A stretch of 41,604 nucleotides of DNA from a virus, in the IMG/VR virus record IMGVR_UViG_3300005577_000014, positions 1-41,604 of that record; one strand, written 5' to 3'. Below the pieces are notes generated by a model. It was given only the letters and a program-made list of their open reading frames with translations. It ran no database searches and had not been told where the DNA came from. Positions within the stretch are counted from its first letter, which is position 1, and every line of letters starts with the position of its first letter. Both the position numbers and the translations under genes were made by a program. Positions 1 to 41,604 of the stretch are shown here, in pieces.

Positions 1-100
1 ATATAACGCTGACGCATTAAAACGCGCAACGATTGAACGCGACAAATCCGTGGCGATTGTTGCTGAAACCATTGAAAAGGAAATCCCAGCGATCAAAAAG
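1..100. repeat. terminal direct repeat, left copy
   Basis: These 100 bases are identical to 41505-41604. A reading frame starting at 41401 runs through the right copy and continues in frame from here to a stop at 227-229, so the two ends are one locus. The exact 100-base length suggests an assembly overlap of a circular or circularly permuted genome rather than a biological terminal repeat. Confidence 0.95.
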
Positions 101-229
101 CGCTTCAAAGAATGGCATGGCGAAGAGCCTGAAGGCGGAGATTTGTGGAACGGTTTTCTACACGCCTCGTTGCTTACGCTGGGCATGCCGGATTGGTACG
201 AGTTAGATACAGATTTTTTGGAGGAGTAA
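2..229 (+). CDS. hypothetical protein, 3' part (joins 41401-41604)
   Basis: This is the C-terminal part of a 110-residue protein whose start is the ATG at 41401. Joining 41401-41604 to position 101 gives one uninterrupted frame ending in TAA at 227-229. The protein is helical and charged, with a Lys/Glu-rich middle (about residues 25-80) and an aromatic, acidic C-terminus ending in Glu-Glu. It belongs to the run of small accessory phage genes that spans the artificial junction. No family was recognised. Confidence 0.8.
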   Translation, partial: YNADALKRATIERDKSVAIVAETIEKEIPAIKKRFKEWHGEEPEGGDLWNGFLHASLLTLGMPDWYELDTDFLEE

Positions 230-234
230 CGATC

Positions 235-477
235 ATGCAAATTGTAACCGCATCAAATGAAATGTACTACGCGCTTTTGTCAGGGTATAAAAAACATATT
301 CTTCAAGTGGATCATAGATTACGACCTGAGTACGCCTACGGTTTGCGGGAAATAACAGTTAAAAATGAAAAACTTAGGCGCGAAGCTTATTTCATAGTGA
401 CGCACACTGAGCAGGTAAAAATTGACAGCGACGTGATATTTTGGGTTCACTCTGTCGAATTTATTAGCGAGGATTGA
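235..477 (+). CDS. hypothetical protein (80 aa)
   Basis: The start is the ATG at 235, preceded by a good ribosome binding site (GGAGGAG at about 220-226); the same frame is open further upstream, but that part overlaps the preceding gene. The product is small with alternating hydrophobic and charged residues, compatible with a mixed alpha/beta fold. It sits 5 bases after one gene and abuts the next (stop 475-477, next ATG 478), so it is translated within an operon. Function unknown. Confidence 0.7.
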   Translation: MQIVTASNEMYYALLSGYKKHILQVDHRLRPEYAYGLREITVKNEKLRREAYFIVTHTEQVKIDSDVIFWVHSVEFISED

Positions 478-942
478 ATGCAGCAGCCAATTACAGAGCA
501 ATTCCGCCTGGGTCAGAAATTCCCCATCAATGGACAACTGTACGAACTGCGCCGCATCTGCAAGGATGGCAAGCGGCTGGTACTCATCAAGGGGCTTGGT
601 GTGCCGAACTATTCGTTTGTGGTGATGGAAGCCGCTACGGGGAATTTCTGGCAATACAAGATGCGGTGCGCTGGTCGGGCCGCAATGGGCAACCTGATTG
701 ACTATCTGGAAAAGCGCAGCGTTACGTGCGCGCCGATGGGCCAAGTTGAAGGGGTAGGAAATGACGTATCAAGCAAATTGCTTCAACCCGGCGCACGCGT
801 CCTGCAAGACCTTGAAGAAGCGAAGCAATCGATTGAACGTGCTATCGAGATTGAGCGGCTCAAGGCGCAGGGATTGTACGCTCACGGCGTTGCGCCACCG
901 ATGCCAGCCCCTGATGCACCGGCTTGGATACCTGAAAAATAA
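478..942 (+). CDS. hypothetical protein (154 aa)
   Basis: The ATG follows the previous stop codon directly, with a GAGG ribosome binding site at about 468-471. The N-terminal 80 residues look like a beta-rich domain (FRLGQKFPINGQLYELRRI is typical of alternating strands). The second half is helical and charged (about residues 105-135), and the tail is Pro/Ala-rich. It is the last gene before the hairpin/promoter element at 946-992. No family was recognised. Confidence 0.75.
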   Translation: MQQPITEQFRLGQKFPINGQLYELRRICKDGKRLVLIKGLGVPNYSFVVMEAATGNFWQYKMRCAGRAAMGNLIDYLEKRSVTCAPMGQVEGVGNDVSSKLLQPGARVLQDLEEAKQSIERAIEIERLKAQGLYAHGVAPPMPAPDAPAWIPEK

Positions 943-945
943 TTA

Positions 946-975
946 TTGACGAACTCGTTACATACGCCCCATAAT
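946..975 (+). promoter_or_regulatory. sigma70-type promoter P1 of the shared TTGACGA family
   Basis: The -35 box TTGACG is at 946-951 and the -10 box CATAAT at 970-975, 18 bases apart. Bases 949-958 form the palindrome ACGAACTCGT shared with four other promoters in this genome, a likely operator. The -10 box lies in the loop region of the terminator hairpin at 964-992, so upstream transcription would stop where this promoter begins. It would drive the genes from 1005 to 2764. Confidence 0.75.
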
Positions 976-992
976 AGGGGCGTTTTCTATTT
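964..992 (+). terminator. intrinsic terminator overlapping promoter P1
   Basis: A 7-base-pair stem, ACGCCCC (964-970) with GGGGCGT (977-983), closes a six-base ATAATA loop and is followed by a T-rich tract (TTTTCTATTT). It would end transcription from the upstream accessory genes. The left arm and loop overlap the -10 region of P1. Confidence 0.7.
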
Positions 993-1004
993 GGAGGATG
1001 TGAA

Positions 1005-1184
1005 ATGAAGATGCTGACGGAAGAGAAATTGCGCGAGTTGTTGGAAGGTGCATATGTGCGAGGTCGAGTTGATGAACAGCATGCGCAAGAGAAATACGCA
1101 GGCGGAGCGCTGGCTATTCAACGCGCACGAGAATATTTGACTGTTCATAGTCGTGTCATTGACCCAATCATTGCGGGGCTCTGA
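1005..1184 (+). CDS. hypothetical protein (59 aa)
   Basis: The ATG at 1005 has a strong ribosome binding site (GGAGG, 993-997) and is the first start downstream of promoter P1. The product is a charged, mostly helical protein (Glu/Arg-rich, residues 4-45) with a hydrophobic C-terminus. The next gene starts 2 bases after its stop. No family was recognised; an alternative start is the second Met at 1011. Confidence 0.7.
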   Translation: MKMLTEEKLRELLEGAYVRGRVDEQHAQEKYAGGALAIQRAREYLTVHSRVIDPIIAGL

Positions 1185-1186
1185 CC

Positions 1187-1546
1187 ATGATTGTCATAGT
1201 GTGTGGCGGGCGTGATTGGCGCGATGAAACCTATGTACATGCGCGGCTCAATGTGATTCATGCGACCAGCCCAATTACTGAAGTGCATCAAGGTGGGGCT
1301 AGGGGTGTGGATACAATGGCGCGCACCTGGGCAGAGCGCAAGGGTATTCCATGCTTTGAATATCGTGCTGAATGGAACGAGCACGGCAAGCGCGCCGGGC
1401 CGATTCGTAATTGTCGGATGCTTCTTACCGCACGTCCCGACGTGGTGATAGCTTTTCCTGGCGGAAGCGGGACTCGCCACATGATGAAGATCGCCAGCGA
1501 CGCGGATATCCACATCATCAATTTACAGAAAGGAATGACAAAATGA
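1187..1546 (+). CDS. DUF2493 / SLOG-family nucleotide-binding protein
   Basis: The 119-residue product matches the DUF2493 (YspA/cpYpsA-related SLOG) fold: an N-terminal beta strand ending in a glycine loop (VIVCGGRDWRD, residues 3-13), a central QGGARGVD motif near residue 40, and FPGGSGTRHM near residue 90, the PGGxGT phosphate-contact signature of the SLOG/LOG Rossmann-like superfamily. SLOG proteins bind or process nucleotides and nucleotide-derived signals; the exact ligand of the phage members is unknown. The stop overlaps the next start (ATGA). The family call is firm, the biological role open. Confidence 0.85.
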   Translation: MIVIVCGGRDWRDETYVHARLNVIHATSPITEVHQGGARGVDTMARTWAERKGIPCFEYRAEWNEHGKRAGPIRNCRMLLTARPDVVIAFPGGSGTRHMMKIASDADIHIINLQKGMTK

Positions 1547-1725
1547 GCAATTTTCGCCGCAGTTTTAAAAGCAAGCGCACAGACGAAAAATACATAATTG
1601 AATTTGACATTGATGAGGACAGTTTGCATTTACAAGTTGCGCAAAAATGTCGCAGTAACAAAAGTGGCAAAGCATCGTTTATGCATGGTTCTATTAAAGC
1701 CAAGCTTATTAAGGTTCCGCAATGA
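1543..1725 (+). CDS. hypothetical protein (60 aa)
   Basis: The start at 1543 overlaps the previous stop (ATGA) and has a purine-rich ribosome binding site (GAAAGGA) upstream. The frame is open further upstream, but that part is antiparallel noise over the DUF2493 gene. The product is very basic at both ends (SFKSKRTDEK at the N-terminus, Lys-rich C-terminus) with a central acidic strand. A small nucleic-acid-associated protein is possible, but nothing specific is recognised. Confidence 0.65.
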   Translation: MSNFRRSFKSKRTDEKYIIEFDIDEDSLHLQVAQKCRSNKSGKASFMHGSIKAKLIKVPQ

Positions 1726-1913
1726 GCCGCATCGAACTGGTACGCATGAGCGAGCGCGAAGGCCGTTGCTTCTTCATGCCGACCAACAAACCGGCGCAGA
1801 AGATCATCATTAAAGAAACAGGTGAACCGCTGGCCTGCATCGGTGATGAATGGTCCCGCGTTGACATGCTGGGCATCCCGGCTAACTGTACATTGGAGAT
1901 TTATTTCAAATGA
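1722..1913 (+). CDS. hypothetical protein (63 aa)
   Basis: The start overlaps the preceding stop by four bases (ATGA), the usual coupling in this cluster. The product looks like a small beta-rich protein with a basic centre (NKPAQKIIIKETGEP). It is coupled to its 3' neighbour by another ATGA overlap at 1910. Function unknown. Confidence 0.65.
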   Translation: MSRIELVRMSEREGRCFFMPTNKPAQKIIIKETGEPLACIGDEWSRVDMLGIPANCTLEIYFK

Positions 1914-2128
1914 AAGTATCTGATTGGTTTCCTAGCGACGTGAAGCCGGTTCGCAAAGGTTGGTATTTTGTGTCAATTGGGATTACACAATTTGAAGGTT
2001 GGGCATATTGGCATGGTGAAAGATGGGGAGGTATTAATAGGCAAAAAGTTTGCCCTGCTTTTGAACCTTCGCCACGTTCTGACATATCGTTTCTCCAAAG
2101 CAAACGATGGAAAGGGATGTTGAAATGA
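1910..2128 (+). CDS. hypothetical protein (72 aa), Trp-rich
   Basis: The product is aromatic-rich (several Trp and Tyr) and begins with DWFPSDVKPVRKGWYFVS. This resembles the short phage/prophage proteins that open with 'W..P...P...G.Y' (DUF551-like), a family of unknown function common in enterobacterial prophages; the similarity is judged by eye and is weak. Its start and stop both overlap the neighbours. Confidence 0.65.
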   Translation: MKVSDWFPSDVKPVRKGWYFVSIGITQFEGWAYWHGERWGGINRQKVCPAFEPSPRSDISFLQSKRWKGMLK

Positions 2129-2484
2129 ACCATACTTATCAAATGAACGCGTGGCGATTTGATGATGGAAGCTACATCGTTGCGCCCCGCTTTGGCTTTA
2201 CCTATGACATCCCCTGGATGGCTCCGCACGCATCTGGTCGGCTGCTTGATAGTGCGATCAGGCACTATCAAATGGGATGCAGTGTGGATGCTGCGCACAA
2301 GGTTACGCCAAGCCGGAACAAGCGAGAAGGGCGATATGTTGGACGGTGGCAAGGGCTTGCGTATCGCAGCAGGGCGGAAGATACGGCATTCGATGAAATG
2401 TGTGCGCGTATCCGCTTGTACAATCATTTCAAATACGCACGGTACAACAAACCGGTGCAAGTGAATAAAAAGGTGAGAGGATGA
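2125..2484 (+). CDS. hypothetical protein (119 aa)
   Basis: The start chosen is the ATG at 2125, which overlaps the previous stop (ATGA) and follows AAAGGGA; an in-frame start 18 bases upstream is less likely. The protein is basic (many Arg and Lys, residues 60-119) with scattered Tyr. The basic charge would suit DNA or RNA contact, but no motif supports that. It overlaps the next gene by four bases. Confidence 0.65.
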   Translation: MNHTYQMNAWRFDDGSYIVAPRFGFTYDIPWMAPHASGRLLDSAIRHYQMGCSVDAAHKVTPSRNKREGRYVGRWQGLAYRSRAEDTAFDEMCARIRLYNHFKYARYNKPVQVNKKVRG

Positions 2485-2651
2485 CTATTTACGATTACGA
2501 AACATATCAAAAGTTCGTTGATGCATTCCGGCAAAATGAAACGATTGAAATACTTGGCTCAAAGTTTTACATTCGCAGTGTTTCTGAAGGCTACAACTCA
2601 CACGGATATTGGGTTCATACAGTTCAACTTGCGCAGATGGTGCCAGTATGA
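2481..2651 (+). CDS. hypothetical protein (56 aa)
   Basis: A short frame begins with an ATG at 2481 immediately after the ribosome binding site GAGAGG, overlapping the previous stop. The product begins MTIYDYETYQKFVDAF and has a central Tyr/Gly/His-rich strand. It is coupled by an ATGA overlap to the next gene at 2648. No family was recognised. Confidence 0.6.
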   Translation: MTIYDYETYQKFVDAFRQNETIEILGSKFYIRSVSEGYNSHGYWVHTVQLAQMVPV

Positions 2652-2764
2652 ACAGTCATCAACGCCGCAAGCACATGCGCAAGATGCAGCGCACTCCGAC
2701 ACTGTTTGGCGTGCCGATAGGTGTTGCCCGGCGCGTCTTGGCAGCGTTCACGAAGCGCTTGTAA
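2648..2764 (+). CDS. hypothetical very basic small protein (38 aa)
   Basis: The product starts MNSHQRRKHMRKMQR and has about a dozen Arg/Lys/His residues in 38, then a short hydrophobic stretch. The start overlaps the previous stop (ATGA). It is the last gene before the palindrome and terminator at 2766-2812. Its size and charge could fit nucleic-acid binding or host-takeover peptides; this is only inference. It might also be a non-functional tail of the operon. Confidence 0.5.
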   Translation: MNSHQRRKHMRKMQRTPTLFGVPIGVARRVLAAFTKRL

Positions 2765-2765
2765 C

Positions 2766-2780
2766 TAGTGTGATACACTA
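2766..2780. promoter_or_regulatory. perfect 15-base palindrome upstream of the primase gene
   Basis: TAGTGTGATACACTA has perfect 6-base arms around GAT. It lies just 3' of the accessory operon and 47 bases upstream of the primase start. It could be an operator or a transcript-end hairpin; it differs from the ACGAnnTCGT operator. Confidence 0.4.
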
Positions 2781-2789
2781 AAAAAGCAT

Positions 2790-2812
2790 CGGGCCATTGC
2801 GGCCCGTTTTTA
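2790..2812 (+). terminator. intrinsic terminator
   Basis: CGGGCC (2790-2795) pairs with GGCCCG (2801-2806) across an ATTGC loop, followed by five T. It ends the accessory operon just before the primase/helicase gene, so that gene needs readthrough or its own start downstream of the hairpin. Confidence 0.8.
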
Positions 2813-2826
2813 CTCGGGGATACTAC

Positions 2827-5226
2827 ATGCAACAGAGAACATTGCGCGAAGCCCTAGGGGGCATGGCGCAGATTCCTCAATTCTTCATATGGCACCTGAC
2901 TTGGAATGATGCTGAAGCCAAGTTCAACAAGCTGCCATTTACCAATGACCATAGCGCACAGAACCCGGCAAACTGGATGACTTACGATGCCGCCGTGCAG
3001 CGCTTGCAAGAATGCCGCGCACAGTGGCCGCAGAACTATTTCACGCTTGGCTTTTATATTACCCGTGCATGTGGTTACTGGTTTCTCGATGTGGACAAAT
3101 GCATTGATCGTGTGTCCGGTCAGTGGAACGCCGTAGCCACATGGCTGTATCAGAATTTGAATGGCGCAGCGTGCGAAATATCCAGTAGCGGCAACGGTGT
3201 TCACTTCTTTGGTCGTGATGTGCTGACGAATGCACGCGCAATTAAGCCGAAGGGGACAGGACTCGAACTGTATGACGATGGGCGCGGTGTTGCCTTTGGT
3301 CTGTCAGATATTGCCTTTGGCAGTGCCGACACGTCGCACAGTGCAGCCATGCATAACTTCATCATCCCATCGTACTTCCCGCAATCGAGCGAGAGCGCAG
3401 AGGATGGCGCGTATATCTTCCCTGAAGAACGCGACCCAACTTGGCGCGGCCCGGAAGATGACGATGAATTGCTTGCCATGGCGATGCGCTCACAGTCAGC
3501 ACAAGCGGCGATGCAAGAGGGAGACCCCCATAAGTTTGCAAATCTGTTCACCGGCAACATGGATGTGCTCCACAAGGCTTATGTGGATGGTGCTGGTAAT
3601 TACGATGCATCTGGCGCCGATTTTGCGCTTGCCTCGATGCTGGCTTTCTGGACGGGCAAAGATGGCCCGCGCATGGAACGCCTGATGCGCCGTAGCGCGC
3701 TGATGCGTGGCAAGTGGGACTCTCACGCCACGTACCTTAAGAAGTTCACCATTGCCCGCGCTTGTGGTCGTACCAATGCAGTGCTCCAGACCAAAGAGAT
3801 TGAGAGCACTGAGACGATTGATGAGTCCAAGGAAATTGACGGCTCTACGTTCTTGGGACCGGATGCCCAGCGCGAACTATTCAAGGGCTGTGTCTATGTG
3901 GCCGACATCGATAAGGTGTTTGTCCCGTTCACCAAGGGTGGATACCAGTTGATGAAATCTAAAGTGTTCAACGCATGGTTTGCTAATTACAAGTTCGTGA
4001 TGGACAAGGCCAACACGCAAATGGCGAAGAGCCCCTTTGACGCGTTCACGGGCTCAACGCTGGTTAAATTCCCCAAGGTGCAATCGGCTGTGTTCATGCC
4101 CAGCGAAGAGCCGGGCAAGGTCATGTATGTGGATGGCGTGAGCGTGGTTAATCAATACGTGCCGTTCCCGATCCGTCGCGTGAAGGGTGATGTAACACCG
4201 TTCCTCAATCACGTAGCAAAGCTGTTCCCGCATCCCCACGATTATGCGGTCATCATTAATTATGCGGCGGCATGCGTGCAGTATCCGGGGAAGAAATTTA
4301 TGTGGTGCCCGGTTATTCAGGGCGTGCAGGGCAACGGCAAATCAACGATTGGTAATTGCATTGCTTACGCTGTTGGTCGGCAATTTGTCTACACACCTAG
4401 CGTTGAGGATTTGAGCAGTAAATTTAACGGTTGGCTGTACGGTAATTTGTTCATCTTGGCTAACGACGTTAAATTACCGCGTGGTGGCGATGCGCTTGAA
4501 ATATTGAAGCCCATGATTACTGAGCAATTTCAGCGTGTGGAAGCCAAGCGACAGGATCAAGGGATGAAGCGTATTTGCTGCAATTTTCTTTTCACGATGA
4601 ACCGTAAAAGTGGCATCCAGAAAGAAGACAACGAACGTCGTTATGCAATCTTCTTCACCCCGCAACAGGAAGAGCGCGACCTTGAGCGCGACGGATTAAC
4701 CAGTGGTTATTTCCGCCAACTGAATGAATGGCTGGATAGGGATGGCTATGCGCTTGTGGCCGAATACTTGGCAACTTTCCCCATCGCGGACGAATACAAC
4801 CCGGCCAAGAGCCTGACACGGGCTCCTGTCACTAGCACTGAAGAACAAGTTGTCGAGGCTTCACGCGGAACGCTGGACGACGAAATCCGTGAAGCAATTA
4901 GCGAAGGTCGGCCAGGATTTAACAACGGCTGGATTTGCTGGCAACGATTAAAGAAATTGCGTGATGAATTAAATTACAGCCGTATGCCATTGCCACAGTT
5001 GGAGGAAATAATTAAGCGGCTTGGTTATATTCCTCACCCTGGCTTGGCGACTAAAGGTTTAACGCATTGTCGAGTATTTGCTGAAGACAATAAGCAAGTA
5101 AGGCTGTACGTCGTTAAAAATCATCCGACAATTTATGAGCAATTAACGCACTCACAAATTGCTGAACGTTATTGTAATGAGCAGTTGGCGGGCAGTAATT
5201 TGCCAGCAGTTGCTGTTCATCATTGA
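2827..5226 (+). CDS. primase-polymerase/helicase (AEP N-terminus plus DUF5906-like helicase)
   Basis: The 799-residue protein starts at the ATG at 2827, 6 bases after the ribosome binding site GGGGA; the in-frame extension to 2797 lies inside the terminator. The N-terminal half carries the archaeo-eukaryotic primase motifs: FLDVDKC (D88, D90), SSGNGVHFFG (H126) and GLELYDDGRG (about 145-154). The middle has a Walker A loop GVQGNGKST (499-507) and a hydrophobic Walker B-like strand (NLFILAND, about 540) of an SF3/DUF5906-type helicase. The same domain order occurs in the NrS-1-type phage primase-polymerase. It should prime and unwind at the origin, supporting the family B polymerase encoded at 28527-30419. 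The candidate origin lies directly downstream. Confidence 0.88.
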   Translation: MQQRTLREALGGMAQIPQFFIWHLTWNDAEAKFNKLPFTNDHSAQNPANWMTYDAAVQRLQECRAQWPQNYFTLGFYITRACGYWFLDVDKCIDRVSGQWNAVATWLYQNLNGAACEISSSGNGVHFFGRDVLTNARAIKPKGTGLELYDDGRGVAFGLSDIAFGSADTSHSAAMHNFIIPSYFPQSSESAEDGAYIFPEERDPTWRGPEDDDELLAMAMRSQSAQAAMQEGDPHKFANLFTGNMDVLHKAYVDGAGNYDASGADFALASMLAFWTGKDGPRMERLMRRSALMRGKWDSHATYLKKFTIARACGRTNAVLQTKEIESTETIDESKEIDGSTFLGPDAQRELFKGCVYVADIDKVFVPFTKGGYQLMKSKVFNAWFANYKFVMDKANTQMAKSPFDAFTGSTLVKFPKVQSAVFMPSEEPGKVMYVDGVSVVNQYVPFPIRRVKGDVTPFLNHVAKLFPHPHDYAVIINYAAACVQYPGKKFMWCPVIQGVQGNGKSTIGNCIAYAVGRQFVYTPSVEDLSSKFNGWLYGNLFILANDVKLPRGGDALEILKPMITEQFQRVEAKRQDQGMKRICCNFLFTMNRKSGIQKEDNERRYAIFFTPQQEERDLERDGLTSGYFRQLNEWLDRDGYALVAEYLATFPIADEYNPAKSLTRAPVTSTEEQVVEASRGTLDDEIREAISEGRPGFNNGWICWQRLKKLRDELNYSRMPLPQLEEIIKRLGYIPHPGLATKGLTHCRVFAEDNKQVRLYVVKNHPTIYEQLTHSQIAERYCNEQLAGSNLPAVAVHH

Positions 5227-5440
5227 TATTTAGCAAATTAGTACGTTGTCAAAAATACAAGAGTCGCTCCCAGCCTGCCTCTCCTCTCTTTACTACTATA
5301 TATTTACTAATATTATTAATATACATATATACATACTATACAGAGGGAGGGGGAGCGGTGGGAGCGGGAGAGAGCTGGATACACAGAGCAAGTAATAAAA
5401 AGTAAATAGTAGTAAATAATTAGCGAAGGATTTTTAGTAA
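5227..5440. other. gene-free origin-like or packaging-site-like element
   Basis: There is no credible gene. A pyrimidine arm (5265-5288) and a purine arm (5343-5366) are inverted with respect to each other, with 8 perfect base pairs at the outer end and 16 of 24 identical overall. They flank a 54-base almost pure A/T core (5289-5342). Short GTAAATA-like repeats follow at 5391-5442. An AT-rich unwinding core, inverted arms and short repeats next to the primase gene suggest a replication origin; the adjoining terminase genes make a pac or cos site an alternative. Confidence 0.6.
5345..5368 (+). other. potential G-quadruplex motif
   Basis: Four G-tracts are spaced G3-N1-G5-N6-G3-N3-G3 (5345-5347, 5349-5353, 5360-5362, 5366-5368), satisfying the usual G3+N1-7 rule. 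They lie in the purine arm of the origin-like element. GGGAGCGG also occurs twice here as a direct repeat. Confidence 0.6.
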
Positions 5441-6223
5441 ATGGATAAATTAAAGCCAATTGAGGAAGCTTTTGCTGAGGCTACGCTTCGTCACGCTACA
5501 ATTACTGACGCGTACAAGGCTGTGGCTAATTGCCGCAACTGGACGCAACAAACTATTACACGTCGGGCTAACTTGCTCTTCAAAGACGAAAGGGTATATG
5601 CGCGAATTGTAGAATTAAGGAACGAAGCGGCCAAAGATACAGTAATGGAAGCCGCTGAAGTTTTGCGTGACCTTGTGGACATCCATAAAGCTGACCCGAA
5701 CGAATTAATCCAATATCGCCGCGTTAATTGTAGACACTGTCACGGGGAAGATTTTGCTTACCAATGGGTGAACCCTCGCGAGTTTCAACAGAAGATCGAC
5801 AAATTAAAAAACATGGCCGCTTCCGTGCGCCGTCGTCAAGTGGAGCCGACCGACGAAGGCGGTTACGGTTTCCATTCGCAGCGTGAGCCTAACCCTGACT
5901 GTCCCATGTGTGGCGGCATGGGTGTTGGATCGGTCTGGATCGCTGATACGCGGTTTCTAAGTCCGCGTGCAAAGAAGCTTTACGCCGGGGTCAAGATTGG
6001 CAAGGACGGGCAAATAGAAGTCAAGATGAGGGACCAGGATTTAGCGCTGACGCACATTGCCCGGTTCCGTGGCATGCTACGTGGCGATAATCCCATTGTG
6101 AACATCACGCAGAACAACAATACACAAGTGAACAACAACGCCCCCTCAGTCAAGGACATCCCGAACGACCCAATGCAAATCGAAACGTACTACCGCGACA
6201 TTATGGGCAACGGACAAAAATAG
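5441..6223 (+). CDS. terS: terminase small subunit with zinc ribbon
   Basis: The 260-residue product has an N-terminal helix-turn-helix-like region (about residues 15-60, ATITDAYKAVANCRNWTQQT) typical of DNA-recognising small terminase subunits. It also carries two Cys pairs, C97-x2-C100 and C154-x2-C157, forming a probable zinc ribbon. The C-terminus is Asn-rich. It lies 1.1 kb upstream of the large subunit with two small genes between. Its job is to recognise the packaging site and load the large subunit. A ribosome binding site (AAGGA) ends 11 bases before the ATG. The zinc ribbon and position support the call; sequence similarity was judged by eye. Confidence 0.75.
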   Translation: MDKLKPIEEAFAEATLRHATITDAYKAVANCRNWTQQTITRRANLLFKDERVYARIVELRNEAAKDTVMEAAEVLRDLVDIHKADPNELIQYRRVNCRHCHGEDFAYQWVNPREFQQKIDKLKNMAASVRRRQVEPTDEGGYGFHSQREPNPDCPMCGGMGVGSVWIADTRFLSPRAKKLYAGVKIGKDGQIEVKMRDQDLALTHIARFRGMLRGDNPIVNITQNNNTQVNNNAPSVKDIPNDPMQIETYYRDIMGNGQK

Positions 6224-6226
6224 TTG

Positions 6227-6255
6227 TTGACGAACTCGTTACTTAGGTCTATTAT
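6227..6255 (+). promoter_or_regulatory. sigma70-type promoter P2 of the shared family
   Basis: TTGACG (6227-6232), 17-base spacer and TATTAT (6250-6255) make the best consensus promoter of the family. The operator-like palindrome ACGAACTCGT is at 6230-6239. It starts three bases after the small terminase stop and drives the 65-residue gene at 6288. Confidence 0.85.
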
Positions 6256-6287
6256 CACTACATCGACAACGCAACAGGAGAAACAAA

Positions 6288-6485
6288 ATGAACGAAGCAA
6301 TTGCAACCGCTTTCCGCAACTTGTATAGCGTTTCTAATGGTGCCGACCTTGTTGGATTTGTCACGGAAAGTTGTGCAGAAAAAGCCGCCATCAAATATCG
6401 TCAAAATGGCGGAAATTCAACTGATCCGACAATTAAACAAATGACTTTCGGTTACCCTGAAGATGTGTGCAATATTTGGGGTTGA
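6288..6485 (+). CDS. hypothetical protein (65 aa)
   Basis: The ATG follows AGGAG by six bases. The product is a soluble small protein with no recognisable family. It has its own promoter (P2), and its stop codon TGA is part of the -35 box of the next promoter (P3). Having a dedicated regulated promoter inside the packaging region suggests an early or accessory function rather than a structural one. Confidence 0.7.
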   Translation: MNEAIATAFRNLYSVSNGADLVGFVTESCAEKAAIKYRQNGGNSTDPTIKQMTFGYPEDVCNIWG

Positions 6486-6510
6486 CGAACTCGTTACTTA
6501 GGCGTAGAGT
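6482..6510 (+). promoter_or_regulatory. sigma70-type promoter P3 of the shared family
   Basis: TTGACG (6482-6487), 17-base spacer and TAGAGT (6505-6510). The palindrome ACGAACTCGT is at 6485-6494. The stop codon of the preceding gene lies within the -35 box. P3 and P4 (38393) share the same -10 and most of the spacer. Confidence 0.8.
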
Positions 6511-6539
6511 TACAGACATCGACAAGGGAGGATAAAGCC

Positions 6540-7073
6540 ATGCAAACCACACTGAATCAAATCCGCGCCAAATTTCCCTGCAAATCTGGATGGGAAAAAC
6601 TGTTGCGCTACTTGGGCAAAACCCAAGCTGACGACGAACCTATCAACATTGCAACCATCATTGATAGTAACGGGCTGGATGATGCAATTTGGTCATTGCG
6701 CGCCGTAGAAGGTCATGACAAAGAAATCCGCTTGTTCGCTGTGTTTTGTGCGCGGCAAGTTGAACATTTGATGACCGATGAGCGCAGCAAAGCGGCACTT
6801 GTTGCGGCAGAAGATTACGCAAACGGGCGAATCGATAAAACCCAACTCGATGCCGCCGCCGATGCCGCCGATGCCGCCTATGCCGATGCCGCCGCCGATG
6901 CCGCCGCCGATGCCGCCTATGCCGCCGCCGCCTATGCCGCCGCCTATGCCGCCGCCTATGCCGCCGCCGATGCCGCCGCCGATGCCGCCGCCGATGCCGC
7001 CGCCGATGCCGCCTATGCCCGTGGCGCACAAGAGAAAGAATTGCGCCGCATTTGCGCAAAGTGTTATAGTTAA
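6540..7073 (+). CDS. hypothetical protein with Asp/Ala/Tyr repeat tract (177 aa)
   Basis: The ATG follows GGGAGG by nine bases, behind promoter P3. Residues 1-100 are an ordinary globular-looking, mostly helical domain. Residues 104-160 are only Asp, Ala and Tyr in units of DAA, DAAA or YAAA, followed by a short charged C-terminus with two Cys. The repeat should form an Ala-rich helix with Asp or Tyr every third or fourth position. Proteins ending in such repeats occur in other phages and prophages, but I know of no function for them. Other frames of the repeat give long Pro/Met and Gly/Ile shadows that are not genes. Confidence 0.75.
   Translation: MQTTLNQIRAKFPCKSGWEKLLRYLGKTQADDEPINIATIIDSNGLDDAIWSLRAVEGHDKEIRLFAVFCARQVEHLMTDERSKAALVAAEDYANGRIDKTQLDAAADAADAAYADAAADAAADAAYAAAAYAAAYAAAYAAADAAADAAADAAADAAYARGAQEKELRRICAKCYS
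6849..7019 (+). repeat. trinucleotide-based coding repeat (GAT/TAT/GCC)
   Basis: Fifty-seven consecutive codons use only GAT, TAT and GCC, arranged as 9- and 12-base units. There is no synonymous variation at any Ala codon, which points to recent expansion by slippage or recombination. All units are multiples of three, so length changes keep the frame. Confidence 0.9.
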
Positions 7074-7310
7074 ATCGTTGTTTGACAGGCGCATACCAAA
7101 GCGCTAATTGTCCCGGTAATGCGCTCCTGGGGAATGCAGTAGCGCCAACGAACCAAAGAGGCATGATATGTGACAGTCTGAGTTAAAACTGATGACACAC
7201 TTGCTAAACTTCGGAGCAAGAGAGTAACGCCCCTGTGCAGTGGATGACACAGGGGCGTTTTTCATTGTGCGTTACAATTCACGGCATCAACACTAACCAA
7301 TGCGTTACAG
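7074..7310 (+). other. 237-base untranslated stretch, possible small RNA or leader
   Basis: No coding frame is convincing. TTGACA at 7082-7087 is a possible -35 box, but the matching -10 (TAATTG, 7105) is weak. A small hairpin CTTGCT/AGCAAG (7200-7220) is followed by the strong terminator at 7227-7263. A short transcript ending at that terminator, or a long leader of the terminase operon, are both possible. Confidence 0.35.
7227..7263 (+). terminator. strong intrinsic terminator
   Basis: An 11-base-pair stem, ACGCCCCTGTG (7227-7237) with CACAGGGGCGT (7248-7258), has a 10-base loop and is followed by TTTTT. It insulates the late structural genes from the upstream regulated genes. TACAAT at 7273-7278 could be the -10 of a late promoter, but no -35 box is seen. 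Confidence 0.9.
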
Positions 7311-8933
7311 ATGCCTATCCCTTTCCCGTTCAACTTCAAGAGCCCCGACTATCGCGCCGTCATTGAATGGCGAGTAGAACGGCTGGCGCGCATTCGTGAA
7401 GATGCCGCCAAAGACCCGACTGCTATACCCAAGCTGCGTGCGTACTACAAAGAGAACATAGCGCAGTTCATTATCGATTGGGGCATGACGTATGACCCGC
7501 GAAACATTGATATCGGCCTGTCCCCAATCGTGCCGTTCATCCTCTTCCCGCGCCAGGAAGAATGCGTACAGTGGATCATCGAGCGATGGAAGGCGCGAGA
7601 GTCGGGCGTTATTCCTAAATCCCGCGATGTGGGTATGTCATGGCTCCTGTTAGCCACAGATGCCAGCTTGGGCATGACACACAACAATATGGCTATTGGC
7701 TACGGTTCGCGCAAAGAGGAATACGTAGATAACAGTAAGGACCGCAAGTCACTGTTCTGGAAACTGCGTTTTTATTTGCAGTACGTGCCGCGTGAGTTCA
7801 CAGGCGGATTCAACGAGAAAGAACACGCAGCACACAAGCGCGTCATCATCCCGTCAACCAATAGCATCTTCACAGGTGAAGCGGGTGATAACATCGGGCG
7901 CGGTGACCGCACCACAAAATACAACGTTGACGAAGCGGCGCACATCGAGCGTGCATCCTTACTTGACGCATCCTTGTCGGCTACTACCAATTGCCGCATT
8001 GACGTATCAAGTGCTAACGGTATGGACAACCCGTTCGCTGAAAAGGTGCATAGCTTTCCTTCGCATCGCGTCTTCTGGTTTCGCTGGCAAGATGATCCGC
8101 GCAAGGATGAAGCTTGGTACGCAAAGATTTGCGCGAACGTAGATGACCCAACGGTTATCGCGCAAGAGATTGATATCGACTTCAATTCTTCCAAGGATCA
8201 TCAACTTATCCCGTCCGCATGGGTTCTCGCGGCAATCGATGCTCATGTGAAGCTCAATCTGCAACCGCAGGGCATGCGCTATGGCGCATTGGACGTTGCT
8301 GACCAGGGCAAGGATAAAAACGCCTTTGCAGCGCGCTACGGCTTTATGTTGTTAGGTATTGATGAATGGTCGGGTAAGGACAGTGACACGTTCGCCACTG
8401 CTGACAGAGCCGTAGATAATTGTGACAAGCTGGGGCTCAAGGAATTTAAGTTTGACGCTGATGGTATCGGGGCAGGTATTCGCGGGGACGTGCGCGTCAT
8501 CAATGAGCGCAAAGAGCGGCAAGGCAATGCCATCAACGCTATACCGTACAAAGGATCGGGTGAAGTGGTTGACGCCGACAAGCCGTATATCACTGTGATG
8601 GGCGAGAAAGATAAGCTCAATCGCAGCAACCAAGATATGTTTGCGAACCGCAAGGCCCAAGAGTGGTGGCGCTTGCGTATGCGCTTCCAAAAAACCTTCC
8701 GTTGGGTGACGATGGGGATTGTGTGCCAGCCTAGTGAGATAATCAGCATTCCCAGCAACATGAAAGGGGTGCAGGCGCTGCAAGCTGAATTGAGCCAGCC
8801 AACGTTTAACAAGAACGGAAGCGGACAAATTCTAGTGAACAAGCAACCGCCAGGCACGCGCTCACCAAACAAAGCCGATGCTGTGGTTATGGTCTACTCG
8901 ATTGATAAACAAACTAAAGGTACGTTCGACTAA
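7311..8933 (+). CDS. terL: terminase large subunit
   Basis: The 540-residue packaging motor has both expected domains. The ATPase part shows a variant Walker A, KSRDVGMSW (103-111), and Walker B ending D207-E208 (NVDEAAH). The nuclease part shows LDVADQG (D328, D331), FDADGIGAG (about 382-390) and a C-terminal Asp in KADAVVM, the RNase H-like metal site. It translocates DNA into the prohead and cuts it. The ribosome binding site is weak. It heads the head-gene run and follows the terminator at 7227-7263. Family call is firm (Terminase_6-like). Confidence 0.93.
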   Translation: MPIPFPFNFKSPDYRAVIEWRVERLARIREDAAKDPTAIPKLRAYYKENIAQFIIDWGMTYDPRNIDIGLSPIVPFILFPRQEECVQWIIERWKARESGVIPKSRDVGMSWLLLATDASLGMTHNNMAIGYGSRKEEYVDNSKDRKSLFWKLRFYLQYVPREFTGGFNEKEHAAHKRVIIPSTNSIFTGEAGDNIGRGDRTTKYNVDEAAHIERASLLDASLSATTNCRIDVSSANGMDNPFAEKVHSFPSHRVFWFRWQDDPRKDEAWYAKICANVDDPTVIAQEIDIDFNSSKDHQLIPSAWVLAAIDAHVKLNLQPQGMRYGALDVADQGKDKNAFAARYGFMLLGIDEWSGKDSDTFATADRAVDNCDKLGLKEFKFDADGIGAGIRGDVRVINERKERQGNAINAIPYKGSGEVVDADKPYITVMGEKDKLNRSNQDMFANRKAQEWWRLRMRFQKTFRWVTMGIVCQPSEIISIPSNMKGVQALQAELSQPTFNKNGSGQILVNKQPPGTRSPNKADAVVMVYSIDKQTKGTFD

Positions 8934-8942
8934 GGAAATGAC

Positions 8943-10583
8943 ATGATTAAAAAATTGATTACATGGTTGTTTGATGTTCATATCGTCCCACTGCCGCAAC
9001 AAGATGAAGCGCGCAAAGTAAAACCTGGCGTGTTCGGGTTCCCGCTTCCGAGTGCGACCGACGAGGAAGCTAATCGCATCGCCATGGCAAACAAGCGGCT
9101 CATTGAATGGCAAAAGCAAATGCCTATGCCGATGGCTCGCCCACGTGAGCGCATGGCTAACGCAATGGATAGCGATGACGTGTTTATCGAAACGCCATAC
9201 GGCACGGAAGACGTGTCGGCTGTGATGCAGGAAGATAACGACAACGACGAATTCATTAACATTAAGCGCGCCTTTGCCTCGCAATATGTGCCGATGAGTC
9301 AAGAACTGCTTGATTGGTATGCGGGGCAAGGTTTCATTGGCTATCAGATTGCCGCGATCATTTCCCAGCACTGGCTTGTGCAGAAAGCGTGCGCAATGCC
9401 AGCGCGTGACGCTGTGCGCAAAGGCTATGACGTTGTGACCGAAGACGGCGAAGAGCTTACGCCTGACATGATGAAGATTGTTCGCCGTCTGGATAAAGAA
9501 TTCAAACTCGTTGACAACATGAAGGAGCTTGTCACAAAGGGACGCATCTTCGGCATCCGCATTGCCATGTTCAAAATAGAAACGGGTGATGAGGCAGCGG
9601 ATGAAGAGTTCTACAAGAACCCGTTCAATCTCGATTACATCAAGCCGGGTAGCTATAAGGGCATTAGCCAAATCGACCCGTATTGGATTGTCCCGATGAT
9701 GGACATTGAAAGTAATAGCGATCCTTCCAACATCAATTTCTATGAGCCTACGTGGTGGCAGGTCAATGGCAAGTTGTATCACCGTTCGCACTTGATTATT
9801 TATCGCCATGGCACCCTTGTGGACATCAACAAGCCTGCCTATCTCTACGGTGGTATCAGCGTGCCTCAGATGATCGCAGAGCGCGTATATGGATCAGAGC
9901 GCACAGCCAATGAAGGCCCGTTGCTCACGATGACCAAGCGAACCGGCATTTTTAAGACTGACCTTACACAGGCGACGGCGAACTATGATCGCTTCAGTGC
10001 AAAGGTACAGGCCATGTCGGCATTGGCTAACAACTACGCTACTCGCGTGCTTGGTGAAGATGATGAATACAATCAATTTGACACTGCGCTTGCCGATGTT
10101 GATTCAGTCATCATGACGCAGTATCAGCTTGTTGCTGCAATCGCTGGCGTTATTTCCACAAAGCTGCTGATGACGCAACCAAAAGGCTTCAACGCAACCG
10201 GTGATTACGAAGAGGGTGTTTATCACGAAGAGTTGGACACTGTTCAAAACAATGACATGACGCCGCTGGCCGAACGTCATTACGCTATCCTGCTGCGTTC
10301 GTGCCTACCTGAAGCGTTGAATACCGATGAGAACCGCGATTTGATCCTGACAGTTAAATGGCGACCACTCGATACCCCGACTGCTAAGGAACTGGCGGAT
10401 ACGCAGCTTGTTGAAGCCCAACGCGACGCGGCGCTGATGCAAACAGGCGCTATTGATGCATACGATATCCGGGAGCGCTTGAGTCGCGACAAAAACAGCG
10501 GTTATAGCGGAATTGAGATTGTTGAACGTCCTGACGAAGAGGATAGCAATGGCGACCCGTCGCAAACTAACACCGAAATTTAA
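8943..10583 (+). CDS. portal protein (DUF1073 / HI1409-like)
   Basis: The 546-residue protein lies between the large terminase and the head morphogenesis gene, the expected place for a portal. The region ISQHWLVQKACAMPARDAVR (about 138-157), where DNA-clip and stem packing elements start, and the Trp/Tyr-rich FYEPTWWQVNGKLYH (about 266-280) resemble DUF1073-type portals. The N-terminal 100 residues are charged and poorly conserved in appearance; the C-terminus is acidic. The portal forms the dodecameric DNA channel at one capsid vertex. AAGGA precedes the ATG. It overlaps the next gene by 35 bases. Confidence 0.85.
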   Translation: MIKKLITWLFDVHIVPLPQQDEARKVKPGVFGFPLPSATDEEANRIAMANKRLIEWQKQMPMPMARPRERMANAMDSDDVFIETPYGTEDVSAVMQEDNDNDEFINIKRAFASQYVPMSQELLDWYAGQGFIGYQIAAIISQHWLVQKACAMPARDAVRKGYDVVTEDGEELTPDMMKIVRRLDKEFKLVDNMKELVTKGRIFGIRIAMFKIETGDEAADEEFYKNPFNLDYIKPGSYKGISQIDPYWIVPMMDIESNSDPSNINFYEPTWWQVNGKLYHRSHLIIYRHGTLVDINKPAYLYGGISVPQMIAERVYGSERTANEGPLLTMTKRTGIFKTDLTQATANYDRFSAKVQAMSALANNYATRVLGEDDEYNQFDTALADVDSVIMTQYQLVAAIAGVISTKLLMTQPKGFNATGDYEEGVYHEELDTVQNNDMTPLAERHYAILLRSCLPEALNTDENRDLILTVKWRPLDTPTAKELADTQLVEAQRDAALMQTGAIDAYDIRERLSRDKNSGYSGIEIVERPDEEDSNGDPSQTNTEI

Positions 10584-11424
10584 TCAACCAGTTGCCAAGG
10601 GCGGCATTCTCAGCCCGGCGCTGTCACAAGCTGGTTGGTTTGAAACGCAGTTGCGCAAGCTGATTTATCCGATGATGGACGAAGCGGAAAAGGAAATTAA
10701 AGCTTTGTTCGCTAGCCCTGCTGCCGATGTGTTGGAAGATGGAACAGTGGTGGCACAGGATGAATCTTTCACGGAAAAGGTTGCGCGTTTGATGAAGAAC
10801 TTGACCGGTAAATATTCATCACTGTTCGACATTGCTGCACCAAGCATCGCTAGTGAATTCGTGCAGCGTGGTGACCGTCACGCGAAGTCAACGCTAAAGG
10901 GTTCACTGTCCGATCTGTCAGGCAAGATCAGCATCAATCACGAAGCGATGCCTCCAGCGCTGAAGGAAACACTGCAAGCTAGCGTGCAGCAATCCGTAGG
11001 GTTGATTAAGCGTGTACCGCTTGACTACCTGGGGCAATTGCAAGGTGATGTGATGCGAGCTATTACAACTGGCGCAGGACTTGAGGATGTGCAGAAATCT
11101 TTGGCGGAACGAAAAGTTGTAATGCGTAATTGGGTCCACAATACATCGCTCGATCAGACTCGCAAGATTTACAACACCACTACATCAAAGCGCATGCAGG
11201 CTGTTGGTTTGCAGCGCTTTGAATGGGTGCATGTTGGCGGCTCTGTGCATCCACGCGAGTATCATAAAAAGCCAGTTAGTCAGGGTGGATTGAACGGCGG
11301 TATTTATTCGTTTGATGACTTGCCGATCATTGATGAAAAGACGGGGCAACGTGGCTTACCCGGGGATGCTATCAATTGCCATTGTACAATGCGCCCCATC
11401 GTTGAATTTAACACGGGAGATTAA
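10549..11424 (+). CDS. head morphogenesis protein (SPP1 gp7 / Mu gpF-like)
   Basis: The start at 10549 follows GAGG and overlaps the portal gene; an upstream in-frame start at 10513 has no support. The 291-residue product ends with the family signature: VHVGGSVHPREYH, then PGDAINCHCTMRP, the conserved G-x-x-x-x-C-x-C segment of phage Mu gpF/SPP1 gp7 proteins. Such minor head proteins associate with the portal and affect early DNA ejection or capsid assembly. The N-terminal part is helical. It fits between portal and protease. Confidence 0.88.
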   Translation: MATRRKLTPKFNQPVAKGGILSPALSQAGWFETQLRKLIYPMMDEAEKEIKALFASPAADVLEDGTVVAQDESFTEKVARLMKNLTGKYSSLFDIAAPSIASEFVQRGDRHAKSTLKGSLSDLSGKISINHEAMPPALKETLQASVQQSVGLIKRVPLDYLGQLQGDVMRAITTGAGLEDVQKSLAERKVVMRNWVHNTSLDQTRKIYNTTTSKRMQAVGLQRFEWVHVGGSVHPREYHKKPVSQGGLNGGIYSFDDLPIIDEKTGQRGLPGDAINCHCTMRPIVEFNTGD

Positions 11425-11426
11425 TC

Positions 11427-12743
11427 GTGCCACTACTCAAAGGCAACAGCAAAGAAATCATTTCAAAGAACATTGCCACGCTGGTTAATGAGGGCTACAA
11501 GCGAGACCAGGCCGTGGCGATTGCCTACAGCACGGCACAAGACGAAACTGGAACAGCCCGCGCTGTGGACATGAACGGTTTTGTCGAGGTGAAACGCAAC
11601 CCAATTTCTCGCGTGGGCGTGTTCGATTACTTGGGCCGCAATCTCAGTGTCACGTTCGCTCCCGACGGCACAGAATTGGGACCAGCGCCTGACCCTAACA
11701 AGCTCTACAAAGTTTATCGTCCTGCCGAAGAACTCAGCGCGCCGGAAACCATCGAGTCATTTAAATTGGTCCCATGGATCATTGACCATACGATGCTTGG
11801 TAATGGCAAACGATTGACGCCAACTGACCAAATTAATATCGGTGGCGTCACTGGCGAAGATGTGTTTTTCGAAGAAGATACTTTGTATTCGAATCTGAAA
11901 ATGTTCTCCCGCTCATTACAAGAGGCAATTGACCAGGGGAAAATTGAATTATCATTAGGTTATCGCTGCATTTATGTACGTGAACCCGGTGTATTTAACG
12001 GGCAAGCTTATGATTATGTGCAACGGTCCATGAGAGGGAATCACCTGGCAAGTGTCGATGATGGTCGAATGGGTGAGACCGTAGCAGTGCTAGACCATCA
12101 AGACAAACTTAATTTCACTTTTGACGCAAAGGACGTACAAACCATGACCCCTGAACAAATCCAAGCGCTTCAACAGTTGGCCGCTCTGATGGGCGTTCTT
12201 CAGCCTCTGATGGAGCAAGCAACCGCGACCGCCGCAGCGGCTGCAACTGCGGCTGGTCCCGATGACCAGGGCGCACCGGCTGATGGTGATACTCCGCCTG
12301 CCGCAGCGCCGCCGACCGAAGATGAGGACGAAGAAAAGGACAAAAAGCCTGACTCCGCCGCTCCCAATCCGGCACGCACCGATGCTGCCGATGAGGACGA
12401 CGAAGATAAGGAAAAGAAACAGGCCGAAGCAATGGATGCCGCTGTGGCAAAGCAACTGCCGCAACTCATCAAGCAAATTGCATCACGTGATGCAATGGTG
12501 AAGCGCGCTGTACCATTCGTCGGTGCGTTCGACCATTCGGCCATGACCGAACAGCAAGCCGCAGCTTACATCTGCAAAAAGCTTGGCATTCAAGCCGCCA
12601 AGGGGACCGAAGCCGCAAGCGTGAATGCATATCTTCACAATCGCCCTGTGCCGACTCCTGGCAAACTGCGCAAGTTTGCCGACACTACCGATTCCAAGGA
12701 TGGCAAGGGCGCGAATGCCGTTGACGCCTGGGCCACCAAGTAA
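11427..12743 (+). CDS. head maturation protease with scaffold tail (DUF2213-like)
   Basis: A GTG start at 11427 follows GGGAGA. Residues 1-42 (KGNSKEIISKNIATLVNEGY) form a short module seen at the start of many phage structural proteins. Residues about 50-230 match DUF2213-type prohead proteases. Residues about 240-345 are Ala/Pro and then Asp/Glu/Lys-rich with coiled-coil character, as in a scaffold. A helical, basic end follows. The protein probably both nucleates capsid assembly and then cleaves the scaffold. Catalytic residues were not assigned with confidence. It sits just before the decoration and capsid genes. Confidence 0.8.
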   Translation: MPLLKGNSKEIISKNIATLVNEGYKRDQAVAIAYSTAQDETGTARAVDMNGFVEVKRNPISRVGVFDYLGRNLSVTFAPDGTELGPAPDPNKLYKVYRPAEELSAPETIESFKLVPWIIDHTMLGNGKRLTPTDQINIGGVTGEDVFFEEDTLYSNLKMFSRSLQEAIDQGKIELSLGYRCIYVREPGVFNGQAYDYVQRSMRGNHLASVDDGRMGETVAVLDHQDKLNFTFDAKDVQTMTPEQIQALQQLAALMGVLQPLMEQATATAAAAATAAGPDDQGAPADGDTPPAAAPPTEDEDEEKDKKPDSAAPNPARTDAADEDDEDKEKKQAEAMDAAVAKQLPQLIKQIASRDAMVKRAVPFVGAFDHSAMTEQQAAAYICKKLGIQAAKGTEAASVNAYLHNRPVPTPGKLRKFADTTDSKDGKGANAVDAWATK

Positions 12744-12771
12744 TCAATTCAACTGAAAAGGAGTAACACAC

Positions 12772-13278
12772 ATGAGCGGTCCTCAATCTATTGTTCGCTA
12801 CGATCAAGCGTTCGGCATTGTCGGTGAAGCTGACCTTACCGGCCCGCATCGCATCGAGCCCGGCATTATCTTGTCGCCTGACGCAACCAATAACGTTATT
12901 GGTCGTCTGTTCACTCAAAATCAAGCAGGCGTGTGGCGTGCTGGCGATCCGGACACTGCCGGTCTGCGTTCGGCAATTCTGGTTTATCCGAAGGAATACG
13001 CACTGCGTGGCGATGGCGTGGAAGTTCTCAACCCGTCCATGCTGCTGCCCAACAATGCAAACGGTCAGTTCCTGACGATGGGATTTGTCACCATCGCTCT
13101 GCCTGCCGCTATCGATATAGGTTCGCGTTTGATCTACGCACAAGCAACCGGCATCATTTCCGGTCTCGCTAACGGTGCATCGGTCCCTGCCGGTTCTGCG
13201 CCGGTGCCTAATGGCTTCGTTGATCGCTTTGCCGCAGTGTCGGGCCAACTGGTTGTGCGTGCTCGCCTGACCAACTAA
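12772..13278 (+). CDS. capsid decoration / structural cement protein
   Basis: The 168-residue protein has a strong ribosome binding site (AAGGAG) and lies between the protease/scaffold and the major capsid gene. It is Gly/Ala/Val-rich with alternating beta-strand patterns, as in head-stabilising cement proteins of this virion type. It would bind outside the mature capsid. The assignment depends mainly on position and composition. Confidence 0.7.
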   Translation: MSGPQSIVRYDQAFGIVGEADLTGPHRIEPGIILSPDATNNVIGRLFTQNQAGVWRAGDPDTAGLRSAILVYPKEYALRGDGVEVLNPSMLLPNNANGQFLTMGFVTIALPAAIDIGSRLIYAQATGIISGLANGASVPAGSAPVPNGFVDRFAAVSGQLVVRARLTN

Positions 13279-13299
13279 TTACGAAAGGTACAAAATCAA

Positions 13300-14499
13300 A
13301 TGAAGCTGAATATCACTCACCTGTCGCCTATTCACTCGCACCTGTTCGGTTCGCAGTTGAAGAGCAAGGGTCCGCTGCGTATCACCGCAGAGCAAATCAC
13401 AGGAACCGCTGTTGCCGCGCTGCGTCGTTACGGCGTCAATCTGGACCAGCATACCGTTGAGCAAATGCATGCGTTTGCGACGGACAACGCAGAGCGCGCA
13501 AACCAGATGGCCGATGCGATGGACAGCAACAACCTGTCGCCGTTCGCTGGTGGTCTGCCGACCCTCAATCCTGTCACCATCGGAACCCCGATTCAGTTCC
13601 TGCAAACGTGGCTCCCTGGCATCGTCCACATTCTGACTGCTGCGCGCAAGGCTGACTTGCTGGTCGGTGTGTCCACAGTGGGTGCTTGGGAAGATGAACA
13701 AGTGGTCCAACAATACGTTGAGCCGTCTGGTCGTGCAGCGATCTACCAAGACCATACCAATGTGCCGCTGACCTCCTGGAACCCGGCATTCGATTGGCGC
13801 ACTGTGATTCGCTTCGAACTTGGTTTCAATGTCGGCAAGCTGGAAGCTGCACGCGCTGCACGCATGCGTGTGGACACTGCTGCTGAAAAGCGCACTGCTG
13901 TTGCTGATGCGATGGAAATCTCGCGCAACCGCGTGGCGTTCTACGGCTACAACGACGGTGCTAACCGTACCTACGGTCTGTTCAACGATCCGTCGCTGCC
14001 CGCATACGTTACCGTGCCGAACGGTGCCGCAGGTTCGCCCCTGTGGAAAAACAAGACCTTCAACGAAATCACCGCCGACATGCGCGTGTGGCTGTCCACT
14101 CTGCGCATTAACTCGTTGGAACGTGTTGACCCCAAGAGCACGCCGATTGTGTTTGCTCTGCCGTCGCAAGCCGTTGATTACCTGTCCGTTACCAACGGCA
14201 TCGGTAGCCAATCGGCAATGCAATGGCTGAAGGAAAACTACCCCAACGTGCGTGTCGAATCCGCCCCTGAATTCAATGACGCCAACGGCGGCGCATCGGC
14301 AGCGTATATCTACGCCGAAAGCATCACTGACGGCGTATCGAGCGATGACGGCGCAGTGTTCGCACAGCTTATCCCGGCCAAGTTCCAACCCCTTGGTGTG
14401 GAGCAAAAGGCAAAGGGTTACGTGGAAGACTTCACCAACGCAACCGCAGGCATCATGTGCAAGCGCCCGTTCGCAGTTTATCGCGCAACTGGCATTTAA
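13300..14499 (+). CDS. major capsid protein (DUF2184-like)
   Basis: The 399-residue product is the expected size and position for the major capsid protein, with GAAAGG upstream of the ATG. Features of the DUF2184 type include LTAARKADLLVGVSTVGAWE (about 108-127), a Trp/Tyr-rich central domain, and an acidic, Gly-rich C-terminal part ending in MCKRPFAVYRATG. Codon use is more strongly biased than in neighbours (for example CTG for Leu and CGT/CGC for Arg), which fits very high expression. An intrinsic terminator follows directly, a common arrangement for capsid genes. Confidence 0.88.
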   Translation: MKLNITHLSPIHSHLFGSQLKSKGPLRITAEQITGTAVAALRRYGVNLDQHTVEQMHAFATDNAERANQMADAMDSNNLSPFAGGLPTLNPVTIGTPIQFLQTWLPGIVHILTAARKADLLVGVSTVGAWEDEQVVQQYVEPSGRAAIYQDHTNVPLTSWNPAFDWRTVIRFELGFNVGKLEAARAARMRVDTAAEKRTAVADAMEISRNRVAFYGYNDGANRTYGLFNDPSLPAYVTVPNGAAGSPLWKNKTFNEITADMRVWLSTLRINSLERVDPKSTPIVFALPSQAVDYLSVTNGIGSQSAMQWLKENYPNVRVESAPEFNDANGGASAAYIYAESITDGVSSDDGAVFAQLIPAKFQPLGVEQKAKGYVEDFTNATAGIMCKRPFAVYRATGI

Positions 14500-14525
14500 T
14501 TCGATAAGTTAAAGTCGGGTTACAA

Positions 14526-14560
14526 TGGGGATGTCCTTTGTTGGATGTCCCCATTTTTAT
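14526..14560 (+). terminator. intrinsic terminator after the capsid gene
   Basis: TGGGGATGTCC (14526-14536) pairs with GGATGTCCCCA (14543-14553), an 11-base-pair stem with two G-U pairs, followed by TTTTTATT. Partial termination here would set capsid mRNA above downstream head-tail genes. Confidence 0.85.
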
Positions 14561-14581
14561 TGACCAATAGGAGAACTAGCA

Positions 14582-14980
14582 ATGTCCAAATACGTTTATT
14601 CCCGTCTGTCCAATTCGCAAGCGTACACCGGTTGGGCATCGGGCGGCGCTGACCTGCCGCAAGTTACAAAAGAAGTTTTCATCGAAGGCGGCGCGCATGT
14701 CGCAAACAAAAATCTGATTACTCCTCAAGGTGTGGTCACTACTGTTACTGATGAAGATGCCGAATGGCTGGCGCTGCATCCGATCTTCCAAATTCACAAA
14801 GAAAACGGATACGTCACTATCGAAAACGCAAAGGGCGATATCGATAAGGTTGTTGCCGATCTGAATGGCAATGACCCGTCTGCCCCACTGACCCCCAACG
14901 ACGTGACCAACGAAGTTCCTGAAGTCGATGGGGCAAAACCTGAAGTGGTGAATTCGTCGGGCAAGCCCGCCAAAAAATAA
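14582..14980 (+). CDS. hypothetical virion-associated protein (132 aa)
   Basis: The start ATG at 14582 follows AGGAGAAC. The first 75 residues look like a small beta-rich domain; residues 80-132 are Asp/Asn/Pro-rich and then Lys-rich, probably disordered. Its position between capsid and connector genes suggests a minor head protein or head fibre, without sequence proof. Confidence 0.7.
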   Translation: MSKYVYSRLSNSQAYTGWASGGADLPQVTKEVFIEGGAHVANKNLITPQGVVTTVTDEDAEWLALHPIFQIHKENGYVTIENAKGDIDKVVADLNGNDPSAPLTPNDVTNEVPEVDGAKPEVVNSSGKPAKK

Positions 14981-14992
14981 GGAGTAACGGAA

Positions 14993-15430
14993 ATGGCACA
15001 GCATACATTCGATGCTGTTCTATTCCGGGCGCAATGCGCAGGCTTCGCAGATGAAACGAAATACCCGGATGAACTTTTGTCCGGGTATTTTGACATTGCG
15101 AGGTGCTATATATCGGAATGGGACAATCCAGTTTTAAACGGTAAGTGTTTGCAATTGGCGTTGAACTTGGTAACTGCACAAATTGCTTACATCAATGCGC
15201 AAATTGCCAACGGTACTTACGCCCCTGGCACAGTAACAGGCACAAGCGTTGGCAGCGTTAGCGTTAGCTTCACCACGCCGCCGAGTAAAGGTAATTGGCA
15301 ATATTGGTTGAACCTGACGCCTTACGGGCAGCAATTGCTGGCGTTGCTCAAGATGGTCAGTGCTGGCGGATTCATTTTCAACGGACGGCCTGAGCAAAGT
15401 TCGTTCCGCAAAGTGGGAGGGCGCTGGTAA
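14993..15430 (+). CDS. head-tail connector, DUF4054-like
   Basis: This 145-residue protein has the pattern of DUF4054 proteins: an N-terminal helical half starting with an F..L(F).A..P/F.. segment and a hydrophobic LNLVTAQIAYI helix (about 56-66). A Gly/Ser/Thr linker then leads to a C-terminal segment LTPYGQQLLALLKMVSAGGF typical of phage adaptor-type proteins. It probably forms the adaptor ring below the portal. It starts after GGAGTAACGG and its stop overlaps the next ATG. Confidence 0.75.
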   Translation: MAQHTFDAVLFRAQCAGFADETKYPDELLSGYFDIARCYISEWDNPVLNGKCLQLALNLVTAQIAYINAQIANGTYAPGTVTGTSVGSVSVSFTTPPSKGNWQYWLNLTPYGQQLLALLKMVSAGGFIFNGRPEQSSFRKVGGRW

Positions 15431-15978
15431 TGCCTGTCAAGCAGACACGAACAGCAGCGGGCGAGGCGTTGCGAAAGGCCACAAAAGCGCTCCAAGGCGC
15501 TGAAGTGCGGGTAGGCTGGTTCGACAAGGACCGATACCCAAACGGCGGCCCTCCCGTCGCCTACGTGGCTGCAATCCAAGAGTTCGGCACATCCAAGATT
15601 CCCCCGCGTCCGTACATGCGAATTGCGGGGGATCGCCACAAAGATGCGTGGAAGAATAATTTTGGTAAAGCCGCAACGGCAATTCTGAAAGGTAATTACA
15701 CAGCGGAACAAGGGCTTGAGATATTGGGCCTAGGTATTGCTGGTGACATACGCGCACAGATTGCAGCAACCAATACACCACCATTGAGTGATTTAACGCT
15801 GATGCTTCGCAAGATGAAGCGCAAAGACCAATCGAAGAAAATAACAGGTGCGTCATTGGCAGAGGCGGCGCACAGATTAGCGAAGGGCGAAAGCGTTGAC
15901 GGTGTGCCTTCCGATCCGTTACGCGACACAACGCTAATGATTAGTACCTTAACCAGCCAAGTAAAGGTGAACAAATGA
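15430..15978 (+). CDS. tail completion / minor tail protein (HK97 gp10-like)
   Basis: The 182-residue product has the conserved middle of phage virion-morphogenesis/gp10-like proteins: VRVGWF, then VAYVAAIQEFGTSKIPPRPYM (positions about 49-69, shown in part), where 'EFG...IPPRP(F/Y)' is the hallmark. These proteins sit at the neck or tail terminus. The start overlaps the preceding stop, and its own stop overlaps the next start, so the connector genes are co-translated. Confidence 0.8.
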   Translation: MPVKQTRTAAGEALRKATKALQGAEVRVGWFDKDRYPNGGPPVAYVAAIQEFGTSKIPPRPYMRIAGDRHKDAWKNNFGKAATAILKGNYTAEQGLEILGLGIAGDIRAQIAATNTPPLSDLTLMLRKMKRKDQSKKITGASLAEAAHRLAKGESVDGVPSDPLRDTTLMISTLTSQVKVNK

Positions 15979-16355
15979 ATATCCCCGGTAGTAATTTGCT
16001 AGGTGTGGCAATGTCGGTCCTGGCTCGATCTGAAGTGAAGTACTTCAAACGCTTGCCTTCTGTTGTGCAAGCCAACGGCATCAAAGCCAATGTATTTGCA
16101 GACGGTGTTTTGGATAAGAGTGGGATTGTGCAACCTGTGCAAAAGAGTGCCTATGCGCAGAATGGTCTTGATCTGCAAAAGTCCTATATCGATTGGTGGG
16201 TGCAACAAGACGTTATTGATTTGGGCCGTGGTAATGCTGGCGATCAGATCGAATACAAAGGACGGCGCTATCAACTTATGAGCGAGCAAGATTGGTTTCG
16301 CATGGATCGATGGACACAAGTACGTTGCGTTGATATAGGGGCTGCAAATGCGTGA
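15975..16355 (+). CDS. neck / head-closure protein, hypothetical (126 aa)
   Basis: This protein is coupled by an ATGA overlap to the gp10-like gene and precedes the neck terminator gene. The C-terminal half, with GDQIEYKGRRYQLMSE, looks like a beta-barrel as in head-closure or collar proteins. Position in the connector cluster supports a stopper or collar role; no signature was recognised. Confidence 0.65.
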   Translation: MNIPGSNLLGVAMSVLARSEVKYFKRLPSVVQANGIKANVFADGVLDKSGIVQPVQKSAYAQNGLDLQKSYIDWWVQQDVIDLGRGNAGDQIEYKGRRYQLMSEQDWFRMDRWTQVRCVDIGAANA

Positions 16356-16893
16356 AAATGAGTTCGCCACGTTGCTTCAAACAGCACTTACCCAGTTTGT
16401 GCGCGACCGAATCCCCGGTGACAGTAATGACATTGAGTTCACACAAGCATTCCAGCCAACGCAACAAGATCGACCGGAAGGGCGGGCCGTATATTTCAAA
16501 CGCTTGTTTGGCAAACGACACGGTTGGCCTGGAACAGCGTATGCGTTTCAAGTTGGTCGTGATAACTTCGATAGGGCCGAATCGCAGATCATCGAAACAC
16601 GGTATCAATTTTCTGTCACACAGCCTGCAAATACTGCACCAGATGCCATCACACATAACGACATTCTAGAAGGCGTTGCAGCGGGGTTACAATCTCAACG
16701 TTTCATTGCATATTTGAAGGCTAACGGGGCGCAGGTTTTACGCATCATCGATATTACCAACGTCCCGTTTAAGAACGATCAAGACCAATTCGAGGATTAT
16801 CCAACATTTGATGCGATCTTCTTATACACCAATGAGTATGTCGATGAAGTAGCGAAGCTGACGGCAACTGAAGCAAAAATTTATCCAATTTGA
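16348..16893 (+). CDS. tail/neck terminator protein
   Basis: The 181-residue protein lies directly before the sheath gene, where contractile phages encode the tail terminator. It has a helical N-terminus, a central FQVGRDNFDRAESQIIETRY strand region and a helical LEGVAAGLQSQRF segment, compatible with the 'neck terminator' family of small myophages. It would form the ring joining tail and head. It overlaps the previous gene by eight bases. Confidence 0.7.
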   Translation: MRENEFATLLQTALTQFVRDRIPGDSNDIEFTQAFQPTQQDRPEGRAVYFKRLFGKRHGWPGTAYAFQVGRDNFDRAESQIIETRYQFSVTQPANTAPDAITHNDILEGVAAGLQSQRFIAYLKANGAQVLRIIDITNVPFKNDQDQFEDYPTFDAIFLYTNEYVDEVAKLTATEAKIYPI

Positions 16894-16904
16894 AAGGGCT
16901 TGAA

Positions 16905-18449
16905 ATGAGTATCCCGTTTAATAAATACGTTGAAATCGTAAGCGGTGTGGTAGGCGCTGGTCAAATCGCTGCGCGTGACCTTATCTTACGCTTGATGAGC
17001 AATAACCCAAAACTGTCAACGGGTTCTGTTTATGAATTTAGTACTAGCGATTTGACCCCTGTTGCCACATTCTTTGGCATCGACAGTGAAGAATACAAAC
17101 GCGTTGCGTCGTATGCTGCCTGGGTATCACCTCTGATTACCCGTCCGCGTAAGATCAGCTTTGCGCGATTCTCTCGCACGGCTGTTGCATCGGCTTTATA
17201 TGGTGACACTTCCGTTAAAAGCTTGGCTGCAATTACAGCTATTGTTGCTGGTAATCTGGCCGTTGTTGTTGATAGCACTACTTACAACATCAGTGCCATC
17301 AATTTGAGTGCAGTGTCAAGTTTTTCTGCCGCTGCGACGGCGCTTCAGACTATCCTGAACGGGATTGATAATCCTGCGTTGGAAACAGCGACTGTCACAT
17401 ATGACGCGACTAGCCGTCGCTTTGTCATTACTACTGCGATTGTTGGTGACAGCTATCCGGACTTTTATATCGCACCTTCGGAAGGTTCTGATGCTGCCGC
17501 ACCGTTTGGCTTACTGCTGGCATCTGACGGAGCGTATAGCAGCCCGGACAATGCAATGAAGGTTCTTGGTGGCCCGGAAGAAACCCCCGTCGCAGCATTT
17601 TTGCGCATGGTTGGCATCTCTACTAACTTTGGATCGTTCTTGTTCTTGGATCGCGCTATTACCCCCAGCGAAGCGGCAGCGGTTGCTACTGCAAACAAAT
17701 CACGCAACAATGACTTTATGTACTTGGTGCGCGCAACTAAGACTGATGTCGGATCGTTCCGTACCGCTCTGCAAAATATCGGCGGTGTGGGCATCCAGTT
17801 GGTTACGGCAGACACAGATGATTTTACCGATCAATATCCCGGTACGATCCAAGCCGCCATCGACTACACCCGCCGTAATGGTGTTCTCGGTTTTGACTTC
17901 CGCCAATTCGCTGACGGTAAGGTGAGCGTTAGCGGTTCCGAATACGCAACTTACGACGCTATGCGCGTGAACTATTACGGGCAGACTGAGCGCAACGGCC
18001 AATTGCTCAACTTCTTCCAAGACGGCGTATTGCAAGGTCTCGCAACTGACCCTAGTGACATGAACGTCTATAGCAATGAGCAATGGTTGAAAGATCAATG
18101 CGCAGTTGGATTCATCAATGCGCAATTGGCGCTTGGTCAAATTCCGGCAGATGAATCAGGGATCGCCACAACGCAAGGAATCATTACTACGGTTGTGTCC
18201 GATGCTTTGTTCAACGGTGTTATCAATGTCGGCAAGCCTCTTACCAATCTTCAAAAGAATTACATCACTGAACAAACAGGTGATGTGCGCGCTTGGTATA
18301 AGGTGCAATCTGAAGGTTGGTATCTCACGGTGAGCTTACAAAGCTATGTCGATACCAGTGGCGCAACGAAATGGAAAGCGGTCTATGTTCTGATTTACTC
18401 CAAGAACGATACGATTCGCAAATTCGAAGGGTCTCACCAACTGGTTTAA
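16905..18449 (+). CDS. tail sheath protein (DUF3383-like)
   Basis: The start is the ATG at 16905 after GAAAGGG; a TTG five codons upstream is less likely. The 514-residue protein begins IPFNKYVEIVSGVVG and contains repeated Ala/Thr-rich beta domains and a C-terminal QKNYITEQTGDVRAW region typical of DUF3383, the contractile-sheath protein of small myoviruses. It is followed by a strong terminator and then the tail tube gene, the canonical sheath-tube order. It surrounds the tube and contracts on infection. Confidence 0.87.
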   Translation: MSIPFNKYVEIVSGVVGAGQIAARDLILRLMSNNPKLSTGSVYEFSTSDLTPVATFFGIDSEEYKRVASYAAWVSPLITRPRKISFARFSRTAVASALYGDTSVKSLAAITAIVAGNLAVVVDSTTYNISAINLSAVSSFSAAATALQTILNGIDNPALETATVTYDATSRRFVITTAIVGDSYPDFYIAPSEGSDAAAPFGLLLASDGAYSSPDNAMKVLGGPEETPVAAFLRMVGISTNFGSFLFLDRAITPSEAAAVATANKSRNNDFMYLVRATKTDVGSFRTALQNIGGVGIQLVTADTDDFTDQYPGTIQAAIDYTRRNGVLGFDFRQFADGKVSVSGSEYATYDAMRVNYYGQTERNGQLLNFFQDGVLQGLATDPSDMNVYSNEQWLKDQCAVGFINAQLALGQIPADESGIATTQGIITTVVSDALFNGVINVGKPLTNLQKNYITEQTGDVRAWYKVQSEGWYLTVSLQSYVDTSGATKWKAVYVLIYSKNDTIRKFEGSHQLV

Positions 18450-18462
18450 AATGCAGGGCAAG

Positions 18463-18490
18463 GCGGGGCATAACGCCCCGCTTTTTTCTT
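18463..18490 (+). terminator. intrinsic terminator after the sheath gene
   Basis: GCGGGGC (18463-18469) pairs with GCCCCGC (18475-18481) across ATAAC, followed by TTTTTT. It separates sheath from tube. Confidence 0.9.
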
Positions 18491-18506
18491 TTATAGGAGC
18501 GTAAAA

Positions 18507-18929
18507 ATGGATGTTTCAGCATTTGGCACTAAGGTACAACTGTTCGCATCGAGCACTTTCCCGAACGGTATCACTATCACCCAATTTGCAGACGACGCTG
18601 ACGGTTTGGATATCCCATCCGTACAAATCGGTGATGCCGCCAAAGGTACTAATGGTGATTTGGTCCGCTGGGCTAAAGCAGCAGTTGAAACCGTTACCCT
18701 CAACATCATTCCGGGTACGGACAACGACAAGGATTTGAAAGTCTTGTTCGACAACAACAAGCCCGGTCCTGGTAAGAGTCCTGCGCGTGACGAAATCAAA
18801 CTTATCATCACGCATCCGGACGGCAGCGTAGATACCAAAGAGGGTGGCGGTTGCACTGACTACATTCCCGGTCAACCGTTCGCATCATCTGGCCGAAACA
18901 AGACCAAGCCTTACACATTCAAGTTCTAA
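18507..18929 (+). CDS. tail tube protein (DUF3277-like)
   Basis: The 140-residue size, the position after the sheath and the sequence pattern agree with DUF3277 tail tube proteins: DADGLDIPSVQIGDAAKGTNGDL (residues about 32-54, shown in part) and a C-terminal FASSGRNKTKPYTFKF. It polymerises into the inner tail tube. The ribosome binding site is GGAGCG. Confidence 0.85.
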   Translation: MDVSAFGTKVQLFASSTFPNGITITQFADDADGLDIPSVQIGDAAKGTNGDLVRWAKAAVETVTLNIIPGTDNDKDLKVLFDNNKPGPGKSPARDEIKLIITHPDGSVDTKEGGGCTDYIPGQPFASSGRNKTKPYTFKF

Positions 18930-18938
18930 GGTGACGCA

Positions 18939-19385
18939 ATGAGCAACGACATCAATTCGCTACTGAATAACCCAATCGAAAAAGTAATCAACGGGCGCAA
19001 ATATTGGCTTGGAAAAATCCCGGCTGTGCAAGGTCGGGAAATTCTGACGCAATACCCTGCAACCGCTGTGCCAAAGATTGGGGACTACAACACAAACAAA
19101 GCACTCATGTTGCAGATGATGTGTTATGCCGCTGTGGAAATCGAGCCAGGGCGATATCAGGCGTTAGTGACTGAAAGTCTCGTAAATAACCACGTGGCTG
19201 ACGCGCCTACGCTTATTCGTCTGGAATGGGAAATTTTTGAATATAACTTTGCGTTTTTCGCGAGTGGCAAGTTATCAAAATTCCTCGCGGGCTTGGTGCC
19301 GAAAGTCCAACCATTGATGCAAAAAATGTTGATGGAATCTTTGCAGCAATTTGCACCGAAGACCCCCGACTCTACAAAGAACTGA
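18939..19385 (+). CDS. tail assembly chaperone, short product
   Basis: The 148-residue protein lies between tube and tape measure, the conserved place for the tail assembly chaperone (gpG equivalent). It is helical and hydrophobic in the middle (YNFAFFASGKLSKFLAGL, about 101-118). A second frame overlaps its end and extends to 19495, so a -1 ribosomal frameshift probably makes a longer gpGT-like form. These proteins bind the tape measure protein before tube polymerisation. Confidence 0.82.
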   Translation: MSNDINSLLNNPIEKVINGRKYWLGKIPAVQGREILTQYPATAVPKIGDYNTNKALMLQMMCYAAVEIEPGRYQALVTESLVNNHVADAPTLIRLEWEIFEYNFAFFASGKLSKFLAGLVPKVQPLMQKMLMESLQQFAPKTPDSTKN

Positions 19386-19495
19386 AAACGACTATCTCCC
19401 TACAGGAAGCGTTAGAAATGTGGGAGATAGTCACAGTCAACAGAGTCAATGAAATGCTTGCCGTTAAATATGCCGAAAGGCAACAGAGGAAATAA
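19325..19495 (+). CDS. -1 frameshift extension of the tail assembly chaperone
   Basis: In the -1 frame, 56 codons are open from 19325 to the stop at 19493-19495, without its own start or ribosome binding site. They encode CTEDPRLYKELKTTISLQEA and EMWEIVTVNRVNEMLAVKYA, a motif pair conserved at the end of tail chaperones in related phages (ending in Lys/Gln/Arg). The likely slip site is the run of six A at 19321-19326 (codons CAA AAA ATG). The fusion would be 185 residues. Confidence 0.78.
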   Translation, partial: NVDGIFAAICTEDPRLYKELKTTISLQEALEMWEIVTVNRVNEMLAVKYAERQQRK

Positions 19496-19500
19496 AAATC

Positions 19501-21069
19501 ATGGCCGGTTCTGTTCTCGAAACGTTTATTTACATGTTCGCTGCGGACACGCAAGCGCTGGATGATGGTCTCAAAAAATCTGACGACTCCACCGACAAGT
19601 TAAAAAAGGGGCTAATTGACACGGATGAAGCCGCAAGCAAGCTTGGCGACAATTTCATGGCAATTGCTAAAAATGCCGTGACGTTGTTTGCAGGTGTTTT
19701 TGCCATCGGTGCCATCAAAGCTTTCACGGTCGAAAGTGCAAACGCGACGAACGAACTTGGCAAGCAGGCGAAAGCTGCGTTTATGTCGGCTGAGGCTTTC
19801 GACACCTACGGCAAAGCGGCTGTTGCTGCTGGCGGTTCGGGTGAAGCCCTCACCGGCTTTTTATCCAAAATGAAATTGGCCGGGCGCGACCCGATCAAAG
19901 TGCTAGACGATTTGGCAGGGCGATTCAAAGGTCTGAGCGACATTCGCGCAAATCGATTGGCCGAAGCCCTAGGTATCGACAAAGGCATGATCCCGTTGCT
20001 GCAAAAAGGCAAGCAGGGCATTGAGGACATGATTGCGCGCCAAAAAGAACTTGGTATCGTCACTACTGAGCAGGTTGAAGTGGCAAAGAAATATAAGGAT
20101 CAGCAACGCGATACAACGCAAGTGTATGACGATATCAAGCGAAAGATAGCAACTGAAATCTTGCCCTACATGACACAGTTCATGAAAATTATGGAGCGCA
20201 TTGCGATATGGGCGCGTGACAACAAGTTCTTTGTCATTGGCTTCTTTGGCGCTGTGGCCGCTGTTATTACTGTGCTTTATCTGCCTGCCCTGGTGCGAGC
20301 CATCGCCGCAACGTACGCACTCCTGGCCCCGTATATCGCAATCGTCGCGGCTGTTGCAGCAGTAGGCGCAATCGTTGCGCTGGTGTTTGACGACATCATG
20401 AATTACCTTGATGGTAATAACAGCATGATAGGCCAGATTGCTAAAAAATGGCCTATCGTCGGTGAAGCTGTCCACGCTGTTGCCGATGTGGTCAAACTGT
20501 GGTGGGGCATCATGAAAGCAATCCTTGGTGCGCTTTCTGAGTTAATCATGAATGGTCCGTCTGCTGCGTTCCAGTATTTGAAGGAACAAGTGGGCGCAGT
20601 GTTTAGCGAATTCATGAGTAAGCATCCTGCGCTAATGGGAGCATTGCAAGCGATTGGCGCGGCTTTCACTAGCGCTGCAAACATCGCCACATCTGCATGG
20701 GAAGGTCTTGTTGCTATCGTCAAAGCCGTTATTGGCACTGTGAGCGGCGCTATCTCAACGATCATGAAAGGTGCTAACGCAGTCGCAGGAGTGTTTGGCT
20801 TTGGCGACGGTAAGAAGATTCAGCAAACCGCCGACGCGGGCCAAGCCGCCTTGGCTACAGCATCGCGTGCGCCGACCAACAACGTAAGCTCCAGCGCCAT
20901 TAGCAACTTTAAAAATATGCAGGCAAATAAAACTGTGCAGGTCAACGGACCAATTACTGTGCAGACCCAAGCAACTGATGCTGAAGGTGTTGCCAAGGGT
21001 GTTTCGCAAGGTCTCAGTATGCAACTGAAGAATGCACAAGATAACTTTGATGACGGGGTGGCGGCATGA
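19501..21069 (+). CDS. tape measure protein
   Basis: This 522-residue protein follows the tail chaperones. It has an N-terminal coiled-coil/charged part (DDGLKKSDDSTDKLKKGL, about 20-37), a hydrophobic helix at about 58-75, a long hydrophobic stretch at about 241-300 with probable membrane segments, and a Gln/Thr/Val-rich C-terminus. Tape measure length sets tail length at about 0.15 nm per residue, predicting a short contractile tail of roughly 80 nm. GAGGAAAT precedes the ATG. Confidence 0.85.
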   Translation: MAGSVLETFIYMFAADTQALDDGLKKSDDSTDKLKKGLIDTDEAASKLGDNFMAIAKNAVTLFAGVFAIGAIKAFTVESANATNELGKQAKAAFMSAEAFDTYGKAAVAAGGSGEALTGFLSKMKLAGRDPIKVLDDLAGRFKGLSDIRANRLAEALGIDKGMIPLLQKGKQGIEDMIARQKELGIVTTEQVEVAKKYKDQQRDTTQVYDDIKRKIATEILPYMTQFMKIMERIAIWARDNKFFVIGFFGAVAAVITVLYLPALVRAIAATYALLAPYIAIVAAVAAVGAIVALVFDDIMNYLDGNNSMIGQIAKKWPIVGEAVHAVADVVKLWWGIMKAILGALSELIMNGPSAAFQYLKEQVGAVFSEFMSKHPALMGALQAIGAAFTSAANIATSAWEGLVAIVKAVIGTVSGAISTIMKGANAVAGVFGFGDGKKIQQTADAGQAALATASRAPTNNVSSSAISNFKNMQANKTVQVNGPITVQTQATDAEGVAKGVSQGLSMQLKNAQDNFDDGVAA

Positions 21070-21551
21070 TGTATTCACAGGACGTTACCGGCGTCTTTGA
21101 TGAGTCTTTTAATCAATATTTTAAAGACGCCAGGACAATGAAGGTGTCCGTTACTAAGGACAAAAAAGTAATGGAACATCCGGTTGAAGACGGCAGCACG
21201 ATTAGCGACCATGTCATTTTTAACCCGATTGAGATTGAACTTGTTATTTTCACGCGGGCAGGTCTGGAAAAACAAGTGTATGCACAAATTGATACGCTAT
21301 TCAAATCCAACAAGCTTGTGACCATTCAGACTCGCGTTGATAGTTATAAAAACATGCTTATGCAGGGCATGCCGCACGAAGAGACCACGGACATGGTTGA
21401 CGTTGTGGCGATTGTGCAAAAGTTCAAAGAAACTCGACTAGTCAAGCTTGCTTATGTATCTGCCGCACCGAAAGCTAAGAAGAATAGCGACACAGTGAAA
21501 CGAGGCGAGCAACAGCCGAAATCGTCAGTTGCATACAGAATCTTTAACTAA
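21066..21551 (+). CDS. Dit-like distal tail / baseplate protein
   Basis: The 161-residue protein comes directly after the tape measure (overlapping its stop). It contains KVSVTKDKKVMEHPVEDG and a SDHVIFNPIEIELV strand pattern resembling the N-terminal Dit-like domain of short-tailed myophage baseplate proteins, with a basic disordered C-terminus. Either of two adjacent ATGs (21066, 21069) could start it. It probably forms the ring connecting tube and hub. Confidence 0.7.
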   Translation: MMYSQDVTGVFDESFNQYFKDARTMKVSVTKDKKVMEHPVEDGSTISDHVIFNPIEIELVIFTRAGLEKQVYAQIDTLFKSNKLVTIQTRVDSYKNMLMQGMPHEETTDMVDVVAIVQKFKETRLVKLAYVSAAPKAKKNSDTVKRGEQQPKSSVAYRIFN

Positions 21552-21559
21552 GGTGAAAC

Positions 21560-21883
21560 ATGGTTGAAATACCAATTGAGGCTATTGCCAATCAAGAATT
21601 GTCGGTGACGTTGGATGGCATTCGATATGTCATTACTCTGCGCGAAGGTAACGGGCAAACTTGTAACGTTAGTGTGCAAATAAACGGCGTAACTGCAATC
21701 AGCAATGTGCGCGCCATGCCGTTGCAAAACATTTTGCCATACGAATATTTAGAAGGGGTTGGTGGCAATTTTGCATTCGTTGTTGATGACGGTGAGTCTT
21801 ATCCCTATTGGGAAAACTTTGCCACAACACAGCGCCTTATTTACGCATCACATGATGAGTTGGAGGCTATTCGAAATGGTTGA
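21560..21883 (+). CDS. baseplate plug-like protein (cyanophage Pam3 gp18-like)
   Basis: The 107-residue protein resembles the small beta-rich 'plug' protein placed before the hub gene in simple contractile tails: it starts MVEIPIEAIANQELSVTLDG and has a central YVITLRE...NVSVQINGV strand series. It overlaps the hub gene start by eight bases. The name comes from family resemblance by eye and position. Confidence 0.65.
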   Translation: MVEIPIEAIANQELSVTLDGIRYVITLREGNGQTCNVSVQINGVTAISNVRAMPLQNILPYEYLEGVGGNFAFVVDDGESYPYWENFATTQRLIYASHDELEAIRNG

Positions 21884-22709
21884 AATTGATCCTCGATTAC
21901 TCAAGCTCGCCATTGAAGTCAACGGTGAGATACGGGAATACACAGACCTATTCATTAGCGCACAGGGTACGAAATATGCCAATGCGACCATGAATGAAGC
22001 AACCATAAAAATCACGAACCTCAAACGCAGCGTTCGTGATTTTATTTTGACTGAGTCAAGCCCGTTCAATCGCTTGCGTGTTCGTAAAAAAGTGGCGCTC
22101 TACGCAGGTCGACAAAGCTACGGTTATTTCAAGCTGTTCGAAGGTGACATCATGACTTCATCACTTTCGGAGCCGCCTGACATTGAAATTACTTTGTCAT
22201 GCAAAACTGCCGCGTTTTCGAATACTCAACTTGTCAGCAACGCACAACCTGCATTAGCGCCACTATCAAAAATCGCCAAAAGCGTTGCTGACAACATGGG
22301 TCTAACTTTGCAATTTGAAGCCAAAGACAAGCAGATCAGCAACTATAGTTTTTCAGGTGCGGCAGGGAAGCAAGTTGAAAGGCTTGGTGATGCTGGCGGT
22401 GTGTCGGCCTTCGTTGATGACAATGTTTTGATTGTCAAAGATTCTGAGAAGCCGGTTTCAAACGTAACACATGAATTGAGTTTAGAAAGCGGCATGATTG
22501 GTAAGCCAGAACTCAACGATCAGGGCTTAACGGTTAAATATTTGCTTGGCCCTGGCACTCGATTGGGAGGATCGTTGACCCTGAAAAGCAAAACGAATCC
22601 TGCGGCAAATGGTACGTATCAAATTTATCAATTAGCTTTCGATGTGGCAAACCGGGACACTCCGTTTTACTGGATCGCAAGCGCAAAACCCGGATGGATG
22701 ATTTTTTAA
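21876..22709 (+). CDS. baseplate hub protein
   Basis: The start at 21876 (MVEIDPRLLKLAIEVNGE) overlaps the end of the plug gene; a longer open frame upstream is not used. The 277-residue protein has hub-like features: an N-terminal VNGE...YTDLFISAQG segment, a central region of strand-helix repeats and a C-terminal GTYQIYQLAFDVANRDTPFY. It would form the trimeric hub carrying the spike encoded next. GGAG lies upstream of the ATG. Confidence 0.75.
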   Translation: MVEIDPRLLKLAIEVNGEIREYTDLFISAQGTKYANATMNEATIKITNLKRSVRDFILTESSPFNRLRVRKKVALYAGRQSYGYFKLFEGDIMTSSLSEPPDIEITLSCKTAAFSNTQLVSNAQPALAPLSKIAKSVADNMGLTLQFEAKDKQISNYSFSGAAGKQVERLGDAGGVSAFVDDNVLIVKDSEKPVSNVTHELSLESGMIGKPELNDQGLTVKYLLGPGTRLGGSLTLKSKTNPAANGTYQIYQLAFDVANRDTPFYWIASAKPGWMIF

Positions 22710-23420
22710 ATGGCAGACGATACCCAAATCCCAAGCAGAGACTTTGCCGCTGATGGCGATTTATCCGGCATTCTCAATTCAATTTTTAAGAAGCTGTTGC
22801 AAAAGACTGAGGGGATGCTGCCCGCCGTGGTCAACAGCTATGACGCTCGTAACAATGTAGCCACAGTGAAGCCTCTCATCATGGTGCTCGGAACCGAAGG
22901 CGACACTGTGTCACGTGGCAGCTACGCCAAGGTGCCGGTTCTTGCGCTAGGTGGCGGCGGGTTTCATGTTCGCTTTCCATTGAAGCGCGGCAATTACGGT
23001 TGGATAGAAGCATGTGACCGTGACATATCCCTCTTCCTGCAAACAGAAAAAGAAGCAAAGCCGAATTCATTGCGATTGCACAGTTTTTCAGATAGCCGGT
23101 TCGTGCCTGACGTGTTCAAAAAATACACTTTTGATTCCGATGACGAAGGCAAGATGGTGATTCAAAATGAAGAAGGGGATGTGAAGCTCACTCTAGCTTC
23201 TGATGGCATCGTTATGAAGACAAATAACGGCGCAGAAACTTTGTCAGTTGGCGCGGGTAAAATATCGCTCAAAGCCGCGACGATTGAAATACAAGATTCT
23301 AGTGGTGTGGTCATTTCTAGTAGCGGTGGGACGGTTCTTATCAACGGTATCCCGTTCAGCACACACAAACACACAGCGGTTCAAACAGGGCCGAATATAT
23401 CAGGAGGACCAACAGCATGA
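22710..23420 (+). CDS. membrane-puncturing spike (Gp138-like)
   Basis: The ATG follows the hub stop directly. The 236-residue product has an N-terminal OB-like domain (about 25-120), a Ser/Gly/Val-rich beta-helix stretch with repeating short strands (about 140-205), and a tip with FSTHKHTAVQTGP. The His-x-His near the end is the metal-binding mark of spike tips. Gp138/gpV-type proteins puncture the outer membrane when the sheath contracts. Confidence 0.85.
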   Translation: MADDTQIPSRDFAADGDLSGILNSIFKKLLQKTEGMLPAVVNSYDARNNVATVKPLIMVLGTEGDTVSRGSYAKVPVLALGGGGFHVRFPLKRGNYGWIEACDRDISLFLQTEKEAKPNSLRLHSFSDSRFVPDVFKKYTFDSDDEGKMVIQNEEGDVKLTLASDGIVMKTNNGAETLSVGAGKISLKAATIEIQDSSGVVISSSGGTVLINGIPFSTHKHTAVQTGPNISGGPTA

Positions 23421-23764
23421 CACGCAGCATTGCAATGAACGGGAAGAACGATTTATTCCGTGGAAGGGATGGCAATCTCGCTATCGTATTGGATCAAGAC
23501 GCCATCATGCAGAATTGCAAAAGTGCGGCACAGACCAAGCTTGCAGAACTTATTTACGACCAGCAAACAGGCGTGCCAATGGATCAAACAATCTTCGATC
23601 AATGGTTGCCGGATCAATTCGAAGCAGCTATGCGCAGAGTTATCACGGCTGTGAACGGGGTTGTAGAGGTGCGGGCATTTAGCGTTACAAAAGACGGCGA
23701 CAAGCTCAAATACCAAGCGACGATTCAAACAATTTACAGTGAAGATATTTTGACAAATGGCTAA
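23417..23764 (+). CDS. baseplate wedge protein (gp25/gpW-like)
   Basis: The 115-residue protein lies between spike and gpJ genes. It shows FRGRDGNLAIVLDQDAIMQN and then a C-terminal two-strand segment VVEVRAFSVTKDGDKLKYQ, as in gp25-like and Mu gp46-like wedge components. It overlaps both neighbours (ATGA at 23417 and eight bases at the end). Confidence 0.75.
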   Translation: MTRSIAMNGKNDLFRGRDGNLAIVLDQDAIMQNCKSAAQTKLAELIYDQQTGVPMDQTIFDQWLPDQFEAAMRRVITAVNGVVEVRAFSVTKDGDKLKYQATIQTIYSEDILTNG

Positions 23765-24956
23765 TTACACATTCATTGATAGCACAGGGGTAATCATCCC
23801 TGATACCAGCACGCTCAAAAGTGATGTGCAACAGGAATTCCGTGACGCTCTTGGTCAGGATTTGGACGTTGCTGATAACACGCCACAAGGCACACTGATT
23901 AGCGCCGAAGTGACAAGCCGACAAAGTGTCGCAGCAAATAATGCGGCTGTCGCAAATCAAATCAATCCAAACCTTGCAGGTGGCATTTTCTTGGATGCGG
24001 TTTGCGCTCTAACAGGCTTGCAACGCAGCGGCGCGACTTATTCCACGGTGGCAGCGGCGCTATTGACGGGTATCCCTGGTACATTGGTCCCACAAGGTGT
24101 ACGCGCTCGCACAGTCGGGGGTGACATCTTCGCTTCAATGGGCGCAGTGACGTTAGGTGCCGATGGTACAGCTACTGTCAATTTCCAAGCTGTTGAAACC
24201 GGCGCCATCACTGCGCCGATCAATACATTGAATGAAATTATTGATGTGGTGTTGGGCTGGGAAACGATTAACAACCCTGTCAACGCTGCCAAGCTAGGGC
24301 GTGCGCAACAAAGTGATATAAGCTTGCGCACGCTTCGCAAAAATACCTTGGCAAAACAAACCATCAGCACACGTGAGGCGCAAATCTCAGGCCTGTACGC
24401 ACTCCCCAATGTCCACAGTTTGCAATTCCGTGAAAACATAGCAAACACAGTGCAAGTGATTGACGGAATCACTATGCAGCCTCATAGCGTGTGGGCATGC
24501 GTGCGTGGCGGAACGGATTCTGACATTGCTTATTCTTTGTTGAAGAATAAAACAGATGGTGCAGGGTGGAATGGTGTCGTGACTATCAATGTCACTGACC
24601 CTGCTAGTGGGCAGATTTACCCTGTTCAATTTGATCGCCCGACTGATGTTCCTATCGAGTGGCGCGTTACAGTTCGCAACGTGTCATATCGAGGTGACAT
24701 TGTCACGGACATTCCTGCTGCGATTGAAAAATGGGCTGACGGGGAAATGCCTAGCCAGCAAGGGCTTGTCACTGGCGTTGATGCAACGCCATGGGACGCG
24801 TCAGCCGCTGTTGTGTATTTCTGCCCTGGCTTACATGTGTTGAAGGTCGAATGTCGCATTGGGGGTTCCACTGTATGGGGAACGTCTAATATCCCCATCA
24901 GCTTGCAACAATGCCCGACTACTACGCAAGGTCTCGTTTCTGTGATTGTGAGCTAA
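23757..24956 (+). CDS. baseplate J-like protein
   Basis: The 399-residue protein has the Baseplate_J pattern: an N-terminal DVADNTPQGTLISAEVTSRQ segment, GGIFLDAVCALTGLQRSGAT, then a beta-rich domain with VPQGVRARTVGG. It forms the wedge with the gp25-like and DUF2612-like neighbours. The order spike, gp25-like, gpJ, gpI-like is the classic P2/Mu baseplate order. Confidence 0.9.
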   Translation: MANYTFIDSTGVIIPDTSTLKSDVQQEFRDALGQDLDVADNTPQGTLISAEVTSRQSVAANNAAVANQINPNLAGGIFLDAVCALTGLQRSGATYSTVAAALLTGIPGTLVPQGVRARTVGGDIFASMGAVTLGADGTATVNFQAVETGAITAPINTLNEIIDVVLGWETINNPVNAAKLGRAQQSDISLRTLRKNTLAKQTISTREAQISGLYALPNVHSLQFRENIANTVQVIDGITMQPHSVWACVRGGTDSDIAYSLLKNKTDGAGWNGVVTINVTDPASGQIYPVQFDRPTDVPIEWRVTVRNVSYRGDIVTDIPAAIEKWADGEMPSQQGLVTGVDATPWDASAAVVYFCPGLHVLKVECRIGGSTVWGTSNIPISLQQCPTTTQGLVSVIVS

Positions 24957-24958
24957 CA

Positions 24959-25627
24959 ATGAGCGTTCAAATTCAAGACCTGGATTTTAGCGTTGACGTT
25001 CTGTCCGCGCTGCTGTGGCAACACAATGAAGCCGATGCGTTGCGATCTATCCTTGAAGCGAAACAAGGATGGTACGAAACCAATCAGGAAGATTTTTGGC
25101 AGAACTGGTACAGGGATGTTTTTAATCTGGATACTGCTAACGAATTTGGTCGGCGCGTGTGGTCAATCATTTTGAATGTGCCATTGGTCATAGCTTCTAC
25201 GCCAAGCCCAACAACTAAAAAAGGTTTCGGCTTCGGACCATATCGCAAGAACTTCAACAACGGCAATTTCAATTCGTCAGGTAGTTCTACAATCGGGCTC
25301 ACAGCAGAGCAACAAAGAATCGTTTTGAAACTGCGGTATTATCAGTTAGTCAGTAGGCCGACAGTTACAGAATTTAATGAGGTGATGAATCGGGTATTAG
25401 GTGGGACTGGTCGGGTTTATTTGCTTGACTCGCTTGATATGAATTATGCAATTGCAGTTTTCAACTACGAACCCGGTTCACAACTTCGTTTCATTTTAGA
25501 TGAATACGATTTGTTGCCACGCCCGGCGGCAGTAGGATTACGCTACGTGGTAGCAGGGCGCAAATCTTTCGGCTTCGGACCATATCGCAAGAACTTCAAC
25601 AACGGCAATTTCAACCCCAACACATAA
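24959..25627 (+). CDS. baseplate/tail protein I-like (DUF2612-like) with duplicated motif
   Basis: The ATG at 24959 starts MSVQIQDLDFSVDVLSALLW; a longer open frame overlaps gpJ and is not used. The 222-residue product has the gpI/DUF2612 position and a helical N-terminus with a Trp-rich segment (FWQNWYRDVFNL). A 48-base exact repeat gives FGFGPYRKNFNNGNFN twice, at about residues 89-105 and 203-219, the second at the C-terminus. It probably links the wedge to the tail fibre encoded next. Confidence 0.75.
   Translation: MSVQIQDLDFSVDVLSALLWQHNEADALRSILEAKQGWYETNQEDFWQNWYRDVFNLDTANEFGRRVWSIILNVPLVIASTPSPTTKKGFGFGPYRKNFNNGNFNSSGSSTIGLTAEQQRIVLKLRYYQLVSRPTVTEFNEVMNRVLGGTGRVYLLDSLDMNYAIAVFNYEPGSQLRFILDEYDLLPRPAAVGLRYVVAGRKSFGFGPYRKNFNNGNFNPNT
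25225..25272 (+). repeat. 48-base exact direct repeat, first copy
   Basis: This stretch is identical to 25567-25614 and in the same reading frame of the DUF2612-like gene; it encodes the FGFGPYRKNFNNGNFN segment. Confidence 0.97.
25567..25614 (+). repeat. 48-base exact direct repeat, second copy
   Basis: This stretch is identical to 25225-25272 and lies at the very 3' end of the DUF2612-like gene. Recombination between the copies would delete 342 bases and keep the frame. Confidence 0.97.
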
Positions 25628-25637
25628 GGAATATTCC

Positions 25638-26525
25638 ATGGTTATGCGCAATAAATTTCTTCGAATCCCGTTTGCCACAGATGGTGATAAAACCAATATC
25701 CCTGATCCAACAGACCCGACAGGTGCAGTAAGTTTCACACAAGGATGGGGGCCGGATTATCAGCGCGATCAAGAAACTGACCCGCTGGCTAAAGATATTG
25801 ATCGTGCCACAATGAATTACCTGATGGCTGTGATAACGGCAAACATTCGTCAGTATCAATCAGAGGGTATTCCGGAGTGGATTAGCCCTGATGATAATAA
25901 CGGAGTGGCATTCGCATATGACAGCGGCATTACAGTTCGGTATCGACCTACCACAAGTGACCCGTTTGTTAATTACATCAGCCTTGTAACAGGTAACACG
26001 GCGGTCCCTGGTACTGATGACACGAAGTGGGGTCTTCAAATCAATCAGGAAGCTACTGTTGCTGAAGCACAGGCTGCTACGGTTGGCAATAAGTTCATTA
26101 GCCCGCGTCGCTGGCTCGATGCGTTTCTTGCACGTTTAGTCACGCCTGTAACTGACCCAAGCTATGCATCAACATCGAGTGTCCTTGGCGCTGCACCGTC
26201 CTGGGTGAGAGGCGTCATTCCAACTGCGATTGCCACGGCTTTTCAGGGTAGCAATCAGCTTTTAGCCGCCAACGGATACCAGAAGTTTCCCGGTGGTTTG
26301 ATTATCCAATGGGGTTCGGCACTGGTTGATGCTGGTGTTTTTAAAACCGTTACATTCCCTGTCGCTTTCCCTACTGCTTGCCAAAGCGTTACAGCTACGA
26401 TTGGCCTTGCGACAGCTACGCAGAATCAATTTAACGGCGCTGGTACTGTAACGCAGAATTCATTTCAAATCGCTATCAGCAGCGGCGCAGGCGTCACTGT
26501 TCGTTGGATCGCAGTTGGTTATTAA
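25638..26525 (+). CDS. tail fibre protein
   Basis: The 295-residue protein follows the gpI-like gene. The N-terminal 110 residues (FLRIPFATDGDKTNIPDPTD) look like the baseplate-attachment domain; the centre is Ala/Val-rich and repeat-like. The C-terminus, NGYQKFPGGLIIQWG and VTFPVAFPTACQSV, is the receptor-binding tip domain widespread in phage fibres (gp53-like C-terminal type). It should decide host range with the chaperone encoded next. AAGGAA precedes the ATG. Confidence 0.87.
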   Translation: MVMRNKFLRIPFATDGDKTNIPDPTDPTGAVSFTQGWGPDYQRDQETDPLAKDIDRATMNYLMAVITANIRQYQSEGIPEWISPDDNNGVAFAYDSGITVRYRPTTSDPFVNYISLVTGNTAVPGTDDTKWGLQINQEATVAEAQAATVGNKFISPRRWLDAFLARLVTPVTDPSYASTSSVLGAAPSWVRGVIPTAIATAFQGSNQLLAANGYQKFPGGLIIQWGSALVDAGVFKTVTFPVAFPTACQSVTATIGLATATQNQFNGAGTVTQNSFQIAISSGAGVTVRWIAVGY

Positions 26526-26537
26526 AAGGGGCTCGAC

Positions 26538-26882
26538 ATGTTCTATTCAAAATCTCAAAACGCTTTCTACAATCAGGAAATTAACGGCGATAGCATGCCT
26601 GATGATGTGATTGAAATCAGCGATGAAAAATATTACGCGCTGCTTAATGCACAATCGAACGGAAAGACAATAAAACCTGACGCCAACGGAAATCCTATCG
26701 CTACTGATAGCACTGATGTTCCTACGGACGATCAAATCGCTACTATGCGCGAATTGGCATACCGCGCTGAAGCTGATCCACTTTTCTTCAAATGGCAACG
26801 CGCTGAAGCTAGCAGAGAAGAATGGCTGGCAAAGATTGCTGAAATTCGTCAACGTTTTCCGAAATCGGGGGATATCCAATGA
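26538..26882 (+). CDS. tail fibre assembly chaperone (Tfa-like)
   Basis: The 114-residue product starts MFYSKSQNAFYNQEINGDSM and is rich in Asp/Glu; its C-terminal half is helical with the (L/F)F.WQRAEAS..EWLAKI pattern of caudovirus tail fibre assembly proteins. It follows the fibre gene by 12 bases with the ribosome binding site AAAGGGG. It helps the fibre trimerise. Confidence 0.85.
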   Translation: MFYSKSQNAFYNQEINGDSMPDDVIEISDEKYYALLNAQSNGKTIKPDANGNPIATDSTDVPTDDQIATMRELAYRAEADPLFFKWQRAEASREEWLAKIAEIRQRFPKSGDIQ

Positions 26883-27190
26883 TGTCCACACGGCGCACCC
26901 CAACTAAGCCAGGGCGCAGAGAGTTTATCCGTGTCCCCATATCGATCCTGGCCCCATTGTGGATGGTAGTTTGCACAGTGGGGGCCATGTGGTTTCAAAA
27001 CTATCAGGCCAATGCGGATCGGGATAAGCAAATTGTGGCGGTTCAAAAAGACCTTGGCTATTTGAACAAGACTGTCGTCAAGATCGAAAAGAAAATTGAT
27101 GACAGCAACGCCAACAATGTGACCCGCGTTGAAATGATGAGGGAGCTAGTAACAATAAAAGAACAGTTGAAAGGGGTAACTAAGAAATGA
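26879..27190 (+). CDS. single-TM membrane protein, candidate holin
   Basis: The 103-residue protein has a basic N-terminus (TRRTPTKPGRREF), one hydrophobic segment (about 19-39, PISILAPLWMVVCTVGAMWF), then a charged coiled coil (about 50-100). It directly precedes and overlaps the lysozyme gene, so a holin or lysis-accessory role is likely. One membrane helix and a long cytoplasmic or periplasmic coil fit class III-like holins. The sequence family was not recognised. Confidence 0.6.
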   Translation: MMSTRRTPTKPGRREFIRVPISILAPLWMVVCTVGAMWFQNYQANADRDKQIVAVQKDLGYLNKTVVKIEKKIDDSNANNVTRVEMMRELVTIKEQLKGVTKK

Positions 27191-27693
27191 ACTTCAAAAG
27201 CAAATTGTCTGCCGCCGTCCTGGCGCTAATCGCAGCGGGGGCTTCGGCCCCACAAATCGCCAAGCAATTCTTGAAAGAGAAAGAAGGCGTGTCACTCACT
27301 GCATACCAAGACGCGGGAGGCGTGTGGACAATTTGTTACGGGGAAACCAGGGGCGTTAAAAAGGGCGACAAGAAAACGATGGCGGAATGCGAGGCGATGC
27401 TCGATGAGCGCGTACAAGAGGTGTACGACGACAGTTTCAGGATAGCTCCCGGTGTTCAAATGAGCGAAGCAGAGCGCGCCGCCGTCATGTCGTTTTGCAT
27501 TTACAATATCGGTATTCCAAAATGCAATAGCAGCACTTTTCTACGATTGCTTAAAGCAGCCAAAAGAGAAGATGCTTGCACACAAATTTTGCGTTGGATC
27601 AGGGATGGCGGGAAGGATTGCAGGGTGGATCGTTCTTGCTTTGGGCAAGTCAACAGACGGGATCAGGAATACGAACTATGTATGACAAATTAA
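27187..27693 (+). CDS. GH24 lysozyme, probable SAR endolysin
   Basis: The 168-residue enzyme has a hydrophobic N-terminus (SAAVLALIAAGASA, about 8-21) rich in small residues, as in signal-anchor-release endolysins exported by the Sec system. The glycoside hydrolase 24 catalytic triad is E33-x8-D42-x5-T48 (KEKEGVSLTAYQD, then GVWTICYGET). It cuts peptidoglycan glycan strands. It overlaps the candidate holin gene and the spanin gene. Confidence 0.92.
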   Translation: MNFKSKLSAAVLALIAAGASAPQIAKQFLKEKEGVSLTAYQDAGGVWTICYGETRGVKKGDKKTMAECEAMLDERVQEVYDDSFRIAPGVQMSEAERAAVMSFCIYNIGIPKCNSSTFLRLLKAAKREDACTQILRWIRDGGKDCRVDRSCFGQVNRRDQEYELCMTN

Positions 27694-28160
27694 AAGCAAT
27701 TTTACTAATAGGGGTGGTTTTGGCACTGGGGTTCTTCACCTGGGATTACGCCAAAACGATACAGCAAAACAAGCAACTTCGTGATAGCAACACCACGTTG
27801 CAGGAACAGTTGAAAGGAATCAATGATGCACGCAAGACCGACCAAAACAATAATGACCGGGTGTACAGCATTTCAAAACAGCATGAACAAGAAATCGCTT
27901 CACTCACTGCTGAAAACCAGCGCTTGCAGCGTTGTATTGGTAACGGCACTTGCGGGTTGCGCGTCAACGTCATCCCCGGTACTGTCCGCGTGTCCGGCGA
28001 TTCCAAATCCCCCGGCGCAAATGATGCAGCCACGGGCGAGCTTGATCCCTCTGCTAGACAAGATTATTACGCCCTACGACAAGGAATCAGCGACACCGAA
28101 ACAGCCTTGAGAACGTGTCAAAAATATGCAGCGGTTGTACTAGGATTGAACGACAAATGA
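27678..28160 (+). CDS. Rz: inner-membrane spanin Rz-like
   Basis: The ATG at 27678 overlaps the lysozyme end and gives 160 residues: an N-terminal membrane helix (about 7-22, AILLIGVVLALGFFTW), then a long coiled coil (about 27-85, Gln/Asn/Arg-rich) and a C-terminal helical end. It is the i-spanin that spans the periplasm and joins the embedded Rz1. The overlapping architecture and position are diagnostic. Confidence 0.87.
   Translation: MYDKLKAILLIGVVLALGFFTWDYAKTIQQNKQLRDSNTTLQEQLKGINDARKTDQNNNDRVYSISKQHEQEIASLTAENQRLQRCIGNGTCGLRVNVIPGTVRVSGDSKSPGANDAATGELDPSARQDYYALRQGISDTETALRTCQKYAAVVLGLNDK
27883..28110 (+). CDS. Rz1: outer-membrane lipoprotein spanin Rz1, embedded in Rz
   Basis: A second frame inside Rz encodes 75 residues with a lipoprotein signal peptide, MNKKSLHSLLKTSACSVVLV, ending in a TALAGC lipobox with the acylated Cys at residue 26. 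The mature part is Pro/Ser-rich (SACPAIPNPPAQ), typical of Rz1. The frame is open further upstream, but the ATG at 27883 is the only sensible signal-peptide start. Confidence 0.88.
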   Translation: MNKKSLHSLLKTSACSVVLVTALAGCASTSSPVLSACPAIPNPPAQMMQPRASLIPLLDKIITPYDKESATPKQP

Positions 28161-28186
28161 AAAAGCCCCGGATCAACCGGGGCTTT
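28160..28186. terminator. bidirectional intrinsic terminator
   Basis: AAAAGCCCCGG (28160-28170) pairs with CCGGGGCTTTT (28176-28186) around ATCAA. It has T tracts on both strands and ends both the late lysis operon and the converging minus-strand replication operon. Confidence 0.92.
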
Positions 28187-28206
28187 TGTTTTATGCGGTG
28201 CGAATA

Positions 28207-28530
28207 TCATTCTGGATCAGATATACCGGGGCGCATGTTAGTTTTTCCAAACATAGCCTTGTGCCAATTCAAGCAAGCCGCAGCAGTGGTTATTATGTGA
28301 TGTTCGGCCTTGACTGTATTGCCTGATATTTGCGCATGTAGAGCTTTACCGGCGAGATAGCCTATTAGCCAAAACCAATCAGATGGCTGTTTGCCGCTAT
28401 CGTGAGAGTTTCCCCACCGCTGACGTTGGTGTTCTGCTTCAGTACTAACAGCGAATAAAAAATTATCAAATTGTGGTGTATTTATAATTGCATTTAATCT
28501 TGCAATTTCTTTGTCTTTATCATCATTCAT
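28207..28530 (-). CDS. MazG-like / nucleotide pyrophosphohydrolase-like protein
   Basis: This 107-residue minus-strand protein overlaps the polymerase stop by four bases (ATGA). It contains HQRQRWGNSHDSGKQPSDWF, WLIGYLAGKALHAQ and KAEHHIITTAAACLNWH, a pattern common in phage small proteins and reminiscent of the all-alpha MazG/dNTP pyrophosphohydrolase fold (E...H...D...H positions). A dNTP-pool role next to a DNA polymerase would make sense. The family assignment is tentative. Confidence 0.5.
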   Translation of the reverse strand: MNDDKDKEIARLNAIINTPQFDNFLFAVSTEAEHQRQRWGNSHDSGKQPSDWFWLIGYLAGKALHAQISGNTVKAEHHIITTAAACLNWHKAMFGKTNMRPGISDPE

Positions 28531-30419
28531 GCTGTTACCCCTAGTGAATTCAAAATATCCCGCGCCTTTTGCACGTAGCGCGAGCGGTCTAAATCGAGCG
28601 GTAGATAATCAACCAAGTCCATCATAGGAATTGCATTCTCTGACTCGCTTACCTTATTGCCTGACTTCTTTGCGTGGATTGCCACGCTGCTGACCGCTGA
28701 GTAATACCAGCGCACCATCTTTCCCAAGTCTTGACCGTTCCACGTCGCGCCGCCTGTGACGTTGCGGGCCACAATGAACTTGCGGATATCACTGCATGCC
28801 TTGATCGTGTCTTCAACTGGTATACCTGTTCGCAGATTAGCAATTGCCGCCTCTGTGGAAATCCTGGCGCTGGGGTCTTTCGTCAATGTCACATCACCGA
28901 ACACGCCCTTAGCCTTGTAACTGCCATCGCGCTTGAATGCCACGTAATTATTAACGTCACGCGAGAAAATAGCCGCATAGTCCGTTTCTTCAGTCTCAAG
29001 TCTAGTTACCCCTTCCCACCACTTCAAAATGCCCGCCACGGTGTTCTCTTGCTGTCGTTGGTAGCGCAAAACGATGCCGTCAGTATTGGCGCTGATAACT
29101 TGGATGCCTTGCAGTTCCATTGCCTCAATCAGCATCAACAGCGACAATTGTCCTGTGAGCGTAACGGTCAGCATCAATTCTGGTGCGAACAGAATTGAAT
29201 ACTTGGAGCCCAATTTGCCGTAAGTACCGTTAAGCAAAATCTTGCCGCCACCTTCGAGGTTTTTTAAGCGTTCTACTTCTTTCTTCAACGCCTCGTTGCC
29301 GGGTTGCGCATCGAGTAGCTTTTTAACCTTGGGCAGTTTTTCTTTTGCATCGAGGCGAGCGCGGTATTCTTCGCGGTAAATTGCCAGGAATTCAGGACCC
29401 AACTGTTCCGGATACAAGCCTAAATTCAAAATCAGCGAGGGGTAGAACGATTTAACGTCGCGGTCCTTGAGCAACCAATTACCAACAGCATAAAAGAACT
29501 GCTTTGATTCGGTCGAGTGCAAACCGCCAATGCGCATCGTATATGTGCCGTTATTAATCTTCACTTTTAGATTGCGCAATTCCTTTGGAATGATGATGCC
29601 GGTCTTGATCGGTTCCCCGTTGTCATCAACTGAGTCAGGTTCAACTTGATCTTTGTCGCTCACAGTGAAAACGCAGGCTTTGACAAGTTCCAACACGTCG
29701 CACATGTATTGCGTTTGGAATTGGATGAACGGCGGCGGTTCATATTTAAATTGATAGCCGTGTTGCACATAGCGTTTGTTATTTCCGATACGTGTTTTAA
29801 ATATTGCTTCAGCGATTTGCGCATCTGATTTGCTGCGCATGTCAACGCCGTATTTTTCGCTCAGTGCTTCCCGCATATCAAGCGCGCCTTGTATCTTTGC
29901 GCGCAATTGATCGGTATTCTTCAAGTCCTTGACGTTGTATGTAGAAATGAGGCGTCTGCGCTCAGGTGTGGCAATCAATTCGTGAGGCTCGATGGGCAAA
30001 TCTTGAAGGTTGCGACATGCCATACGTGCGCCGTATTTCTTCAGACTGATGCGCACGCCTGGAGCCACTTCGCTGATATCTACTGTATCAATAAACGGTA
30101 GCTTTTGAATGCCGAAATGATCGTAGAAATGCCAGTGCTTCAAATTACCAACGATGATTGCATCACTGGCTTGTTTCAGTGTGGCGCAGTTAGCTCCTTG
30201 CAAGGCAAGATTGAGCATCGGTTCATCGTAATTGATACCGTTGAACGTGATAAGCGTGTGTCGCTGCAATAGCCACACGATGGCGTCAATGTCGAGTTGC
30301 CTGCCTGGGTACATTTCAAATTGGTACACCAAGTCTGTCACAGGATCAAGAAAGCCTATCATCCAATAATCGTGGTAGCACTCGGTGTCCGCGCTGAGAA
30401 ATTTTTCACGCGATAGCAT
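28527..30419 (-). CDS. family B DNA polymerase with 3'-5' exonuclease
   Basis: The 630-residue protein starts after AGGAC. Exonuclease motifs are ADTEC (D11, E13), ITFNGINYDEPML (N60, D65) and YNVKD (D165). Polymerase motif A is DVKSFYPSLI (D321), motif B KILLNGTYGKLG (K393, N397, Y400, G401) and motif C SANTDGIV (N445-T446-D447). Motif C has Asn instead of the usual first Asp of DTD. The protein is short for the family but all core motifs are present. It replicates the genome together with the primase-helicase and ssDNA-binding protein. A terminator-like hairpin lies between it and the preceding SSB-like gene. Confidence 0.9.
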   Translation of the reverse strand: MLSREKFLSADTECYHDYWMIGFLDPVTDLVYQFEMYPGRQLDIDAIVWLLQRHTLITFNGINYDEPMLNLALQGANCATLKQASDAIIVGNLKHWHFYDHFGIQKLPFIDTVDISEVAPGVRISLKKYGARMACRNLQDLPIEPHELIATPERRRLISTYNVKDLKNTDQLRAKIQGALDMREALSEKYGVDMRSKSDAQIAEAIFKTRIGNNKRYVQHGYQFKYEPPPFIQFQTQYMCDVLELVKACVFTVSDKDQVEPDSVDDNGEPIKTGIIIPKELRNLKVKINNGTYTMRIGGLHSTESKQFFYAVGNWLLKDRDVKSFYPSLILNLGLYPEQLGPEFLAIYREEYRARLDAKEKLPKVKKLLDAQPGNEALKKEVERLKNLEGGGKILLNGTYGKLGSKYSILFAPELMLTVTLTGQLSLLMLIEAMELQGIQVISANTDGIVLRYQRQQENTVAGILKWWEGVTRLETEETDYAAIFSRDVNNYVAFKRDGSYKAKGVFGDVTLTKDPSARISTEAAIANLRTGIPVEDTIKACSDIRKFIVARNVTGGATWNGQDLGKMVRWYYSAVSSVAIHAKKSGNKVSESENAIPMMDLVDYLPLDLDRSRYVQKARDILNSLGVTA

Positions 30420-30432
30420 GTTGTGTCCTCAT

Positions 30433-30457
30433 GAAAAAACCGGGCGCGAGGCCCGGT
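30433..30457 (-). terminator. intrinsic terminator/attenuator between SSB-like and polymerase genes
   Basis: On the minus strand ACCGGGC (30457-30451) pairs with GCCCGGT (30445-30439) across CTCGC, followed by six T. It lies inside one operon, so partial termination would keep the polymerase message below that of the ssDNA-binding protein. Confidence 0.85.
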
Positions 30458-30477
30458 CAAGTTAAGCCGTTACCAGC

Positions 30478-31494
30478 TTAGATAATAACGCCAGATGCGC
30501 GCAACTGGTCATCGGTATAGCCCTGCGACTTCCATTGCTCATAAGTGAAACCTTGCGCGTTCGGCCCCATCTGCGGCGCGGTAGGGATAGCGGGCGGTGT
30601 GAGCGCTGGTGGCGCAACAGGTTGCATCGCATTGGCAACAAAGCCCGGATTCGGAACAATGGGCGCTTGTTGCGGTGCCGGTACGCCTGGGGCGGGCATA
30701 TGCGGCGCGGCCACAGGAGCAGGCATCGGAACACCTTGCATTGCTTGGGCAGCAGGAACACCAACAGGAGCGCCACCCGGCAAAGGCGGGGCAATCGTAC
30801 CCGGCATTGCAGGCGGCATCATTGCGCCCGGTGTTGGCATCGGTGCAGACATGCCGCCAATCGGAACAGGTGATGCGCCAGCGGGCAGCGGTGCTTTGCC
30901 GAAACCGATTTGCGACGGGTCAGGCCCGCGAGTAATCTCCGGGCCGTAACCTTGCAACGAGACAAAGTCATGGTTGTAATACAGGCCGGGCTTCTGCGCG
31001 TTCTCGTTGCTCTTCAGGCTTGCTTGCACCTGCACGTAATAACCCGGTTTCACAGCGTTAGCTTCCAACAGGTACGCGGAACCGTCGTTATTGATGATAC
31101 GCGGTGCGATATTGCGACCAAAGAAGATGACCCAATGGCCGGGATAACCCTCTTGATCTTTTGGCATTTTCATATTTTGATTCGGGATAGCCGAATCACC
31201 GTCAATCACTTTCCAAGCGAAGTCTGGGCGCTGGATCATGTTGCCCCAAACTTGGTGCGCAAACTGGTGAATCTGTTGCCCCCACGGTTCGTTATACCAA
31301 GCGGCTTGCGTCTTGGGGAACGCGACTCCGATGCTGTAATCAACCTTGGGTTGATCCTTGTTCTTGCCACTCTTGTACACCAGCGGATTACCTTGCATGT
31401 CCTTGGTACGCGGTTCGTACAGGTTGGATGAAACCAAGCGGCCAGTGGGGAAAAGGATGTTGAGATATTTGTCTTGAGTTGCAGCTTGTGTCAT
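30478..31494 (-). CDS. single-stranded DNA-binding protein-like (DUF2815-like)
   Basis: The 338-residue protein starts MTQAATQDKYLNILFPTGRL, with an OB-fold-like N-terminal domain (about 1-195, Trp and Tyr-rich, ending ITRGPDPSQIGFGKA). A long Pro/Ala/Gly/Met-rich linker (about 198-305) follows and a short C-terminus that has an acidic pair but is not the acidic tip of bacterial SSB. Genes of this type are regularly next to DUF2800 nuclease and DNA polymerase in phages, as here. The start overlaps the DUF2800 stop. Confidence 0.75.
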   Translation of the reverse strand: MTQAATQDKYLNILFPTGRLVSSNLYEPRTKDMQGNPLVYKSGKNKDQPKVDYSIGVAFPKTQAAWYNEPWGQQIHQFAHQVWGNMIQRPDFAWKVIDGDSAIPNQNMKMPKDQEGYPGHWVIFFGRNIAPRIINNDGSAYLLEANAVKPGYYVQVQASLKSNENAQKPGLYYNHDFVSLQGYGPEITRGPDPSQIGFGKAPLPAGASPVPIGGMSAPMPTPGAMMPPAMPGTIAPPLPGGAPVGVPAAQAMQGVPMPAPVAAPHMPAPGVPAPQQAPIVPNPGFVANAMQPVAPPALTPPAIPTAPQMGPNAQGFTYEQWKSQGYTDDQLRASGVII

Positions 31495-32609
31495 GACTTG
31501 TTTGCTCCAAAAATTTTGCGGGTTGTTTTGGTATTTAAAGGGGCAACAACCAACTCCCCTGTCGGTTTCTCTGCGTATTTGCTAACCAGTTCTGGCGGTA
31601 GTATCTCCCTAGCCTGACGCGGCGTAATGAGTTCAATGTCTTTGATAATCGATTTGCCCATCAACGCGGCAACGCCGGTCAACGCCTGGGCCGCGCCGTC
31701 TTTCCATCGCTCGCGTGTTCCTTTGCGTTCCAACGTGTGTTTCGGCGCAACGTTACCCGCCAACAGACCGTGTTCAATTTCAACAGTAAGACCTGAGCGG
31801 CGCGCATCCAGAATTGCGATAGCTTCGTCCAACATAGCCAATTCATTAGAAGCTGCCCATGTGGACAACTCAATCGGCGCTGGTGCAGTTGAAACGGCTA
31901 TGCCGTAATAGCTGGACTTTTGCAAAGCGTTGCACTTTCCGCGTGCGCTACAATGCGTGCATGCAATTGGATCGACATTCAACGGTGCGTTTTGCTCAAG
32001 CGCATATTCTCCGGCCATGCGCAACTTGTTGATGTGTGCGCGCAAATCAGAAAGCTTCACGCGCCATGTGTAGAACGGTCCATCAGCTTTGTACAAACGC
32101 GGCTGATAGATCGTCATTTCTACCCAAATGTGTTGATCGTGTGAACCATCAACACCCAACAAAGTTGCGATACCAGACACATAGCAAATCAGCTGCTTAT
32201 TTTCAAACACGTCAACCGGTATGCGGCCAAATTTTCCATCGAGCAGATGAATGGTGTATGTAGCTGCGTTCCATGCCCACACGTCAGGGGTTCCCCCGCA
32301 TTCGGTTGGATGAATGTCGGGTATGGGCATGGGCCGTTCTACGTACAACGGGATTCCCCAAGACGCTGCGAACCGGTGATATTCCGCTACGGTCTTGTGC
32401 ATTTCTTCCGTTATAACCACGTCGTCACGAACGATTGACCCAATTGGCGTCAACGGCTGGCCCGTCAAAGAAGACTTGGCTAAATCGTGCCACGCCAAGC
32501 CTTCTTTAGTGTCGGAATCATCCCATTGCGGGTAACGTTCGCGCATTGCCAAGGAGCCATAACAGCGGCCCCATGAGTCTGCCGAACTAGGACGAAGCCG
32601 CCACGCCAT
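31491..32609 (-). CDS. DUF2800 / RecB-like nuclease (PD-(D/E)XK)
   Basis: The 372-residue protein begins WRLRPSSADSWGRCYGS and carries the RecB-nuclease pattern: EGLAWHD (E37, H41), GGTPDVW (D109), LLDGKFG (D124, K126) and a Gln/Lys segment (about 138-140). A Cys cluster ACTHCSARGKCNAL could hold an iron-sulphur cluster as in Cas4/AddB-type nucleases. It probably acts as a DNA exonuclease in recombination or replication. It stands between the unknown gene 32612 and the SSB-like gene, all overlapping. Confidence 0.82.
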   Translation of the reverse strand: MAWRLRPSSADSWGRCYGSLAMRERYPQWDDSDTKEGLAWHDLAKSSLTGQPLTPIGSIVRDDVVITEEMHKTVAEYHRFAASWGIPLYVERPMPIPDIHPTECGGTPDVWAWNAATYTIHLLDGKFGRIPVDVFENKQLICYVSGIATLLGVDGSHDQHIWVEMTIYQPRLYKADGPFYTWRVKLSDLRAHINKLRMAGEYALEQNAPLNVDPIACTHCSARGKCNALQKSSYYGIAVSTAPAPIELSTWAASNELAMLDEAIAILDARRSGLTVEIEHGLLAGNVAPKHTLERKGTRERWKDGAAQALTGVAALMGKSIIKDIELITPRQAREILPPELVSKYAEKPTGELVVAPLNTKTTRKIFGANKS

Positions 32610-32611
32610 GA

Positions 32612-33418
32612 TTAGCCGCCCGATGCCAAGCGTTGATACTTCGCGCCATAGGCATCATTGAACTTGGCGGCAAAGGTTTGCAGCAATTGTTCGCTGTACT
32701 GGATATCGGTGATTTGTTGCAGACCCATCGATGTCAGCACGCCGGACACGTCAGCGTCTTCCATGATGCCAGCCGGGTTAGCCGGGGACTTCATATACGC
32801 GCCCAGGTTTTCCATCAGTTGCACGTAAGCGGGCAGCGGCGGTTGCGGGGCAGGCGCGGGCGCAGCGGCAAGAGTGGGCAGCGGCGGGGGCAGCATCGGT
32901 GCCAGGGTCGGCGCAGGAGCGGAAGCAGCGGGCGGCAAGGTTGCCGGGTTGTTGACTGCGACGGATGCAGGCGGTTGCGCTCCGCTATTCACCAGGGCGC
33001 GCAATTCAGATGCGCGCTTGGCGGCAAGAGTCTTATCGACACCGCGCTTTGCGCGCCATACGCCCTTCGTAGTAACTTGCGCAGGATCGCTGTGGATATC
33101 CTTGCTATACGGCGTACCTTCGCTGTCCAATTGCTGACCATTGACCAGCTTGGGCCATTCGCCAGAAGTGGAAAGGAACGCGCTTTCTTGTTCGGTGTTG
33201 CCACCAGCGGCAGGATTGTCAACCGGGGGAATCACGCCGCCCAATGCGGGAGGGGTCATGGTGACATTGGCGGTAACATGCGCGGGCATTTCATTTTGCA
33301 CGCTGACGGTACGTGCTGCGCCGAAGAATTCGGGGCCGTACACAGATTCAATCACCTTGCGCATCATTTGGCGCGTTGCGTTGTCGTCGGTGTGGCTGAT
33401 GATGAGTTTTACGGACAT
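32612..33418 (-). CDS. hypothetical replication-operon leader protein (268 aa)
   Basis: The start is the ATG at 33418, nine bases after GGAG; an in-frame TTG five codons upstream is part of that ribosome binding site. The product has an N-terminal globular domain (about 1-60), a conserved-looking GVWRAKRGVDKTLAAKRASEL segment, then a Pro/Ala-rich linker (about 155-205) like that in the SSB-like protein, and a C-terminal helical domain. It is the first gene of the minus-strand replication operon. No family was recognised. Confidence 0.7.
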   Translation of the reverse strand: MSVKLIISHTDDNATRQMMRKVIESVYGPEFFGAARTVSVQNEMPAHVTANVTMTPPALGGVIPPVDNPAAGGNTEQESAFLSTSGEWPKLVNGQQLDSEGTPYSKDIHSDPAQVTTKGVWRAKRGVDKTLAAKRASELRALVNSGAQPPASVAVNNPATLPPAASAPAPTLAPMLPPPLPTLAAAPAPAPQPPLPAYVQLMENLGAYMKSPANPAGIMEDADVSGVLTSMGLQQITDIQYSEQLLQTFAAKFNDAYGAKYQRLASGG

Positions 33419-33463
33419 TGCTAAATTCTCCAATTGGTTAATTAACGGGTACTGCTGGAACGA

Positions 33464-33492
33464 AGTATGTGCGATAATAACGAAGTCGTCAA
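33464..33492 (-). promoter_or_regulatory. minus-strand promoter P5 of the shared family
   Basis: On the minus strand TTGACG (33492-33487), 17-base spacer and CATACT (33469-33464). The palindrome ACGA-CT-TCGT lies at 33489-33480. It drives the replication operon and sits only 17 bases before the preferred helicase start, so the two divergent genes can share one operator. Confidence 0.75.
33470..33478 (+). promoter_or_regulatory. candidate extended -10 for the helicase gene
   Basis: TGC followed by GATAAT is an extended -10 element on the plus strand, with no clear -35. A start at about 33485 would leave a short leader before the ATG at 33509. It overlaps the P5 spacer. Confidence 0.4.
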
Positions 33493-33508
33493 CAAGAATT
33501 TACAAATT

Positions 33509-35203
33509 ATGAAACTGCGCAATTATCAAGAACACATAGAACAAGAAACTTACGCGGCTTGGCAAGCGGGACATCAAAACGTCATGGCCGCGCTTGCTAC
33601 TGGTGGCGGGAAAACTCCAATCATTGGGAAAATTGCTGATTCGGTTGATGGTGTTGGGTTGGCGTTCGCTCACCGAAATGAGTTAGTAGGGCAATTGTCA
33701 GTGGCATTTGCCCGTTACGGCATTTATCACGATCTATTAGCGCCCCCTTCGTCGTCCGGCAAATTGCTACGTCGTAAATTGTCGGACTTGCATATGCGCA
33801 AAGTGGGACGCAATTTTATCAGTGATCGCGCCCGCTGGTATGTTGGCGGTGTGGATACCATCATTGGCTTGAAAGATGACCCGCGCTTGTCGCGTGTGCG
33901 CTTTGTTGTGCCAGATGAAGCGCACCACGTCTTAAAGGTGAACAAGTGGGGCAAGGCGATGCTCATGTTCCCCGGTGCGTTCGGATTCATGCCAACGGCA
34001 ACGCCGACACGCGCTGACAAGAAAGGGCTTGGACGCGAGTATGACGGATTGGCCGACGTGCTAATTGACGGACCACAAACGCGCTGGTTAATGGATCAAG
34101 GCTTTCTCGTTGACTATGAAGTGATTTGCCCTAAGACGACAGACCTTGATTTACACGAAGTCAATATCAGTGCGGACGGCGACTACAACCAAGTGCAATT
34201 GCGCAAGGCTGTCCACAAGTCTAAAAAGATTGTCGGTGACATCGTCCGCACTTATTTACAGTTCGTGCCGGGTAAAAAGGCTGTGTACTTTGCCGTTGAC
34301 GTTGAAGCCGCAAGTCTAATTGCCAACGGGTTTAAAGACGCTGGTGTGCCTGCTGAAGTCGTCAGCGCCAAAACTCCCGATGCGCTGCGTGATGAAATCA
34401 TGCGGCGTTATGAGAACAACGAAATTCGAGTGCTGGTCAACGTCGATCTGTTCGGGGAAGGTTTTGATTTGCCTGACGTTGACGTTGTGGGCATGGCTCG
34501 TCCTACGATGTCTTTCTCGCTCTATCGTCAGCAAGTGGGGCGCTCATTCCGGTTGAATATCTCCAAGGTTCTTGAGACAGCCTGGGACACGTACACGGTG
34601 TATCAACGTCTGCAATTCATCGCGCAGAGCAAAAAGCCAAAGGCGATCATCATTGACCATGTTGGCAATATAGAGCGCCACGGTCTGCCTGACGCACACA
34701 AGGAATTTTCGCTTGAGCCCGGAATGACCCGCGCACGCGGCGAACCGAACGATGAAATACCGATGCGCTCATGCCTCAATCCGATCTGCCTTAAGCCGTA
34801 TGAAAAGTATCTGACTGAATGCCCTTATTGCCACACGGAGCCGCCGTTGTCCGCTGTGCGCAGTAGCCCTGAAATGGTTGACGGCGACATGCACTTGCTA
34901 GACATGGATGCACTCAGGGCGATGCGTGCCGCTGTTCAAAAAGTGGACGGCCACGCATACATGCCAAAAGGTATTGCGCCAGGGTTGCAGGGAACAATCA
35001 TTGCGAAACATGTTGAGCGCCAGCACGCACAGAAAGCATTGCGCGACACAATTGCATTATGGGCCGGTAAGCACAACAAATATACGGATCGTGTCAATTA
35101 CAAGCGCTTTTATCTCACGTTCGGCCTGCAAGTGCTGGAAGCTATGGCGCTGGGAACAGAAGACGCAAACCGCTTGCGCGAAAAGATTGCAGCACGCATT
35201 TAG
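33509..35203 (+). CDS. DEAD/DEAH-box SF2 helicase
   Basis: The 564-residue protein begins MKLRNYQEHIEQETY, the usual Q-motif-like start. Walker A is ALATGGGKT (GKT 34-36), Walker B is DEAH (136-139), and helicase C-terminal motifs include FGEGFDLPDVDVVGM and RQQVGRSFR. A zinc ribbon (CLNPIC, CPYC) lies near residue 425-447. An in-frame ATG at 33467 (14 residues longer) has a better ribosome binding site, but would lie upstream of the candidate extended -10. It probably helps replication fork or recombination, divergent from the polymerase operon. Confidence 0.88.
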   Translation: MKLRNYQEHIEQETYAAWQAGHQNVMAALATGGGKTPIIGKIADSVDGVGLAFAHRNELVGQLSVAFARYGIYHDLLAPPSSSGKLLRRKLSDLHMRKVGRNFISDRARWYVGGVDTIIGLKDDPRLSRVRFVVPDEAHHVLKVNKWGKAMLMFPGAFGFMPTATPTRADKKGLGREYDGLADVLIDGPQTRWLMDQGFLVDYEVICPKTTDLDLHEVNISADGDYNQVQLRKAVHKSKKIVGDIVRTYLQFVPGKKAVYFAVDVEAASLIANGFKDAGVPAEVVSAKTPDALRDEIMRRYENNEIRVLVNVDLFGEGFDLPDVDVVGMARPTMSFSLYRQQVGRSFRLNISKVLETAWDTYTVYQRLQFIAQSKKPKAIIIDHVGNIERHGLPDAHKEFSLEPGMTRARGEPNDEIPMRSCLNPICLKPYEKYLTECPYCHTEPPLSAVRSSPEMVDGDMHLLDMDALRAMRAAVQKVDGHAYMPKGIAPGLQGTIIAKHVERQHAQKALRDTIALWAGKHNKYTDRVNYKRFYLTFGLQVLEAMALGTEDANRLREKIAARI

Positions 35204-35215
35204 CTATGTTACCAT
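35187..35215 (+). promoter_or_regulatory. candidate sigma70 promoter for the 35248 operon
   Basis: TTGCAG (35187-35192), 17-base spacer and TACCAT (35210-35215) overlap the helicase stop. It is an imperfect match and lacks the shared palindrome. Confidence 0.35.
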
Positions 35216-35247
35216 GTCGTCACTTAACTAACTGAAGGGATGTAGAA

Positions 35248-35502
35248 ATGCAACAATTCGCAATGCCTGTTCGCCAAGGAACAACCGCAATAAGCGATGA
35301 ATTTATTTTCGACGCTGACGGGGAAGTGCTTGCAACTTTTGAAACGCCGGAAGACGCGGCAACGATGGTGCAAATTATCAACCGTTACGCTAAATTGATC
35401 GCCCTGGCTGAATCGGTCGAACGTTTGAACCCTGCATGTGCAGAAATCGGCGCGGGTCGTTTGACCCAATTGGTGCATGACGCAAAGGAGGCGTTGAAAT
35501 GA
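35248..35502 (+). CDS. hypothetical protein (84 aa)
   Basis: The ATG follows GAAGGGA. The product starts as a beta-rich part (FIFDADGEVLATFETPEDA) and ends in two helices. It heads the right accessory cluster, coupled to the next gene by an ATGA overlap. Function unknown. Confidence 0.7.
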   Translation: MQQFAMPVRQGTTAISDEFIFDADGEVLATFETPEDAATMVQIINRYAKLIALAESVERLNPACAEIGAGRLTQLVHDAKEALK

Positions 35503-35642
35503 ATAAAATATTTACCGAACCATACACATATCATTGCGGAAGCGACAGGGATTTTCCATATTCAATAATTGATGGTGACGGGGAAACAGTCGCTGTGTTT
35601 TCATATGAAAATCAAGCTAAATTTTTTTTGTTGAGCAAATGA
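35499..35642 (+). CDS. hypothetical protein (47 aa)
   Basis: The frame MNKIFTEPYTYHCGSDRDF... starts at the ATGA overlap and follows AAAGGAGG. The product has a short beta-rich pattern (ETVAVFSYEN) resembling the N-terminal part of its upstream neighbour, which also reads DADGE(V)LATF. The two could be distant duplicates. Confidence 0.55.
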   Translation: MNKIFTEPYTYHCGSDRDFPYSIIDGDGETVAVFSYENQAKFFLLSK

Positions 35643-35661
35643 ACCACGCGAGAGGTGCAAA

Positions 35662-36042
35662 ATGATTTTCTCATTCATCACGATCAACCGTGACCATACG
35701 ATCTTCAAGCATACGACACGGCCCACTTACGATGCCAAGCGTGGAATCTGGATCCCTACCGCGTTTGGGCTTATGGTTTCCGCTGGTGTACTCGCAAGCG
35801 GTGTGCCGTTTGATCCTACCGTGTTGCATCCGTCCGGTTTTTGGAAGCACGCTCAAGAGTGGGCAAATTGGTACGGGATTGATGAAGATGGGGATTCGTA
35901 TTGGTACGCCGAACGCCCAACATATGACGACGGTACTTGGGACAATGCGGGCGGCGACATGCAATTCCATCGTTTCCATACTCCTATCGGCGTCAATATT
36001 GAGCCACAACTCTACTCCCGCACAATGGGGCGTGTGAAATGA
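35662..36042 (+). CDS. hypothetical protein (126 aa)
   Basis: The start follows GAGAGGTG. The protein is aromatic-rich (several Trp, Tyr, Phe, His) and acidic in its centre (WYGIDEDGDSYWYAERPTYD). It has a short hydrophobic segment at about 30-48, not clearly membrane-spanning. It overlaps the next gene by four bases. No family was recognised. Confidence 0.65.
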   Translation: MIFSFITINRDHTIFKHTTRPTYDAKRGIWIPTAFGLMVSAGVLASGVPFDPTVLHPSGFWKHAQEWANWYGIDEDGDSYWYAERPTYDDGTWDNAGGDMQFHRFHTPIGVNIEPQLYSRTMGRVK

Positions 36043-36191
36043 CAATGCTTTCTCTTAATCTAATGGTTAGCGCAGGATTGGTTTTCATGGCGCATATTCT
36101 GCGCAGAGAGGGCGGCGGCAATCTATGGCCTGGCCTGATGTGCACCGTTGGCATTTTGTACGGTGTGGCTACTGTATCGGGATACGTATGA
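36039..36191 (+). CDS. small two-helix membrane protein (50 aa)
   Basis: A short frame with two hydrophobic segments (about 4-19, LSLNLMVSAGLVFMAHI, and 32-49, GLMCTVGILYGVATVSG) separated by a basic/Gly-rich loop. It is coupled by ATGA at both ends. It could act on the host membrane, for example in superinfection exclusion, but that is inference. Confidence 0.6.
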   Translation: MTMLSLNLMVSAGLVFMAHILRREGGGNLWPGLMCTVGILYGVATVSGYV

Positions 36192-36694
36192 TTATTGATG
36201 AATGGGCGCAAGCCTGGGCGCAATACGTACCGCGTGAAGCTGTTGCCGACCTGAAGGCGCGGTTAGGTATATTTCCACAGGGGGTTAATCCGCTCGATGT
36301 GGAAGACCTGCGCGGCACGGGTGAAGCGTTGCAACAACAGATGATTCGCCTTCGTGCGGCTAAGGCCGGAGTCATCCTCCATCGTAATAACGTCGGCGCT
36401 TTGTTGGACGAACGTGGTATTCCGATTCGCTACGGACTAGCGAACGAATCGAAGCGAATGAACGATGCAATTAAGTCGGCTGATTTAATTGGTATCAAAC
36501 CTGTTAAAATAACTTTCGCAATGGTCGGATCGGTTATTGGACAGTTCTATTCCGTGGAGTGTAAGCACCTTGGATGGAAGTTCAACCCTAACAACAAACA
36601 CGAACAGGCCCAAGCTGCTTGGGTCGAACACGTTATTAACTATGGTGGGCATGCTCAATTTGCGTCATGCCCGGAAGACTTGAAAGGAATTTGA
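36188..36694 (+). CDS. VRR-NUC domain nuclease (PD-(D/E)XK)
   Basis: The start at 36188 overlaps the previous stop; a longer open frame upstream is not used. The 168-residue product has the VRR-NUC pattern: LHRNNVGALLDERGIPIRYG (about 64-83), KSADLIG (D99), then SVECKHLGW with E124-x-K126, and EQAQAAW (Q142). The catalytic Asp, ExK and Gln match the PD-(D/E)XK fold. VRR-NUC proteins are stand-alone structure-specific nucleases in many phages. It may process replication intermediates. Confidence 0.85.
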   Translation: MIIDEWAQAWAQYVPREAVADLKARLGIFPQGVNPLDVEDLRGTGEALQQQMIRLRAAKAGVILHRNNVGALLDERGIPIRYGLANESKRMNDAIKSADLIGIKPVKITFAMVGSVIGQFYSVECKHLGWKFNPNNKHEQAQAAWVEHVINYGGHAQFASCPEDLKGI

Positions 36695-36696
36695 AT

Positions 36697-37005
36697 ATGT
36701 CGCAACGAATTGGTAAAGACGCACGCAAGGAACAAATCCTAGAAGCCGCTGTTGTTGTGGCTCGCAAGGTGGGTTATGTCGCACTGACCCGCAAGCAAAT
36801 TGCTGATGCAGCCTGCATTTCCCAAGCGCTTGTTTCGCGCTACTTTGGAACGATGGAAAACGTCAAGGACGAAACCGTTAAGCGGGCCATCGCTAAGAGC
36901 GATCTAAAGATCATCAGCGAGGCTGTTGTACATCGTCACGCTGGCGCTCGCAAGTATGCACAAAAGGAAAAAGCAAAACTTCGCGCATACCTGGGGCTCG
37001 AATGA
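36697..37005 (+). CDS. TetR-type HTH DNA-binding protein, no ligand domain (102 aa)
   Basis: The ATG at 36697 follows AAAGGAATT. Residues 8-55 resemble a TetR_N domain: EQILEAAVVVARKVGYVAL, then the helix-turn-helix TRKQIADAACISQALVSRYF (31-50). Full TetR proteins have another roughly 130 residues for ligand binding; here only a basic tail (RHAGARKYAQKEKAKLR) follows. It could be a phage regulator of the shared promoters. It overlaps the next gene by four bases. Confidence 0.75.
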   Translation: MSQRIGKDARKEQILEAAVVVARKVGYVALTRKQIADAACISQALVSRYFGTMENVKDETVKRAIAKSDLKIISEAVVHRHAGARKYAQKEKAKLRAYLGLE

Positions 37006-37184
37006 ATCTGTTAGCGCTATTTCCAGAAATGCAAACGGCGCTAAGGGAAACGCTCACGAAAGAGCAACAACTTTTCGTGAGCCAGCATTACCCTAGCTTT
37101 TTAGACTTTATAAAAACGCCGCAAGGTACTGCCGCGATTCAGTTATTTATTGAAGAGTGGCAGAAACAAAAAGCCCCACAATGA
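37002..37184 (+). CDS. hypothetical protein (60 aa)
   Basis: Coupled by ATGA to the HTH gene, it encodes a helical protein starting MNLLALFPEMQTALRETLTK and ending in a Lys/Gln-rich tail. It is the last gene before the bidirectional terminator. Possible partner of the HTH protein by position only. Confidence 0.6.
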   Translation: MNLLALFPEMQTALRETLTKEQQLFVSQHYPSFLDFIKTPQGTAAIQLFIEEWQKQKAPQ

Positions 37185-37198
37185 AGCGGGGCTTTTTT
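37168..37198. terminator. bidirectional intrinsic terminator
   Basis: AAAAAGCCCC (37168-37177) pairs with GGGGCTTTTT (37188-37197) around a 10-base loop. It ends the plus-strand operon and, in the other direction, the minus-strand gene at 37200-38138. Confidence 0.9.
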
Positions 37199-37199
37199 A

Positions 37200-38138
37200 T
37201 TACGCTTTCACATTCACCGGATTAGCGGTTTGCGTACCGGTTGTCACTGCGCCAGTGTTACCGGCAATGATGTTGCTGTTAGTCGCATGTGCGATCTGTG
37301 TAACGTTGGCAAGGCCTGTTGCAATTTGAGACAACAGAATGAGTTGTTGCTGTTGTTGCTGTTGTTGCTGCAATTGGATTTGATTCTGGTTGACCGATTG
37401 GGTTACGTTCACTTCAACTTCGCGGCTACGTGCCGTCGCACGCTGTTCGGCCAATTGCGCTTCTGCTACGGCAAGCTGGCGCTGCAAGTTGGCATCGTTA
37501 ATCGATTGAATCAGCGCACGTGTTTTGTCGCCATCGTTGGTAACGACTTGGCTCAGAGCAAACGTGTTTTGAATGCTCTGTGTATTCACGCCAGCAATAG
37601 CAAGCGCATTAGCTGATGCAGCTTGTTCAACAGCGTCTTTTACTGCCGTTTCTGTGGCAACGATTGTCGCAGTTGCGTTAGCAACGTTTTGATTGATACC
37701 GGCGATGCCCTGCGTTGTGGATAACAGATTGGTATTAATTTGCTGCGTCAAATCACTTTGTACTCCAGCTAGCGCCAATTGCACTTGACTTTCTGCCAAA
37801 GGAATAGCGCCCTTGATATCGCCAAGAGTTTGCAGCACGGCGTTATTTTGATTTGCCTCAATGATTCCATTTGTAGCGGTTTGCAGTTGAGTAGGCGTCA
37901 CGAAGCCTTCGCCCGCGCCGTTGCGGCCAAAGAGACCGTTATTCCCAAGTAGCGCCCCACCAAGTACGCCGCCAAGTAGTCCGGCCCCAAGGCCAGCGCC
38001 CGCGCCAGCCCCTGCGCCGCCCCAACCGCCAGTACCAAGGAAAGGCATGATGCTTGCCATTGGGTTAGTGCCGGGCTCGAAAATGTTTTTGATGTGTACG
38101 GGGTCTGTCATTTCTGTTACCTCTTCATTAGTGTCCAT
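37200..38138 (-). CDS. glycine-zipper membrane protein with long coiled coil (312 aa)
   Basis: This lone minus-strand gene has a Gly/Ala/Leu-rich hydrophobic segment with GxxxG zipper spacing (about 40-66, GAGAGAGLGAGLLGGVLGG), then long amphipathic helices with heptad-like patterns (about 80-215) and an Ala/Gln-rich helix with a run of nine Gln (about 248-262). No enzyme signature is seen. The design resembles pore or DNA-pilot proteins, or a superinfection-exclusion membrane protein. An alternative start is residue 10, which has a better ribosome binding site (AGAGG). Confidence 0.7.
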   Translation of the reverse strand: MDTNEEVTEMTDPVHIKNIFEPGTNPMASIMPFLGTGGWGGAGAGAGAGLGAGLLGGVLGGALLGNNGLFGRNGAGEGFVTPTQLQTATNGIIEANQNNAVLQTLGDIKGAIPLAESQVQLALAGVQSDLTQQINTNLLSTTQGIAGINQNVANATATIVATETAVKDAVEQAASANALAIAGVNTQSIQNTFALSQVVTNDGDKTRALIQSINDANLQRQLAVAEAQLAEQRATARSREVEVNVTQSVNQNQIQLQQQQQQQQQLILLSQIATGLANVTQIAHATNSNIIAGNTGAVTTGTQTANPVNVKA

Positions 38139-38226
38139 AGGAAATTACCCTTTCCGTTACGCGTAAAATGCGCAACACATCCACGTTACACCCCTCGTCG
38201 TACTACAAAATAAAAGGTAGGACAAA
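38139..38226. other. divergent intergenic region with palindrome
   Basis: These 88 bases separate the minus-strand zipper gene from the plus-strand ribbon-helix-helix-like gene. They hold the 10-base perfect palindrome TTACGCGTAA at 38157-38166. I found no clear promoter pair, but both genes must start from here. Confidence 0.45.
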
Positions 38227-38412
38227 ATGAAACCTAAGAAAAAGCCGGGCCGCCCACGCATCAATACGGATCAGGAAACGCCAATGGATAACTACAACGC
38301 CCGTTTGACATCGAAGCAGGCGCGTAAGGCCAGGAGGATAGGTGGCGGCAACTTGTCTGCCGGACTCCGCAAGCTGATAGACGATAAAACTATTGACGAA
38401 CCCGTTACATAG
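38227..38412 (+). CDS. small ribbon-helix-helix-like DNA-binding protein (61 aa)
   Basis: The product starts KPKKKPGRPRINTDQE, an AT-hook-like basic arm, followed by YNARLTSKQARKARRIGGGN LSAGLRKLIDDKT, where a short strand and two helices fit the MetJ/Arc/CopG ribbon-helix-helix pattern (N-terminal strand about 22-27, helices 28-35 and 42-51). Its 3' end overlaps promoter P4, placing it close to a shared operator. It is the best candidate for the repressor of the shared promoters. Confidence 0.7.
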   Translation: MKPKKKPGRPRINTDQETPMDNYNARLTSKQARKARRIGGGNLSAGLRKLIDDKTIDEPVT

Positions 38413-38421
38413 GCGTAGAGT
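38393..38421 (+). promoter_or_regulatory. sigma70-type promoter P4 of the shared family
   Basis: TTGACG (38393-38398), 17-base spacer and TAGAGT (38416-38421). The palindrome is imperfect (ACGAACCCGT, 38396-38405). It overlaps the end of the ribbon-helix-helix-like gene and drives the genes from 38445. Confidence 0.8.
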
Positions 38422-38444
38422 TATTGCAGAAAGGAGATACAGAT

Positions 38445-38678
38445 ATGAAAGACGTAATAGAAAAGTTAGAAACAATTGCCGGATTCCATTTAACAAGCGC
38501 AAGGATTCAACGCCGCGACGAAAGACGAATGAAACGCTTGCTGAGCACTGAAAATTACACAAGCGAAACAAAGAGAAAGCAAATTGTCAGGCAATTTTTA
38601 TTTGCTAAACGTACTGCCGAAAATCATAAGCGCATGGGTAAAACATTGCGTGAAATTGCTCAACAGTTAAAGGATTAA
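38445..38678 (+). CDS. hypothetical basic protein (77 aa)
   Basis: The ATG follows AAAGGAGA behind promoter P4. The protein is strongly basic (Arg/Lys in RIQRRDERRMKR and later helices) and all-helical in appearance. Nucleic-acid binding is plausible from charge alone. An upstream TTG start has no ribosome binding site. Confidence 0.7.
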   Translation: MKDVIEKLETIAGFHLTSARIQRRDERRMKRLLSTENYTSETKRKQIVRQFLFAKRTAENHKRMGKTLREIAQQLKD

Positions 38679-38680
38679 GC

Positions 38681-38836
38681 ATGACCGTGTGGCTATTGGT
38701 GTATCTGATGAGTGGTAGCACGCTGGCAAGCCAGGAAATCTTTCGTACTGAAAGCGCTTGCGAGACTTACCGCATTACTCACAACTTCCCGGCGCAGGTT
38801 CGCTGTGTCGGATTCGTAAGGAGGGCAACAACGTGA
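38681..38836 (+). CDS. hypothetical small protein with hydrophobic N-terminus (51 aa)
   Basis: The ATG follows AAAGGATT. Residues 2-17 (TVWLLVYLMSGSTLAS) look like a signal peptide or membrane anchor with a signal-peptidase-like end, followed by two Cys that could form a disulphide in the periplasm. It overlaps the next gene's GTG start. Confidence 0.6.
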   Translation: MTVWLLVYLMSGSTLASQEIFRTESACETYRITHNFPAQVRCVGFVRRATT

Positions 38837-39048
38837 TTGACACAAATAACTTTTTTTCTCAATTGCTCAGAGAAAGAGCAAAAAGGGAATCAACAATGTG
38901 GAAAACCAAAAAGCCCCACATTTACAAAATACCCGGTGGCAGTTGGTGCGCATTGCAACATTTATTGATAGATATGTCTGAACATGAAATAAAAGCGGCA
39001 CTTACTGCAATTGACCACATGAACAAATTTGGACGGTGGCCGCGATGA
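38833..39048 (+). CDS. hypothetical protein (71 aa), GTG start
   Basis: A GTG at 38833 (GTGA overlap) follows the strong ribosome binding site AAGGAGGG. The product has a basic N-terminal helix (LLRERAKREST) and then IPGGSWCALQHLLIDMSEHE. The frame is open upstream to 38758, but those starts lack ribosome binding sites. No family was recognised. Confidence 0.6.
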   Translation: MIDTNNFFSQLLRERAKRESTMWKTKKPHIYKIPGGSWCALQHLLIDMSEHEIKAALTAIDHMNKFGRWPR

Positions 39049-39149
39049 TCCAACTCCCTTTGCCGGTTATCCCGGTCATTCCAACTGACAGCCGCGCAAT
39101 AAAAAATACTGGTGCTGGTATCCAAGCTGATTTGCTCAAGGTGAAATGA
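39045..39149 (+). CDS. very short hypothetical protein (34 aa)
   Basis: A small frame overlapping both neighbours (ATGA). It begins MIQLPLPVIPVIPTDSRAIK. Too short for family assignment; the ATGA coupling on both sides is the main support. Confidence 0.4.
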   Translation: MIQLPLPVIPVIPTDSRAIKNTGAGIQADLLKVK

Positions 39150-39355
39150 TGTATAAACTTTGGTTGGAAGCTGAAAAAATAGCAGCACAAGATTTGTTGC
39201 GGCGAACAGCAATTGTTGCGAGAACGGGCAAACCTTTAATTTTTAAATCGCATATTGGAATATGGTGTGTCATGCGTACTAGACCCCGCAGCAACATTAA
39301 TGACGATTTGGCAGAACTCAGCACCCACCGTCTTCATCGATACGGAAGGCCTTAA
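39146..39355 (+). CDS. hypothetical basic protein (69 aa)
   Basis: The start (ATGATG at 39146) overlaps the previous stop after AAGGTG. It is Arg-rich at the C-terminus (MRTRPRSNINDDL, HRLHRYGRP). Unknown function; the next gene's ATG follows the stop directly. Confidence 0.55.
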   Translation: MMYKLWLEAEKIAAQDLLRRTAIVARTGKPLIFKSHIGIWCVMRTRPRSNINDDLAELSTHRLHRYGRP

Positions 39356-39550
39356 ATGAAAAAAGTTGAACTCGATATCCACGCTGATGCAAATCGCTTC
39401 CTGGCGCTGGCAAAGTTGGCTGTGGCAATCACTAAGCGCAAGCCGTCAGCATCGCAGCGGGAAGCCATCGCCCGCTTGCAATCTATCCAAGGTGCAACAT
39501 CGGTCGAGGAATTCCGGCACGCATGTGATAAAGCGCTTGCACATAAGTAA
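39356..39550 (+). CDS. hypothetical protein (64 aa)
   Basis: The ATG at 39356 immediately follows the previous stop with AAGG upstream. The product is helical (RFLALAKLAVAITKRKP, then ASQREAIARLQSIQG). No family was recognised. Confidence 0.6.
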   Translation: MKKVELDIHADANRFLALAKLAVAITKRKPSASQREAIARLQSIQGATSVEEFRHACDKALAHK

Positions 39551-39563
39551 CGGACTAGATACA

Positions 39564-39776
39564 ATGGGCGCGCATATCTACACCATCGGGCAAGGTAAGC
39601 GGTTTCAATATGCCCAAGACGAAGAGGGTTTTTGGTTTATCAGGGAGCGCACGCAGTACGGCTGGGGCAAGTGGCGCACCTTGGGGACCAAGAACCGACC
39701 CGATAACATTTGGTACAACCCTAACGCCGGTAAGGCAAAACTACCTAAAGGAGTAATTAGTCATGACCCTGATTGA
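39564..39776 (+). CDS. hypothetical protein (70 aa), Trp/Tyr-rich
   Basis: The ATG at 39564 is the sensible start, though its ribosome binding site is weak; the longer open frame upstream overlaps the previous gene. The product is rich in Trp, Tyr and Lys (GQGKRFQYAQDEEGFWFIRE), suggesting a compact beta sheet. It overlaps the next gene by 14 bases. Confidence 0.55.
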   Translation: MGAHIYTIGQGKRFQYAQDEEGFWFIRERTQYGWGKWRTLGTKNRPDNIWYNPNAGKAKLPKGVISHDPD

Positions 39777-40020
39777 AAAACTGCAAGCTAAAAAGAAGGT
39801 TACGCGCCATTGGCTCCATTGCCTGGGAGTGGTGTTCACGTTCGGCACGTGGCTTCCTTTCTATATCATGATTGTTGCATTCCGAGCCATTCATAACCGC
39901 GACATCGATAGCCAGATCGGCGGCGCTGCGCTGGCGATGTCATCGCACATTTACGCTGAAAACGAAAAGAATGCAGCCGACAAAGCCCGTGCTGAATTTG
40001 ATGCTGGCGAACGTCTGTAA
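39763..40020 (+). CDS. membrane protein with one or two helices (85 aa)
   Basis: The ATG follows AAAGGAG. A hydrophobic stretch at about 19-41 (HCLGVVFTFGTWLPFYIMIV) is preceded by Lys/Arg residues and followed by a helical, charged C-terminus. Possible inner-membrane anchor; the role is unknown. Confidence 0.65.
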   Translation: MTLIEKLQAKKKVTRHWLHCLGVVFTFGTWLPFYIMIVAFRAIHNRDIDSQIGGAALAMSSHIYAENEKNAADKARAEFDAGERL

Positions 40021-40025
40021 AAATT

Positions 40026-40556
40026 ATGAACCTATCGCCATGGTTAGTTAAATGGCACAACGGGGAATCATTCGTTTCGTTTTTGCCGGGGCTTGAGGTT
40101 GTTGCGTATGACAGACTAGGCAATCCCCATTCTCCGGCGTCCCCTCGCTTGCATTGGGTTCACACTGGCAGTAAATACGATGTGATGTGCTACGCAACGC
40201 GACGTGCCGCCCCACTTCCACCACTTCTCTTAGGAGCTAACAAAATGTCTCTTCCGCCAAGGCTTCCCGGCCTGACGCTACCGCCCAAACTTCCCGCGCT
40301 AACCATCGGTGCGCCGCCAGCATTACCACCGTTGACTATTGGGCCGGTTGTTGGAGAGGATGTGACACCCTGGTTTTCCTTTACGGTACACACGCCGGTT
40401 CACGAAGGGTTATATAACGTGCGTGTACAGCATGAGCCTGATGGGCCAATCTTCGAGCGCTTCTATACGTGGACACGCAACAACTTCTATGACGGTCATG
40501 TGATTATCAACAAAGGTTACATCATCGAGTGGCAAGGGGTAAACCATGCGCCCTAA
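40026..40556 (+). CDS. hypothetical protein with Pro-rich hinge and possible internal start (176 aa)
   Basis: The frame starts at 40026 without a clear ribosome binding site. An in-frame ATG at 40245 has a strong one (AGGAGCTAAC), so a 103-residue product may be the main or a second form. From 40245 the protein starts MSLPPRLPGLTLPPKLP, a Pro/Leu-rich arm, then a beta-rich domain (FSFTVHTPVHEGLYNVRV). It overlaps the next gene by 11 bases. Confidence 0.6.
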   Translation: MNLSPWLVKWHNGESFVSFLPGLEVVAYDRLGNPHSPASPRLHWVHTGSKYDVMCYATRRAAPLPPLLLGANKMSLPPRLPGLTLPPKLPALTIGAPPALPPLTIGPVVGEDVTPWFSFTVHTPVHEGLYNVRVQHEPDGPIFERFYTWTRNNFYDGHVIINKGYIIEWQGVNHAP

Positions 40557-40854
40557 TTTCCACACGGTTGAAGTTGAAGAAATGTTGCAGCATGCCCCTG
40601 TGGTTAACTTTCTTGTGCAAGCGCGGATTGAGGCGGCGCTTGCCTTGATGCTACAGAACAAATTTACCGAAGCTCGCGTGCTGCTGGTCGGCGCCGTCGG
40701 GCTTTGTTCCGGGGACGGTAAAGCCAACGATACCGATGTGGATAACCTGCATCAGTCTGTAGCGATTGTGTACTTTGCCGTAGAACTGGCCCGCCAACGC
40801 GGCGACAATGCGCGGGCCGACTATCTACTGTCACAAGCTGAGAGCGCGACATGA
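40546..40854 (+). CDS. hypothetical helical protein (102 aa)
   Basis: A helical, Ala-rich protein (QARIEAALALMLQNKFTEAR, then VAIVYFAVELARQRGDNARA). Two helix pairs resembling one TPR-like repeat suggest a scaffold fold. Overlaps both neighbours. Confidence 0.6.
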   Translation: MRPNFHTVEVEEMLQHAPVVNFLVQARIEAALALMLQNKFTEARVLLVGAVGLCSGDGKANDTDVDNLHQSVAIVYFAVELARQRGDNARADYLLSQAESAT

Positions 40855-41045
40855 CACCCGGATTCTTTCAGTTCCCCATGCAAAAACCTATCCGCAGTGG
40901 CGCATACATGCTGCCATCTGGTCAGTTTGCCTATTACTGCAAGTACGTGTGCGGTTGGCATGCAGCGGCGGATACGGTTGACCAAGCAATCATCAACTAT
41001 CAAGAGGGTAAACGCGCCCTCTATTCAGAGTGGAAGGGTAAGTAA
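40851..41045 (+). CDS. hypothetical protein (64 aa)
   Basis: Coupled by ATGA at its start. The product has a Pro/Gly-rich start and a central CKYVCGWHAAAD with two Cys and a His, which alone is not enough to call a zinc site. Unknown function. Confidence 0.55.
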   Translation: MTPGFFQFPMQKPIRSGAYMLPSGQFAYYCKYVCGWHAAADTVDQAIINYQEGKRALYSEWKGK

Positions 41046-41213
41046 ATGCTGAAAATTACGAATGCGGTTTCATTAATTCTGATAGCCATATCGGCAACGA
41101 TAGTTATCATGAGTATTGTCGAACCTTCGTTGTGGAGCACGGGGATGCGCGCATTTCATAGTGCTCTAAATGGCATTTTGGTCGGATGGTCTGTGAGAGG
41201 GATGCTTAAATGA
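41046..41213 (+). CDS. small membrane protein (55 aa)
   Basis: The ATG at 41046 abuts the preceding stop (41043-41045), with GAAGGGT upstream. The first 24 residues (AVSLILIAISATIVIMSIV) form one strong membrane segment; a second weaker one follows. Probably inner membrane. It overlaps the next gene by four bases. Confidence 0.6.
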   Translation: MLKITNAVSLILIAISATIVIMSIVEPSLWSTGMRAFHSALNGILVGWSVRGMLK

Positions 41214-41395
41214 CTATCACAGTTGAATCTATCGAAGTGCTCAAGTCCTACTTGCGCGGCAAAGACTCAGTCAAGCGTGAATGCCTGGACGTGATTGAGC
41301 ATTTACAAACACGCATGTGGTTTGCGGCTGAGAACATCGAAAAAGAAAATTACAGCGCTGCTTGCGCAATGCTTACATTACCTGAGAAGGAGTAA
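41210..41395 (+). CDS. hypothetical protein (61 aa)
   Basis: A helical acidic protein (VESIEVLKSYLRGKDSVKRE, then AAENIEKENYSAACAML). It starts in an ATGA overlap and ends five bases before the junction-spanning gene. No family was recognised. Confidence 0.6.
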   Translation: MTITVESIEVLKSYLRGKDSVKRECLDVIEHLQTRMWFAAENIEKENYSAACAMLTLPEKE

Positions 41396-41400
41396 CGACC

Positions 41401-41604
41401 ATGCAAGATGATGTGGCACGCGACAATTATGAAAAATACATTGGATGCATTGCAGAGCCTATTGACAGGCGCACAGAATTGCAACATGCGGTTGAACGTT
41501 TGAAATATAACGCTGACGCATTAAAACGCGCAACGATTGAACGCGACAAATCCGTGGCGATTGTTGCTGAAACCATTGAAAAGGAAATCCCAGCGATCAA
41601 AAAG
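41401..41604 (+). CDS. hypothetical protein, 5' part (continues at 2-229)
   Basis: The ATG at 41401 follows GAAGGAG. The 68 codons present run off the right end and continue in frame from 101 after the overlap, giving a 110-residue protein. See the left entry for its features. Confidence 0.8.
   Translation, partial: MQDDVARDNYEKYIGCIAEPIDRRTELQHAVERLKYNADALKRATIERDKSVAIVAETIEKEIPAIKK
41505..41604. repeat. terminal direct repeat, right copy
   Basis: Identical to bases 1-100. One copy is probably an assembly overlap, making the unique genome about 41,504 bp. Confidence 0.95.

What the first reader, a model, noticed from the sequence alone, without database searches (positions are those of the whole stretch)
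946..38421. Five promoters share TTGACGA and an ACGAnnTCGT palindrome: a candidate phage regulon
P1 (946), P2 (6227), P3 (6482), P4 (38393) and minus-strand P5 (33492) all carry TTGACGA followed by CGTTA within the spacer, with a palindrome ACGAnnTCGT between -35 and -10 (one mismatch in P4). P2-P4 also share GTTAC(A/T)TAGG further in. A dimeric repressor bound there would block RNA polymerase at all five. They control accessory genes in three places and the replication operon, so one switch could govern most non-virion genes. I found no such motif in front of head or tail genes.
Basis: partly seen in the sequence, partly recalled or inferred. Interest (0 to 1): 0.8.

Follow-up and report, generated by a model that had tools for sequence, protein, structure and literature searches.

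The report
Phage early promoters sharing repressor site
Five early-type promoters of this uncultured phage carry the same palindrome laid over the -35 box, and related phages that carry a similar small TetR-like DNA-binding protein often have matching palindromes in their own promoters, so one undescribed repressor probably switches off early genes across a wide group of bacterial viruses.

Summary
TTGACGAnnnCGTTA occurs exactly five times in the 41.5-kb phage, at the five named places, against 0.009 expected; none of the other 38 TTGACG boxes has the right half. The short core ACGAnnTCGT alone is weak evidence. The dyad is a 16-bp element, TTGACG-N4-CGTTAC, whose left half is the -35 hexamer.

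The best-supported binder is the 102-aa protein at 36697-37005: a TetR-type HTH domain without the usual ligand-binding half. The 61-aa protein at 38227-38412 is unlikely. Homologues of the TetR-like protein occur in many dwarf myoviruses and related phages. Many of these carry 2-12 intergenic copies of TTGACR-N4-YGTCAA on their own -35 boxes, one usually about 50 bp before the TetR-like gene. Searching from the motif side, 12 of 14 site-rich records carry the gene and 1 of 34 site-poor records does (p = 1.6e-8; many related). Ten helicase-sharing phages with no or only a weak homologue have no such promoter set. About ten phages have a strong homologue but not this palindrome, so specificity has diverged.

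Likely mechanism: promoters fire on entry with host RNA polymerase, the protein accumulates, and it shuts them. Binding and repression are inferred. I found no earlier description in the papers searched.

The parts
946..975 (+). P1: operator-like dyad TTGACGAACTCGTTAC (946-961) on the -35 box; -10 CATAAT 970-975, spacer 18; leads to the accessory genes from 1005 on. The -10 lies inside a terminator-like hairpin (964-983).
6227..6255 (+). P2: TTGACGAACTCGTTAC (6227-6242), -10 TATTAT 6250-6255, spacer 17; leads to the small ORF 6288-6485
6482..6510 (+). P3: TTGACGAACTCGTTAC (6482-6497), -10 TAGAGT 6505-6510, spacer 17; leads to ORF 6540-7073 (phrog_18326). A terminator-like hairpin near 7226-7262, seen by eye, separates it from the ORFs from 7311 on.
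38393..38421 (+). P4: TTGACGAACCCGTTAC (38393-38408), -10 TAGAGT 38416-38421, spacer 17; leads to the small accessory ORFs from 38445 on, through the circular junction
33464..33492 (-). P5: TTGACGACTTCGTTAT (33492-33477, minus strand), -10 CATACT 33469-33464, spacer 17; leads to the replication operon 33433-28527 (exonuclease, Gp2.5-like SSB, DNA polymerase). The same palindrome overlaps the predicted start of the plus-strand helicase operon (extended -10 TGCGATAAT 33470-33478).
36697..37005 (+). 102-aa TetR_N-type HTH protein without a C-terminal ligand domain; proposed binder of P1-P5. Recognition helix at residues 43-50.
33509..35203 (+). Helicase, first large gene of the plus-strand operon that carries the TetR-like gene; start 33509 preferred over 33467
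28527..33433 (-). P5 operon: ORF 32612-33433, exonuclease 31491-32609 (phrog_69), SSB 30478-31494 (phrog_7011), DNA polymerase 28527-30419 (phrog_1252)
38227..38412 (+).

Best explanation
P1-P5 are sigma-70-type promoters whose -35 box doubles as the left half of a 16-bp operator (TTGACG-N4-CGTTAC). A dimer of the phage's 102-aa TetR-type HTH protein (36697-37005) binds the dyad and keeps host RNA polymerase off the -35 box and spacer. The promoters are near-consensus and unoccupied on entry, so accessory, replication and helicase genes are transcribed at once. The protein, made from the helicase operon, accumulates, closes all five promoters and, through the shared P5 site, probably its own operon. 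It lacks the ligand-binding half of ordinary TetR proteins, so the switch would be set by concentration, not by an inducer: an early-gene shut-off timer. Shown by computation: the five sites, their placement, the HTH domain, and the family-wide link between gene and operator. Inferred: binding, dimerisation, repression, timing.
For: Five sites against 0.009 expected. The protein has a TetR_N domain (8.5e-8; 15 of the 16 aligned proteins match it) and the AlphaFold2 model (mean pLDDT 88) has TetR-family proteins as its best PDB hits, aligned over the DNA-binding domain. Phages carrying the homologue have palindromes on their own -35 boxes: noncoding TTGACRNNNNYGTCAA with at most 1 mismatch, JD001 8, MSW-3 9, CP-T1 6, AAM22 9, Scuro 4, PhiPLPE 3, against control means of 0.10 or less. 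Motif-first test: 12 of 14 site-rich records carry the gene, 1 of 34 site-poor ones (Fisher p = 1.6e-8). In the 36-phage table no phage with two or more such noncoding sites lacks the gene (16 of 16), while ten helicase-sharing phages with no or only a weak homologue have none or one. PhiPLPE has the gene and the sites but no detectable homologue of the replication proteins tested, so the link does not ride on those genes. An operator centre lies 42-62 bp before the TetR-like gene in at least ten phages, as expected for autoregulation. In JD001 ten of ten intergenic sites near an annotated gene start precede a non-virion gene in the orientation that has the -10.
Against: No binding or transcript data. 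The window's right half (CGTTAC) differs from the family consensus (CGTCAA) at two positions, and no sequenced close relative of the window was found to test it directly. The window's own TetR-like gene has no operator just upstream. About ten phages with a strong homologue lack this palindrome set (PY6, AeroV_348, PD0307, VP16C, R9Y1, 1.009.O and CKB-S1 clearly; Psp6, B2 and SppYZU01 weak or different). A looser motif threshold (3 or more sites at up to 2 mismatches) gave no significant link to the gene (p = 0.26); the stricter cut was chosen after that. Many of the site-rich records are related (Jedunavirus-like), so p-values overstate independence. How a 102-aa protein dimerises is unknown.
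Confidence: 0.7

Rival explanations
1. The 61-aa basic protein at 38227-38412, or another small phage protein, is the operator binder, and the TetR-like protein does something else.
For: Its gene ends inside P4, and it has basic, ribbon-helix-helix-like sequence by eye.
Against: No family match; a homologue in only one (PhiPLPE) of the 16 relatives with the palindrome set. The TetR-like gene is present in all 16 and often has an operator at its own promoter.
Confidence: 0.06
2. The motif is only a strong host-type promoter copied to several places (mosaic duplication); the palindrome is incidental and nothing binds it but RNA polymerase.
For: P2 and P3 also share CATCGACAA downstream, so some copies may be duplicates. 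TTGACG is itself a near-consensus -35.
Against: Over 105 oriented sites from 16 phages the right half is far better conserved than the -10 (0.9-1.9 bits per base against at most 0.84, though sites were selected with that pattern). P5 keeps the dyad on the other strand with other flanks. Helicase-sharing phages without the TetR-like gene do not have the set.
Confidence: 0.12
3. The TetR-like protein binds the sites but serves lysogeny or superinfection immunity (a CI-like maintenance repressor), or activates transcription.
For: CP-T1 is recorded as from an induced lysogen; a repressor that closes all early promoters would also give immunity.
Against: No integrase or CI-like protein among the window ORFs scanned. 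MSW-3, phiPLPE and 138 are described as lytic (PMC3587953, PMC3391216). A site over the -35 box favours repression over activation.
Confidence: 0.12

Closest known systems
RutR of E. coli (TetR family)
   Same: TetR-type HTH; an approximately 16-bp palindromic box at its own promoter and at other places (PMC10891134). From memory its consensus TTGACCAnnTGGTCAA resembles TTGACGAnnTCGTCAA in layout.
   Different: RutR is a full-length TetR-family protein that binds a small ligand and is a host metabolic regulator. The phage protein is 102 aa without a ligand domain.
tetR-like genes noted in the phiPLPE group of dwarf myoviruses (Comeau et al. 2012, PMC3391216)
   Same: Same gene in phiPLPE and CP-T1, both tested here.
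   Different: The paper only notes the gene and suggests the phages co-opted it; its text holds no mention of promoters or palindromes.
Multi-operator phage repressors (mycobacteriophage L1/L5 repressor; lambda CI and Cro)
   Same: One phage protein, several sites, early promoters.
   Different: L1 repressor sites are asymmetric and serve lysogeny (PMC1934351); CI and Cro have another HTH fold (from memory). The sites here are symmetric, lie on -35 boxes, and the DNA-binding domain is TetR-type.

Membership tests
TetR family of regulators (PF00440) | N-terminal TetR-type HTH domain | tested here: met
   PF00440 8.5e-8, over the curated cut-off; fold matches TetR DNA-binding domains
TetR family of regulators (PF00440) | Larger C-terminal ligand-binding and dimerisation domain (about 200 aa in all) | tested here: not met
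   102 aa; after the recognition helix only H53-66, H70-78 and H82-99; PDB relatives are about 186-406 aa. I therefore call it a TetR_N-domain protein, not a full TetR-family member.
TetR family of regulators (PF00440) | Palindromic operator near its own and its target promoters | tested here: met
   Met in relatives; in the window the targets are met, but the gene's own site is only the shared P5 site at the operon start (inconclusive there)
TetR family of regulators (PF00440) | Dimer binds the operator | not testable with these tools
   Needs purified protein
Lysogeny repressor system (lambda or L5 type) | Integration or maintenance genes together with an immunity repressor | tested here: inconclusive
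   No integrase or CI-like match among the window ORFs scanned, but not every small ORF was scanned

The most novel reading that the evidence does not exclude
A stand-alone TetR-type HTH protein without an inducer domain is a widespread, previously unrecognised early-gene timer of largely virulent dwarf myoviruses and related phages. Each lineage keeps a matched operator on its -35 boxes, and some lineages (PY6 and others) have switched to a different palindrome.
Probability: 0.45. Interest if true: 0.75.

Novelty: new variant of a known kind. Interest (0 to 1): 0.62.

Why it matters
Many sequenced phages of Klebsiella, Vibrio, Edwardsiella, Acinetobacter, Pantoea and Pectobacterium carry this small gene annotated only as a TetR or transcriptional regulator. 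A defined operator turns it into a testable regulon, predicts which genes are early, and offers a compact inducer-free repressor with many natural operator variants for studying how recognition helix and site change together.

Tried and rejected
IMG/VR exact-pattern hits for the window's own form (L006-L018) look like chance matches: single copies without promoter context, and 0 of 13 records carry the TetR-like gene (the tool warns that an empty answer alone proves little). The search for related loci with the TetR-like protein found nothing, and with the helicase one distant locus, so no close relative was available. The bare core ACGAnnTCGT was rejected as evidence by itself. A phyletic test with a loose cut failed (p = 0.26) and is reported; the stricter cut gives 7.6e-4, or 0.025 without the motif-selected records. 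Tandem GC-rich repeats in phiPLPE, CP-T1 and 138, suggested as attachment sites (PMC3391216), are a different feature from the operators. No clean palindrome was found for VP16C, 1.009.O, PD0307, R9Y1 or AeroV_348. The two site-rich records without the gene (G006, 230 kb; G035, 69 kb) have no TetR_N match at all.

Full report
CHECK. The window is one virus record of 41,604 bases with a 100-base terminal overlap, so the map is circular. TTGACGAnnnCGTTA occurs exactly at 946+, 6227+, 6482+, 38393+ and 33492- and nowhere else; the reversed control pattern has no match. A third-order Markov model predicts 0.009 copies. The window has 43 TTGACG boxes; only these five carry CGTTA ten bases on. Each is followed by a -10-like hexamer at 17 or 18 bases. 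The short palindrome ACGAnnTCGT by itself is weak: with one mismatch it is at chance.

ANATOMY. The element is a 16-bp imperfect dyad, TTGACG-N4-CGTTAC; its left half is the -35 box and its right half lies in the spacer. P1 and P4 precede accessory genes, P2 and P3 precede single small genes between terS and the ORFs from 7311 on, and P5 precedes the replication operon (exonuclease phrog_69, Gp2.5-like SSB phrog_7011, DNA polymerase phrog_1252). The helicase most likely starts at 33509, not 33467, so P5 sits in a divergent gap of about 75 bases. On the plus strand an extended -10 (TGCGATAAT, 33470-33478) would place the helicase transcript start inside the P5 palindrome, so one site could control both operons, including the one that carries the TetR-like gene. 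Head and tail genes have no copy in front of them.

BINDER. ORF 36697-37005 encodes 102 aa with a TetR_N domain (8.5e-8; phrog_8723). AlphaFold2 (9-sequence alignment, mean pLDDT 88) gives six helices; the best PDB matches are TetR-family proteins aligned over their DNA-binding domains, though Foldseek E-values are only about 0.01 because often just some 65 residues align. The usual ligand domain is missing.

RELATIVES. tblastn finds homologues in 97 phage records. A seed search of noncoding DNA that did not use the window's motif found repeated promoter-like palindromes in many of them: JD001 TTGACGGACTCGTCAA, AAM22 TTGACGnnnTCGTCAA, MSW-3, CP-T1, Scuro TTGACAATAATGTCAT, PhiPLPE TTGACGTATnCGGCAA; B2 has a weaker TTGACATTTTTGTAAG. 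Counts of TTGACRNNNNYGTCAA in noncoding DNA exceed permuted-palindrome controls by far. In JD001 ten of ten intergenic sites near an annotated gene start precede a non-virion gene in the orientation that has the -10; one variant, TTGACGTGAnTGTCAA, recurs in several of these phages and in AAM22 lies before a baseplate gene, an exception to the rule that virion genes lack it. An operator centre lies 42-62 bases before the TetR-like gene in at least ten phages (SppYZU01, Scuro, JD001, MSW-3, CP-T1, G033, G044, G007, G014, G026), with PEAT2, ZCEC13 and LAPP1 at about 50 by comparing coordinates. In the Jedunavirus-like ones one half of that site is degenerate (TTGACCAC or TTGACCAT), which might make self-repression the last step; that is a guess.

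ASSOCIATION. Starting from the motif: 48 IMG/VR records over 15 kb that hold TTGACGRACTCGTCAA were counted for further sites and for the gene. With four or more sites 12 of 14 carry the gene; with three or fewer 1 of 34 (p = 1.6e-8). Starting from the helicase: ten phages with no or only a weak homologue have no exact site and at most one noncoding near-site, while PEAT2, ZCEC13 and LAPP1, which have a strong one, have 12-17 sites with up to one mismatch. Over 36 phages, 16 of 16 with two or more noncoding near-sites carry the gene; 10 of 20 without do (p = 7.6e-4; 0.025 without the eight motif-selected records). A looser cut gave p = 0.26. So the gene looks necessary for the set but not sufficient: phages with other recognition helices (PY6, PD0307, VP16C and others) do not carry it, and PY6 promoters carry GTAGCGC-palindromes in the spacer instead. 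PhiPLPE has gene and sites but none of the replication homologues tested. The 61-aa protein has a homologue in only one of the 16. Records are related, so these p-values are guides.

MECHANISM. Shown: sites, placement, HTH domain, co-occurrence. Inferred: a dimer binds, hides the -35 box and closes early promoters as it accumulates; no inducer is expected because no ligand domain is present.

LITERATURE. Comeau et al. 2012 (PMC3391216) noted tetR-like genes in phiPLPE, CP-T1 and 138 and guessed co-option; the text has no promoter or palindrome. Two recent Jedunavirus papers only list a transcriptional regulator (PMC12518310, PMC11672853). Nine paper searches found no description of this regulon; the library holds open-licence papers only.

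Noticed in passing
6848-7013: 12-bp tandem array CGATGCCGCCGC (13.8 copies) inside the P3-driven ORF 6540-7073; phiPLPE has a comparable (KMGCCG)35 array once guessed to be an attachment site (PMC3391216).
   Followed up: no
964-983: Terminator-like hairpin ACGCCCC-ATAATA-GGGGCGT-TTT that contains the P1 -10 box: promoter and terminator share the same bases.
   Followed up: no
L021:21424-21924, L019:38065-38565: The TetR-like proteins of Scuro and SppYZU01 are 166 aa with a second, degenerate N-terminal HTH match; G037 also shows two matches.
   Followed up: no
L022, sites 7110-, 19993+, 28189+: PY6 promoters carry a different palindrome, GTAGCGC-nn-GCGCTAC-like, in the spacer after TTGAC, although the phage has a TetR-like homologue.
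   Followed up: partly
L032:24859-24874, L026:90-105: A variant site TTGACGTGAnTGTCAA recurs in several Jedunavirus-like phages and in AAM22 lies before a baseplate gene, unlike most other sites.
   Followed up: partly
5223-5440: AT-rich intergenic tract with ATATATAC runs between the primase and terS genes; a possible origin or late control region.
   Followed up: no
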